A model generated the notes under the pieces. It made no database searches, was not told where the DNA came from, and saw nothing but the letters and a program-made list of their open reading frames with translations. This document shows positions 1 through 64,000 of a stretch of 64,000 nt of DNA, piece by piece. This DNA comes from Odiellus spinosus. Its lineage: Eukaryota; Arthropoda; Arachnida; Opiliones; Phalangiidae. Made by a program: the position numbers and the translations under genes. Location: contig OY987232.1 of the NCBI GenBank assembly GCA_963920705.1, forward strand, positions 17,645,942-17,709,941. The letters run 5' to 3'. Numbering within the stretch: position 1 is the stretch's first letter; each line of letters opens with the position of its first letter.

Positions 1-54
1 GTGATTCGATTATCGGTTTGATTATACAGTTTCAAATCGATTTAGAAACGCTAC

Positions 55-449
55 TTAACTAAACCATTTCACAAACCTCGACTGTTTAACATCAGTCTCC
101 CCTGTGTTAGGGTCAGCGTAAGCAGAGTGAGAAGCGTGTTGAAGCGAATGACCCCCGAATTCGTCTTGACCCGTAGTTGACCTATGACCGGATGAACTAG
201 CTGGTAGAACGGATTCACTGCCTGAATAGGAAAGACCTGGTCCTCTAACGTTTTCTTGATTAACGGCTGGAATAACTCCTGTAGTTGAGGATGAAGTAGC
301 GGTAGTTGGGCTTGTAATTGGAAGCTCAGTTTGGGCCGTGGCCAAAACGGTCAAAGTAGCGACGATAACCTTTCGAAGAAAAGAATACGAAATAAAGTCT
401 AAATCTTGGTAGAATTTATCCAAGTTTTTTTTCTTACCAAAGAAAACAT
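55..449 (-). CDS. Small secreted Ser/Thr-rich protein, two exons
   Basis: Predicted secreted protein of 108 residues; the family is not recognised. Exon 1 (449-438) encodes only M-F-S-L and ends at a GTAAGA donor. A 68-bp intron (437-370) ends in AAAG, and exon 2 (369-55) continues in phase 0 with VIVATLTVLATAQ, which completes a signal peptide. The mature part is rich in Ser, Thr, Gly and Pro, with a more charged C-terminus ending FVKWFS. A longer frame opens upstream, but it reads through the intron and lacks a signal peptide, so I prefer the spliced model. A TATA box at 512-505 lies about 60 bp upstream of the ATG. The phase-0 intron inside the signal peptide is typical of insect cuticle and other extracellular-matrix genes; that role is inference. 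The poly(A) signal would fall before the window. Confidence 0.72.
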
Positions 450-504
450 GTTTCACTGCTGAGAAGGAGCTGGTGAATATGTCTTTTCCAAAATCCAAGA
501 TTGC

Positions 505-512
505 CTTTTATA
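505..512 (-). promoter_or_regulatory. TATA box (TATAAAAG) of the 55-449 gene
   Basis: TATAAAAG on the minus strand. A start about 30 bp downstream (near 482) would give a short 5' leader before the ATG at 449. Confidence 0.6.
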
Positions 513-1046
513 CTAAAAACTCTTCTTACTCGATCTCACTGACGAATGACTATATTACAAAATATTGACCTTTTTATGCATCCAAGAGGAAGCCCGGTCA
601 AACTATATTTCCACAAGCGACAACTTCCAGAGGAGAGAGAGAGGTGACCTAATCTCTTGGACAAGGTTTTTTTTTATCGCGGGATCGCTAGACCAAATAT
701 TAATCCAATCTTTCACTTTCACCCCAGTTAATCCGTATGGCCGTTCGCAGAACTTTCAATGGATTAGTATTCAAACTTTAGTTTAAACAATGTATACCAG
801 AAAAACAAAACCTTCATCAAATAAAATCATGCCAGAGTTTTCCGTACCAATAATTTTTTGTACTTTCGTCTCAAGGGCTCGCGTTTTATGACTAAGACGT
901 TTCCCACCATTTAGGCTTCAAGGGTTGGAGACTTCACAATAAATAAAATTATATTTCATAGGTATAAATATAATTTTTCTGGACTGGTTACCTAATGACG
1001 TCACTCATTTCGGGTTTCACTTATAATTGAATTGAAATCTTCTTTA
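513..1046. other. Non-coding stretch, nothing recognised
   Basis: AT-rich DNA between the first gene's promoter and a family B element. A 73-codon plus-strand frame at 565-786 has no flanking splice sites or promoter and is probably chance. Confidence 0.4.
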
Positions 1047-1330
1047 TAGTCCTGGTCGATTTCCAAAACCGGAAGTCTAGAGAACCTCGCGAAAATTTTG
1101 GCGTGGAAAACTTTTTGTCACGTGATCGTCCGCCATCTTTTTGTAGTGTGAAAATAGCTACAGACTAACCAACGCCTCCTATACTTTATCATATAGGAAG
1201 CGTTGGACTAACAACTTGAATTTGGTTTGTGGGAAATAAAATTAGAAATAGTCTGGCAACCTGTTACTACAAAAAGATGGCGGCGCGGCTATGAGACAAG
1301 GGCCCATTTCCGGCAAATCGACCAGGACTA
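1047..1330 (+). mobile_element. Family B palindromic MITE, copy 1 (TA target)
   Basis: Element of 284 bp bounded by TA. The termini TAGTCCTGGTCGATTT and AAATCGACCAGGACTA are inverted repeats. Inner inverted segments include the pair CATCTTTTTGTAGT/ACTACAAAAAGATG. It contains no open frame. Further copies lie at 12165-12448 (opposite orientation) and 61522-61805. The TA target is the signature of Tc1/mariner-type transposases; that assignment is inference. Confidence 0.8.
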
Positions 1331-1480
1331 TTTCATGATGTAATTTTGATAATTTTAACGGGATTAGATTAGCGAGTAGCGTTTAAAAATAACTTAATCG
1401 AAATTTGATCATTTCCGTACCTATTTATCTCGCTTTCTAATATCGCTAGAACTTATAGTCTGGCCTACAGCGTGCCCATA
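1331..1480. repeat. Fragment of dispersed repeat N
   Basis: The segment around 1395-1470 is the reverse complement of DNA around 32020-32250. Family B appears to have inserted into or beside it, and family A interrupts the other copy. A related fragment lies near 11146-11300. Confidence 0.5.
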
Positions 1481-1544
1481 CGCTTCCTCGAGCGGCGGGA
1501 TATTGGGGAAAAAGAGAGAGAGTGCTTCTCGACCATTGGACAGA

Positions 1545-1998
1545 ATTCCATTGGACAGAATCCCATTGGGCAGAATCCCATTCGATCCACAATCCCATTC
1601 AACCGATACGTTTTCGTAAACCAGAATCCCATTCGACCGAATCCCATTCGACCGTCAATCCCATTCGACCGAATCCCATTCGACCGTCAATCCCATTCGA
1701 CCGACGTTCACAATCAGAAGTCCATTAACACATTCTAACCTAACCTAACCTAACCTAACCTAACCTAACCTAACCATTATCGGCTTAAATTCATCGGGAC
1801 GCCCTTTTTGGTTTCGGCCCAATGGGAAATTCGGTCTATGGGGGATTCGGTTCAGCGGGATTCGGTTCAGCGGGATTTCGGTTCAATGGGAATTCGGTGC
1901 ATTGGGCTCGGTCGGCCAAGATTCGGTTGATTGGGACTATTTATTTTTTATTTCGGACCAATGGGAATTCGGTCCAATAGGATTCTATTCAATGGGTA
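1545..1998. repeat. Inverted minisatellite arms around a (CCTAA)n core
   Basis: At 1545-1711 a unit containing CCCATTCGACCG recurs. At about 1790-1998 the complementary type of unit, containing CGGTTCAATGGGATTCGG, recurs in the opposite sense. Between them lies the telomere-like tract at 1736-1775. The same layout, with other arm sequences, occurs at 7365-8260. Confidence 0.6.
1736..1775 (-). repeat. Interstitial telomere-like (CCTAA)8 tract
   Basis: Eight perfect TAACC units, equal to TTAGG on the minus strand, the telomere repeat of most arthropods. It is internal, since genes lie on both sides. Confidence 0.9.
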
Positions 1999-2459
1999 TA
2001 TACCGAGAGGCTTCGGTAGACTGAAATAAATCATTCCCAAACGGTAGAAAAAACCAGTCCTTATTACTTCAAAGCTTGTAATTATTTTTGGTGAAATTTT
2101 TGAAAAGTTGAATTGCGTGGGAGGTGATGTATAATAATTACTATAATTGTAATCTTCTTTCAAAAGAATATATTTTCACCTTAATTTATATTAAAATCCA
2201 GATCACAGTGTTTTAGTTAACTATCTCTAAGATTAATTAACTTAATTCTGGTTCACGAAACAATATGAAGTATAATTTTAAAGTTTAAAATTAATTTTGT
2301 ATTATGTGATGAGTCTTAGATCTTTGACTATTAATTACGGGCGTTGGATTTTTTCGCGAAGCTCCAAGGTTGCTTTTGTGGTTTATTATGAATTCTTATG
2401 ATTCCATTTTTAGTTTTATCATAATTAAAACCACATATTCAAAGTTGTATCTTTCTGGG
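1999..2459. other. AT-rich non-coding stretch
   Basis: No promoter or splice-linked coding block was found. A 71-codon minus-strand frame crossing 1948-2163 has a Tyr/Asn/Ser-rich stretch and a possible GTAATA donor, but no partner exon. Confidence 0.35.
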
Positions 2460-2945
2460 TTAAAGGGAACATGAAAGGCCATAACAACCTATTTTTAATC
2501 GATTAAGAATGCTAAAATAATGAGAAAAACAATAAATATAAATCACCAAAAATATTTCCTTATTTTATAATCAATTTCCAAAGTTCCGAAACTTGCGGAT
2601 GCTAAGCCTTGGCTGCCTAGCTCGGCGAACTAGGCGAGCACGAGCCGTATTTTTTTTAATATTCCCGTCTGATCTAGTCGCCAATCACGAGCGAGTACGG
2701 GTATTTTTAAAATACGCGTACTCGCTCGTGATTGGCGACAAGAACAGCCGCGAATATTTTAAAAAATACAGGTCGTGATCGCCTAGTTCACCGAGCTAGG
2801 CAGCCAAGGCTTAGTATCGGAACTTTGGAAATTGATTATAAAATAACGAAATATTTTTGGTGAGTTATATTATTGTTTTTCTCATTATTTTAGCATTCTT
2901 AATCGATTAAAAATAGGTTGTTTCGGCCTTCCATTCTCCCTTTAA
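2460..2945 (+). mobile_element. Family C palindromic element, TTAA target, copy 1
   Basis: Bounded by TTAA, with AAAGGGA at the left end and TCCCTTT at the right. The arms (GCTAAAATAATGAGAAAAAC and its complement, then GCTAAGCCTTGGCTGCCTAG and its complement) form a long imperfect hairpin of 486 bp. A shorter copy is at 8770-9176. The TTAA target is typical of piggyBac- and Kolobok-type transposases. Confidence 0.75.
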
Positions 2946-3061
2946 GAAGATATATGAACGTAATTAACGATAATTTTCATCCCAACTCTGGATATTCATT
3001 TTTAAGGTTATAATTCCTTCATATGTATTTCAAAAATTAAGATCATTATTTTTGGAATGTG

Positions 3062-3179
3062 TTAAAGGGATACTTGGAGCTAAAAATGGAATAGCGTTTG
3101 AATTTATTTTCTAAAATTCAAATTATACCTAATTTAAGAAATTGGTTTCATTTTTTTTGCTTCAAGTTTCCCTTTAATT
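3062..3179 (+). mobile_element. Short TTAA-flanked MITE
   Basis: About 118 bp running from TTAAAGGGATA to TTTCCCTTTAA. The ends match the AAAGGGA type of families C, D and E; the interior resembles the right end seen at 52670-52715 (family E). Confidence 0.5.
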
Positions 3180-3592
3180 ATAATTTTTCGTTACGGTAAT
3201 AATAATAATTACTTTAGTTCATTCTTTCGGTCTAAATTGCTTATTAAAGTCTCAAAAGGAAGAAAAATGCTCCCCTTAATGTTTTCCTGTCTTAAATAAG
3301 CACGTTTTCTATCTTGTAATTTTTTAAAGAGATAGTATCACCATCTCGCGCGTTGTTTTTCCGTAACAAGTTCACAAAAACATGAATTAACCTCTAACTA
3401 TCCCATTAAATCGAATACGAAAATCTAATTACTTAATTAAGATCTTTAATGAACCTATATTACCATAATAATTAATCGACAATGATCGAAGTTAGGCCTA
3501 AATCGAAATAAAATGAAAAATCATATTTTCTGAGTTATAATTTTTTTATTGAGTTTCAATATTAAAACTATACAAGAAAAAGATGTAAAAAG

Positions 3593-3759
3593 TTGCGTTC
3601 CATGATGGGTTTGACTTCAAGAAACCTTTTGACTCGATACTCATATTGGAAATGCAGAACTCGGAAGGAAAAAAGAATTTTTACAAAGTTGTAAAGGAAA
3701 TAGAAGAATATAATTTATTATCTAGACGTCATTTCTGGAAAAAAAACATAATACAATAA
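3593..3759 (+). CDS. Probable 3'-terminal exon of an unidentified gene
   Basis: An open frame starts after an AG at 3591-3592 and runs 54 codons to TAA at 3757-3759. Its composition is protein-like and charged, with segments HDGFDFKKPFDSIL, KVVKEIEEYN and a basic RRHFWKKN near the end. There is no in-frame start before an internal Met, so an upstream exon is expected; none was found. The acceptor has a poor pyrimidine tract. An AATATA-type sequence lies just after the stop, and a family A element begins 45 bp later. The minus strand is also partly open here, so the strand is not certain. Function unknown. Confidence 0.4.
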
Positions 3760-3803
3760 TTAGAATATAAATATTTTCTAACGAAAAATGATTTAAATAT
3801 TAA

Positions 3804-4127
3804 CAGAAGTAGATGAAACCCTCCTTTGAAGTCTACTACTCTAATGTTCGATATAGCGCTCCTCTCTGTATGGGGAAAAATTCCCAATTTTACGAGATCA
3901 GAGGGGTCCTACTTCATACCCCCCTGTCTACGGAAAATTGGAAATTCTCTCTCTCCACAAACGACGACGTTTTTTTGACGAACTCCGAGCCTGCTAGAGA
4001 TATTCGGTGGACGAACTCACGCTCCGAAAATATCTACCGTTAGGGGGCGTACGAATCTACCCATACAGAGAGGGGTAGATAAGACCAGGGAGTAATAGAC
4101 TTCAAAGGAGGGTTTCATCGGCTTCTG
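3804..4127 (-). mobile_element. Family A MITE copy 1
   Basis: Family A is a palindromic element of about 335 bp. Its ends are CAGAAGCCGATGAAACCCTC and the complement, and subterminal inverted blocks contain CCCCTCTCTGTATGGG. The middle carries AACGTCGTCGTTTGTGGAG and a conserved run of GAGAGA. Plus orientation is taken as the one with GGGTCTTGTCTACC near the left end. This copy is reversed. Its flanks, atattaa and atattat, are an imperfect 7-bp duplication. Open frames read through the element, such as those starting MKPSFEVYY, are by-products of the inverted repeats. Confidence 0.9.
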
Positions 4128-4265
4128 ATATTATTCGATTATAATTTAATTTTTCCGGTAATTAGTATATTTAATTATTAACAAAATTATTTTACAACTA
4201 AAGAAAACTTAATCATTTCAATAAGACAATAGACCTGGCTACCCATTTTTATGATCCAAACTGGG

Positions 4266-4271
4266 TTTATT
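4266..4271 (-). terminator. Candidate poly(A) signal for the 4452-4919 gene
   Basis: TTTATT on the plus strand is AATAAA on the minus strand, about 180 nt past the stop codon. Confidence 0.35.
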
Positions 4272-4451
4272 CAACTTCCGGATGTTAGTGCTACTCATTA
4301 GGGCTAAAAATGGAAGGTCTATTATTTAGTCTCAACTATTTTATCGTCTGTTCATTGCCACCTTGGAAACTCGTCGCTAGCCAATTGGAAAACTACCGGA
4401 AGTAAAGATACCCGACTTCCCCAGTACTTGTAAGCAATTCCGAAGAGCCCC

Positions 4452-4919
4452 CTACTTACAGATAATAATTGGACCACCAGGAACAATAGCGGTAGCTGAA
4501 GCTGGGACAATGACAGCGCCGGAAGCTGGAGCAACTTGTCCACCAATAGAGTTGAGGTTAGCTCCGGTGCTAGAGCCGGATTGAATAGCTCCAGGGGAAG
4601 CGATAAGGGTGGCGGATGGACCACGAATGATGGTGGTACCACCGTTAACGAGGGTAGCGTCTTTAGGTCCGACGCTATCGATACCGGTGTCGATTCCTGG
4701 AGCAGCGGCGGCCGAGATGTGAGCAGGGTTGGAAAGGATGGAACCGGCTGGTGCAACGACTCCGCTGGACAAAATTGGGGCACCGTAGAACCCGAGGGAA
4801 CCGTAACCAGCGCTCAAATATGCGGGACCGCCAATAAAAGCGGTGGCTGGGATACCCACTGAAGTAATAACACCAGCGTCAGTAAGACCCAAAAGAACCA
4901 AGGCGACAAGACAAGCGAG
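4452..4919 (-). CDS. Secreted Gly/Ala/Ser/Ile-rich structural protein (exon 2)
   Basis: An exon of 156 codons including stop that lacks only a tiny first exon. After an acceptor ending TTTTGTATTCCACAG (4934-4920) it starts in phase 0 with LACLVALVLLGLTDAG, the body of a signal peptide. The mature chain is low-complexity (short runs such as GYGSLGFYGAPILS and GAVIVPASATAIVPGG), as in cuticle or chorion matrix proteins. An in-frame ATG at 4937-4935 could be called as the start (M-F-C-I-P-Q), but it lies inside the pyrimidine tract, and the 55-449, 11344-12685 and 15310-15660 genes all place a phase-0 intron exactly there. Exon 1 was not found; a family A element with a perfect 7-bp duplication sits about 34 bp upstream of the acceptor, inside the presumed intron. 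Confidence 0.65.
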   Translation of the reverse strand, partial: LACLVALVLLGLTDAGVITSVGIPATAFIGGPAYLSAGYGSLGFYGAPILSSGVVAPAGSILSNPAHISAAAAPGIDTGIDSVGPKDATLVNGGTTIIRGPSATLIASPGAIQSGSSTGANLNSIGGQVAPASGAVIVPASATAIVPGGPIIICK

Positions 4920-4952
4920 CTGTGGAATACAAAACATTTTTATTTGTAGTAT

Positions 4953-5290
4953 CAGAAGCCGATGAAACCCTCCTTTGAAGTCTATTACTCCCGGGTCTTG
5001 TCTACCCCTCTCTGTATGGGTTATTCTCAAAAGGCGCGATTCGTACGCCTCCTAACGGTAGATGTTTTCGGAGCGGGAGTTCGTCGAGCGAATATCTCTA
5101 GCAGCCTAGGAGTTCGTCAAAAAAACGTCGTCGTTTGTGGAGAGAGAGAATTTCCAATTTTCCGTAGACAGGGGGGTATGAAGTAGGACCCCTCCGATCT
5201 CGTAAAATTGTGAATTTTACCCATACAGAGAGGAGCGCTATATCGAACATTAGAGTAGTAGACTTCAAAGGAGGGATTCATCGGCTTCTG
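4953..5290 (+). mobile_element. Family A MITE copy 2, beside a splice acceptor
   Basis: 338 bp with a perfect 7-bp duplication, gtagtat, at 4946-4952 and 5291-5297. It lies in the presumed first intron of the 4452-4919 gene, a few tens of bp from its acceptor. Confidence 0.95.
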
Positions 5291-5297
5291 GTAGTAT

Positions 5298-5713
5298 TAG
5301 TTAATTTTACTAACTAGTTATGGTTACTTCCTTAAGTTTAAATTTAAAAAATTATTTTCGGAATCACCTACTCGAGGGAGTCCAAGGGATACATTTCCTT
5401 TTGCAATCAAAATTAAATCTTAATTATAATTAAACTGAAATTTAAATATTTTTTCGTCGAGCAAATTTATTGATCTTGTTAATTTTTTCTTAACCACTTC
5501 CTCTTGGTGTAAAATTTAATAATTTCAAATTTAAAATATATTTAAATTTAAATATTTTTTCCGGAACTCGGAGCGAGATTAAGAAAAAAACCCTGTTTTC
5601 ACTATCGGCTTGTTTATTGAAATGAAGCAACCACAACTTTCCTCCACGTAATATTTCATTCTTGTAATCATTTATATTACAAGGGGTAGTCTCACAAATT
5701 TAATTTAAAATAT
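5298..5713. other. AT-rich stretch without a recognised gene
   Basis: Searched for the missing tiny first exon of the 4452-4919 gene (ATG plus a few codons before GTAAG on the minus strand, with a TATA box); none is convincing. Confidence 0.4.
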
Positions 5714-6040
5714 CAGAAGCCGATGAAACCCTCCTTTGAAGTCTACATACTCTAATGTTCGATATAGCGCTCCCCTCTGTATGGGTAAAATTCCCAATTT
5801 TACGAGATCGGAGGGGTCCTACTTCATACCCCCCTGTCTAGGGAAAATTGGAAATTCTCTCTCTCCACAAACGACGACGTTTTTTTGACGAACTCCAAGG
5901 CTGCTAGAGATATTCGCTGGACGAACTCCCGCTCCGAAAATATCTACCGTTAGGAGGCGTACGAATCGCGCTTTTTGAAACTAACCCATACAGAGAGGGG
6001 TAGACAAGACCAAGGGAGTAATAGACTTCAAAGGAGGGTT
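5714..6040 (-). mobile_element. Family A MITE copy 3, right end truncated
   Basis: Reversed copy that stops at AAAGGAGGGTT and lacks the last 13 or so bases of the terminal repeat. It is followed directly by a small right-end fragment of family H (about 6053-6080, AATAAAGTTATAGACTTTTG). Confidence 0.85.
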
Positions 6041-6279
6041 GCTTTGCCTTATATTCAATAAAGTTATAGACTTTTGTTTATACTTTCCCTTTAAAACCAC
6101 CCATCTCCACCCCTAGTTGTTTCGGCATTCTGTTGTAATTGTATTTCATTGTTTTAACCCCCAATAAGTAACTAGAAAGACTAGCCCCCCCCCCCCTAAT
6201 ATTGTAGTAGTTTGCTTTAAATATGGGTTACTGAATCGCAATTTTCGGAAAAAAAAAAAAAATTTTTTAGTAAAACCAG

Positions 6280-6639
6280 TCTTTGTTTGCAACACGCAAA
6301 TAAGTATACCTTTGATGTCACGGATGGCAGATATAGAAATGATACAGGTTTTAAATGTATTGCAAATTCAAGATGGAACGATTATACACCAGAAGTAATA
6401 TTAAGAGAAATTAAAGTGCCTGTGACACTTTTTTTTTTTTTTTTTTTTTTTTTACTGGTATGGAAATTTAGTTGAGAAAAATTACAATTTAATAATGAAA
6501 TAATCTGAATTAAAAGGGAAACATTCCATTAAAACGGATTCGAGGTGCAGAAGCGGTTCCTTTAGCAAATTTTGGGAGTTTTTCATATATTTTAATGCAT
6601 CGTTCAGAATTAGAAATTCTTAGACATATTTTGAAATAA
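6280..6639 (+). CDS. Two coding-looking exons of an unidentified gene
   Basis: Exon A begins after AG at 6278-6279 and reads ANKYTFDVTDGRYRND and later SRWNDYTPEVILREIK, to about 6415. Exon B (6517-6639) begins after AG in phase 0, reads GNIPLKRIRGAEAVPLANFG and ends HRSELEILRHILK plus stop. The 101-bp gap holds a run of about 23 T and would be an intron with a weak GTGCCT donor; a stronger GTAATA donor at 6395 also gives phase 0. Alternatively the T run expanded inside a broken gene. Codon use is very AT-rich. No start, promoter or upstream exon was found. Family unknown. Confidence 0.4.
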
Positions 6640-6784
6640 CATTTTCGCAAAGAGTTTGTCACCCAATTCTGGGTTTGAGAAGTTTATTTTGTAGCGGGAA
6701 ACTCAAACTTTACGATGAAATCGAGCGCGTTAGCCCGCGATTTTTCCGAAGCTCGTAAAACCTTATTTCCCGTTCCCTTCAAAA

Positions 6785-7005
6785 CGGTCTAATTAAGCTA
6801 ATTATCACTGTTCATTAATTAGGGTCGTATCTTCTTCGGGCATTTTCCTAGAGTGTTGAAGCTAGGTTCCCCGAATAGCCCCATTCTTAATCTACAAAAT
6901 GAGCCCTTCCATCTTTAAATAGACGCAACCAAAGTTAAGTTATATATTTTTAAATGAAAGTGTTCAGAAATAGAAGCGTTCATGTCACCTAAACTTCAAG
7001 TGAGG
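6785..7005. repeat. Dispersed repeat M, copy 1
   Basis: A segment of about 220 bp containing CCCCGAATAGCCCCATTCTT and a run ending GTTATATATTTTTAAATGAA recurs in the same orientation at about 22570-22775. Confidence 0.6.
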
Positions 7006-7364
7006 GAGTTAGTTATGAATGAGCTACCGTAAAAACTAGTTGAGTGTCATTTAGAGTCTGGGAGGAAGTTTGGAATTTTATATATCATATATTTATTTGG
7101 GAGGGTCAATTTTCGCAGGCAGGGGCGTCCTAATTTCATCTTATTATGGTTAATTTATCTCCTACCTCAAACTGATTTAACTTAATCATATTTATTTATT
7201 AGTGAACTCCAAGCTTAATTGTATATTTCGAAATTATCACCGTCTTTATTGTAATTTATATTAATTCTTTATCTAAATTACTTTTTGTAATTAATTTGTA
7301 CAATTTTATATTTAAATCCAATCAGAGTTCAGAATTTGTTATTCATATGAAAGGCTTAGTACCA
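7006..7364. other. AT-rich non-coding stretch
   Basis: No coding block, RNA gene or terminal-repeat structure was recognised on either strand. Confidence 0.35.
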
Positions 7365-8260
7365 TTGGATCGAAATTCATTTGATCGACACAGGGTCCAT
7401 TAGATCGAAATTCAATGGATCGACATGCAGAACCAAATGATCGACACTTAAAAAAAGAAGACTCAAATGATCGACAGGTAAAAAAGATTGAAAGTAATAG
7501 ACATGCAGTACCATTGGATCGAAATTCATTTGATCGACACAGGGTCCATTAGATCGAAATTCAGTGGATCGACATAAAGAACCAAATGATCGACACTTAC
7601 AAAAAGAAGATTCAAATGATCGACAGTTAAAAAAGATTGAGTGGAATAGATATGAAGTACCATTGGATCGACATGCAGAACCAAATGATCGAAAATATCA
7701 AATAAAATTCAAAAAGACTTGATACTGCATAGATTTAAAAATCGATTAGTTAATTTAAAACCTATCGATTTTTAAATCCATGCAATATTAAGTATTTTTA
7801 AAATTAATTTAATAACCTAACCTAACCTAACCCTACAAAACGCAATAATTTTATATATTAACCAAATAATTTCGATTATTTAACACACCATTTTCACGAT
7901 GAGGATTCAAACTCGGTATCTTTTTACAATCCATGCTGGCTACCATTTCGGGCAACGGGTCACGGCATCTCAATTAAAACGAGAGACTGTCGATCAAATA
8001 AATTTCGATCAAATGGGGCTATTCCGTCGATCAAATGAGACACACTGTCGATCAGATAAATTTCGATCCAATGGACCCTTTGTCGATCGAATGAATTTCT
8101 ATCTATTGGTAAAAAACGAGAGAGATTGTCGTTCAAATAAATTTCGATCAAATGGGGCTATCCCGTCGATCAAATGAGACACACTGTCGATCAGATAAAT
8201 TTCGATCCAAAGGACCCTTTGTCGATCGGATGAATTTCTATCTATTGGTAATATCCCCAT
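7365..8260. repeat. Inverted GATCGA minisatellite arms around (CCTAA)n
   Basis: Left arm (7365-7705): units containing CCATTGGATCGAAATTCA and CAAATGATCGACA. Right arm (about 7985-8250): the complementary sense, including TGTCGATC and GATCCAATGGACCC. Between them are a hairpin (ATAGATTTAAAAATCGAT and its complement, 7728-7790) and a short CCTAACCTAACC tract near 7817-7832. It parallels the 1545-1998 module. Confidence 0.7.
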
Positions 8261-8404
8261 ATGAAAATATACGAATAACAGATCGATCCGATTACAAGCT
8301 TTACTTTAGTCTATCTATCTCGCAAGTTACTTGAAATGAAGAACGTCTTAGTTACTTAAATACTTTAAGTACAACGAAAATGAAACCAAATTTTCAAAAT
8401 TTAC

Positions 8405-8413
8405 CTTTGCCAT
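8405..8413 (-). CDS. Orphan first exon (M-A-K) of a TATA-type secretory gene
   Basis: Minus-strand ATG-GCA-AAG followed by a GTAAAT donor. A TATATATAAG box lies 92 bp upstream (8514-8505) and an initiator-like TTCAGA about 33 bp after it (8481). The arrangement matches the three resolved genes of this type in the window (tiny first exon, phase-0 intron). No second exon is visible downstream, where the intron would run into the GATCGA minisatellite. It could be an intact gene with a long first intron or a decayed one. Confidence 0.4.
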
Positions 8414-8504
8414 TTTTTTTCCTGAGGTTTCTTCTAGAAGACAAATTGTCGTGAAAAAGATAATGGTGAATAACGGTTTCTGAAGATTTTAAACGATGCC
8501 CTAG

Positions 8505-8514
8505 CTTATATATA
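8505..8514 (-). promoter_or_regulatory. TATA box of the orphan first exon
   Basis: TATATATAAG on the minus strand, correctly spaced from a TCAG-type initiator at about 8481. Confidence 0.5.
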
Positions 8515-8769
8515 GTCAACCCGAAGACCCCACCCTAAAGGTCCTTGAAAATATAGACTTCTTTTAAGTATCTGTAACCCAGATGGATTTAATTTTATAC
8601 CCAATAATATTACTACACTAGAAGAAAAAAAAATTAACCAGGAATTAAGAACAGCAGCAAAGGGATTTTAAAAAAATCTTACCTTCATCCGGGGATACGT
8701 AAATTTTAAACTCTTAACATTCGATTTAAAGTTAAACTCTCACCATTTTTTATTTAATTTTATTTTTTC

Positions 8770-9176
8770 TTAAAGGGAGAATGAAAGGCCGAAACAACTT
8801 ATTTTTAATCCACAAAGAATGCTAAAATAATGAGAAAAACAATAATATAACTTACCAAAAATATTTCGTTATTTTATAATCAATTTCCAAAGTTGAGGAT
8901 GATAAGCCTTGGCTGCCTAGCTCGGCGAGCTCGGCGAACTAGGCGAGCACGAGCCGAATTTTTTTTAAATTCCCATAATATCCGGTAGCCAATCACGAGC
9001 GAGTACGCGTATTCGCCGATTTCACCGAGCTAGGCAGCCAAGGCTTAGCATCGGAACTATGGAAATTGTTTATAAAATAACGAAATATGTTTGAGTTTTA
9101 TTATTGTTTTTCTCATTATTTTAGCATTCTTTATCGATTAAAAATAGGTTGTTTCGGCATTTCATTCTCCCTTTAA
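8770..9176 (+). mobile_element. Family C element copy 2, internally deleted
   Basis: TTAA-flanked with AAAGGGAGAATG and CATTCTCCCTTT ends. It shares the GCTAAGCCTTGGCTGCCTAG-type arms with 2460-2945 but has lost part of the centre. Confidence 0.75.
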
Positions 9177-9346
9177 ACCTCAATAATATCATTGGTCCGA
9201 TTTTATATTTAATTTTATTAAAATTTTACACTAAAAACGTGTCTTAAAAATGTTTTTTGGCATCCGGTGATTCCGAAAATAATTCAAACGCACCCCTTTA
9301 AAATGTTTCTAAGCTTATTATATTATGTTAATTTATTAAAACTAGC

Positions 9347-9691
9347 CAGAAGTAGATGAAACCCTCCTTTGAAGTCTACTACTCTAATGTTCGATATAGC
9401 GCTCCTCTCTGTATGGGGAAAAATTCCCAATTTTACGAGTTAGAACTTAGAAGGGGTCCTACTTCATCCCCCCTGTCTACGGAAAATTGAAAATTCTCTC
9501 TCTCCACAAACGACGACGTTTTTTTGACGAACTCCAAGGCTGCTAGAGATATTCGCTCGACGAACTCCCGCTCCGTAAATATCTACCGTTAGGAGGCGTA
9601 CGAATCGCGCTTTTTGAAACTAACCCATACAGAGAGGGGTAGACAAGACCCGGGAGTAATAGACTTCAAAGGAGGGTTTCATCGGCTTCTG
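9347..9691 (-). mobile_element. Family A MITE copy 4
   Basis: Reversed copy with a perfect 7-bp duplication, aactagc (9340-9346 and 9692-9698). Confidence 0.93.
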
Positions 9692-9698
9692 AACTAGC

Positions 9699-10138
9699 TT
9701 AAATAATTCATCCCAAAGCATTGTACATGTATAATAGATATCCTTGTCATATTAGTTTTTATATGATCGTTATCCTTCCAATTATAATTTTATAATTTTT
9801 AAAAATTTTAAGGTCACACCACCCCTAAGAATTTTTTTTGGGGTAAAACGCCTTTTACATTAAGTAGATATATTTTTTTAGTCACTTTCGTGGGTGGGAC
9901 TTTATTTTTCTTTAAGGGATTCTGTCTCCATTTTCTTTAATAATTCTACGGATTATCTTTTTAATTTTATCTTACTGTATTCAAAATTTTATATCTATGG
10001 GTTGAGGCAATTTTTAAGTAACTTCAAAATTAAATTTTAATTACGAAAATGCTACTCAGGTATAAGAGGAATTATTTTACAACTAATTAAATTAATATGA
10101 AAAATTAAATTGTTATCATTTTCGTATTTTAATATTCG
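9699..10138. other. AT-rich stretch without recognised features
   Basis: No open frame with splice or promoter support, and no repeat structure beyond simple A/T runs. Confidence 0.4.
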
Positions 10139-10145
10139 GTGATAA

Positions 10146-10560
10146 CAGAGGTATATAATAACCCCTTCGGGGGGAAGTATGAAAGGTAGGCAAAATCGAC
10201 GAACAAGTGCCCGGCGTAAATCGCGGCGGATCGACACACCGCTTTACTCCCAAAAAAATAGTTACACCATTTTGAACCTCACTAAATATTCCCTACGCGC
10301 ACTTCCGGAACTCGCGAACTGAAGTCAACCTTCGACTCCATTTTAACAGACAGCCTGACTCCCGAGACAGGAAGTTCTAAACACAAATCGAGCCGTCTTG
10401 TTTATACAAAGACCATTTACTAGAGTAGCGACATTGAGAAGTCCAGCGCGAGCTAGTGGCCTAGATAGTCAGCAGCGGGCTCTTGTTGTTCGTGATTTTT
10501 AGCATTGGTAGTATAGGGGCTTTCATACTTCCCCCCGAAGGGGATTATTATATACCTCTG
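10146..10560 (-). mobile_element. Family F MITE copy 1
   Basis: Family F is a 415-419 bp element. Its ends of about 40 bp (CAGAGGTATATAATAACCCC...) are inverted repeats, each holding a CCCCTTCGGGG hairpin. The interior is GC-richer, with CATTTACTAGAGTAGCGACA. Flanks gtgataa and gtaataa are a 7-bp duplication with one mismatch. This copy is reversed relative to the other two. Confidence 0.9.
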
Positions 10561-10567
10561 GTAATAA

Positions 10568-11145
10568 TAATTAAAATCAGTCGGGTGTTTAAAATATGAT
10601 TCAATTTTAAAAATTAATATTCTAGAGAGCCATATTATTGATATCATTCATCGCGATATCAAAATGTTCTTTATAATGGCATTACTTGTTGTCTAATCTT
10701 GGATTAAAATTAAAACCAGTTTAACTAATAAAAAAAATCTTTTTTAATATGTACTTATAATCGCTAACCTTGTAAGAAAAAATCTAACCTTCAAATTTCT
10801 CATTTATATTTGATTGGGAATCGGTTAAAACCGGATTTTTTAAACTATACTTAAATTAAAATTTGAGAAATTATGTGAAACGTAGGCTACTATAATCGAA
10901 GTTTAATTTTAAATACTTACTTGCTCAATTAAATTTGTTCCCAGCCAATAGGTGCATAGTTAGTTTAGAGTAATTTACGCGGTAAAAATAAGAATCATGT
11001 AACTATTTTTAAAATTGCTTGAAATTTATTTTAATTTATTCATAAATTACATAATAGATTGACAGAAAAAATTAGTAACAGTCTAAGTTTGGACCCGTCG
11101 ATTTGGACTTCTATAACTGTTACCTGTAAAATAATAGATTAATTT
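10568..11145. other. AT-rich stretch, nothing recognised
   Basis: No gene found. A fragment related to repeat N follows at about 11146-11300. Confidence 0.35.
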
Positions 11146-11148
11146 ATT
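11143..11148 (-). terminator. Candidate poly(A) signal for the 11344-12685 gene
   Basis: AATAAA on the minus strand, about 195 nt after the stop codon. Confidence 0.35.
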
Positions 11149-11343
11149 AGATTTGATAAAACACCGTTATCGTAACTAGGGAAAAATTCCACTTAAATTT
11201 GTCAAATTGTACCACGAACGCCGTCCAACTTTTACCATTTCGTCGGAAGTTTGATAATTGGACCCTTTTTGATGAGTTACCCATTGACTACCGCCTTAAT
11301 TTATATTGTTTTAATTAGTAAATATGATAAATCTTACTTCAAT

Positions 11344-12685
11344 CTACAAAGTTTGATAATATTGATAACTGGATGCAACTGCGACAGGTGTCTTGACAAT
11401 GGTTTGGGCTGGAAGAGTGGCCGCGTATTTGACTATGGGTGCTGGTCCAGTCGCTGCGTACTTGTAGATAGGTGCAGCGACAGTAGGAGCGTACTTGTAG
11501 ACAGTGGTAGCTGGAGCAGTCGCCGAGTACTTGAAGACGGTAGCTGTTGGAGCAGCGGCCGCGTAATTATAAATAGTTGGTGCCGAAGCAGCCGATGCAA
11601 ATACTGGTGCGGTTGAATATACCGGGGCCTTGACGATAGTTGGTGCCGTGGCGAAGGACTTGATAACTGTTGGAGCGCTTGCGTAGACAGTTTGGGCAGT
11701 ACCATCAACTTGATAAACAGTTGCTGTTGGCGCTGCCTTGATGACGGTTGGAGTTGGAGCGGCAGCGGCTGATACGATTGTTTGAGTTCCATCTGGAGCA
11801 GTGTATACGTATACTTGATCGGTGGGAGAGACGACGTATGGACGGACAGAGTGAATAATTGTTGTTCCCTGTCCACTTTGGTCCTCGTTAGAGGATCTGG
11901 ACCTGTAGTTTGTTCCTTCAACTTTGGATAATGCCAAAGCAACCAGGAAAATGCACGCAAACTAATGATGAGATTAATTAAAAATAAATTTTATAATGAA
12001 TTTTGCAACGAAATAAAAACTATTTCAATCTGCTGTTCGGGAAAGATTTGTCTCCTGATGTAACTGAGACATTTCAAGTCACCTTCTTTTAGACACTTCA
12101 AAACAAATCTCTTACACACTGTTAGACACATCTCTTAGGTATCTAACTTCAAGACATATAGGAATAGTCCTGGTCGATTTGCCGGAAATGGGCCCTTGTC
12201 TCATAGCCGCGCCGCCATCTTTTTGTAGTAACAGGCTGCCAGACTATTTCTAATTTTATTTCCCACAAACCAAATTCAAGTTGTTAGTCCAACGCTTCCT
12301 ATTTGATAAAGTATAGGAGGCGTTGGTTAGTCTGTAGCTATTTTCACACTACAAAAAGATGGCGGACGATCACGTGACAAAAAGTTTTCCCCGCCAAAAT
12401 TTTCGCGAGGTTCTCTAGACTTCCGGTTTTGGAAATCGACCAGGACTATAACTTCAAGACGTCTCTATAAGGCAAATAACTTCAATTGCATTTGACCAAC
12501 CCGTGGACTTTTAAGTCTTGAAGTAACTTCAGTTATTTTTTCTTATAGAGATATGTCTTCAAGTCTCGATGGTAGTGTCCTGAAGTAGCTTTCCTATGAG
12601 ATTATATTTAATCAGAGACGTGAAGGCGCTAAGTTTTAACTAAACAGCAGATGGTTAATTTTAAACGTTATCTTACTTTCATCAT
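11344..12685 (-). CDS. Secreted Ala/Pro/Val/Thr/Tyr-repeat cuticle-type protein
   Basis: Two exons. Exon 1 (12685-12677) is M-M-K with a GTAAGA donor. Exon 2 (11961-11344) starts in phase 0 after a TTAG acceptor with FACIFLVALALSKVEG, giving a standard signal peptide. The 208-residue product has degenerate repeats built on AP-T-V-K/Y, for example APTATVFKYSATAPATTVYK and AAPIYKYAATGPAPIVKYAA, as in AAP(A/V)-type insect cuticular proteins. That class is inferred from composition; no chitin-binding RR motif is visible. The 715-bp intron carries a family B element. A TATA box lies at 12774-12767. Confidence 0.85.
12165..12448 (-). mobile_element. Family B MITE copy 2, in an intron
   Basis: 284 bp, TA-bounded, opposite orientation to the copies at 1047 and 61522. 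It lies wholly inside the intron of the 11344-12685 gene. Confidence 0.85.
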
Positions 12686-12766
12686 TATGAAGCTTGGAAA
12701 TATATTTTTTGTGTAGTTTTAGAGAAGTGGGAATGATTGTGATGATTTGCAAAAATCTTCCATCTG

Positions 12767-12774
12767 TATTTATA
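12767..12774 (-). promoter_or_regulatory. TATA box of the 11344-12685 gene
   Basis: TATAAATA on the minus strand. A TCATC initiator-like site about 30 nt downstream (12743) predicts a leader of about 57 nt. Confidence 0.6.
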
Positions 12775-13084
12775 CTGAAAATATATCTATGATGGAGTTT
12801 TAGTTATGAATGTATGCAGTGACACACTATAATGATTTGGTTAAGCAACTTTCTTTCGGTAGCATTCTGACCTAGTGTTTAGGCTCTGAACTCTTTATAA
12901 GATCAAACTTATCTAGGATAACTTGGTTTAAAGAGATAGTTTCATTTCAATAGATGCTGCCAATGATTTCTCATAAAAACATTGAATTTGAATAACATTT
13001 TCATGAATAAATCTTTTAAAAGGATTAAAATTACGACTATAATTGATATAGATCTTCCAATATGTTTGGGGACGTCATCACAAT

Positions 13085-13372
13085 GGTTATATGGCTGTTT
13101 TAAGAGACCTAATCTACCAGTAAATAAATTTACAAACCAATATTAAACTAGAAATAAATTTAAAACTAATCATCAAAATAGGCTTAGCTGGATTCGTGAA
13201 GATCCTGAATTTCTTCGCGTTGAAGAGTCAGCAACCAATCGAATGTCTTCTCGCCTTAACGACGGGGCTTTGTTCATTGGTTGCTGACCCTTCAATGCAA
13301 GGAAATCCAGGATATCCATGAATCCAGCTAAGCCTATTTTCCTGGAAAGTTTTAAATTTATTTCTATTACCC
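13085..13372 (+). mobile_element. Diverged family D copy
   Basis: Central part of a family D element: AATAGGCTTAGCTGGATTC near the left and the complementary AGCTAAGCCTATTTTCC at the right enclose inverted GTTGAAGAGTCAGCAACCAA-type blocks. The TTAA ends are not visible. Confidence 0.5.
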
Positions 13373-13374
13373 CC

Positions 13375-13600
13375 CTCCCAGTTTTCCCCCTCGTTCTGGT
13401 GGTACGTTTACGCGCAACTAGTTTGGCGCAGGTCGTCAACTCGCCGTAAGAGTTGAGAATTCTTGATCACGTGATGCGCGTATAGCTAAAGCAACTATAT
13501 GGGCGTGAGTGTCTCTCGCTGCCCAAACTTGAAATAGAATAACTCTCCACCTCTATATCCTCCTAGGTTGGGTTCTCCCTTTATTAGGAGAATAGTGATA
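13375..13600. repeat. CpG-richer repeat L, copy 1
   Basis: Aligns in the same orientation with about 25780-25995. Shared landmarks are GTTTTCCC, TTGGCGCA/TTGCGCA, CACGTGATGCGCG and GAGTGTCTCTC. Origin unknown; it could derive from a promoter or a retroelement. Confidence 0.5.
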
Positions 13601-13882
13601 CAATCTCTTTAAGTAGTATAATTTATAAGTTGTCACAACTTTAGTGGGTCCCTTCTTTTTTGATCATGTAATACATTTTTTTTAGGACAGTGAAATTTGT
13701 AATGGTTCTTCTAAGAAAATTGGGCTAGGTTTTCTATATATTAATAATAATATATTTCAATATTTGATTAGTTTTCTAGGTGTAGCCAACGGGGGGTTCT
13801 TATGGAAGACGAAATAATTTAAATTGTTGATTCGATCAATATTTTATGACTCTTGAAAGTGAAAGTTAATTATATTTAATAG

Positions 13883-14219
13883 CAGAAGCCGATGAAACCC
13901 TCCTTTGAAGTCTATTACTCCCTGGTCTTGTCTACCCCTCTCTGTATGGGTTACTTTCAAAAAGCGCGATTCGTACGCCTCCTAACGGTAGATATTTTCG
14001 GAGCGGGAGTTCGTCTAGCGAATATCTCTAACAGCCTCGAAGTTCGTCAAAAAAACGTCGTCGTTCGTGGAGAGAGAGAATTTCCAATTTTCCGTAGACA
14101 GAGGGTATGAAGTAGGACCCCTCCGATCTCGTAAAATTGTGAATTTTACCCATATAGAGAGGAGCGCTATATCGAACATTAGAGTAGTAGACTTCAAAGG
14201 AGGGTTTCATCTACTTCTG
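13883..14219 (+). mobile_element. Family A MITE copy 5
   Basis: Complete element with 7-bp flanks ttaatag and ttaatac (one mismatch). Confidence 0.92.
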
Positions 14220-14511
14220 TTAATACTTGTAATGAAATTTTCTGACGAAAATTTAAAACTTACCCAGAAATTAGGCTTAGCTGGATTCATGGATATCCTG
14301 AGTCAGGGACCAATCAAATGTTATTGGAAATCTCACTGAGATCTTGCCTTAACAACGGGCCTTTGCTCATTGGTCGATGACTCTTCAATACGAAGAAATT
14401 CAAGATCTCTAGTTGATTACAGGTTGATTAGGGCCTATTTAAACGATAAGGAATCTATAAAAAAAAAAAAAATTAAAAAAAAACCACTTTTTGTTAAGTT
14501 GAATTCTCCCT
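14220..14511. mobile_element. Truncated family D element
   Basis: Contains TTAGGCTTAGCTGGATTCAT and ends TTCTCCCTTTAA, sharing that TTAA with the intact copy that follows. The left part was probably removed or displaced by the family A insertion. Confidence 0.5.
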
Positions 14512-14952
14512 TTAAAGGGAGGATGCAACCTAACAACAAGTGATTTTTTATCGATTCCTTATTGTTTAAATAGGCCTAATCCACTATTTAAAAAATTTAC
14601 AAACAGATATTAAACTAGAAATAAATTTAAAACTTACCCTGAAAATAGGCTTAGTGGGATACATGGAGCTCCTGATTTCCTCGCGTGTAAGGTCTAGCGA
14701 CCAATCGCGCGCGACGTAAGTCTCGTGGAGATCTCGCGTGAACGACGGGCCTTCGCTCATTGGTCGCTAGACCTTAAACGGACGCGATTCAGGATCTCCA
14801 TGAATCCCGCTAAACCTATTTTCAGGGTAAGTTTTAAATTTATTTCTAGTTTAATATTTGTATTGTAAACTTTTTATCGGTGGATTAGGCCTATTTAAAC
14901 GATAAGGAATCGATAAAAAATCACTTGTAATTAGGTTGCATTCTCCCTTTAA
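14512..14952 (+). mobile_element. Family D palindromic element, intact copy (TTAA)
   Basis: 441 bp between TTAA sites. The outer arms carry AAAGGGAGGATGCAACCTAA and the complement, with TTTAAATAGGCCTAATCCAC inside. The inner arms TAAGGTCTAGCGACCAAT-type face each other around a CpG-rich centre. A copy of the same length lies in opposite orientation at 37979-38419. Confidence 0.85.
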
Positions 14953-15226
14953 ATAACCCTACGTGGAAATTATAATCTTCCGTTTTTTGGTACGAATATA
15001 AGTCATTACTGCTTAAATTATTCATAACCATAATTTATTCTTACCATCTTAATGGGGGGTGATATTTAACTTCTGCTTGGAGAAGAAAAAATAAAAAAAA
15101 AAATCAGATTTATATGATGTTAATCAAAAAATATTAGTCAATAATTTTTCATGGACTCGAATTTATAAGAAAATTAGTTAAAATGAAATTTCGAAACATT
15201 GTAACCCCATTATTGAATCCCTTTCC

Positions 15227-15233
15227 TATATAA
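15227..15233 (+). promoter_or_regulatory. TATA box of the 15310-15660 gene
   Basis: TATATAA. A CAGTT initiator-like site at 15260-15264 is correctly spaced. Confidence 0.65.
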
Positions 15234-15309
15234 GCGAATGAGATTTATACAAAATTCAACAGTTTACAAACATATCTGTGCTACAAGGAATTAAACAAAA
15301 TCTTCCAAA

Positions 15310-15660
15310 ATGAACAAGGTAAATTAATTAATTTTACAACAGTATGTGTTTAAACCTTTTGAATTTTACCTGGATTTGAAATTTACGCAAATCTTGTAGA
15401 TTATCATCTTCACTACTTTTGTCTGTATGGTGTCTATGGTTCAGGCTGGAGGTTACTTGTACCAACCCCCGGTACCAGCTATCCCAGCTCCAGTACCTGC
15501 TGCTGGAGTTTTAGCTCCCACAGTTCTTCGTACCAATCCACCATTTGTTATAAGTAATGCTGCACCATTACCTTATTACGCTGCTCCATATGGTTATGGA
15601 GCATATCCTGCTGGAGCTCCATTTCTCGCGTCTTCCCCGTATGCCGTTTATGGAAAATAA
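15310..15660 (+). CDS. Small secreted Ala/Pro/Tyr/Gly-rich cuticle-type protein
   Basis: Exon 1 (15310-15318) encodes M-N-K before a GTAAAT donor. Exon 2 (15400-15660) resumes in phase 0 after TTGTAG with IIIFTTFVCMVSMVQA, completing a 19-residue signal peptide. The mature protein (about 70 of 89 residues) begins GGYLYQPP and has Pro/Ala runs (VPAIPAPVPAAGVLAP), then a Tyr/Gly/Ala tail ending SSPYAVYGK. It is about the size of small chorion or glycine-tyrosine-rich cuticle peptides; the structural role is inference. Intron 81 bp. Promoter and poly(A) signal are both visible, so this looks like an intact single-copy gene. Confidence 0.85.
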
Positions 15661-15703
15661 ACTTTAGTTCGCGATGTCTACCTTGTTTTAAAAGTTGTAC
15701 TTG

Positions 15704-15709
15704 AATAAA
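15704..15709 (+). terminator. Poly(A) signal of the 15310-15660 gene
   Basis: AATAAA 44 nt after the stop codon. Confidence 0.75.
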
Positions 15710-15744
15710 TTTTTGATAGTGTGTTAACTTATTATAATGTTGTT

Positions 15745-16119
15745 TATTTAACCCAAAATACTTCTTAATACTATCAGCAAAGCTCCTGTTTTGCTTCATA
15801 GCAAATCACTTAAAAATAACGAAAAAAAGTCATCACCCCTGTCTGGCTCTAGTAAGTTGGACTCTTCCTCGATATTTTGAGTCTGGAGAGAGGGTTGGAA
15901 TTTAGGCGGGCCGCGCTTAACTATATTGTCTTCCCTCCTTCCAACTCCGGAATGAATTTCTCCGCAGAGTGGCGCTCCGTTCACTATTTACATGGCGTCT
16001 ACGGCCGCTAGAGTGTCTCGAATCAGAATCTGATGTTACATTTACCCATACCTTTACTGATAGTATTAATCTACGGGGCGTTGTTTACTTTTATTTAATA
16101 AAGTGATAGACATTTGTTT
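15745..16119 (+). mobile_element. Family H element, near-complete
   Basis: Family H is a palindromic element of about 400 bp. Left landmarks: a CAAAAGTCTATAACTTTATT terminus (weak here), then CTTAATACTATCAGCAAAGG. Centre: AAAGTCATCACCCCTGTCTG, TTTAGGCGGGCCGCGCTT, CGGCCGCTAG. Right: AGCTACGGGGCGTTGTTTAC and AATAAAGT.ATAGAC. Family A copy 6 lies at its right end. Target duplication not resolved. Confidence 0.7.
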
Positions 16120-16126
16120 ATGTTAC

Positions 16127-16464
16127 CAGAAGCCGATGAAACCCTCCTTTGAAGTGTATTACTCCCGGGTCTTGTCTACCCCTCTCTGTATGGGTTATTC
16201 TCAAAAGGCGCGATTCGTACGCCTCCTTACGATAGATGTTTTCGGAGCGGGAGTTCGTCGAGCGAATATCTCTAGCAGCCTTGGAGTTCGTCCAAAAAAC
16301 GTCGTCGTTTGTGGAGAGAGAGAATTTCCAATTTTCCGTAGACAGGGGGGTATGAAGTAGGACCCCTCCGATCTCGTAAAATTGGGAATTTTATCCATAC
16401 AGAGAGGAGCGCTATATGGAACATTGGAGTAGTAGACTTCAAAGGAGGGTTTCATCGGCTTCTG
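16127..16464 (+). mobile_element. Family A MITE copy 6
   Basis: Complete; flanks atgttac and atgttaa. It abuts the right end of a family H element. Confidence 0.92.
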
Positions 16465-16756
16465 ATGTTAATTAATAAAATGTTAAGTTAGCATTGACGT
16501 ACTTATTTACATCCTTATATAGATTCCCAAATATTGACACTCAAAAACGTATTCGCCCAAAAAATTATACTTTGAAAATATTTCATTTCTATATAGGCAT
16601 AATAATATCTTTCCAAAAAGAAGGCGTATCTCATTGCCACCCAAAAAGCAAAACTCATAAAGAAATATATACACTGTATATATAATTAATTGTTTATGAA
16701 TTCGTCGAAAACTCCGCTAAAAGAACAGTAAATTACGGAAGCGAAAATAAATATAT

Positions 16757-17754
16757 ATTAAAGGGATAGTCTCTGCAAATAAAAATCGTGATCATCTGTT
16801 GAATTTTGTTGAACCATTTTTGATGAAATTAGTAGTTTTTTCGTCATGGGAAAATAGATGTCTTTCTTTATTCTATGGGAGCATATTGAAATTAACAGTA
16901 AAACTGACGTCACGCGTTTGTAAATGAAAATTTGGAGCTATAGTATTTTTTTTCGGAATCAGCATGCCAAGAAACGTATCCCAGAATTTTTTTACAATTT
17001 TTAGAGACGTTTTTGACGTTTAAATTAATTTCTAAAGTTTGGTAATATCAGAGGTATATAATAACCCCCTTCGGGGGAAGTATGAAAGCCCCATACTACC
17101 AATGCTAAAAATCACGAACAACAAGAGCCCGCTGCTGACTATCTAGGCCACTAGCTCGCGCTGGACTTCTCAATGTCGCTACTCTAGTAAATGGTCTTTG
17201 TATAAACAAGACGGCTCGATTTGTGTTTAGAACTTCCTGTCTCGGGAGTCAGGCTGTCTGTTAAAATGGAGTCGAAGGTTGACTTCGGCTCGCGAGTTCC
17301 GGAAGCGTGCGTAGGGAAAATTTAGTGAGGTTCAAAATGGTGTAACTATTTTTTGGGAGTAAAGCGGAGTGTCGATCCGCCGCGATTTACGCCGGGCACT
17401 TGTTGTTCGTCGATTTTGCCTACCTTTCATACTTCCCCCCGAAGGGGGTTATTATATACCTCTGGTAATATTTGAATTTTAGTAAATATAAAATCCGACC
17501 AATCATATTATTTCTGCCTTCAACAGCGCTTATAATGTCTTAACATTAAAAGAAAAGGCCCGGGTTTGATGGTCAAGGTCTTAGGCATCTTAGACAAGCG
17601 CTGTTGAAGTCTGAAAATAATATTATTGGTCCGATTTAAAAATTAATTTAAATATCAAAAAAGTCTCTAAAATTCTGAAAAATTTTCAAATACATCTTTT
17701 GGCACCCTGATACTTAAAATAAATTCAGAAGGTTGACATTATCCCTTGAAGATT
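16757..17754 (+). mobile_element. Family E palindromic element with nested family F
   Basis: Starts at TTAAAGGGATAGTCTCTGC. Inverted arms include GACGTTTTTGACGTTTAAAT and CAACAGCGCTT (17522) facing AAGCGCTGTTG (17597). The right end ATTATCCCTTGAAG is eroded. A partial relative lies at about 52464-52716. Family F copy 2 interrupts it. Confidence 0.55.
17049..17464 (+). mobile_element. Family F MITE copy 2
   Basis: 416 bp with a perfect 7-bp duplication, gtaatat, at 17042-17048 and 17465-17471, inserted in a family E element. Confidence 0.95.
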
Positions 17755-17936
17755 AAAATATTGGGAGGAGAGACATCGAAAGAACATCATAGAGTCAACG
17801 TAAAGGATACGAGTCGCGAAGGACATCCACCACACTGAGAGCGAAGGTTAATGGACCTTTTTTTTTGGCGTCTTGTCGTACATCGTGGGATGATAAAAGC
17901 TTGAAGATGAGCTGGTGTCATCCTCATTAGCGTTCT

Positions 17937-17944
17937 TATAATTT
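17937..17944 (+). promoter_or_regulatory. TATA box of the 17983-18330 gene
   Basis: TATAATTT. TCATA at 17966-17970 gives a start about 31 bp downstream and a 5' leader of only about 15 nt. Confidence 0.5.
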
Positions 17945-17982
17945 AAAAGTCAAGACGTGCAATTATCATACACTATTCGGAT

Positions 17983-18330
17983 ATGAAACTAATCGGACTT
18001 GTAGTGATCTTCATTTTCTGTGTCTCGTTTTCGACTGAAGAAAAATCTTTACCACAACAATTACCACAAACTTTGTATCAATATTATTACTATCCTCATG
18101 TTCAACAGCAACCTGGACCGCAATTACAACCACGACAGATACGGTATGTTGGACCAGGATATTATAGTTATCAGCAATTGAGTCCGACACCAATTGTACC
18201 GCGACAAGATAACGAAGGTTACAGAGGACAGATTGAATCTTCGGACTATGAAGAAACCTTACCCGTTGGAAGAACTGTTTTTCGTGATTCAAGAAATAGG
18301 TTTTTAATTAGGGGTGGAAGATTTGGTTGA
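17983..18330 (+). CDS. Secreted Gln/Pro/Tyr-rich protein, single exon
   Basis: 115 residues starting with a clear signal peptide (MKLIGLVVIFIFCVSFS, cleavage near STEE). The mature region has a Tyr cluster (QYYYYPHVQQQPGPQ), a Gln/Pro-rich middle and a charged Arg/Gly-rich C-terminus (RNRFLIRGGRFG). There is no Cys in the predicted mature part. No intron is needed, unlike most of the other small secreted genes here. Composition suggests a structural extracellular or peptide-precursor-like protein; no known motif was recognised. An ATTAAA lies 120 nt after the stop. Confidence 0.75.
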   Translation: MKLIGLVVIFIFCVSFSTEEKSLPQQLPQTLYQYYYYPHVQQQPGPQLQPRQIRYVGPGYYSYQQLSPTPIVPRQDNEGYRGQIESSDYEETLPVGRTVFRDSRNRFLIRGGRFG

Positions 18331-18450
18331 AATGACCCAAGTTTTTATTATGATCTTGATTAAAATTGTTAATTATCTTTACCATAGTTAATATTTCATA
18401 ATAATATGTAAAATGAACTTTTTCTTAACCATGAATTAGTAACCTCGTAA

Positions 18451-18456
18451 ATTAAA
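18451..18456 (+). terminator. Candidate poly(A) signal (ATTAAA)
   Basis: ATTAAA downstream of the 17983-18330 gene; the only good candidate in the next 150 nt. Confidence 0.4.
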
Positions 18457-18869
18457 TAATATTAATTAGTTACTATGTTTCGTGTAACTTATTTCTGACT
18501 AAACAACACTCGTGAAAATGCAGTGTTTTTCGTGAATTTTTAATTAACCTATCGGCCAAAAATACTTAATTAGACAAGGAAAACAACATTAATTTCTCCT
18601 TAAGACTCCAAACACCCGACTCTTGAAAGAATGATTTCTACACGATTTTAAACGTTAATCTTTGTTCAATTTAAATTATAAATTAACATTTAGTAGTAAT
18701 CCACTCAGCTCTCAAATATTCAATTAAATATCTTCATTAAAAGTAATGAAAGGGGTTTTGTCTCATGATTATATCGCTTCTAAAGGACACTAGACAAGTA
18801 TATGCATGATTAAGACCCTATCTAACTCACGATTATCCTAAGCGAAGTTTAGGAGATACAAAAGAGTGT
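18457..18869. other. AT-rich stretch, nothing recognised
   Basis: No coding or repeat structure seen. Confidence 0.35.
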
Positions 18870-18876
18870 GTTATAT

Positions 18877-19295
18877 CAGAGGTATATAATAACCCCCTTC
18901 GGGGGGAAGTATGAAAGCCCCTATACTACCAATGCTAAAAATCACGAACAACAAGAGCCCGCTGCTGACTATCTAGGCCACTAGCTCGCGCTGGACTTCT
19001 CAATGTCGCTACTCTAGTAAATGGTCTTTGTATAAACAAGACGGCTCGATTTGTGTTTAGAACTTCCTGTCTCGGGAGTCAGGCTGTCTGTTAAAATGGA
19101 GTCGAAGGTTGACTTCAGCTCGCGAGTTCCGGAAGTGAGCGTAGGGAAAATTTAGTGAGGTTCAAAATGGTGTAACTATTTTTTGGGAGTAAAGCGGTGT
19201 GTCGATCCGCCGCGATTTACGCCGGGCACTTCTTGTTCGTCGATTTTTGCCTACCTTTCATACTTCCCCCCGAAGGGGGTTATTATATACCTCTG
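18877..19295 (+). mobile_element. Family F MITE copy 3
   Basis: 419 bp; perfect 7-bp duplication gttatat (18870-18876, 19296-19302). Nearly identical to copy 2, suggesting recent spread. Confidence 0.95.
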
Positions 19296-19302
19296 GTTAT
19301 AT

Positions 19303-19518
19303 ATATCCTATAAGAACTAGAGCCTATAATTAGGTTGAACTTAATTAAAAGCAGTGTTTCGGCTTTCGTATTTCCACGACACTGGGTTTGATTAGGATGC
19401 GCTGATTAAAAAACTAAAAGACCTTTGTCTTGACACGCAAAGCTTATGAACAAAAGAGATTATATTCTTTAATTAAAAGTAACACCATATATATATTTTA
19501 GCATTGTTGTAGCGGTAT
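19303..19518. other. Unassigned spacer
   Basis: A short minus-strand frame (about 19 codons after TTAATCAG) resembles a terminal exon, but no partner exon is visible. Confidence 0.3.
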
Positions 19519-19625
19519 CAAAAGTTTATAATTTTATTCCACAAAAGTAAGCAACGCCCCGTACATTCTCTTACCAAAAAAAGTTAGTCTTAAGAGGTCT
19601 TGATGAAGCCTTTCAGGTGTCTTAC

Positions 19626-19963
19626 CAGAAGCCGATGAAAACCTCCTTTGAAGTCTACTACTCTAATGTTCCATATGGCGCTCCTCTCTGTATGGGTAAA
19701 ATTCACAATTTTACGAGATCAGAGGGGTCCTACTTCATACCCCCCTGTCTACGGAAAATTGGAAATTCTCTCTCTCCACAAACGACGACGTTTTTATGAC
19801 GAACTCCGAGGCTGCTAGAGATATTCGCTCGACGAACTCCCGCTCCGAAAATATCTACCGTTAGGAGGCGTACGAAACGCGATTTTTGAAACTAACCCAT
19901 ACAGAGAGGGGTAGACAAGACCCGGGAGTAATAGACTTCAAAGGAGGGTTTCATCGGCTTCTG
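19626..19963 (-). mobile_element. Family A MITE copy 7
   Basis: Reversed; flanks gtcttac and gtcttat (7 bp, one mismatch). Nested within the 19519-20503 composite. Confidence 0.92.
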
Positions 19964-20125
19964 GTCTTATTTAGTCTTAAGAGGTCTTGGAGAGGTCTTC
20001 CATTATGTCAAGAATTCTTGGGTAGGTCTTAAAGACTTCCCCAAGACCTTTTTAGTGTTCTTGAGGACCTCTTCTTATCAGACTATCTTTTTTCGGTAAG
20101 GGTTTACCTGGACCTTTGCTGATAG

Positions 20126-20446
20126 CAGAAGCCGATGAAACCCTCCTTTTGAAGTCTATTACTCCCGGATCTTGTCTACCCCTCTCTGTATGGGTTAGTT
20201 TCAAAAAGCGAGATTCGTACGCCTCCTAACGGTAGATATTTTCGGAGCAGGAGTTCGTCCACCGAATATCTCTAGCAGCCTTGGAGTTCGTCAACCAAAC
20301 GTCGTTTGTGGAGAGAGAGAATTTCCAATTTTCCGTAGACAGGGGGGTATGAAGTAGGACCCCTCCGATCTCGTAAAATTGTGAATTTTACCCATACAGA
20401 GAGGAGCGCTCTATCGAACTTCAAAGGAGGGTTTCATCGGCTTCTG
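20126..20446 (+). mobile_element. Family A MITE copy 8, nested in family H
   Basis: Perfect 7-bp duplication ctgatag, which occurs once in intact family H, showing that A inserted into H. About 15 bp are missing near its right end. Confidence 0.93.
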
Positions 20447-20509
20447 CTGATAGTATTGAGCTACGGGGCGTTGTTTACTTTTACGGAATAAAATTATATA
20501 CTTTTGGGT

Positions 20510-21034
20510 TTATATATTAAGGTAGGAATCTATCTATTAAGATAGGAGCGTGCGGTCTCTAGATAAAACTCTCCATGAAAATAATTATACTTTAAAATAG
20601 TTTCAAGTATATCATTATTTAACTTGATAATCAATTTCCTTTATTCGGGGTGTATTTTTTTTTGGTGAAAGCTTGGAGATAGAAAAAAGACACGGATCTT
20701 TAAAAGCCCATCACGTTGCACGGAAAATAGTTAATCTTCCTGTATCGAAATGAGTATATCCCTAATGGATTACTGCAGGGTAAAAATCCTTGCTAGAATT
20801 TTATGCAAAGGCTTAGCTTTTAGCCCCATTTTTATCTCGTAAATAGATTTTTAAGCTCTTTCAATCTTCGGGCTTTCTCTTGTCCTCTTTGTAATAACCC
20901 TGGGAATATGAAAAAAAAAAAGTTACTACAGAAACTTGGTGAATTATGAACAGACATCGACGCACTTTACAAAATTGCATATATATCAGATGTTTTTTTT
21001 TAAATATTGTTATACATGAAGCTTTAAGTTCAAG
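20510..21034. other. Non-coding spacer
   Basis: AT-rich with several A/T homopolymers; no gene recognised. Confidence 0.35.
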
Positions 21035-21315
21035 CAAGGAGGATTAGACAAGGAGAAGAAATGTGGGGACAGCGCGGTTCCTACTGCGTCGGCCTAAACT
21101 CCCACTCTGGGAGAACGGGGGTAGAGACGTTTCGTGGTAAAATGTTGTCACGTGGGTAAAACGAATCCTTTATGAGACGCGCTAGCTAGCGACCACGTGA
21201 CAACAGTTTACCTCGAGAATTTCCTATCCCCCCTTTCCACCCGAGTGGGAGGTTGGCTCTTCTCTCTCTAACTCAACGCAGCCCCACATTTCCTCTCCTT
21301 CTCTGATCCTCCTTG
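21035..21315 (+). mobile_element. Family G MITE copy 1
   Basis: Family G is a 280-292 bp element with ends CAAGGAGGATCAGAGAAGG and the complement, and a palindromic middle (CTAGCTAG within GCGCTAGCTAGCGACCACGTG). This copy lacks a clear flanking duplication, unlike the other five. Confidence 0.85.
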
Positions 21316-22569
21316 ATGAAATGTAATTTATCCATAAAATTGACTAACCTTATTTTTCTTTTTAATTTATTCAATAGATTATTGGATTATCTTCATCTGA
21401 TCTTCTCATAATCGGATTATATTCTTCGTAACGTAAGTACCTGACAATTTTCTTGCCATTTTTTTCTTTCGCTAATTTGACCCCTATTATTTTATTTTAC
21501 CAACAACCCTTCAGTGTTTTCAGCAATTTTAATTAATTTAAATCTAATTAACGCGCTTGCATTACGAGCGCGGAGTTCTTAGCCACGTTTGGGAGAGAAC
21601 GTAGGTCATTCGGAAAGTTAGGCACTTGTGACCGACTCGAGCGTATCTTCTCCCGGTCGTAGGACCTTTGACCCTTAGAGAAACGTTGGCCATTAACTCT
21701 GCCGGGTCATCAAGGACCCCGTAAGTTTTACGACGCGCTGCTGGTGTCCGTTTCTGGGTTGGAGCTCGCCGAAGAGTCACTTAGGGACTGTTAGGACCCG
21801 TTGGGACTTGGGTTTTAGGTTAAGAACCTTAGCTGTAGTTCGCGTTGCGATTTTTTGTGATTTTCAGCTACTTGGAAGACTTGAAATCTTGTTCCTTGTT
21901 GTCTTGATACTTGATGATAATCTAATTGTAAGGATTAATGATTTGAAAAAATAATTTTAGTTTGGCGACGCCTACGTCAACGTCGCAAACAAAGTAGTAG
22001 CCACACTAAAGGCTAAAAATCGTAAATATTTTATACAAAAACACATTGATTTAAGAATAATTTAAATAAGGACACGAAATATTGCAAAATTATTGCCGAG
22101 ACAGATAATTAAGTATTTTAATGATTGATTTTAATGTCGGAGATAATAAATTAATGTTCTACCGTGTTATTGGAATATCTTAACACCTTTTTAGATAGGG
22201 AAGAGTAAGGTTAGAGGCTGCAACCCTTAAATATAAGTCTTTCTCATTAACTTCTACTCTCATCAATCTCAATCATAAAACGTTATAGTTCATTACACGT
22301 TCTATTTCGAGATTCTTACCATTTCCGGAGAAAAAGTAATCCAAAAGATACCGTCATAACTTGACATAAGATAACTGTTTATTATAATATGATACCAGCC
22401 TTTGTATCCACTGCCAAGCTTTACTAGCGTTTTCTAGATAGTCAAAATCCACTTACGTCCTATCGATCCCCCTGTGAAAATAGATCTTAGTCTATGAGGG
22501 TCAAATAACCTTGTTCCTTGATTAGATCGTTTAAGGCAGAATGAAGTCATATTTGTTTCTTGAAAAGCT
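21316..22569. other. Long stretch with a GC-richer island, no resolved gene
   Basis: 21540-21830 is markedly richer in G+C and CpG than its surroundings. GTAAGT-type donor sequences occur at 21433-21438 (+) and on the minus strand near 22305 and 22455, but no phase-consistent exon pair was found. Possible untranslated exon or decayed element. Confidence 0.3.
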
Positions 22570-22775
22570 ACTTTTCTAATTAGGCTAATTATCGCGGTCG
22601 GCTAATTAGGGTCATATCTTCTCCGGGTCTTTTCTTAGAGTGTTGAAGTTGCGTGCCCCGAATAGCCCCATTCTTAATCTACAAAATAAGCGCTTCCATC
22701 TTTAAATAGACCCAATCAAAGTTAAGTTATATATTTTTAAATGAAGGTGTTCAGAATTAGAAGCGTTCAGATTTA
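22570..22775. repeat. Dispersed repeat M, copy 2
   Basis: Same orientation as 6785-7005, sharing TAGAGTGTTGAAG and CCCCGAATAGCCCCATTCTT. Confidence 0.6.
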
Positions 22776-22785
22776 GGAGGACTGA

Positions 22786-23071
22786 CCATAGAAATAAATT
22801 AAAAACTTACCCCTGAAAATAGGCTTAGCTTGATTCAAGGAGATCCTGAATTTGTTCGCGTTGAAGAGTCAATGGCCAATCGAATGTTATTGTAAGTCTC
22901 ACTGAGATCTCGCCTTAACAACGGGCCTTCGCTCATTGGTCTATGACTCTTCAATGCGACGAAATTCAAGATCTTGATGAATACAGCTAAGCCTATTTTC
23001 AGGGTAAGTTCTAAAATTATTTCTAGTTTAATAAAGAAGTCACTTGTGGTTAGGTTGCATTCTCCCTTTAA
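22786..23071 (+). mobile_element. Family D element, left end missing
   Basis: Contains AATAGGCTTAGCTTGATTCA and the facing AGCTAAGCCTATTTTCAGGG, and ends GGTTGCATTCTCCCTTTAA. Confidence 0.65.
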
Positions 23072-23259
23072 AGATAATTCACCCCTTCATTCTCTTACCC
23101 CCCTTTTTTTAGTCTACACCTGTCTTTATGACTAAGATGAATGGGCTCTAATGACCGGGACATGCTTGTCTCGTTTTAAAAAAAAAGGCCTCCGAAATAC
23201 AAACCCTTTTTTAATAATTAAGCTTTCAAATTTAAAAATGGGTTATGTTTTTGATCACG

Positions 23260-23790
23260 AATAGTTCATGAATTTGATCATAAACTGAATATCACCATCA
23301 AACCAGGGAGACACTATTAAAACTTGATCACAACCAAATTGAAACAATTTTGAACCTTCGACACTAATCTAAACACATTGAATTGATGATCAGTTGATCA
23401 CAGCCTCGAGTTCTTGTAACTACTTTCAAACGAAATGGTCATGGATTTGTTCGCAAATTGTACTTCATTCCTGAACTATACGAGACTAATCTTAACACAG
23501 TGAAAATTTGATCACAACCCGAAATTGTTGTAATAATTTTCAAACAAACTGGTCATGGATTTGATCACGGGTCAAATTTCGTGTTGTTTCTTACCACTGA
23601 ACTTGTGAAAACAACTTTAACACCATTAAAACTTGATCACAACTTAATTGTGATTGTAAACTTTCAGTTTATGAAACTGGTCATGGATTTGATCACCGGT
23701 CAAACCGCAAATTGTACATAATCGCTGAGCCAACCAATTTTAACACAATTTAAAGATCATTATAATTCCATTGTAATAAATCCATTGTAC
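23260..23790 (+). repeat. Diverged tandem repeat of about 120 bp
   Basis: GGTCATGGATTTG recurs at 23437, 23551 and 23679, with CTTGATCACAA and TAACAC.ATT between. An old, degenerate array of about four units. A 42-bp fragment of family A follows at about 23799-23840. Confidence 0.55.
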
Positions 23791-24199
23791 CCGGAATGGT
23801 CCTACTTCATACCCCCCTGTCTACGGAAAATTGGAAATTCATTGGTAAAATCATACAAAATCAACATTTCAAGAGTAAAAGAAATTATTTTCCGGTTCAG
23901 GTATGTATATCTTTCGTCTGCTCATTAATTTAAAGTTAAAACAACAATTTGTGGCAGAAACAATAGAAAACTAGCCTCGACTACATCGTGCCACCATGTC
24001 GGTCGCTGTCGAAAACTTGAGTTGAGTTTACAAGAATGGTGAAATACTTGGATCAACCACGTAGCAGACGACAAAAGCGTAAGCGCCGCATAGCCACCTA
24101 GACTTGCTTCGGTCGCCAATAGAATACTTCAACGAAATATGGACTTCAGTGTGTTTTACGAGTTATCTTTAACTCATAGTGAAAGGGCACGGATCACAT

Positions 24200-24268
24200 C
24201 TAATTTTCGATCGAAAACTGTAGATTTCATCTATTTGAGTGAATTTGTTTTCGATCGATCGAAAATTA
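24200..24268. repeat. Small inverted repeat
   Basis: CTAATTTTCGATCGAAAAC and the facing GTTTTCGATCGATCGAAAATTAG form a hairpin of about 68 bp upstream of the 24636 gene. Confidence 0.5.
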
Positions 24269-24635
24269 GAAAGCGAATGGCTACAGAATCTCTCATCGAG
24301 TAACAAATCAACTAGTGGCTAACTTAAACAAGTAAGGGATTAAGCAAAATAATTTAAAGAAACATCGAAGATATTTGTCCAGCTTAATTCTTTAACAGTT
24401 GAAAATACTATTGAGCGGTGAACTTACGTTAATAATAATCCAAACCGGTCGCTTCGGTTATCTGCCTGAACGCAGTCACACACGCCGAGTTTTGAAATCC
24501 GTCGACGGGGACGGGATAGTGAAATCAGGAGAAAAGCCGGATGCCCGGATCGGGTTAAGTGGAACGTTTCACGGTGATTAATTATTGAAATCAAGTTTAA
24601 TTCAACGATTCACCAATGTCAAAATCGACCAGGAA

Positions 24636-25166
24636 ATGTTTTCGGTAAGTTTTTATCTGTATTTAGTGTTAAAATTGTGAAATATTAAGATTACTCCATC
24701 TTACGAGATTCAAACAATGGGGGCGGGTACTGGCGTCGCTATTATCAAAGCTAAAATTTATTGCTTGAAAATTAGGCCTAGTGAAAATTACAGCTACAAG
24801 AGCTAGAAATGCTACGAAAACGAATGCCAGAATCCATCTGTAGGGTATTATTTTGAAATCCGTAATGTGCCAGAGTATTGTATGCCGACTTTTATAATTA
24901 AATCTAGGCCCTGGATTTAAGAACCTTAAAGTCTATTGTAGAAGGGGCCAAATGTCGGGAAAGTTTAAAATACTGGAAGCTTCATATATCCCTCATATCT
25001 TATTGCTTCGATACAGTTAAGTCCGGCCTTGTAATCTAATTAGGGCCAAATGGAGACTAAAACTTATGAGCAAATAGCCACACGTCATGTGATCGAATTT
25101 GACGAGGAAGCGAAGGTTGGGCAAGACGCCAAGACGCTGAAAATTTCTAGGGAGTTGGATGAGTAA
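24636..25166 (+). CDS. 60-residue acidic protein, three phase-0 exons
   Basis: Exon 1 (24636-24644) encodes M-F-S with a GTAAGT donor. Exon 2 (24794-24844) follows TTACAG and reads LQELEMLRKRMPESICR, then GTATTA. Exon 3 (25044-25166) follows AATTAG, reads GQMETKTYEQIATRHVIEF and ends KTLKISRELDE. All junctions are phase 0, and no other frame stays open across the three exons. There is no signal peptide; the product is rich in Glu, Lys and Leu, probably helical and intracellular. The 5' flank (24430-24635) is CpG-richer and has no TATA box, unlike the secreted-protein genes, which suggests a broadly expressed gene. An ATG at 24615-24617 in another frame stops in the intron. Family not recognised. 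Confidence 0.6.
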
Positions 25167-25170
25167 TAAA
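25165..25170 (+). terminator. Poly(A) signal overlapping the stop codon
   Basis: AATAAA uses the last two bases of the TAA stop of the 24636-25166 gene, so its 3' untranslated region would be very short. Confidence 0.4.
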
Positions 25171-25779
25171 TTATTATAAATCTCGGAAATTGCTTCTCAT
25201 TGGTTGAAAGTTGCCGCATCTACTTAAATTCGTGGGGGATCGATACTAAAGTATCTTGTGCCATTTTAAATTATTTCCAAGTGTGACAATTTTCCTAACG
25301 ATATCAAAATACAGTAATTAAATTTAGATAATCTTTCGGATAGCAGTTTCAATATTTAATTAATTATGGAGGTTGAATTATAACTTTGGATAATAATAGG
25401 CCTAAAACTTCACTTCCCCTACGCTCTGAATTGTCTAGATTAATTTTCAAATTTAGGATAATGGCTATAAAACATGTTTTATTGGAAAATTAAGTGAATA
25501 TCATTAACTTCAAAGGTTATTTAAAATCTAATTGATATTCGTGTTGTTTAATTAATCACTTAACTAAATTTTATTTATACTTGTGGTTTGTTTTATATTT
25601 TGGAAATGTATAAAACAAATAGTGATAAATTTCTTGTTTGTGTGAGAGATAATTGGCGAACTTTGGTCAGCTCAAACCGGATGTTAGGGTTAGGTGGATT
25701 ATAGGCGTGTAGGAGAGTTGGAATGCCTATTTTCCCATTGAAAAGCGGCGCTTCCCGAAATTTCCGCCTTTCTGGCCTT

Positions 25780-25995
25780 CCTCCCGCTCCCGTTTTCCCT
25801 CGCGCAGCTAGTTTTGCGCAGATCTTCAACTCCTCCTCGTAGTCACGTGATGCGCGCCGTAGACAAGGCGCGAGTGTCTCTCCCGGCGCAAACTTGAGAT
25901 CTAAGAGCAGCGAGCAGGCAGTCTCTCTCTCCTTCACCTCTACACCTCTGTATTCTCATAGGTTAGGGCTAAAGTTAAGCCTAACGCGCGGGAAA
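25780..25995. repeat. CpG-richer repeat L, copy 2
   Basis: Homologous to 13375-13600. It is followed by two good donor sequences (GTAAGTTCG at 26169 and GTAAGTGAT at 26206), so it could lie in the promoter or 5' exon of an unresolved plus-strand transcript. Confidence 0.4.
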
Positions 25996-28439
25996 TGTCG
26001 GCTCCTTTGTTAACGAAGATTCGCGCGTCGATTGCCGGCTTTAAAACGGATAAAATCTTTAAAAGTTTTCGAGTTTTTTAGTATTTAAAGTTAAATTTAA
26101 ACGTTTTAAGTTTATTTTAACGTACAAATTGTTCTTAACTTAAAATTAACTCAAAACGAGAGTAATCGTAAGTTCGTGGGCTCGGATTTCGTATCATAAC
26201 TGGCCGTAAGTGATTACAAATTTTAGTGTTTGAAACGTGTTTTATTATTTTACAAAACTACCAGACTTGATTATGACAAATTTAAGGTATCTAAAACCTT
26301 AGATATTGATATCTTAAGCCACAAATTAACAATTAAATCTCAAAATCTGTCAAAACAGTAAGATTTAAATCTAAATTTAGTTGGTTTTTTTTTTATTTGA
26401 AACAGGTTGCCTGCTTCTAAGTTCAAACTTTGGTTCCTGAAAGCCTCAACTAATCCGAATGCTATGCCTGATTAATCTACAGTAACAGTTCAACTTTCAT
26501 TCAATAATCATCGTGTTTCACGTCATGGATAACCCGGATGATGCCAGATTAATCTACAGTTCCACTTTGATTCAATATTCATCATGTTTCTACGTCATGG
26601 CTAATTGGATATGATCTTATGGTGTCAGTGCAACGAGAACTTCCAGACCTTATTGCCTAAGGTAGAGTTGTAGACCTGAAGGTCAAATTGTTTTGTTGGT
26701 GACTCTTTAGCTTAGAATTAACGTCGGCAGCGACGAATTATATCCTACTTTAGGGGCTCTTAGATCAAGATTTTAACTTAACAGTAAATTAACAATAAAT
26801 TAAAATTAACGTAACTTATAATTAAAATTAGCGTAACTTAAATTTAAAATTAATACGAGCCTCTTGGGATTAGTATATATCCTACTTTTGGGGCTCCTAG
26901 ACTTAGATTTTAACTAAACCATAAATTAACGTAACTTAAATTTAAAATGAATACGAGCCTCTTGGGATTAGTGATAATGTACTTGTAGAGTCACCTTTTT
27001 ATGTTTTTTAGTTTTAAGTAGGGTTTCCCTCTAATTATTTTATCAAATGGCAGTCTCGAGGATATTTTTTAAGGTTCAATGTAGGTTCATTCTCGCCCTT
27101 TCTCATCCGTCGCTGGACTCTTCAGTGGTGTTTTTGCCGAATAGGTTAATTCCTATTTCGGTTATGTGTAGAACTGTTTAATTGTGGTTTGGGGGTTCGT
27201 CCACTAATGGCGGGCGAGGAATCCGCCATTTTTTGGACGAAGCGCGGTGGAGGCTAGCTTCCTTGTTAGGGTCAAAGTGTAATATTTTTCGTGTCTCAAG
27301 GTGACTGCTTCGGGGGATCCAAGAGAAAGGGCGCAACGCTTGAGTTCAAACGATTGCGTGGGAGATCGAAAACCTCGAGACTGCATTAATTAGGCCCGCT
27401 CATTTTAGGATACCGAGCGCGATATGGTTTCGTGACCAAACTAGGGTCGCGACGCGTTGGTCACGAATGACTTGAGCGAGCGGTATCATTTTATTTTCCA
27501 AGTGCTTTAGTTCTAGTTCTTCGTGGGACTTAAAAATAACCCTCGGGTTTTTTTTACTTCCGAGGTCGAGTAGCGTCCCTAACGTGGACGTTGCTCGTAG
27601 CTTTAGTTCTTACAATCTCAGTCAAATTTGACGTTATGTTTAGGGAACTCGGAAGGTTTTTTTTGTCTTCAATAATTAAGTTTACTAACTACACCCTAGG
27701 CGGCACAACCCAGGTCGCGGTTAGGCCCCCTTTCGCCCGCATACGTTATAGGGTTAATGTTTAAGGTCTACTAACCCTTGACCTCTATGTCATTTCATTA
27801 TGACGTCGGGGTCGAGTAATTAACTGAAATAATTTCACTTTTAAACGCGTATAGATTCGTTTTTTAAAACAATCGCGTATCAAGATTCGAAGAAATTGAT
27901 ATTGCTGTTATATTATAAAGTTTAAACATCTCTTGCTAATTCTAGTGGCGTTAATTTCAGGTTTTATCGAATATATTTTCAATCTAGTAACGCTCTTTTT
28001 CAATTTTCTTGACGAGATTAGAGAGAAATAACTGAAGGTCATCTTTAGTAAAAATTAGTTGCTTATTTCAGCCCAAATAATGGTTCTTAAGCTCTTTTTT
28101 TATTGTTTCACGACCCGAACTCATAATCTATTTAAGAATGAACCCAAATGGTCAGAAATTAAACATTTTGATTCGTGTTAGGGATCTCTTTAATTAATTG
28201 TAGCGTAATTATTATAAACTGAAAATATTTGCCTTAATTTCTTATATTCCGTGTTAACTATCTTGACCTTAATGGATAAACTATATCAAGTACAGTCTGA
28301 AAATTGCGGAGAGCAGAGGTCGTAAGAATAAATTAATGTAAAATAGATTAAAATTGGTCAAGGAAATTATTTAGAAATGTGGGTTTTGACGCAAAAACTA
28401 GATTATTGGCCAAATAAAAATAAAGGGATAATGAAGAGG
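25996..28439. other. CpG-richer region, no resolved gene
   Basis: A strong acceptor (polypyrimidine tract then GAAACAG) ends at 26404. An 80-bp duplication containing GATTAATCTACAGT spans about 26466-26600. GGGCTC/GGGGCTC with ACGAGCCTCTTGGGATTAGT repeats occur near 26750-26975. Around 27190-27480 CpG is frequent and a 16-codon frame (M-A-G-E-E-S) with a fair start context is present. No phase-consistent coding chain was found apart from the candidate at 28272-28321. Confidence 0.3.
28272..28321 (+). CDS. Candidate first coding exon, unidentified
   Basis: ATG followed by 15 more codons (MDKLYQVQSENCGEQR) and two bases of the next, ending at a strong GTAAGA donor. No following exon was identified; the next plus-strand exons with support begin at 36010. 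Low confidence. Confidence 0.25.
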
Positions 28440-28835
28440 AGATTCAAGTGATTTATTTATCGATTTTTCTACTAATTATTAGACTAATCCGTATAGTTAA
28501 TCATTGGGAAATAAATCCAAATGAATTTAAAAATAGATTCAGATCACGCTGATCTATCCCTCCAACCAATCGCGTAACGCCCTGCCTTCCAGAGAACAAA
28601 ATACTCGAGGATCTCTCTCACGCGCATTATTTCTCACATCTCGCGCTAGAATTGCGCTCGAAATAGCACGTGCCATTAGTATTTTATTCGCTGGAAGGCA
28701 GGGCGTTACGCGATTGGTTGGAAATCTGGATCTATTTTGATTTTTAAAATCATTTGGATTTATTTCTTGAATGATTAACTATACGGATAGGTCTAATAAT
28801 TTGTTGAAGAATAGATAAAAAATCCAAATGAATTT
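28440..28835 (+). mobile_element. Palindromic element J
   Basis: Arms ATTAGACTAATCCGTATAGT and CAACCAATCGCGTAACGCCC face their complements around 28645. A half copy lies at 29222-29340. Ends not defined. Confidence 0.6.
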
Positions 28836-28878
28836 AAAAATAGATCCAGATCAGGGAAAATTTGGAACTCGGATAAAT

Positions 28879-29158
28879 CAAGGAGGATTAGACAAGGAGA
28901 AGAAATGTGGGGACGGCGCGGTTCCTACTGCGTCGGCCTAAACTCCCACTCTGGGAGAACGGGGGTAGAAACGTTTCGTGGTAAAATGTTGTCGCGTGGG
29001 TAAAACGAATCCTTTATGAGACGCGCTAGCTAGCGACCACGTGACAACAGTTTACCTCGAGAATTTCCTATCCCCCTTTCCACCCGAGTGGGAGGTTGGC
29101 TCTTCTCTCTCTAACTCAACGCAGCCCCACATTTCCTCTCCTTGTCTAATCCTCCTTG
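28879..29158 (+). mobile_element. Family G MITE copy 2
   Basis: Perfect 7-bp duplication gataaat (28872-28878, 29159-29165). Confidence 0.95.
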
Positions 29159-29504
29159 GATAAATTAACTTCCAAAATTTTGTACGAGCCAGGTTGCGTG
29201 TGTACTTAGGAAATTTAGATGATTCTTCTACTAATTATTAGACTAATCCGTATAGTTAATCATTGGGAAATAAATCCAAATTATTTTAAAAATCAAAATA
29301 GATCCAGATATCACCGATCGCTCCCTCCAACCAACTTCGAGAGAAGGGCTCTATTTTCTAGTTCTAGCACCGTAAAACCATTAATATAAATAGTTATGGT
29401 TATATATCAAGGTATTATTAACAGTAATTAGTTAATTCTCGAAATATAATCACTGAATTCACGCCAGAGCCAATCGGAACAATTCTTTTTGTGGAAAAAC
29501 AAAA

Positions 29505-31232
29505 TTAGCGACTGTTTTTCAATTGATGGGGATTGGAAAATGGTTTCTACATTGATAGGCTTAACCGAATCACATCTACAACAATTATTCCATTCCTACA
29601 AAGGGGTTTTAATTAATCTTACTCCTACTTTGGTTAATTATAATTAATTAGTGACTGTTTTTCAATTGATGGGGATTGGAAAATGGTTTCTACATTGCTA
29701 GGCTTAACCAAATAACATCTACAACAATTATTCCATTCCTACAAAGGGGTTTTAATTACTCTTAATCCTACTTTAGTTAATTAAAATTAATTGGTAACTG
29801 TTTTTCAATTGTTGGGATTGGAAAATGGTTTCTACATTGCTAGGCTTAACCGAATCACATCTACAACAATTATTCCATTCCTACAAAGGGGTTTTAATTA
29901 CTCTTAATCCTACTTTAGTTAATAATAATTAATTAGTGACTGTTTTTCAATTGTTGGGATTGGAAAATGGTTTCTACATTGCTAGGCTTAACCGAATCAC
30001 ATCTACAACAATTATTCCATTCCTACAAAGGGGTTTTAATTACTCTTAATCCTACTTTAGTTAATAATAATTAATTAGTGACTGTTTTTCAATTGATGGG
30101 GATTGGAAAATGGTTTCTACATTGCTAGGCTTAACCGAATCACGTCTACAACAATTATTCCATTCCTACAAAGGGGTTTTAATTAATCTTACTCCTACTT
30201 TGGTTAATTATAATTAGTGACTGTTTTTCAATTGATGGGGATTGGAAAATGGTTTCTACGTTGCTAGGCTTAATCGAATCACATCTACAACAATTATTCC
30301 ATTCCTACAAAGGGGTTTTAATTACTCTTAATCCTACTTTGGTTAATTATAATTAATTAGTGACTGTTTTTCAATTGTTGGGATTGGAAAATGGTTTCTA
30401 CATTGCTAGGCTTAACCGAATCACATCTACAACAATTATTCCATTCCTACAAAGGGGTTTTAATTACTCTTAATCCTACTTTAGTTAATTAAAATTAATT
30501 AGTAACTGTTTTTCAATTGATGGGGATTGGAAAATGGTTTCTACATTGATAGTCTTAACCGAATCACTTCTACAATAGTTATTCCATTCCTACAAAGGGG
30601 TTTTAATTACTCTTACTCCTACTTTGGTTAATTATAATTAATTAGTGACTGTTTTTCAATTGTTGGGATTGGAAAATGGTTTCTACATTGCTAGGCTTAA
30701 CCGAATCACATCTACAACAGTTATTCCATTCCTACAAAGGGGTTTTAATTACTCTTACTCCTACTTTGGTTAATTATAATTAATTAGTGACTGTTTTTCA
30801 ATTGTTGGGATTGGAAAATGGTTTCTACATTGCTAGGCTTAACCGAATCACATCTACAACAATTATTCCATTCCTACAAAGGGGTTTTAATTAATCTTAC
30901 TCCTACTTTGGTTAATTATAATTAATTAGTGACTGTTTTTCAATTGATGGGATTGGAAAATGGTTTCTACATTGCTAGGCTTAACCGCGAATCATATTTA
31001 CAACAATTATTCCAACGCACACATTCATAGACAGGGGTTTTAATTAATCTTACTCCTACTTTGGTTAATTCCAATTAATTAGCGACTGTTTTTCAATTGT
31101 TGGGATTGGAAAATGGTTTCTACATTGCTAGGCTTAACCGCGAATCATATTTACAACAATTATTCCAACGCACTCATTCCTTCAAAGGGGTTTTAATTAG
31201 TCTTATTCCTACTTTGATTAATTCAAATTAAT
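29505..31232 (+). repeat. Satellite array, about 142-bp unit, 12 copies
   Basis: The landmark GACTGTTTTTCAATTG recurs at intervals of 139-143 bp (one of 153) from 29510 to 31084. Each unit also has ATGGTTTCTACATTGCTAGG and CATTCCTACAAAGGGGTTTT. Copies differ by a few substitutions, and the last two carry insertions, typical of an array edge. The unit has stops in all frames. Confidence 0.95.
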
Positions 31233-31523
31233 TACAGACCACTGGGATAAATCGTAAGCTTTGGCAAATTGGTAGAAAATGAAAATAATTTAACGTCAAG
31301 TATTTAGCCCCTTCCATCCACAAATAAATATAGTATCTGTAATGTAGTATAATTGACGTGTAGTCAATTTGTAATTCACTTTTTACAAATAAGCCAAGGC
31401 TTAAATACTACGAAGATACCTTAGCCAATCAGTGAAACGGAGATTTATAAATAATGAATTTAACCTAATTTAAAATTTAATTTTTACACCATCTCAAACT
31501 CGATAATTTTGTTTTGCCACGAA

Positions 31524-31600
31524 ACCAAAAGTCTATGACTTTATTCCATAGAAGTAAACAACGCCCTATAGCTTAATACTATCAGCAAAGGTCCTGGTAA
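31524..31600 (+). mobile_element. Family H left-end fragment
   Basis: CAAAAGTCTATGACTTTATT through ATCAGCAAAGGTCCTGG, then joined directly to a truncated family A. Confidence 0.6.
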
Positions 31601-31604
31601 ATGT

Positions 31605-31864
31605 ACCAATTTTACGAGTTAGAAGGGGTCCTACTTCATCCCCCCTGTCTATGGAAAATTGGAAATTCTCTCTCTCCACAAACGACGACGTTTTTTTGGA
31701 CGAACTCCGAGGCTGCTAGAGATATTCGCTCGACGAACTCCCGCTCCGAAAATATCTACCGTTAGGAGGCGTACGAATCGCGCCTTTTGAGAATAACCCA
31801 TACAGAGAGGGGTAGACAAGACCCGGGAGTAATAGACTTCAAAGGAGGGTTTCATCGGCTTCTG
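31605..31864 (-). mobile_element. Family A MITE copy 9, left-truncated
   Basis: Begins at the CCAATTTTACGAG block and keeps the right terminal repeat. Breakpoint against family H. Confidence 0.85.
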
Positions 31865-32026
31865 GTCCACATAATACTATGGCGCACTGATTTTCATTAA
31901 TAGGGGTCTAAGTTTTTCTGGGGGTCAGCTTCGTTTGTAAATGATTTATTTCCCAGTCAGCCAGTCTATTGAACTCTCACTTACCTCATTCCCCAGTAAT
32001 AGACTTCTCTCGTTGGGTGGGTACGC

Positions 32027-32720
32027 TGTAGGCCAGACGGTAACGGATCTAGGATTATTAATATAGGCTCTATCGTGGCGACATCTTCGAGTTTATCCGT
32101 AAAACACCGTTATAATTTCTTATCGTAATTAGATTAAAATTAAACTTAAATTTGATTAATTATACGACGAACTACGTCCGACTTTTACTGTTCTAGCGAT
32201 ATTAGATCGCGAGATAGGTACGGAAATTATCAAATTTCGATTAAGTTATTTCAGAAGCCGATGAAACCCTCCTTTGAAGTCTATTACTCCCGGTCTTGTC
32301 TACCCCTCTCTGTATGGGTTATTCTCAAAAGGCGCGATTCGTACGCCTCCTAACGGTGGATATTTTCGGAGAGGGAGCTCGTCGAGCGAATATCTCTAGC
32401 AGCCTCGGAGTTCGTCAAAAAAACGTCGTCGTTTGTGGAGAGAGAGAATTTCCAATTTTCCGTAGACAGGGGGGTATGAAGTCGGACCCCTCCGATCTCG
32501 TAAAATTGAGAATTTTACCCATACATAGAGGAGCGCTATATATAACATTAGAGTAGTAGACTTCAAAGGAGGGTTTCATCGGCTTCTGGTTATTTTTAAA
32601 CGCGATTCGCTAATCTCGCACGTTATAATTATCAAAAATTATGTCACGAAATAAAGACATAATTAAATTTAAGTGATAATAATTGACCCTTTTTAGTGAG
32701 TTGCCCATTTTAATTTCAAT
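32027..32720. repeat. Dispersed repeat N, interrupted by family A
   Basis: Matches 1331-1480 in reverse complement; the match continues on both sides of the family A copy at 32252-32588. GTAAAACACCGTTAT and ATTGACCCTTTTT also occur at 11156-11300. Confidence 0.5.
32252..32588 (+). mobile_element. Family A MITE copy 10, nested in repeat N
   Basis: Perfect 7-bp duplication gttattt. Confidence 0.95.
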
Positions 32721-33136
32721 CTAGAAATTCTCAGAATATCCGAAATTGCTAAGGTTATATCTTACACTTGACCTTTAATCAATCTTTGGTTTCTAAAACT
32801 TTAACCCCATGGAGGTTTTCTTCCGAAATATTTTGGAGAAAATCGATTTCGATATATTGATCCCTAGGGAAATTGGTTTGTCAGTTTCGAAGCTGACACC
32901 TAAATGGATATCCCTATTTCCTTGGCTCTCAATTGAGGATTTTTTTACGTCCTAACTTTGGGAGATCTTTTTCGTGATGGACTTAGCTTCGTAATACCCG
33001 GCTTTATCCAATCTTGGCTGGTTCTGTTTTCATTTTGAAAGTAAAGCTTTGGCAAAAGCAAATGATTAGAGGATGCAGTGAATTATTTGTTTCTGATGTC
33101 CAGTGACTCCCTATCGAAATAAAAAGTTATTATAGG
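32721..33136. other. Ambiguous open frames, no gene called
   Basis: Both strands have open stretches of 45-50 codons (plus: MEVFFRNILEKIDFD...; minus: a Ser/Lys-rich frame ending SPKVRT) without good splice partners. Confidence 0.25.
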
Positions 33137-33474
33137 CAGAAGTAGATGAAACCCTCCTTTGAAGTCTACTACTCTAATGTTCGATATAGCGCACCACTCT
33201 GTATGGGTAAAATTCACGATTTTACGAGTTAGAAGGGGTCCTACTTCATACCCCCCTGTCTACGGAAAATTGGAAATTTTCTCTCTCCACAAACGACGAC
33301 GTTTTTTTGACGAACTCCGAGGCTGCTAGAGATATTCGCTCGACGAACTCCCGCTCCGAAAATATCTACCATTAGGAGGCGTACGAATCGCGCTTTTTGA
33401 AACTTACCCATACAGAGAGGGGTTGACAAGATCAGGGAGTAATAGACTTCAAAGGAGGGTTTCATCGGCTGCTG
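33137..33474 (-). mobile_element. Family A MITE copy 11
   Basis: Perfect 7-bp duplication ttatagg. Confidence 0.95.
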
Positions 33475-33481
33475 TTATAGG

Positions 33482-33840
33482 GTAGAGCTCGGAATCGGAT
33501 AATAACTTGGGATATCCATTAATAACTAGGCTTTTTTTCAGATATTTTAATCTCGGATAAATTTAAGTTAATATAAATCCACAAATTATATAAAAAGAAT
33601 CGTATTCAAATGCTGGATACGAATTAGACCCGGAGATAAAATTTTAATCTCGATTAATAAACAAAATTACGCGTTTATTCGAACGGATAACGGGCCTAGA
33701 TAAAAATACGACGTTTCTCAAAATCCGTGTAGAATGAAATATAATAAATAAATAAATATAATAATAATATATTTATAATGTAATAATAAATCGAAAGGAA
33801 CAATTCTAGCTTCGAGATCTCAATTTGGGTTAAAATAGAC
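33482..33840 (-). mobile_element. Repeat family I, copy 1
   Basis: Contains CTGGATACGAATTAGACCCG and GATAAAAATACGACGTTTCT. Related copies: 40536-41005, 49216-49765, 53030-53275 and 55680-56155. The full unit is about 550 bp; terminal repeats were not found, so the class is unknown. Confidence 0.65.
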
Positions 33841-33867
33841 GGAGAAATTTGAAAGGTTCGCTTCAGT

Positions 33868-34147
33868 CAAGGAGGATCAGAGAAGGAGAGGAAATGTGGG
33901 GACGGCGCGGTTCCTACTGCGTCGGCCTAAACTCCCACTCTGGGAGAACGGGGGTAGAGACGTTTCGTGGTAAAATGTTGTCGCGTGGGTAAAACGAATC
34001 CTTTATGAGACGCGCTAGCTAGCGACCACGTGACAACAGTTTACCTCGAGAATTTCCTATCCCCCTTTCCACCCGAGTGGGAGGTTGGCTCTTCTCTCTC
34101 TAACTCAACGCAGCCCCACATTTCCTCTCCTTCTCTGATCCTCCTTG
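33868..34147 (+). mobile_element. Family G MITE copy 3
   Basis: Perfect 7-bp duplication cttcagt. Confidence 0.95.
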
Positions 34148-34317
34148 CTTCAGTCGTAAGATCAGTAATCTCATTTTACATCTCAAATTGCTGGCAGACA
34201 ATTTTCCATTGCTTGAATTGTTGATTAAAGGGTTAGGAACAAGATCTGCAGGAACGTGTTTTCAAAACGATAAATTCTTCTTAATTATTAGAATAATTAG
34301 CCTAATTAATTAAGGGA

Positions 34318-34418
34318 ATTTATTTCTAGTTTAATAATTCTAGGTGGATTAGGCCTATTTAAACTATAAGGAATCGATAAAAAAACACTTCTTTTAAGGT
34401 TGCATTGTCCCTTTAAAT
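34318..34418 (+). mobile_element. Family D right-end fragment
   Basis: TTTATTTCTAGTTTAATAAT through GGTTGCATTGTCCCTTTAA. Confidence 0.55.
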
Positions 34419-35309
34419 GAAAATTAACGATAAACATTAGTTTAAATAAATCAAAATTCAAGTGAAACATATTTTTAATTGAAATAAATAAATTCAAATA
34501 TAACAAAAAAAAATTTTCACCCTAAAAATGAATATTTACTTTTTAAAAACACTAATTTTTTTCATTGATTATAAACAACCACATATATATACAAATTATT
34601 AATTTATAATTTATTCAAAAATGGCAAATATTTTTGTTTTAAAATATAACATTAATTTGTGCTTTGTTTTTTAATTATTTAAATATTAATTTTAGTCACA
34701 CTAACAATAGAAATTATGCTTTTTAATTTTTGCTTTTAATAATTAAATTTTGTTCATTTGATGAATTTATTAAATATAAATATTTAAAATTGTATACGGT
34801 ATGATTTAAGCAATATTAATGAGTATTAAGAGTTTAATTATTTATGTTAATGTACATTAAAATTAGGATAACTTATTAGAAACAATAGCAGTCAAAAATG
34901 ACTGAGTTTATTTTGAATTTAGGACTTACATTAATTTTTTTATGCGTTTACTTTCCCTATGAAATTAAAATACCCAAATTATTTCGATAGGTCGTGAGAT
35001 TTTCCCTTTTTTTTTCAATGTTTTTGGGCTCTTCGTCAAGCTAATGGGACGTATACTACACGTTTTTGTCGCTAAATATTCATATTTTTCTGATCAGATC
35101 TTTAATTAGACCATTAAACTATTATTTAATAATGATATCGCAAATAAAACGTAACCAACTTGAGAAATTCTAATGCAACATAGCGAAGAATATATGAAAA
35201 ATCGATATTTTAGCCACAGTCCCTAAAAAATGGGGTGGTCTAGGCTCTTACATTGTCGAGGATGTAGTAGTATGTGAAAAAACTAAGGTCCTTATGTTAA
35301 AATCACCGC
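34419..35309. other. Very AT-rich stretch
   Basis: Only a 30-codon frame at about 34898-34990 (MTEFILNLGLTLIFL..., one hydrophobic helix) stands out; it has no promoter and is not called. Confidence 0.3.
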
Positions 35310-35900
35310 ATCTCTACAATCTCCTAGACATAAACCGATTGCACCATTAGAAAGAAGACATTACATAGATTATTTTAAAATAATAAAATCTTGCCTCGCC
35401 ACTCGATAGATATTGAGCAAAAATTTCAAAAATTACCCATATCAGAAGCCGATGAAACCCTCCTTTGAAGTCTACTACTCTAATGTTCCATATAGCGCTC
35501 CTCTCTGTATGGGTAAAATTCCCAATTTTACGAGATAGGAGGGGTCCTACTTCATACCCCCCTGTCTACGGAAAATTGGAAATTCTCTCTCTCCACAAAC
35601 GACGACGTTTTTTGGACTAACTCCGAGGCTGCTAGAGATATTCGCTCGACGAACTCCCGCTCCGAAAATATCTACCGTTACGAGGCGTACGAATCGCGCT
35701 TTTTGAAACTAACCCATACAGAGAGGGGTAGACAAGACCCGGGAGTAATAGACTTCAAAGGAGGGTTTCATCAGCTTCTGCCCACATAATAAACCGATTG
35801 CACCATTAGAAAGTAGACATTCCGTATATTATTTCAAGATCATAAAATTACGAAAAAACTGTTTCGCCGCTCGATTGAAAACGAGCAAAAACCTGGGGAT
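35310..35900 (+). repeat. Diverged 172-bp satellite monomers split by family A
   Basis: CCGATTGCACCATTAGAAAG occurs on both sides of the family A insertion. Single relatives of the arrays at 42822 and 54131. Confidence 0.6.
35443..35780 (-). mobile_element. Family A MITE copy 12, in a satellite monomer
   Basis: 7-bp flanks cccatat and cccacat (one mismatch). Confidence 0.93.
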
Positions 35901-36009
35901 ACCCTTTGTCAAAAACTAGGTGGTTTAGCCAATGAATTTATTTGTAAGAATTACATAACCTTTGTATCGATAATTTCGTGTATTCTTCTCTATATCCTTT
36001 GTTACACAG

Positions 36010-37476
36010 CTCTATACGCTGCGTGGGTTTGCCAAATCTGGCTTTTCAAAAGATTGAGTCAATCACGGAGAAGAGATAGAGGTTGAGAAATACTTGAAGA
36101 AAATTCGACTTTTACAAGATTACCTTCATCTCAGTAGAGTCCGTTTACTCGGGTTGGGACAAGGGTAGGCAGGTGCGACAAGGGGTTATTCCCAAATTAT
36201 CGACAAGGGATGGTTCCCGATGGTTCGACTGTCAAATTATTGACAAGGGACTAGCCCCAATTGATCGACTGTCAAATGATCGACATGGGGTTATTCACAT
36301 TTGATCGACAAGGAATTATTCACAATTGATCGACTGTCAAATGATTGTCAAGGAATTATTCCCAGTTGATTGACTGTCAAATTATTGACAAGGGACTAGC
36401 CCCAATTGATCGATTGTCAAATGATCGACATGGGGTTATTCACATTTGATCGACAAGGAATCATTCACAATTGATCGACTGTCAAATGATTGTCATGGAA
36501 TTATTCCCAGTTGATTGACTGTCAAATTATTGACAAGGGACTAGCCCCAATTGATCTACTGTCAAATGATCGACATGGGGTTATTCACATTTGATCGACA
36601 AGGAATTATTCACAATTGATCGACTGTCAAATTATTGACAAGGAATTATTCCCAATTGATTGACTGTCAAATGATCGACAAGGGGTTATTTCCAATTAAT
36701 CGACTGTCAAATGATCGACAAGGGACTAGCCGCAATCGATCGACTGTCAAATGAATCTACAAGGAATTATTCCCAATTGATTGACTGTCAAATGATCGAC
36801 AAAGGGTTATTTCCAATTAATCGATTGTCAAATTATCGACAAGGGACTAGCCCCAATTGATCGACTGTCAAATGATCGACATGGAATTATTCCCAATTGA
36901 TTGACAAGGAATTATTCCCAATTAATCAACTGTCAAATGATCGACAAAGGGTTATTCCCAATCGATTGACTGTCAAATGATCGACATGGGATTATTCCCA
37001 ATTGATTGACAAGGAATTATTCCCAATTAATCAACTGCCAAACGATCGACATGAGGTTATTCCCAATTTATCGGCTCTCAAATAATCGGTAAAGATTTGG
37101 TTAGGGTAGTTAACTCAAATAGTTTCCTTATCATCAAACAATATTTTCTCACGTTGGCCCTCCTTTAAACTCTCCTCCGTGCTGTGATTCAATAGCGTCG
37201 CAATTGCAAAGAATTTCCCGCTGGTTCTCTGATTTTATTAAAGGTTTTTTTTTTCTTTTTTCGCTAGAGATTGATGTTACATTTCTTTTTTTATTTATTT
37301 TTTTAGTCCAATTTATATCAGGATTTTGGCCCCTATTGCCAAATGTTGGTAGTTTTAGGGTTGATCCAATTTTTCTCCTGGGATTTAATGGTCAAAGCCA
37401 AGACATACATATACTTTTAAATTCACCAAAAAAAAATGAAGCCATTTATATATTAAATCAAATTTATGGCTTTTAA
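36010..37476 (+). CDS. 3' end of a membrane-type protein gene, three exons
   Basis: Exon A (36010-36081) follows CTTTGTTACACAG and encodes LYAAWVCQIWLFKRLSQSRR then RDR. Exon B (37196-37243) encodes SQLQRISRWFSDFIK. Exon C (37307-37476) follows a long pyrimidine tract ending TTTTTTTAG, encodes FWPLLPNVGSFRVD and ends ILNQIYGF plus stop. Both junctions are phase 1, and the only good frame runs through all three. The hydrophobic start of exon A followed by a basic run looks like the end of a transmembrane helix and a cytosolic tail (inference). Intron 1 holds the 36195-37090 minisatellite. Intron 2 is 63 bp, stop-free and in frame. Upstream exons were not found; product not recognised. Confidence 0.65.
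36195..37090 (+). repeat. TGATCGAC minisatellite inside an intron
   Basis: About 30-bp degenerate units combining CAATTGATCGACTGTCAAAT with GATCGACAAGGAATTATTCC, also visible as a higher-order unit of about 120 bp. It lies in the first visible intron of the 36010-37476 gene and shares CAAATGATCGACA with the 7365-8260 arms. Confidence 0.85.
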
Positions 37477-37529
37477 AACCCACAATATTTTGCTTGGATT
37501 TATTAACAATGGACACTTAGCTGAATTAG

Positions 37530-37535
37530 AATAAA
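37530..37535 (+). terminator. Poly(A) signal of the 36010-37476 gene
   Basis: AATAAA 54 nt after the stop codon. Confidence 0.6.
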
Positions 37536-37978
37536 ACAAAAAATTGGTTAGACTTTCCTAGCTCCAATCTACATTTTTAACTTATTTATTTTGTACAAGA
37601 AGACATAGTTTCGATCCGGAACTGTCTAGAGGGGACCTAAAAGTTCTGCGCAACTTTTTCGCGCAACCAGGAACTTCCTGACGCAATCAAACAGAAACCA
37701 AATCAGTCGGGTACAATTTTACGCGATATACTAATATTTTTTTTTTTATAAACAAAGATATTAACATTATTTCTATGGCCAAGGCTTAGGAAAGCAAATC
37801 AGATTTATTTCCTCAATAGGTAATAGGTCTATCGGTTGTTAAAACCGTCAGAATCGTTACGAAACTGGTTCCCGAAGCAGTTTCGAGAAATCGAATCAAT
37901 TCTCACGACTCTAGCGAAAGGTTTTAAATCGATTTCAAGGCTTAGTATGAACGCAACCTTTGTTCGCCTCTTTCTCTA

Positions 37979-38419
37979 TTAAAGGGAGAATGCAACCTAA
38001 TTACACGTGATTTTTTATCGATTCCTTATCGTTTAAATAGGCCTAATCCACCGATAAAAAGTTTACAATGCAAATATTAAACTAGAAATAAATTTAAATC
38101 TTACCCTGAAAATAGGCTTAGCGGGATTCATGGAGATCCTGAATCGCGTCCGTGTAAGGTCTAGCGACCAATGAGCGAAGGCCCGTCGTTCATGCGAGAT
38201 CTCCACGAGACTTACGTCGCGCGCGATTGGTCGCTAGACCTTACACGCGAGGAAATCAGGAGCTCCATGAATCCCACTAAGCCTATTTTCAGGGTAAGAT
38301 TTAAATGTATTTCTTGTTTAATATTTGTTTGTAAATTTTTTCATTAGTGGATTAGTCCTATTTAAACAATAAGGAATCGATAAAAAATCACTTGTTGTTA
38401 GGTTGCATCCTCCCTTTAA
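37979..38419 (-). mobile_element. Family D element, intact, inverted relative to 14512
   Basis: 441 bp between TTAA sites, with AAAGGGAGAATGCAACCTAA and the complement at the ends. Same length as the 14512-14952 copy. Confidence 0.85.
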
Positions 38420-38567
38420 GTTAAGTGTCCAAGTGTTAATTGTCCTAGGATTTAAGTTTTGGGTTTTTAATATTTTAGAAACAAATCGGTGTTAGAAGAA
38501 TTATATTTCATGTAATATAATGGTTATGTGGACAAAAGATAAAAAAAAATAATCTTAGAAAAAGTCG

Positions 38568-41500
38568 TTAACTTTGATCGTCCGCAGTTGGATGATTCCG
38601 TGGAGATCCAATTCGAAATGAACAGAGTCGTTCAAACTCGTTGGCTTCTTTTTCAAGCGAGTCTAGGAGGGCTTTTGTCGACCTTTTTTCGGCTGGTAAT
38701 ATAAGATCCAAGTTCCCAAGAGATAAAAATAAAAACAAGATTGTCATTACCACGATAATAATTACACCAAAATAGATAGGGACGGAATTTAGGCGGGCCG
38801 CGATTGGCTAAATCATCTACCGATAAAACTATTTACACTAGCGGCCGCTCGAATCCTGCAGAATCTGCTACGGGGTGTTATTTACTTAAATGACATTAAG
38901 CAGCAGCCGATGAAACCCTCCTTTGAAGTCTATTACTCCCTGGTCTTTATACCCCTCTCTGTATGGGTTAGTTTCAAAAAGCGCGATTCGTACGCCTCCT
39001 AACGGTAGATATTTACGGAGCGGGAGTTCGTCGAGCGAATATCTCTAGCAGCCTCGGAGTTCGTCAAAAAAACGTCGTCGTTTGTGGAGAGAGAGAATTT
39101 CCAATTTTTCCGTAGACAGGGGGGTATGAAGTAGGACCCCTCCGATCTCGTAAAATTGTGAATTTTACCCTTACAGAGAGGAGCGCTATATGGAACATTA
39201 GAGTAGTAGACTTCAAAGGAGGGTTTCATCGGCTTCTGTATTAAGTAATAAACTTTTGCTTTCACTTATTGATTTTATTGGAGTTTTTTGTTTTACCTTT
39301 ACTTAGTCGAATTTGTAGTCTTTGGTTTTCTTTTCTTAGAAAATGAATTGTAGCTTCTTGCTTCTTTATCTATTTTAAAGAGAAAGAAAAAAATGATTTT
39401 TATTAATCAATAAACTTAGTAGTAAAACATTCAAAACCCAAAATTAAGCCTTTGTCTAGAAGAAGAAGAAAAAAAAATAGGTTGTTAAAAGTAAATTTTG
39501 CGTAAAGCGTTTGAGGTTTATCGATTTATTGAAGACCGATATATTAAGGTTCAAGTTTTATATGAATTTATGTGAAGGTACTCAAAGGGTTCAACCTTCT
39601 AGGGTAGTTTTGACAGCCAGAACAAGAAATTTATCAGAGTTTTCCAAAGATTCCCTAACCATTTCTAAATAATTTCCCTGAGTAATATTTAATTTAAATT
39701 CGACCAAAAGTCTATGACTTTATTCCATATAAGTAAACAACGCCCGGTAGCTTTATACTATCAGCAAAGGTCCTGGTAATTCCCCCCCCCCCCCCCAGAT
39801 TCTGATTCGAGACACTCTAGCGGTTCCATTCGCTGTAAATAATGAACGATGGAAGCGACACTCTGCGGAGAAATTCATTCCGGAGTTAGGAGGGAAGAGA
39901 GCCAAGCGCGGCCCGCCTAAATTCCAACACTCTCTCCCGACTTAAAATATCCTGGAAGAGTCCAAATCACTCGAGCAAGACAGGGGTGATGATTTTTTTG
40001 TCTATTTTTAAGTGATAGACTATGATTTAAAACTGGACCTTTGCTGATTGTATTAAGCTACGGGGCGTTGTTTACTTTTATGGAATAAATTAATAGACTT
40101 TTGATAATATGAATAACATAAAACACTTATTTTTAAGTGACGTTTCAACTTGAGTTTAATCCTTTCATAATTAATATTGTTTTAATTATTTTACGACAAC
40201 AATTTTTCATTTCATAATAAAATTAACTAAGCAACAAATTCAACCCTTTTAATTACTATAGGGAAACTGCTTGGCTCGGATTTACATTAATTAAAACTAC
40301 GCTTTATATAAAGAAAAAAAAAATATCAGGCTAAATCTAAAGCGTCGACAGATTCACAGATAATTAATTTTAACGAGGAAAAGTGTGGTGCAACAGCTGG
40401 TTTAGACTAATATCTGTCATTTAACAAAGACGCTATTTTAAAGGGAGAACGAAGGATAAAATTAAAAGCCTTGTTTTGTTGTTAAAACAGTAATACATTA
40501 ATTAAAAAGGTGTATAACTTTTGTTAATTGAATAAGATCATCGTGTATATCAATCAGATATTAAAATATCCATTTCTTATTCGAGATATTAACGGATACC
40601 CGAATGTAACGACAAACTAACGCGATTCCTACTCATTGTTAAATTGGGAAATTGATACGAGTTATAAAGTTATTCATTCGCCGATAACGAACAATTTGAA
40701 ACCAAAGAGTTTCTTCGTCTATTTTAACCCAAAATTGAGATCTCGAAGCTAGAATTGTTCCTTTCGATTTAGACGAACAAAATGGAATTCTTATATTTCA
40801 TTCTATATATTACGGATTTCGAGAAACGTCGTATTTTTATCTCGGCCCGTTATCCGTTCGAATAAATTGATGGATAATTCGTTTATTAATTAAAATTTTA
40901 TCTCCGGGTCTAATTCGTATCCAGCATTTGAATACGATTCTATTTATATAATTTGCGGATTTATATTAACTTAATTTATCCGAGATTAAAATATCTGAAA
41001 ATATATATCGACTAATTGAAATTAATAGGAATTTTAATTAACTTACTAGACAATGTAATCTTAGTACTTCTTGATGCAATCTTGTCATGCAAGTTACTTG
41101 GGCTTGATAGGCTTCCAGACTTTTACTTCGCCTATAATTATATTACATCCAATTTATTGGCACTAAGTACTAGTTAAGCCCGCTTTTAGATAATTACCAT
41201 CTTTCAATCTCGTCATCCATGGCTGACAGAGCTTCAGGACTGCTCCATTCGTGGAGGCCAAGTAGCGGTGGATAATGTCCTGCAAAATGTTAATTTATAA
41301 TCGTATGTTATTAGTATTGTTGTAAGGATATTGAAAAACAACTAAATCGATGTCAAATTGTAACTAGTTAATAAGATAGAGAACTCTAAATTAAACTTTG
41401 ATTATTTAAAAATCGTTTAAATAGGCCTAATCAGAAGCCGATGAAACCCTCCTTTGAAGTCTACTACTCTAATGTTCCATATAGCGCTCCTCTCTGTATG

Positions 41501-44500
41501 GGTAAAATTCCCAATTTTACGAGATCGGAGGGGTCCTACTTCATACCCCCCTGTCTACGGAAAATTGGAAATTCTCTCTCTCCACAAACGACGACGTTTT
41601 TTTGACGAACTCCGAGGCTGCTAGAGATATTCGCTCGACGAACTCCCACTCCGAAAATATCTACCGTTAGGAGACGTACGAATCGCGCTTTTTGAAACTA
41701 ACCCATACAGAGAGGGGTAGACAAGACCCGGGAGTAATAGACTTCAAAGGAGGGTTTCATCGGCTTTTGGCCTAATTCAGGGCAGCCACAGGTCAGGGAA
41801 AACAGGAAAAAGTCGGGGAATTTGAAAATTAAACAAAAAAAGTCAGGGAATTTTAGGATATTTTAAAAAGTCAGGGAATCTAAAGATCTTTCAAGAAGCC
41901 AGGAAATTCCAATCATTTTCTGCTTAAAAGATTCTCAGCTGACCGTGTCAGTTGTATAGATTAGAACAAAGATACGCGTGTGCAAAAAGTTTGGCGAACG
42001 CGATTATATAAAAAATAAAAGGTTAAAAACTGGGTAGTATTAGCTGAAACTAATGTTTCGTCGATTTATCATCAAAACTTTAGAGTTTGGGAAGTATTTC
42101 GAGCTATAACACGTTCCTTTGTGAAACAAACAATTTATTATCGTACCCCGACAAAGCCACGAAATTATTCTAACCCAATCAATTTCCCCAAGGAATTTTT
42201 GGCGGAGTTGGAAATTTATCAACCCGCCAACAGTTTGTTTCGATTTGTTGGTTACAGTGTTGGCATTGTTGCATCGTGAATACGAGAGGTTTTAGTTTAA
42301 TTTAAAGGGTATAAACCATTGGCAGAAGCCGATGAAACCCTCCTTTGAAGTCTATTACTCCCTGGTCTTGTCTACCCCTCTCTGTATGGGTTATTCTCAA
42401 AAGGCGCGATTCGTACGCCTCCTAACGGTAGATATTTTCAGAGCGGGAGTTCGTCGAGCGAATATCTCTAGCAGCCTCGGAGTTCGTCCAAAAAACGTCG
42501 TCGTTTGTGGAGAGAGAGAATTTCCAATTTTCCGTAGACAGGGGGGGATGAAGTAGGACCCCTTCTAACTCGTAAAATTGTGAATTTTACCCATACAGAG
42601 AGGAGCGCTATATGGAACATTGGAGTAGTAGACTTCAAAGGAGGGTTTCATCGGCTTCTGCCATTGGGAATTAGATGTTATCTCTTTCAAAATAAATTAC
42701 CAGTGTATAGATAGAAAATCTAAAGAGCACTGTAGAGGGGGAAAGGAAATTTTTCATAAAATGGAGGAACCAATTTCGAAGTTTCATTACTCAAAAGAAA
42801 TTAGAACCCATTTTAATTACTCCATTAGAAAGTAGACATTCCGTATATTATTTTAAGATCATAAAATTATGTTTCGCCACTCGAAAAAGTTGTTTCGCCA
42901 CTCGATACAAATCGAGCAAAATCCTCAAAAATGAGCCCCATCTTAAAATGGCCGTAACTTTTCTCTACGATCTCCTAGACACAAACCGATTGCACCATTA
43001 GAAAGTAGACATTCTGTAGATTATTTTAAGATCATAAAAAGTTGTTTCGCCACTCGAAAAAGGTGTTTCGCCACTCGATACAAATCGAGCAAAATCCCAA
43101 ATTGACCCCTATCATAAAATGGCCCTAACTTTTCTCTACGATCTCCTAGACATAAACCGATTGCACCATTAGAAAGTAGACATTCTATATATTATTTTAA
43201 GATCATAAAATTATGTTTCGCCACTCGAAAAAATGGTTTCGCCACTCGATACAATTCGAGCAAAATCCTCAAAAATGAGCCCAATCTTAAAATGGCCATA
43301 ACTTTTTTCTACAATCTCCCAGGCACAAACCGATTGCACCATTAGAAAGTAGACATTCTGTAGATTATTTTAAGCTCATAAAATTATGTTTCGCCACTCG
43401 AAAAATTGGTTTCGCCACTCGATACAAATTGACCAAAAATCCCAAATTGACCCCTATCATAAAATGGCCCTAACGTTTCTCTACGATCTCCTAGACACAA
43501 ACCGATTGCACCATTAGAAAGTAGACATTCCGTATATTATTTTAAGATCATAAAATTATGTTTCGCCACTCGAAAAAGTTGTTTCGCCACTCGATACAAA
43601 TCGAGCAAAATCCTCAAAAATGAGCCCCATCTTAAAATGGCCGTAACTTTTCTCTACGATCTCCTAGGCATAAGCCGATTGCACCATTAGAAAGTAGACA
43701 TTCTATATATTATTTTAAGATCATAAAATTATGTTTCGCCACTCGAAAAAATGGTTTCGCCACTCGATACAATTCGAGCAAAATCCTCAAAAATGAGCCC
43801 AATCTTAAAATGGCCATAACTTTTTCTACAATCTCCCAGGCACAAACCGATTGCACCATTAGAAAGTAGACATTCTGTAGATTATTTTAAGATCATAAAA
43901 AGTTGTTTCGCCACTCGAAAAAGGTGTTTCGCCACTCGATACAAATCGAGCAAAATCCTCAAAAATGATTGGATAAATTAATCACGGTATGTTAGGTTGC
44001 ATTCTCCCTTGTTTTTAATCTAACCGGGTCAGCTAAAACAATTCGTAATTTGTCATCGAACATAATTATAATTAAATTTGAAACGTACCGTCGAATGGTG
44101 GTAGATAACACATTGGTTTGCTGCTATCTCGAATTTCGTCTAATTCCCTGTGAAATTTTAATTGTTTCATTAATTATAATTGGTAAATGAAGGGGGGATA
44201 ATCGCTTTGCATAAATTCCAATCTTATTTAGATATTTCTAATTAGTTTTAAATGATAACAAGTCTCTAATTACGGTAGTTTTCAATTAAAAAAAAATCGG
44301 ATTTTTAAAGTTGGATAATTTTTAATATTGTTCGAAATGAACTGTCAAATTTTCCAAATAGACTACAGCCTACTTATAATATTAGCACCAATCCCAACCG
44401 CTAGAGAAAGCAATTTCGAATTCTGTAACACGAAAGGTTTAGTTTTTTTGGATTATTTCCTATCTCCACGGGCGACAAAACTTTCAGAGCCATATACCAA

Positions 44501-47500
44501 TCATAATATGCCTTATTTTAAACTTGAAACGTGATTAATTTCTTACCTAAATCGACTATTGAGTATAATATCATCGGTAAATCCGCTCTTAAGGAAGAAT
44601 TGAAAGGATGATTTATCGGCTTGTACAGCTAGAGCGTCGTAGGGTCCCACTAATTGCGGGCTTTTGAGCTTCTGCCATGATATAATATCATCGTCGTAAA
44701 AGAAGAAATAAGACAGAGGAGAAAACAAACCAGAAAAGTAATTTTCAGCGGGGTTATAACAAAAAAAGGGCGCCATGTACGAGAGTTAAGGATGTGTTTT
44801 CATGGTTGACATCTGTCCAGTACCCTCCTTCATAAACTCAAAGTTATAGGACATTTTACCAAAACCTATTAGTACCATATTTCCCGTGGAAGTAATTGTT
44901 ATAATTGGACAACTGTCCATTGACCCTATCTCGAAAAAGACATTTGGAAAATGTATCAGACAATGTCCATGCAGTGTCCCGTGGTTAATTCCGTCCCTGG
45001 TCTTCGTTAACATTGATAGTTTGAAGCCCTGAGCTGACCATAAGGTCAGTTTGCAAGCATAGAGTTTACTTAACCCTCTCTGAAGACCGTTCTTTGCCAA
45101 ATCCTCCCTAATTTAAATTTCCCCCAACGGTTTCTGATTTCCTGGTCTGCGAACAGTTCCATGGGAAAGCAATCTCTTCAGTTATCTTTACCAAGAAGGA
45201 TCAGATAAGGAGAGGAAAAGTGGGGCTGCGTTGAGTTAGAGAGAGAAGAGCCAACCTCCCACTCGGGTGGAAAGGGGGGATAGGAAATTCTCGAGGTAAA
45301 CTGTTGTCACGTGGTCGTTAGCTAGCGCGTCTCATAAAGGATTCGTTTTACCCACGTGACAACAATTTACCACGAAGCATCTCTACCCCCGTCTGTCCCC
45401 CGTTCTCCCAGAGTGGGAGTTTAGGCCGACGAAGTAGGAGCCGCGCCGTTCCCACTTTTCCTCTCCTTATCTGATCCTTCTTGTCTTTACTGAAAAATGA
45501 ATCAGTATTCCATTGTTGCAACGAAATCCCGCTAGGGTATTTTCCAACGAATGTGTTCTCGTCTACGAACCGTTACTAAGTTAGTTCCATGGGCAAGCAA
45601 CCTTTATCTCTACATAATTAAGAAAACTGGCCACAACCGGACCAACCAGGGCCTAGGGGGGAAGGTCAAATAACTTCTATTTATGTATTATTGTTTCTAA
45701 TCGTATTATAAATGCGTTAAAATCAAATCATGAAAACACACCTTAGAAATATATATCATTTTCTTTTTATAAGTCATTTTTGTGATCTAAGAAATGGAAG
45801 AGAAATACTTCTCGAAGCGGGAAATAGAAAAAACAAATCTCATACTTTAACGAGAAATCTTCCGACTCCACTCTTTCTGAACCTTTTTCTGACCGCCAAT
45901 AGAGAAACGTGAACAACTTTGGTGCCAGGAATTCTATTTAAAAATACATTAACTTTAACCTGAAATTGCATATAGATTAATCAGAAGCCGATGAAACCCT
46001 CCTTTGAAGTCTATTACTCCCGGGTCTTGTTTACCCCTCTCTGTATGGGTTAGTTTCAAAAAGGGCGATTCGTACGCCTCCTAACGGTAGATATTTTCGG
46101 AGCGGGAGTTCGTCGAGCGAATATATCTAGCAGCCTCGGAGTTCGTCAAAAAAACGTCGTCGTTTGTGGAGAGAGAGAATTTCCAATTTTGCGTAGACAG
46201 GGGGGTATGAAGTAGGACCCCTCCGATCTCGTAAAATTGTGAATTTTACCCATACAGAGAGGAGCGCTATATCGAACCAAGGAGGATCAGAGAAGGAGAG
46301 GAAATGTGGGGCTGCGTTGAGTTAGAGAGAGAAGAGCCAACCTCCCACTCGGGTGGAAAGGGGGATAGGAAATTCTCGAGGTAAACTGTTGTCACGTGGT
46401 CGCTAGCTAGCGCGTCTCATAAAGGATTCGTTTTACCCACGCGACAACAATTTACCACGAAGCATCTCTACCCCCTTCTGTCCCCCGTTCTCCCAGAGTG
46501 GGAGTTAAGGCCGACGCAGTAGGAACCGCGCCGTCCCCACATTTCCTCTCCTTCTCTGATCCTCCTTGATCGAACATTGGAGTAGTAGACTTCAAAGGAG
46601 GGTTTCATCGGCTTCTTATTAACTTAATTTAGATGATATTTAAACCAAAACCAAAGAAACTACGTCATACGGTGGTCATTAAGGTCATATTTCAGTTACG
46701 AAACAAAATATTCTCAAAAATATCTTATAACTACAAAATAATTTTTTTTTTTTTTTTTTTGGAACCATATCTTAGGAGAGTTTAAAAATCGTTAACTACT
46801 AACGGAGAACCTATCAGATTTCGATTAAACGCGACCCACAAGCCACGATTGTCATTGCCATTTTTCATAAAAAATATTAGAAACTTTTCCCAATCTTTCC
46901 TGAAAAAGAATTTTCAAAATCAATTCACTCGAAAAAAGCCAGAGCTCTGAAATTGAAAAATACTCCCACACAACCTAATACTCAACTTTTCACACGATAC
47001 CCTATACCTACTCAAAAACGGCTGACATGATCGTGCCTTTTAAATGCCTTTTTTAAAAGCATATAGACCCTATTAGCTGAAATGAAGTATTTTTTTTCTG
47101 ATTCCTTATGTAAAAATATGCTCCTCTGAATTTTTTCGTAATTTTTGAAGTACAAATACTATTAGAAAATATTTTTTAAAGTTTTATATCCTAAACACGC
47201 ATTTGAATTTTTCTACTATTGCCAAGAAGCCAATCAGAACCAAGGACTCATCCTCCGACTTACTAAGATAAAAAGTAGAAACCCTAGCGACATCTAGGTG
47301 ATAATGTAGTTTAAATTTTGGACTTGATTTTTATGAAAATTAGGTTTATAAAAGATTGTAGGCGTCATTATCATCCAAAGCTCGTTACTAGCGAAGGTTA
47401 TAGTTTTTAAAACGTAGCTGCCGCTTCTATTGGAGAAAATTTGTAAACTATTCTATTTCAAATCTTCAATTAAAACCAAGATCTTTATATTATCACCTAG

Positions 47501-50016
47501 ATGTCGCTAGGAGTTCTACGATCTAACTTCGATAGAGTCTCCTGTCATTGGCTCTTAGCTCTGATTGGTCCTTTGGCAACAGTGAAAAATTCAAACACAT
47601 AGCTAAGCCTAATTAAGTTTTAAATAATTAATTCTCATCGAAATAATTTTTTAAAAAATGTGAAAAAATTCAGCAGGATATATTTAATTGCAAGGAATCA
47701 GATAAAAAATTAAAATGGGTACGAAATTTTCACCTAATAATCTACCTTTAAAGGAATAGTGTTCTTACTAAATTTCAACCTACCATAATTTTTTATCGAT
47801 TACTTAGGCCTAATCCACCAGTAAACATTAAACTAGAAATAAATTTAAAACTTATCCAGTAAAGTAGGCTTAGCTGGATTCATGGAGATCTTGAATTTCG
47901 TCGCATTGATGAGTCAGCGATTTATCAGCTAAGGCCCGTCGTTAAAACGAGATCTCTTTGAGACTTATAATAACATTCGATTGGTAGCTGACCCTTTAAA
48001 TCGAAGAAATTCAGCTATCTCCATGAATTCAGCTAAGCCTATTTTCCGTGTAAGACTGCAATTACTCTAAATCTACTAAGCCTTGGTTCTTTTCTAAGGC
48101 TCGTTGAATACAAGTATTAGGTTTCTTAGTTACGCAATTTAGCTAGAGGACTATCCCTTTGGGGAGAGAGAGCTTTGCTTAAATGAAGGCTAAAACATTT
48201 TCCAATATATGGTGTAATCCCCCAAAAAATTGTACCTCAGAAAATACGCAATATATTTTCTATTAACTGGCTAAGAGCCAACAGGAAGTCAATAAAAAAA
48301 AAAAGCATAGAATGACGTCATTACTCGTGCCTCAATTACTTTTAGGTTTGCTTCAAGCTAGGTTGCAGTGAAAAAAAAATATATATATAGATTTTAACAG
48401 AAGCCGATGAAACCCTCCTTTGAAGTCTATTACTCCCGGGTCTTGTCTACCCCTCTCTGTATGGGTTAGTTTCAAAAAGCGCGATTCGTACGCCTCCTAA
48501 CGGTAGATATTTTCGGAGCGGGAGTTCGTCGATCGAATATCTCTAGCAGCCTTGGAGTTCGTCAAAAAACGTCGTCGTTTGTGGAGAGAGAGAATTTCCA
48601 ATTTTCCGTAGACAGGGGGGATGAAGTAGGACCCCCCCGATCTCGTAAAATTGGGAATTTTACCCATACAGAGAGGAGCGCTATATCGAACATTGGAGTA
48701 GTAGACTTCAAAGGAGGGTTTCATCGGCTTCTGATTTTAACCAAACCAATTTCCTCCAGTCAGATATATATATGGTTGGAGTTGGAAGGAGGGAAGATAG
48801 CCAAGCGCGGCCCGCCTAAATTCCAACACTCTCTCCAGACTCAAAATATCGAGGAAGAGTCCAAATCACTCGAGCCAGACAGGGATGATGACTTTTTTGT
48901 CTATTTTTTAAGTGATGGGATATGAAGTAAAACTGGACCTTTGCTGATAGTATTAAGCTACGGGGCGTTGATTACTTTTATGGAATAAAGTTATATACTT
49001 TTGATATGGTAACGATCCTTGACAGGTTACTATAGTCTGGAGGCTGTAATGCTTGAGACTCGAATGAAAAATGAGAATTTTCATATCCTGGTAGAATTAT
49101 TTTTTTTTGGGTAATTTGACATTCGATGGTGTGAGAAATATGGACAGAGACCCCAGAGAAATTTATTATGCATCAACTTGGAGGAACTGTAGATGGAGTG
49201 ACCGACTGCTAGTTAATATAACTTTTATTAATTGAAAAAGAGCATCTGTGAATGTCAATCGGGTATTAAAATATCCATTTCTTATTCGAGGTATTAACGT
49301 ATACCCGAATGTAACTGCAAACTTACAATTCCTACTCATTGTTAAATTGGAAATTGATACGAGTTATAAAATTATTCATTCGCCGATAACGAACAATTTG
49401 AAACCAAAGAGTTTCTTCGTCTATTTTAACCCAAAATTGAGATCTCGAAGCTAGAATTGTTCCTTTCGATTTAGATGAACAAAATGGAATTATTATATTT
49501 CATTCTATATTACGGATTTCGAGAAACGTCGTATTTTTATCTCGGCCCGTTATCCGTTCGAATAAATTGATGGATAATTCGTTTATTAATTAAAATTTTA
49601 TCTCCGGGTCTAATTCGTATCCAGCATTTGAATACGATTCTGTTTATATAATTTGTGGATTTATATTTACTTAAATTTATCCGAGATTAAAATATCTGAA
49701 AAAAAGCCTAGTTATCAATGGATATTCGAAGTTATTCATTATCCGATTCCGAGCTCTATTAAAATGTATGTTAGTTAGATACCCCTTCTATTGTTCCTCC
49801 AAGGTATCAAGGTATATTATGCATTTGAAAGCCAACCTGTAGTTCTTTTGAAACGAAGCGCAAGCCATCAGACGATGCTCTATCCCCACGTGATTAGGTT
49901 GAAGAGAGCAACGATCCGTGGCGATTTTTCTATCTCTTTTGCGGTTAACAGCGGCTTGGCAGAAAGCCTCCATCCCTCGAGTGAAATCCTCTTGGTCTTC
50001 CTCTTCTTCCATTTCA
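38568..50016 (-). CDS. GNAT-fold N-acetyltransferase, nine exons
   Basis: Minus-strand exons: 50016-49837, 46899-46804, 45933-45846, 44671-44547, 44147-44089, 41279-41198, 41131-41047, 39677-39596, 38692-38568. All GT-AG junctions agree in phase (2,2,0,2,1,2,0,1), giving about 305 residues from the ATG at 50012. The N-terminus is acidic (MEEEEDQEDF). Residues about 78-90 (GLWVAFNRNLIGS) fit GNAT strands 2-3. Residues 97-119 are motif A, VVHVSLLAVRKRF then R110-K-S-G113-V-G115, the R/QxxGxG/A loop that binds acetyl-CoA. Residues 135-155 (ALAVQADKSSFQFFLKSGF) are motif B. From about 200 a helical segment follows (DDEIERWRSKSLEAYQAQ), then a Leu/Glu-rich tail ending NHPTADDQS. Substrate and orthologue not recognised. 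The start could lie further upstream. Introns are 66-2937 bp and mostly full of repeats. Confidence 0.85.
38903..39238 (+). mobile_element. Family A MITE copy 13, in the last GNAT intron
   Basis: Flanks cattaag and tattaag (7 bp, one mismatch); left end reads CAGCAGCC. Confidence 0.92.
39704..40103 (+). mobile_element. Family H element, complete, in a GNAT intron
   Basis: 400 bp from CAAAAGTCTATGACTTTATT to ATTAATAGACTTTTG, with a C15 run near 39782-39796 and the TTTTTTTGTCTATTTTTAAG block. Confidence 0.75.
40536..41005 (+). mobile_element. Repeat family I, copy 2
   Basis: Nearly full unit in the GNAT intron, including CATTTCTTATTCGAGATATT and TCCGGGTCTAATTCGTATCC. Close to the copy at 49216-49765. 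Confidence 0.7.
41432..41769 (-). mobile_element. Family A MITE copy 14
   Basis: Perfect 7-bp duplication gcctaat, in a GNAT intron. Last bases read GGCTTTTG. Confidence 0.95.
41775..41885 (+). repeat. GTCAGGGAA-type degenerate repeat
   Basis: GTCAGGGAA or GTCGGGGAA recurs about four times with A/T-rich spacers. Confidence 0.5.
42019..42279 (+). pseudogene. Intron-nested ORF lacking a start, possibly frameshifted
   Basis: A stop-to-stop frame of 86 codons with protein-like composition (RAITRSFVKQTIYYRTP, FPKEFLAELEIYQPANS, FRFVGYSVGIVAS) on the strand opposite the GNAT gene, inside its 2.8-kb intron. It has no usable Met. In the neighbouring frame an ATG at 42053 begins MFRRFIIKTLEFGKYF and stops after 18 codons; one base gained or lost near 42100 would join the two frames. 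A TATA-like TATATAAAA lies at 42005-42013. It could be a recently broken nested gene or an exon with an unseen partner. The minus strand is also open, so the call is tentative. Confidence 0.35.
42323..42660 (+). mobile_element. Family A MITE copy 15
   Basis: Perfect 7-bp duplication ccattgg, in a GNAT intron. Confidence 0.95.
42822..43970 (+). repeat. 172-bp satellite, about 6.7 units, in a GNAT intron
   Basis: CCGATTGCACCATTAGAAAG recurs at 42986, 43157, 43330, 43502, 43675 and 43847 (171-173 bp apart). Other landmarks: TTTCGCCACTCGA (twice per unit) and AAAATGGCCGTAACTTTTCT. Same family as 54131-55268. Confidence 0.95.
45192..45483 (-). mobile_element. Family G MITE copy 4, in a GNAT intron
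   Basis: Perfect 7-bp duplication tctttac. Confidence 0.95.
45982..46616 (+). mobile_element. Family A MITE copy 16, split by family G
   Basis: Left part 45982-46277 and right part 46569-46616; the terminal G is lost at the right end. Lies in a GNAT intron. Confidence 0.92.
46278..46568 (-). mobile_element. Family G MITE copy 5, nested in family A
   Basis: The 7-bp duplication atcgaac (46271-46277, 46569-46575) is single in other family A copies, which proves both the target length and the order of insertion. Confidence 0.97.
47086..47728 (+). mobile_element. Large palindromic element K, in a GNAT intron
   Basis: Outer arms TCTGATTCCTTATGTAAAAATATGC and GGAATCAGA face each other. Inner arms carry TTTGAATTTTTC, GCCAATCAGA, GACATCTAGGTGATAAT and complements. 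About 640 bp, imperfect; flanking duplication not determined. Confidence 0.6.
47752..48057 (+). mobile_element. Diverged family D element
   Basis: Starts near TTTAAAGGAATAGTG, with AGTAGGCTTAGCTGGATTCA and the facing AGCTAAGCCTATTTTCC; right end missing. Confidence 0.55.
48398..48733 (+). mobile_element. Family A MITE copy 17
   Basis: Perfect 7-bp duplication attttaa, in the longest GNAT intron. Confidence 0.95.
48775..49014 (+). mobile_element. Family H right half
   Basis: From GGAAGGAGGGAAGATAGCC through AAGCTACGGGGCGTTG to the end of the element. Confidence 0.65.
49216..49765 (+). mobile_element. Repeat family I, copy 3 (fullest)
   Basis: About 550 bp from ATAACTTTTATTAATTG to TATCCGATTCCGAGCTC, same orientation as 40536-41005. 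Confidence 0.7.
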
Positions 50017-50152
50017 CTATTTTCAAGAGAAAGTGGAATTTAAAATATTAACACCAAAACTTTATCAATTGTAGAATATTTATAAGTTTATTTTTGCGGG
50101 GTTAAAGTTCACAAAAACACCATAGTTTCAGAGTTAACCTCTGACTTCCTTC

Positions 50153-50267
50153 TTAAAGGGATGAATTCAACCATTATCGTTTAAATCGGCCTAATCCACC
50201 AATTAAAAAAATTTCATACGAATATTAAATTAGAAATAGATTTAAAACTTACCCTGAAAATAGATTA
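50153..50267 (+). mobile_element. Family D left-end fragment
   Basis: TTAAAGGGATGAATTCAACC through AAACTTACCCTGAAAATAG, then abruptly different sequence. Confidence 0.55.
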
Positions 50268-50315
50268 AATTAGATTAATAATGTTTTAATTAATGGATTT
50301 TAAATAAATTTAAAC

Positions 50316-50759
50316 TTAAAGGGAGGATGCAACCTAATAACAAGTGATTTTTTTATCGATTCCTTATTGTTTAAATAGGCTTAATCCACTATTTAAAAAA
50401 TTTACAAACAAATATTAAACTAGAAATAAATTTAAAACTTACCCAGAAAATAGGCTTAGTGGGATTCATGGAGCTCCTGATTTCCTCGCGTGTAAGGTCT
50501 AGCGACCAATCGCGCGCGACGTAAGTCTCGTGGAGATCTGGCGTGAACGACGGGCCTTCGCTCATTGGTCGCTAGACCTGACACGGACGCGATTCAGCTG
50601 ATCTCCATGAATCCCGCTAAGCCTATTTTCAGGGTAAGTTTTAAATTTATTTCTAGTTTAATATTTGTATTGTAAACTTTTTATCGGTGGATTAGGCCTA
50701 TTTAAACGATAAGGAATCGATAAAAAATCACTTGTAATTAGGTTGCATTCTCCCTTTAA
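50316..50759 (+). mobile_element. Family D element, intact copy
   Basis: 444 bp between TTAA sites; same orientation as 14512-14952 and very similar to it. Confidence 0.85.
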
Positions 50760-51125
50760 ATCGGTTTGTTTCATAAAAAGATTCTATTCTCCCTTCAAGA
50801 GTTAGAAAAAGATATAGAAAAGTTTTAGAAGTGTGAAGCGAAAAAGAACTAAATTGAGAATCCTTGCGAAACATCTTAGTGACTAGTCTTTCATTCTTTT
50901 CTCCTAAGCGTCGAGTTTTTTTTTTGGTTCTTTTAAAAGGGAATATCATCCCAACCTGATTCTGATTTCTACCTTTATTCGCTTTTACTTTTTTTTGTCT
51001 TTAGTGAAAGTGCAAAGAGCCCTTTTTGCAACGCTTCAATTCTTTTGTTTTTTTTTCTTTTTTAGTTACGCGAAATCGTGTTTTTTCGACACTTTAGCGA
51101 TCATGCTAACACTTTGCTATCCCTA
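50760..51125. other. Possible short exon before the minisatellite
   Basis: Two strong plus-strand acceptors occur (TTTTTTTGTCTTTAG ending 50992-51004, and a T-rich tract ending TTTTTTAG at about 51064). Short open frames follow both (KVQRALFATLQF; LREIVFFRHFSDHANTL), but no consistent donor pairing was found. Not called as a gene. Confidence 0.25.
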
Positions 51126-52441
51126 ATTTATTTTGTCAATTTCTACTAGATTTTGTAAATTTCTACTAGATTTTGTAAATTTCTACTAGATTTTGTAAAT
51201 TTCTACTAGATTTTGTAAATTTCTACTAGATTTTGTCGGTTTCTACTAGATTTTGTCGGTTTCTACTAGATTTTGTCGGTTTCTACTAGATTTTGTCGGT
51301 TTCTACTAGATTTTGTCGGTTTCTACTAGATTTTGTCGGTTTCTACTAGATTTTGTCGATTCCTACTAGATTTTGTCGATTCCTACTAGATTTTGTCGAT
51401 TCCTACTATATTTTGTCGATTCCTACTAGATTTTGTCCATCCCTAACTAGATAATGTCCATCCCTAACTAGATAATGTCCATCCCTAACTAGATAATGTC
51501 CATCCCTAACTAGATAATGTCCATCCCTAACTAGATAATGTCCGTCCCTAACTAGATAATGTCCGTCCCTAACTAGATAATGTCCGTCCCTACCTAGATA
51601 ATGTCCGTCCCTACCTAGATAATGTCCGTCCCTACCTAGATAATGTCCGTCCCTACCTAGATAATGTCCATCCCTACCTAGATAATGTCCGTCCCTACCT
51701 AGATAATGTCCGTCCCTACCTAGATAATGTCCGTCCCTAACTAGATAATGCCCGTCCCTAACTAGATAATGCCCGTCCCTAACTAGATAATGCCCGTCCC
51801 TAACTAGATAATGCCCGTCCCTAACTAGATAATGCCCGTCCCTAACTAGATAATGCCCGTCCCTAACTAGATAATGCCCGTCCCTAACTAGATAATGCCC
51901 GTCCCTAACTAGATAATGCCCGTCCCTAACTAGATAATGCCCGTCCCTAACTAGATAATGCCCGTCCCTACCTAGATAATGTCCGTCCCTAACTAGATAA
52001 TGCCCGTCCCTACCTAGATAATGTCCGTCCCTACCTAGATAATGTCCGTCCCTAACTAGATAATGTCCGTCCCTAACTAGATAATGTCCGTCCCTAACTA
52101 GATAATGTCCGTCCCTACCTAGATAATGTCCGTCCCTACCTAGATAATGTCCGTCCCTACCTAGATAATGTCCGTCCGTACCTAGATAATGTCCGTCCGT
52201 ACCTAGATAATGTCCGTCCCTACCTAGATAATGTCCGTCCCTACCTAGATAATGTCCGTCCCTACCTAGATAATGTCCGTCCCTACCTAGATAATGTCCG
52301 TCCCTACCTAGATAATGTCCGTCCCTACCTAGATAATGTCCGTCCCTACCTAGATAATGTCCGTCCCTAACTAGATAATGTCCGTCCCTACCTAGATAAT
52401 GTCCGTCCCTACCTAGATAATGTCCGTCCCTACCTAGATAA
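51126..52441 (+). repeat. Graded minisatellite, 20-bp then 21-bp units
   Basis: First about 15 units of 20 bp (TTTTGTCGGTTTCTACTAGA type), then about 48 units of 21 bp (GATAATGTCCGTCCCTAACTA type). Variants occur in blocks: TGTAAAT, TGTCGGT and TGTCGAT in the first part; GTCCATCC, GTCCGTCC and GCCCGTCC with AACTA or ACCTA in the second. Confidence 0.97.
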
Positions 52442-52463
52442 TCGAGAGCAATTAGTATTATTC

Positions 52464-52716
52464 AGTCAATTTTTAGACACGTTTTTGGTGTTTAAATTAT
52501 TATCTAAAGTTTGGATAAATTTAAATGTAAGTATAAAAATGGACCAATCAAATTATTTCAGCCTTCAACAGTATTAGTAATGTCCTAACATTTAAAGAAT
52601 AGGCCGGTATTTGATGCCTAAAACCTTGGATATTGAAATTTTACCACCAGGGTATGGTGATTCCGAAAATTAATTAAAAAGCAGTTACATTTTTAGCTCA
52701 AAGTTTCCCTTTAAAG
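52464..52716 (+). mobile_element. Family E right-end fragment
   Basis: TTTTTAGACACGTTTTTGGTG through TTTCCCTTTAA; matches the central and right parts of 16757-17754. Confidence 0.5.
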
Positions 52717-53029
52717 ATATTAATTGTTGCCCTAGTTTATGGTCTAGACTATTGGGAAATAATAAAAACCCATAGTTAGAAGCTTAGGAATAATAACTAT
52801 GGTGTTATATGATATCGACATTTTCAATCGATTTTTGAAAGCAAACCAATAACCCTTAAAATAATCTCGTAAAAATTTTGTATTTGGGAAAGAAAAGATT
52901 CACTATTTGTTTGACCTCCATAAATTATAAGGTCAATATAATGGCGCAATGAATGCTATCTTTTTTCAAACTCCATTGAACACCAAATTAATTTCATGCC
53001 ATTATTTTTAAAGGAAAAGTCTAACATAG
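52717..53029. other. Spacer without a recognised gene
   Basis: Contains a small hairpin (CCCATAGTTA facing TAACTATGG near 52770-52803). Otherwise nothing seen. Confidence 0.3.
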
Positions 53030-53275
53030 AGCTCCCAATCGGATAATGAATAACTTATCCATTGATAATTAGGCCTTTTTTCAGATATTTTAATCTCGGA
53101 TAAATTAAGTAAATATAAATCCACAAATTATATAAACAGAATCGTATTCAAATGCTGGATACGAATTAGACCCGGAGATAAAATTTTAAGCTCGATTAAT
53201 AAACAAAATTACGCGTTTATTCGAACTGATAATGGGCCGAGATAAAAATAGGACGTTTCTCGAAATCCGTAATAT
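53030..53275 (-). mobile_element. Repeat family I, copy 4, truncated
   Basis: Reversed orientation; ends where family A copy 18 begins. Confidence 0.6.
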
Positions 53276-53612
53276 CAGAAGTAGATGAAACCCTCCTTTG
53301 AAGTCCACTACTCCAATGTTCGATATAGCGCTCCTCTCTGTATGGGTAAAATTCCCAATTTTACGAGTTAGAAGGGGTCCTACTTCATCCCCCCTGTCTA
53401 CGGAAAATTGGAAATTCTCTCTCTCCACAAACGACGACGTTTTTTGGACGTACTCCGAGGCTGCTAGAGATATTCGCTGGACGAACTCCCGCTCCGAAAA
53501 CATCTACCGTTAGGAGGCGTACGGATCGCGCCTTTTGAGAATAACCCATACAGAGAGGGGTAGACAAGACCAGGGAGTAATAGACTTCAAAGAAGGGTTT
53601 CATCGGCTTCTG
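53276..53612 (-). mobile_element. Family A MITE copy 18
   Basis: Complete ends, but the flanks gtaatat and atattag do not form a clean 7-bp duplication; an end was probably lost after insertion. Confidence 0.9.
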
Positions 53613-53752
53613 ATATTAGTATCATCGCCTTATCCTAGGATGTCATCATGAATAGATGTAGTTTTTCACTCATTTTTTTTATGGGGTCAAAGTGTCAATT
53701 TAAATTTTATCCCCATTTAAAAAACGATTTTTCGAAATCTTCAAATTATCAG

Positions 53753-54036
53753 ACTTAACCCTTAAGGATTTACATCAATCCCTCCTATCGAGGCTTGCAG
53801 CCCCGTATGTGTCCTTATCACTTCTGTATAATAGGGCTAAAGATGAACAGAGGCCATTCTTGGCTCTACGTAATAGCCCTATTAGCCTTCAATATAGCCA
53901 GTTTTATCGTCAGCCTAAAATAGATATATTCTCATCTTCTTATTCCACGAATAAGGTTTTTTCCCCTCTTTTTTTTTTTGAAGATACTCTTACCATGAAT
54001 TTGGGACCTAGATCTATATACAGGGTAGATATTTAA
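53753..54036 (+). CDS. Probable 3'-terminal exon, unidentified
   Basis: Follows CTTCAAATTATCAG and stays open for 94 codons to TAA. Composition is protein-like for its first two thirds (LHQSLLSRLAAPYVSLSLLY, KDEQRPFLALRN, QFYRQPKIDIF); the end is less typical and crosses a T11 run. A GT after codon STNK could be a donor. No in-frame Met near the start, so an upstream exon is needed; none was found. Function unknown. Confidence 0.4.
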
Positions 54037-54130
54037 AATTTTCATATTATTAAAGAGCCATATTTAAAATTTTATAACTCTGGGTTGACAAGTTTTTAAG
54101 AAACATTAAATTTAAAATTTCACGTAATTT

Positions 54131-55268
54131 TATGTAAATTTACAAAATTGACCTATTTTAAAATGGCCGTAACTTTTCTCTACGATCTCCTAGACATAAA
54201 CCGATTGCACCATTAGAAAGAAGACATTCCCTAGATTATTTTAAGATCATAATTTTATGTTTCGCCACTAGTGAAAGGTGTTTCGCCACTCGATACAAAT
54301 CGGACAAAATTCCAAAAATGACCCCTATCTTAAAATGGCCGTAACTTTTTTCTACAATCTCCTAGACATAAACCGATTGCACCATTAGAAAGTAGACATT
54401 CCCTAGATTATTTTAAGATCATAAAATTATGTTTCGCCACTCGATAAAGGTGTTTCGCCACTCGATACAAATTGACCAAAAATCCCAAATTGACCCCTAT
54501 CTTAAAATGGCCCTAACCTTTTTCTACAATCTGCTAGACATAAACCGATTGCACCATTAGAAAGTAGACATTCCGTTTATTATTTTAAGATCGTAAAATT
54601 ATGTTTCGCCACTCGATAAAGGTGTTCGCCACTCGATACAAATTGACCAAAAATCCAAAAATGACCCCTATCTTAAAATGGCCGTAACTTTTCTCTACGA
54701 TCTCCTAGACATAAACCGATTGCACCATTAGAAGGTAGACATTCCCTAGATTATTTTAAGATCATAAAATTATGTTTCGCCACTCGATAAAGGTGTTTCG
54801 CCACTCGATACAAATTGACAAAAAATCCCAAATTGACCCCTTTCTTAAAATGGCCGTAACTTTTCTCTACGATCTCCTAGACATAAACCGATTGCACCAT
54901 TAGAAAGTAGACATTCCGTTTATTATTTTAAGATCATAAAATTATGTTTCGCCACTCGAAAAAGGTGTTTCGCCACTCGATACAAATCGGCCAAAATTCC
55001 AAAAATGACCCCTATCTTAAAATGGCCGTAACTTTTTTCTACAATCTCCTAGACATAAACCGATTGCACCATTAGAAAGTAGACATTCCGTTTATTATTT
55101 TAAGATCATAAAATTATGTTTCGCCACTCGAAAAAGGTGTTTCGCCACTCGATACAAATCGAGCAAAATTTCGAAAAATGACCCCTATCTTAAAATGGCC
55201 GTAACTTTTCTCTACGATCTCCTAGACATAAACCGATTGCACCATTAGAAAGTAGACATTCCCTAGAC
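54131..55268 (+). repeat. 172-bp satellite, second array, about 6.6 units
   Basis: CCGATTGCACCATTAGAAAG at 54201, 54373, 54545, 54716, 54888, 55060 and 55233 (171-173 bp). Same monomer and orientation as 42822-43970. Confidence 0.95.
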
Positions 55269-55363
55269 CATAGTAATAAATTATTTAACGAGATTGGTAC
55301 TTTATGGTTAAGAAAATATCTTGTTAAATAAACTTTGTATGAGAACTTTCTGATCTCCTATAG

Positions 55364-55518
55364 TTCCTTTTCTATCTCATTGTCTTATAATGTCATCCCT
55401 ATCTGATAAGTTCTTGAAACTGACTGGGATATGTCCCTTTCACTCTACACTATCTATTCCAAGTTCATCCATAATGCAATGCGAACATCGCTTCTACATT
55501 ACAGAGCTATATTTATAA
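55364..55518 (+). CDS. Candidate terminal exon, unidentified
   Basis: Follows CTTTCTGATCTCCTATAG and reads 50 codons (DKFLKLTGICPFHSTLS, MQCEHRFYITELYL) to TAA. Phase 1 at its start does not match the 53753 exon. An alternative is a 42-codon ORF from the internal Met. Low confidence. Confidence 0.25.
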
Positions 55519-55679
55519 CACGGAAAAGGGCTAAAGGTAGAGAGAGACACGTGACAGAATGACAAGGAGAATCGATATATTTGAAGAGTGAAATTTCAAA
55601 CGAAATCAAATATGAATGGAATATTAAATCACAATTCGAAAAAGAAAATCAGTTTTAAATTCAAACAAAAAACTATATC

Positions 55680-56155
55680 AGATATTTTAATATCGGTTAA
55701 ATTTAAGTTAATATAAATCCACAAATTATATAAGCAGAATCGTATTCAAATGCTGGATACGAATTAGACCCGGAGATAAAATTTCAATTAATAAACGAAT
55801 TATCCATCAATTTATTCGAACGGATAACGGGCCGAGATAAAAATACGACGTTTCTCGAAATCCGTAATATAGAATTAAATATAATAATTCCATTTTGTTC
55901 GTCTAAATCGAAAGGAACGGTTCTAGCTTCGAGATCTCAATTTTGGGTTAAAATAGACGAAGAAACTCTTTGGTTTCAAATTGTTCGTTATCGGCGAATG
56001 AATAACTTTATAACTCGTATCAATTTCCAATTTAACAATGAGTAGGAATCGCGTTAGTTTGCCGTTACATTCGGGTATCCGTTAATATCTCGAATAAGAA
56101 ATGGATATTTTAATATCCGATTGACATTCACAGATGCTCTTATTCAATTAAAACC
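55680..56155 (-). mobile_element. Repeat family I, copy 5
   Basis: Reversed, nearly full unit; internal differences from 33482-33840 around TTCGAACGGATAACGGGCC. Confidence 0.7.
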
Positions 56156-56245
56156 AAAGTTACGTCTGACTCTCCCTAGTATCTTTCCTCCGTTTTAATA
56201 CTACTATAACTTCTACGTCTTGCCGTACACGATAGTTTTGGGGCG

Positions 56246-56362
56246 CTAGGGACTTATAAAAAGTTCTCTATCCCGGCTGGTGAAAAAAAAAAAAAGGAAA
56301 TTAGGAATAGGTTGGATAAAAACAGCTGGTACCTTTGCCACTCTAGAGGTCTCTTCAGCTCG
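56246..56362 (-). CDS. Candidate 3' end of a minus-strand gene
   Basis: An upstream exon ending at 56333 (LKRPLEWQ) has an AG/GTACCAG donor. A 56-bp intron with a T14 tract ends CACCAG, and a short exon (56276-56246) reads RDRELFISP and stops. Phases agree and an ATTAAA follows at about 56197 (minus strand). The upstream limit of the first exon is not fixed and there is no wider context. Confidence 0.25.
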   Translation of the reverse strand, partial: RAEETSRVAKVPAVFIQPIPNFLFFFFTSRDRELFISP

Positions 56363-56582
56363 TTCCAATTTTAGTTAGCAATACGTTGTCGTATATTTTT
56401 AACTAACACCATAAGTTAATAAACTACAAGGAATTTTCATGAGTATTATCAAAAGGCTATCAAACAACGCCCCGTAATACTATCAGAAAAATTCCAGATA
56501 AATGGCCGTGTAATAATGAAAGCAATTATAGCACAGGTAAATCACGCTTCAAGTTTACCACAAGGCATATTATGATTGGTAC

Positions 56583-56918
56583 CAGAAGCCGATGAAACCC
56601 TCCTTTGAAGTCTACTACTCCAATGTTCCATATAGCGCTCCTCTCTGTATGGGTAAAATTCCCAATTTTACGAGATCGGAGGGGTCCTACTTCATACCCC
56701 CTGTCTACGGAAAATTGGAAATTCTCTCTCTCCACAAACGACGACGTTTTTTGACGAACTCCGAGGCTGCTAGAGATATTCGCTCGACGAACTCCCGCTC
56801 CGAAAACATCTACCGTTAGGAGGCGTACGAATCGCGCCTTTTGAGAATAACCCATACAGAGAGGGGTAGACAAGACCAGGGAGTAATAGACTTCAAAGGA
56901 GGGTTTCATCGGCTTCTG
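56583..56918 (-). mobile_element. Family A MITE copy 19
   Basis: Left terminus c at 56583; perfect 7-bp duplication ttggtac. Confidence 0.95.
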
Positions 56919-57177
56919 TTGGTACGTGGTTCTGAAAGTTTTGTCGTCAGAGCTTTCGCCCTAAAACACGGTTGAGATACTGAATTCGAAATTGCCCTCT
57001 CTAGCGGTTGAGATTGGAACTAGGCGGCGCTAATATCGTACCGAACTTTCTAGACGTTTACGGGGGTGAAAATATATCGACGGAAAACGACTCCCCCCTC
57101 TATCTCTCGCGTAACGAAGGAGAGTGTCTCGCCCGGCCGTCGCGATTTCGAGTCTGATTTACTCTAGAAATCATATA

Positions 57178-57812
57178 CTGGGCCTGGAGGCCTTCCTGTA
57201 CAAATACTGGGCCTTGAGGCCTTCCTGTACAAATACTGGGCCTTGAGGCCTTCCTGTACAAATACTGGGCCTTGAGGCCTTCCTGTACATATACTGGGCC
57301 TTGAGGCCTTCCTGTACAAATACTGGGCCTTGAGGCCTTCCTGTACAAATACTGGGCCTTGAGGCCTTCCTGTACAAATACTGGGCCTTGAGGCCTTCCT
57401 GTACAAATACTGGGCCTTGAGGCCTTCCTGTACAAATACTGGGCCTTGAGGCCTTTCTGTACAAATACTGGGCCTTGAGGCCTTTCTGTACAAATACTGG
57501 GCCTTGAGGCCTTTCTGTACAAATACTGGGCCTTGAGGCCTTTCTGTACAAATACTGGGCCTTGAGGCCTTTCTGTACAAACACTGGGCCTTGAGGCCTT
57601 TCTGTACAAACACTGGGCCTTGAGGCCTTTCTGTACAAACACTGGGCCTTGAGGCCTTCCTGTACAAATACTGGGCCTTGAGGCCTTCCTGTACAAATAC
57701 TGGGCCTTGAGGCCTTCCTGTACAAATACTGGGCCTGGAGGCCTACCTGTACAAATACTGGGCCTGGAGGCCTTCCTGTACAAATACGGGGCCTTGAGGC
57801 CTTCCTGTACAA
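57178..57812 (+). repeat. 29-bp minisatellite, about 22 units
   Basis: Unit ACTGGGCCTTGAGGCCTTCCTGTACAAAT with few variants (TTCC/TTTC; AATAC/AACAC; CTTG/CTGG). The units are nearly identical, so the array is young. The complement strand has no stop in any frame, giving spurious frames of 167-227 codons with a 29-residue repeat. It lies directly upstream of the exon at 57829. Confidence 0.97.
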
Positions 57813-57828
57813 ATTTCGGTATATTTAG

Positions 57829-58279
57829 GGTGAAATCGTGGACTGAGGAAGTCGGATTCTCTTCGTCACCCGCAGTATGTCGTCTTCTAAACTTGAAGGA
57901 TGATTTACTTGTGGTGATATTGTAAAGAATATCTCTATTCTCAACATCTTTGCCTTTACTGGCTTCGTGCTTGGAGTATCAGTTCAATTTTTATATTCTT
58001 ATTTAAGTAATAATACATTGTATAAAGATAGTTCAAACGCATTTCCCATACTGAGTAGGTCTTCCGAGGGTTTCAAAAATCTTTTTTTATTCTTATGTTG
58101 AGATTAGGGATAAGAAGAGATCCAATAGCTTCAATATCCATTTTTTTCTTTCTTTTTTTTTTAACAATGTGGTTACGAATATGGATATCTTTTATGTGTC
58201 AGATTCGACAGGTACCTTTATTCGCGGTTTTTTGAATGACATTATTGATTTATTATCTAAAGAGACTGAGGAAATGTAA
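57829..58279 (+). CDS. 3' end of a single-pass membrane protein gene, three exons
   Basis: Exon a (57829-57874) reads VKSWTEEVGFSSSPA and ends at a GTATGT donor. Exon b (57928-58058) follows TTGTAAAG in phase 0 and encodes NISILNIFAFTGFVLGVSVQ then FLYSYLSNN, a clear transmembrane helix, ending at AG/GTCTTC (phase 2). Exon c (58108-58279) follows GATTAG and reads DKKRSNSFNIHFFLSFFF, TNMDIFYVSDSTG and FLNDIIDLLSKETEEM plus stop. Introns are 53 and 49 bp. The opposite strand is open over part of this DNA, but its frames join only through the minisatellite, so I prefer the plus strand. Upstream exons lie before the minisatellite and were not found. Function unknown. Confidence 0.6.
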
Positions 58280-58421
58280 CTTGAAATGTGTGTCATCTAA
58301 AATATAAATTGTAAGGTAGTTGATTTTATCTGTATTAAGTACTTTTACAAAAAAGACCGCGCGAAATTGACCAGAACTTACGAGAATTAACTGTAGGCTC
58401 TAACAAAGCGAAATCAGACGA

Positions 58422-58885
58422 CCATAGTGATGACGTAGATTGCGGGAAATTATAAAATATGTATTTTTACAATCGGGGTATGTTTTTTCAGCCGTCTTTT
58501 CGAAAAGGCTACTTAATTTAGATTTAAGTTAATTAAAACTCCATGACACCCTCACTTTAATTACATTTGTAGAATACATTATGGTCTAAGGTTCCATAGT
58601 GATGACGTAGATTGCGGGGAATTTTTATTTTAAAACATTTCGAAAATGGGTGATTATAAAATATGTATTTTTACAATCGCGGTATGTTTTTTTCAGCAGT
58701 CTTTTCGAAAAGGCTACTTAATTTAGATTTAAGTTAATTAAAACTTCATGACACCATCACTTTAATTACATTTGTAGAATACATTATGGTCTAAGGCTCC
58801 ATAGTGATGACGTAGATTACGGGGAATTTTTATTTTAAAAATTTCGAAAATGGGCGATTATAAAATATGTATTTTTACTGTCACT
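58422..58885 (+). repeat. Imperfect tandem duplication, about 170-205 bp
   Basis: CCATAGTGATGACGTAGATT occurs at 58422, 58594 and 58799, each followed by GATTATAAAATATGTATTTTTA and CTTTTCGAAAAGGCTACTTA. Confidence 0.75.
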
Positions 58886-59220
58886 GTAATTTTGTTCTAT
58901 GACATATGTATATATATTTTGAATCGTTTTTTAACGATCTTTCCGAAAATATGACTCAATTTCCATTTACTGTTTAATATTTTCCATGAAAATTGAATTT
59001 CAATATTAGGGATTAATTTCTAACACGAATTTTAAAATATTTTATCTTCCGAATAAGTTAACTCGAATGGGAAATAATCTTATTTTTAATCAAACGGATA
59101 ATATCTGATTAGTATTCAGTAGATTTAATCCAATTAATACATTTTATATGAACTTCCAACACTAATCTCCAAACTAACAAACTAAAAGAACACACTTTGA
59201 TACCAAAACTAGAATAAAAG
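58886..59220. other. AT-rich spacer
   Basis: No exon or repeat boundary was recognised before the 59221 exon. Confidence 0.3.
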
Positions 59221-62200
59221 CCCAAGCTGCGAATTTTAAATCCCCTCATAAATATACATGAGATGATGAGAGCTTTAATAAAACTTTCTCACCAAGGATG
59301 TAAAGAAAAAAAGAAATATGAATATAAGTTAAGCCTTGCCAGGTTTCTGTCCAATTCCCACGTAGAACCAAACTTAAACAGTAATAAATTATACTTCCAA
59401 TCTCTACTAACAGGTACCAAAAGTCTATAATTTTATTCCATAAAAGTAGCTTAATACTAACAGCAAAATAATATCAGAAGCCGATGAAACCCTCCTTTGA
59501 AGTCTATTACTCCCGGGTCTTGTCTACCCCTCTCTGTACGGGTTAGTTTCAAAAAGCGCGATTCGTACGCCTCCTAACGGTAGATATTTTCGGAGCGGGA
59601 GTTCGTCCAGCGAATATCTCTAGCAACCTCGGAGTTCGTCAAAAAAACGTCGTCGTTTGTGGAGAGAGAGAATTTCCAATTTTCCGTAGACAGGGGGGTA
59701 TAAAGTAGGACCCCTCCGATCTCGTAAAATTGGGAATTTTACCCATACAGGAGCGCTATATGGAACATTAGAGTAGTAGACTTCAAATGAGGGTTTCATC
59801 GCCTTCTGATGATAGTAATATTTAAGAATATTTAATCTTAAATTCGTTTCTAGATTAACTTTAATTATATTAAAATTACACTGACATAGATTTCCCCTTG
59901 AAGACCTAATGGAATTTCAATATCATTTTGCGAAAGATCATTAATATTCGATTTATAAGATATATATAGATGTATCAAGTCATTTAGCAAAATTACCCTA
60001 ATGTTAGTTTCGTTGCGTTAAATGTTGTATAAGTTTAATTTAATATAACTTGTGTTAGGAAATTAAATATAATTAATATCAAAAGTCTATAACTTTATTC
60101 CATAAAAGTAAACAACGCCCCGTAGCTTAATACTATCAAATCCCAACACTTAAAAATAAGCAAAAAAGTCATCACCCCTGTATGACTCTAGTGATTTGGA
60201 CTCTTCCTCGATATTTTGAGTGGGGAGATAGTGTTGGAATTTAGGCGGGCCACGCTTGGCTATATTGTCCAAAGAGTGGCGCTTTTGATTTCATTATTTA
60301 CACAGTGACTGCGGCCGCTAGTGAATCAGGATTAACAGAAGTAGATGAAACCCTCCTTTGAAGTCTACTACTCGAATGTTCCATATAGCGCTCCTCTCTG
60401 TATGGGTAAAATTCACAATTTTACGAGATCGGAGGGGTCCTACTTCATACCCCCCTGTCTACGGAAAATTGGAAATTCTCTCTCTCCACAAACGACGACG
60501 TTTGGTTGACGAACTCCAAGGTTGCTAGAGATATTCGCTCGACGAACTCCCGCTCCGTAAATATCTACCGTTAGGAGGCGTACGAATCGCGCTTTTTGAA
60601 ACTAACCCATACAGAGAGGGGTAGACAAGACCAGGGAGTAATAGACTTCAAAGGAGGGTTTTTATCGGCTTCTGGGATTAAGTACTTCTACAAAAGAAAC
60701 GCGCGAAAGCTAGAGGTTTCCTAATGACGTCATAAAATCATCATCGCCGGATTAATGATCGTGTTACAACCCCTTTAAGCGGTTATTACTAAACACATTT
60801 AAAGAAATCGCTGGCGTTTAATTCATTTTTGAAGATTTTTTTTTAAGCTCTGGTGGAAAAGTGCCGAGATAAAGTGTAACGATATTTTAATTAAATTTAG
60901 AATCTCGTATTTACGGTCGAGGAGACGTGAAACCTCTTGGTAAAACCCTAGATTGGCCTAATATGAGATCTAATATCACCAAAAGTCTATCTCTTTATTC
61001 CTTAAAAGTAAACAGCGCTCCGTATCTTAATACTATCAGTAAAGGTCCTGTTTTACGTCCTAGCCATCACTTAAAAATAGACAAAAAAGTCATCACCCCT
61101 GTCTGGCTCGAGTGATTTGGACTCTTCCATGATATTTTGAGTCTGGAGAGAGTGTTGGAATTTAGGCGGGCCGCGCTTAGCTATATTGTCTTCCCCTCCT
61201 TCCAACTCCGGAATAAATTTCTCCACAGAGTGGAATCTGATTTTACTATTTACATGGCGTCTATGGCCGCTAGTGTGTCTCGAATCAGAATCTACCTGTA
61301 AATTTACCAGGACCTTTCCTGATAGTATTAAGCTACGGGGCGCTGTTTACTTTTATGGAATAAAGTCATAGACTTATGATATTAATTTTTTTATCTCTAA
61401 GTTTACGTCAATTTTTTTTACTAAGTTTTAAAAACATTTTTAGTGTTAAATATTATGGATTTTATATGAATAAAATAATTAAAAAATTATAGACATGGCA
61501 TTTGCCTAAAAAACTACACAATAGTCCTGGTCGATTTCCAAAACCGGAAGTCTAGAGAACCTCGCGAAAATTTTGGCGGGGAAAACTTTTTGTCACGTGA
61601 TCGTCCGCCATCTTTTTGTAGTGTGAAAATAGCTACAGACTAACCAACGCCTCCTATACTTTATCATATAGGAAGCGTTGGACTAACAACTTGAATTTGG
61701 TTTGTGGGAAATAAAATTAGAAATAGTCTGGCAACCTCTTACTACAAAAAGATGGCGGCGCGGCTATGAGACAAGGGCCCATTTCCGGCAAATTGACCAG
61801 GACTATTAACACCAGTCGTAATTGTAAACTCTCAAACAAGCCACGTTTTTGAAAGCTCCTGTTTTTCAACTTTAATTATTGAATTTAAATTATCCGCGTT
61901 TAATTCTTCTATTCTTTGCGTGTTTTAAAATTAAGTTTAGTTTTGTGAAATTATTTTTATTTTGTATTAAAAGATGACGCAGTTTGGAAATTAAGGAACA
62001 GAAAAAAAGGAAAGATAAATTTCATTAATTAATATTATTCTATTATTACATACGTTATATTATGTCATTTAACTAATTAATATAAAAAAGGCCATCAAAT
62101 TGGTATCAGTGTATTAAATACCGTATTTTTGACGGATAATAGCTATTAATTAATGGCGCATTGATACGTTATACTAAACCCCATAGAGAAAAAAATAGTA

Positions 62201-63353
62201 TACCCTAACTTCTCCTGAATTGATCCATTACTAAAGACAATGAAACAAAACTCAGGAAGATATAAATTATTAATAACACGAATTGGAATGGGATTTTTTT
62301 TCTTCCGGTATATAGTGAGTAATTATCAAAGAGAGCTTTCCTAATTAGGCTTAGCTGTTAATGGCTGAACGTTTAATTACTACTCCAATCACTGATGTCC
62401 AATATGAATATATCAATAATAATAATTAAAGTGTTATTGAAATATATTTTTATTTCAATTTAATTTCAATTTTTATTTGATAAATACCTAGAATGGTTAA
62501 AATGTAGTATATAAATACAGGATATGACGTCAATACGCCTTAAAATAGCTTAATTCTTTCATTATACCGTTGCCGTAGTGCAATTGCCACTTATATTGTG
62601 TTTTATGGTCGAAATACGACTCGTATACTCGCGTAATTGGTTGCAGACTCTTCTTAGAATGAAGATTTTATATCTCCATGGGCTTCTGTTAAGCCTACTT
62701 TCATAGTTAGGGTTAAAAATTGATTTTTTGCTTAGTCATGCTTAATATTCTGTTATTTTTACTAATGAACTAGGTTTATTTAAACGATAACGAACTGATA
62801 GAAAAATTACTTGTGGTTGAGAATCAATTTAGCCTAGCTTGAAACAGAAACCCGAAATCTAATCAAGAAGGATTAGATAAGGAGAGGAAATGTGGGAACG
62901 GCGCGGCTCGTACTGCGTCGGCCTAAACTCCCACTCTGGGAGAACGGGGGTAGAGACGTTTCGTGGTAAATTGTTGTCATGTGGGGAAAACGGATCCTTT
63001 ATGAGACGCGTAGTAGCCAACGACGCTAGCGACCACGTGACAACAGTTTACCTCGAGAATTTCCTATCCCCCCTTTCCACCCGAGTGGGAGGCTGGCTCT
63101 TCTCTCTCTAACTCAACGCAGCCCCACTTTTCCTCTCCTTCTCTGATCCTTCTTGATCTAATCTATCTCTGATGGGCATTCTATAATAATTTCTCAATAT
63201 TCTCTATGCCGGCATATTATAGATTGGGTTAATATTGATTCATCTGGACATTTGCATTTACTGATTAAACAGTAGGTGGGATTCCAGGACGAATGTTGCA
63301 ATTACGATTCATTGGCTACAAAGCTTTAAATGTCGAAATTAGACTTTATCAGG
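59221..63353 (+). CDS. Partial gene, two exons, unidentified
   Basis: Exon 1 (59221-59413) reads PKLRILNPLINIHEMMRALI, KLSHQGCKEKKKYEYKLSLA and NSNKLYFQSLLT, and ends at AACAG/GTACC in phase 1. Exon 2 (63273-63353) follows CTGATTAAACAG and reads GGIPGRMLQLRFIGYKALNV then EIRLYQ, ending in phase 1 at GTAGGC. The phases agree. Translation may start at the Met codons near 59263, or the exon may be internal. An alternative acceptor at 63286-63287 also keeps the frame. The intron of about 3.9 kb contains families H, A, B and G. The next exon should lie past 63353 and was not seen before the window end. Product not recognised. Confidence 0.5.
59416..59474 (+). mobile_element. Family H left-end fragment at a splice donor
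   Basis: CCAAAAGTCTATAATTTTATT begins two bases after the GT of the 59413 donor; interrupted by family A copy 20. Confidence 0.6.
59475..59808 (+). mobile_element. Family A MITE copy 20
   Basis: Complete but diverged at the right end (TCATCGCCTTCTG); flanking duplication not clear. Confidence 0.9.
60079..60335 (+). mobile_element. Family H left part, cut by family A
   Basis: CAAAAGTCTATAACTTTATT through CTGCGGCCGCTAGTGAATC; the right half is absent after the family A insertion. Confidence 0.65.
60336..60674 (-). mobile_element. Family A MITE copy 21
   Basis: Perfect 7-bp duplication ggattaa (60329-60335, 60675-60681). Confidence 0.95.
60980..61377 (+). mobile_element. Family H element, complete copy
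   Basis: From CCAAAAGTCTATCTCTTTATT to AGTCATAGACTTATG, with all central landmarks. Flanks ATATCA and ATATTA are suggestive only. Confidence 0.75.
61522..61805 (+). mobile_element. Family B MITE copy 3
   Basis: 284 bp, TA-bounded, same orientation as and almost identical to 1047-1330. Confidence 0.9.
61806..62600. other. AT-rich spacer
   Basis: No coding or repeat structure recognised. A degraded family D remnant follows at about 62620-62825 (AAGCCTACTTTC, GGTTTATTTAAACGATAACG). Confidence 0.35.
62864..63155 (+). mobile_element. Family G MITE copy 6
   Basis: 292 bp; perfect 7-bp duplication atctaat. Confidence 0.95.
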
Positions 63354-63485
63354 GTAGGCGTAGGTAGTTAATCTTGAAGGCCTATTGATATGACGCAATG
63401 AAATTAAAGGGATGATCTCGTCAAAAACGTTGATGAAAATACAGCCAAGTTTAATTTAAATATAAATTTTTCTTTTAAATATCAA

Positions 63486-63821
63486 CAGAAGCCGATGAAA
63501 CCCTCCTTTGAAGTCTACTACTCTAATGTTCGATATAGCGCTCCTCTCTGTATGGGTAAAATTCCCAATTTTACGAGATCGGAGGGGTCCTACTTCATCC
63601 CCCTGTCTACGGAATATTGGAAATTCTCTCTCTCCACAAACGACGACGTTTTTTGGACGAACTCCAAGGCTGCTAGAGATATTCGCTGGACGAACTCCCG
63701 CTCCGAAAATATCTACCGTTAGGAGGCGTACGGATCGCGCCTTTTGAGAATAACCCATACAGAGAGGGGTAGGCAAGACCCGGAAGTAATAGACTTCAAA
63801 GGAGGGTTTCATCGGCTTCTG
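63486..63821 (-). mobile_element. Family A MITE copy 22
   Basis: Complete terminal repeats; flanks atatcaa and gtgatac do not match. Confidence 0.9.
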
Positions 63822-64000
63822 GTGATACTAACCCTTTGAAGTATCATTGTAAGCTTAGATTACGTTGAAAAGGAACCAAGTTAAACGAAAATTGTAGAGG
63901 GGAAGGGGAGGTCCTAAACCTAAAATATTTCGTTCACTTAATTACCCATATACATAGCATGTTTCAAAAGCGTCACCCCTAGCTCAAAAATTCCTCTTTA

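Follow-up and report, generated by a model that had tools for sequence, protein, structure and literature searches.

Tol2, Hermes, hobo, and Ac/Ds belong to the Ac group of the hAT superfamily. The hallmarks of a hAT transposase are a BED finger, an RNase H-like core, and a C-terminal dimerisation domain; the P transposase is THAP-type. The terminal pattern of hAT elements is YARNG, and that of P-type elements is CANRG.

The target of Tol2 is TNA(C/G)TTATAA(G/C)TNA (PMC2753552, PMC4818426), with flank conservation of 46% at ±3 and 40% at ±1 (PMC2753552). In hATx-6 of Hydra, the biased positions are duplication sites 2 and 7 together with flanking base +3, the last being a strong A (PMC8721813); the Hermes target is nTnnnnAn (PMC10368747). 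Ds in zebrafish has a weak motif with a consensus similar to that of Tol2, and the maize motif was not observed in that study (PMC4825651). hobo, also a hAT, has GTNCGNAC (PMC3276498). Characterised hAT elements normally have an 8-bp target site duplication (TSD), and hAT5, hAT6, and hAT7 are hAT families with TSDs of 5, 6, and 7 bp; hAT7 is known from the rust fungi Puccinia and Melampsora, as twenty families with a TET/JBP gene (PMC12730594). Mar, a Buster-group hAT MITE of Drosophila willistoni, has an 8-bp duplication with a central TA (nnnTAnnn).

Searches of one open-access library revealed no animal hAT with a 7-bp TSD among the papers examined. Two candidate sources were rejected, the 7-bp TSD of one being that of an RTE retroelement (PMC1852546) and the 7 bp of the other referring to minisatellites (PMC2871265). 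A Repbase usage example gives a command that pulls hAT entries annotated "7-bp TSD" (PMC4455052), which suggests that such entries may exist, perhaps from animals. Here, we report three families of repeats (A, F, and G) with 7-bp TSDs from a 64-kb window, by which we mean the whole stretch of DNA analysed; all three are most likely non-autonomous cut-and-paste elements (MITEs).

Methods

Copies of the three families were collected from the window by BLAST with one member per family as the query. Duplication length was controlled by mispairing flanks (left of one copy versus right of another) and by sliding the right flank by 1 to 10 bases in both directions (20 offsets). These controls superseded an early background of random pairs 337 bp apart, which gave 0.6% at 7 bp, a value that the repeats in the window had probably raised. 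A family-blind scan took in elements of 80 to 3,000 bp that end in CA...TG and whose inverted repeats agree at 10 or more of 12 bases. An any-termini scan took in elements of 80 to 1,500 bp with 13 or more of 14 inverted-repeat bases matching. The target profile was built from the 24 sites with no more than one TSD mismatch (48 half-sites), the other 7 copies being excluded. Out of 429 reading frames of at least 45 amino acids, 148 located largely within tandem arrays or A copies were set aside; 109 frames of at least 60 amino acids were scanned against Pfam, and 172 frames of 45 to 59 amino acids were left out of that scan.

Results

The window held 31 copies, 22 of family A, 3 of family F, and 6 of family G (Table 1). 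Family A (consensus, 338 bp; mean divergence from consensus, 2.8%) covered 7,317 bp, family F (417 bp; 0.6%) covered 1,250 bp, and family G (281 bp; 2.7%) covered 1,716 bp, together about 16% of the window. One G element was nested inside an A element. The sequence-only reading of this DNA had called the families palindromic, with unrelated interiors. The first description suits family G best, which was self-complementary at 68% across its full length; families A and F have inverted arms, of 72 bp at 81% in A, which has a second, weaker pair further in, and of 41 bp, perfect, in the F consensus. The interiors do appear unrelated; A and F nevertheless have similar ends, sharing 17 of the first 30 bases (permutation frequency, 0.001). 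The ends of G shared 6/30 and 7/30 with A and F, as by chance.

Table 1. Copies of the MITE families A, F, and G, with their target site duplications
Feature	Positions	Strand	TSD and remarks
A MITE, 338 bp	4953..5290	+	gtagtat
A MITE	3804..4127	-	1 mismatch (atattaa/atattat)
A MITE, one end truncated	5714..6040	-	none
A MITE	9347..9691	-	aactagc
A MITE	13883..14219	+	1 mismatch
A MITE	16127..16464	+	1 mismatch
A MITE	19626..19963	-	1 mismatch
A MITE in family J repeat	20126..20446	+	ctgatag; single ctgatag in other J copies
A MITE, truncated	31596..31864	-	none
A MITE	32252..32588	+	gttattt; insertion-free relative at 1329-1452
A MITE	33137..33474	-	ttatagg
A MITE	35443..35780	-	1 mismatch
A MITE	38901..39238	+	1 mismatch
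A MITE	41432..41769	-	gcctaat
A MITE	42323..42660	+	ccattgg
A MITE split by G element	45982..46616	+	2 mismatches
A MITE	48398..48733	+	attttaa
A MITE	53276..53612	-	not clear (3 mismatches)
A MITE	56583..56918	-	ttggtac; insertion-free relative at 44388-44536
A MITE	59475..59808	+	2 mismatches
A MITE	60336..60674	-	ggattaa
A MITE	63486..63821	-	none (5 mismatches)
F MITE	10146..10560	-	1 mismatch (gtgataa/gtaataa)
F MITE, Tol2-like end CAGAGGTATATAA	17049..17464	+	gtaatat
F MITE	18877..19295	+	gttatat
G MITE	21035..21315	+	none (4 mismatches)
G MITE	28879..29158	+	gataaat
G MITE	33868..34147	+	cttcagt
G MITE	45192..45483	-	tctttac
G MITE nested in the A MITE at 45982..46616	46278..46568	-	atcgaac; single atcgaac site in other A copies
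G MITE	62864..63155	+	atctaat

The 7-bp TSDs of these families are real. Perfect ones flanked 17 of the 31 copies (A, 10; F, 2; G, 5), in line with the claim of at least 15; with up to one mismatch the count was 24/31 and with up to two mismatches 26/31. All seven duplications quoted in the earlier claim were found (gtagtat at 4953, gttattt at 32252, gtaatat at 17049, gttatat at 18877, gataaat at 28879, cttcagt at 33868, and tctttac at 45192). Perfect duplications of 5, 6, 8, 9, 10, or 11 bp were seen in 0/31 copies each, and none of the 31 had an 8-bp duplication even when two mismatches were allowed; the duplication length in the window is fixed at 7 bp. Near misses at other lengths were confined to one copy at 5 bp (1 mismatch) and one each at 6 and 9 bp (2 mismatches). 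The seven copies lacking a TSD with at most one mismatch were six of family A (starting at 5714, 31596, 45982, 59475, 53276, and 63486) and one of family G (21035).

Mispaired flanks gave 1 perfect match in 930 and 19 with one mismatch, and the slid right flank gave 0 perfect matches at all 20 offsets, with a single-mismatch case once at each of two offsets. The family-blind scan recovered 15 elements with exact 7-bp duplications, every one of them A, F, or G; at other lengths it returned 0 elements at 8 to 11 bp, 1 at 6 bp, 2 at 5 bp, and 18 at 4 bp. The any-termini scan returned 14 matches at 7 bp, and these too were exclusively copies of A, F, or G. Its longer matches numbered 7 (8 bp), 2 (9 bp), and 1 (10 bp). 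The seven 8-mers were each self-complementary and so are probably the next bases of inverted arms, and the two 9-bp matches were A and G copies viewed one base shifted.

For 6 of the 31 copies, the joined flanks matched an insertion-free relative over the junction. Four of these empty sites were clean, namely atcgaac for the nested G element, ctgatag for the A copy inside J, gttattt for the A copy at 32252, and ttggta for the one at 56583; two were diverged (A at 38901 and F at 17049). The clean relatives indicate that, in those cases, the 7 bp existed once before insertion.

Target sites shared a palindromic preference, TNA-nTnnnAn-TNA (hyphens mark the edges of the duplication). With p values taken against window composition, uncorrected, and both flanks of each insertion counted, the third base outside the duplication was T in 36/48 half-sites (p = 1e-9), duplication position 2 was T in 35/48 (p = 6e-9; the mirror being A at position 6), the first base outside was A in 25/48 (p = 0.003), and duplication position 5 was T in 24/48 (p = 0.0065), the remaining positions having p values of at least 0.02. 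The third outside base was A in just 5/48 half-sites, and duplication position 1 was G in 14/48. Taken by family, the outside-third T was present in 24/32 (A), 5/6 (F), and 7/10 (G) half-sites and the position-2 T in 22/32, 6/6, and 7/10; both occurred jointly in 15/32, 5/6, and 5/10, a combination present at 11.6% of background positions. Of the 24 sites, 20 had three or more of the four signature bases and 4 had all of them; elsewhere in the window, the corresponding figures were 10.7% and 1.2% of positions.

Family F begins CAGAGGTATATAA and the Tol2 right end begins CAGAGGTGTAAAA; the two are alike at 11/13 bases, a score reached by 0.04% of background CA-13-mers. The F end matched the Tol2 left end at 10/13 and the CAGAGG variant of Mar at 8/11. 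The consensus ends of F (CAGAG) and G (CAAGG) fit both YARNG and CANRG, so hAT and P are not separable by ends. The family A end (CAGAA) fits neither, its mismatch to YARNG lying at position 5, and 2/6 G copies read CAAGA, with a YARNG mismatch at the same position. The Repbase rule for assigning non-autonomous elements to one superfamily asks for equal TSD length and no more than one mismatch in the first 11 bases (PMC4455052). Under it, A, F, and G are not joined with one another (best, A-F at 7/11), nor is F joined with the Tol2 right end (9/11; TSD lengths differ).

Pfam matched 19 families (best E value, 0.0067) and no transposase among the 109 window frames scanned, a type of scan that a decayed or intron-split transposase may escape. 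Some A copies contain long open frames. These look fortuitous, since the A consensus has no open frame of at least 60 amino acids and A substitutions are spread evenly by codon position (63, 76, and 66); family A was rejected as coding on the same grounds. Exact scans gave no match for the A terminal inverted repeat (TIR; 30 bases) in a prokaryotic contig collection, where the host type makes absence little informative, and no match for the A, F, and G TIRs in a viral contig collection, with the same caution. The window contains secreted, low-complexity, and cuticle-like frames, which give the impression of arthropod DNA.

A further repeat, family J (399 bp; ends CAAAAG...CTTTTG), had an identical junction base in 11/12 ends. 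In its two copies with both ends, the 7-bp comparison gave 2 and 4 mismatches, and its third outside base was T in just 5/12; for these reasons, J was rejected as a fourth 7-bp family.

Discussion

The best account of these elements, and one that we consider probable, is that A, F, and G were moved by one or more candidate hAT-superfamily transposases with a 7-bp stagger. The mover would be a single such transposase or a small set of near relatives, with the gene or genes at another place in the genome. Each protomer would recognise the standard hAT half-site (T, N, A, followed by N, T within the cut). Compared with Hermes or Tol2, the half-sites, hence the strand-transfer points, would be 1 bp nearer to each other, and the stagger would be 7 bp in place of 8 bp; filling in the 7-base gaps would then leave the duplication. 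The proposal that one transposase lineage mobilised all three families is supported by the shared target signature, although unproven: a fixed 7 bp and a common target preference are as expected from it. A single enzyme for all three is plausible, less securely so than a single enzyme type.

The Ac-type palindromic target was recovered at 35/48 (position-2 T) and at 36/48 and 25/48 (T and A of the TNA flank). The Ac-group hATs resemble A, F, and G in their palindromic target and in the T at duplication position 2, and Tol2 also in its TNA flanks; the window motif is the Tol2 half-site with the halves one base nearer. The ends of Tol2 begin CAGAGGTGTAAA, to which the 11/13 agreement of the F end with the right end may be added. 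Unlike the Ac-group hATs, which make 8-bp duplications, A, F, and G have 7-bp ones; the usual hAT length is absent from them, and their length agrees only with the hAT7 variant. That variant shares the 7-bp TSD and was assigned to hAT by its transposase, but it is fungal and transposase-defined, whereas A, F, and G are transposase-less copies in an animal-like window. Mar resembles F in being non-autonomous and in its CAG(G/A)GGTA end and differs in its 8-bp nnnTAnnn TSD.

The sequence-only reading had taken 7 bp as a hint away from hAT and toward P or Dada. That hint is not supported: 7-bp hATs are published, and the flank signature agrees with published hAT elements (Tol2, hATx-6, and zebrafish Ds) and not with the P group. 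Our main reason for preferring hAT over P is the third outside base (T in 36/48, A in 5/48), which we regard as a strong lead, not proof, the corresponding hAT base being printed for Tol2 and hATx-6 only. The hAT/P contrast lies solely in that base: the ends fit both superfamilies, and hobo, a hAT with GTNCGNAC, shows that GT...AC inside the duplication is no distinction either. The P superfamily is raised slightly, and hAT lowered slightly, by the 2/6 G copies that fail YARNG and by the third base being printed for just two hATs.

A P-superfamily transposase of the 1360/Galileo kind, with a 7-bp TSD and a GT...AC palindromic target, is an unlikely mover. In P and 1360 the tendency is toward ANAGT...ACTNT; the modal duplication is 8 bp for P and 7 bp for 1360, whose target is GTTNAAC (PMC3276498). 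Galileo tends to AANGT...ACNTT, mostly with 7 bp (8 bp in three copies), and to GTANTAC/GTATTAC (PMC4168063, PMC2775673). The 7 bp seen here falls within the 7 to 8 bp of that superfamily. Palindromic T...A targets are shared with 1360 and Galileo, and long inverted repeats with Galileo. Among the duplications, gtagtat, gtaatat, and gttatat resemble the P-type target, the position-2 T and penultimate A agree with P, 1360, and Galileo, and the first outside A agrees with P and 1360. With GT aligned to the duplication start, which is our own alignment, P-group half-sites place A at the third outside base, where these sites have mostly T. The GT...AC of 1360 and Galileo is also stronger than here, where the G expected at position 1 of a P-type start was present in only 14/48 half-sites, and the F terminus is Tol2-like. 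P was lowered from first choice on the disagreement at the third outside base.

It is quite improbable that A, F, and G were mobilised by Kyakuja (KDZ), Dada, or an undescribed lineage that has CA...TG ends and makes 7-bp duplications. CA...TG ends and TSDs of 7 bp do occur in two Kyakuja families of the fungus Laccaria bicolor, but both are without inverted repeats (PMC12730594). By contrast, inverted arms span 72 bp in A and 41 bp in F, and G is self-complementary from end to end; Kyakuja was rejected on the presence of inverted repeats, although its length and ends fit. Dada likewise comes close in length, with duplications of 6 to 7 bp, and differs in having no TIRs, where A, F, and G have inverted arms, and in its target: where its termini are definable, it is inserted in small-RNA genes. 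The window had no Rfam (gathering threshold) or tRNA match, and Dada was rejected on this and on the inverted repeats.

That the three families were moved by transposases of different superfamilies, the 7 bp being coincidental, is very improbable: G ends are unlike those of A and F and scored half-sites are few for G (10) and F (6), but each family alone shows the outside-third T and the position-2 T.

Returning to a hAT mover, we suggest tentatively, as a possibility somewhat short of an even chance, that an animal hAT lineage moved its stagger from 8 to 7 bp, kept the half-site TNA-NT, and cross-mobilised at least three MITE families. If the half-site was conserved and only its spacing changed, the length of the duplication made by hAT and P elements would be set by the distance between active sites and not by the bases read. 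Assigning a MITE to a superfamily by duplication length alone is risky, as here 7 bp suggests P and the flanking bases suggest hAT. A shift from 8 to 7 bp in this hAT lineage would parallel the P superfamily, in which P has 8 bp and 1360 and Galileo have 7 bp.

Family J was a 399-bp, older repeat with termini CAAAAGTC...GACTTTTG. It is perhaps a fourth family related to A, F, and G, the three MITE families with 7-bp target duplications. At the J ends in the window, the junction base (second from the element) matched that of A, F, and G in 11 of 12, and T was the third base outside in just 5 of 12; the flanks of the full copies (n = 2), compared at 7 bp, had 2 and 4 mismatches.

The three copies of an inverted-repeat element were ~99% identical within the window, and this family may therefore have been active recently. 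Palindromic families ending at or near TTAA had termini resembling AGGGAGRATG...CATTCTCCCT and look like MITEs of the Kolobok or piggyBac type, which have a TTAA target. Among the tandem repeats, one occurred at two sites ~11 kb apart (identity, roughly 90%), and two arrays, although their translations give open frames made up of short repeated peptides, are probably noncoding satellites.

Repeat features and their window coordinates
Feature	Positions
Family J, full copies	39705-40103; 60980-61378
Family J, eight single ends	6076; 16116; 19519; 20506; 31526; 49003; 59418; 60080
Inverted-repeat element, ~287 bp, ATAGTCCTGGTCGATTT...	1044-1332; 12163-12451; 61521-61807
Palindromic families, TTAA at/near ends	14512-14954; 37979-38419; 50316-50761; 2457-2954; 8770-9179
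Tandem repeat, ~172 bp, two sites	42816-43968; 54136-55267
Tandem array, unit ~143 bp	29503-31234
Tandem arrays, open frames of peptide repeats	51406-52461; 57100-57978
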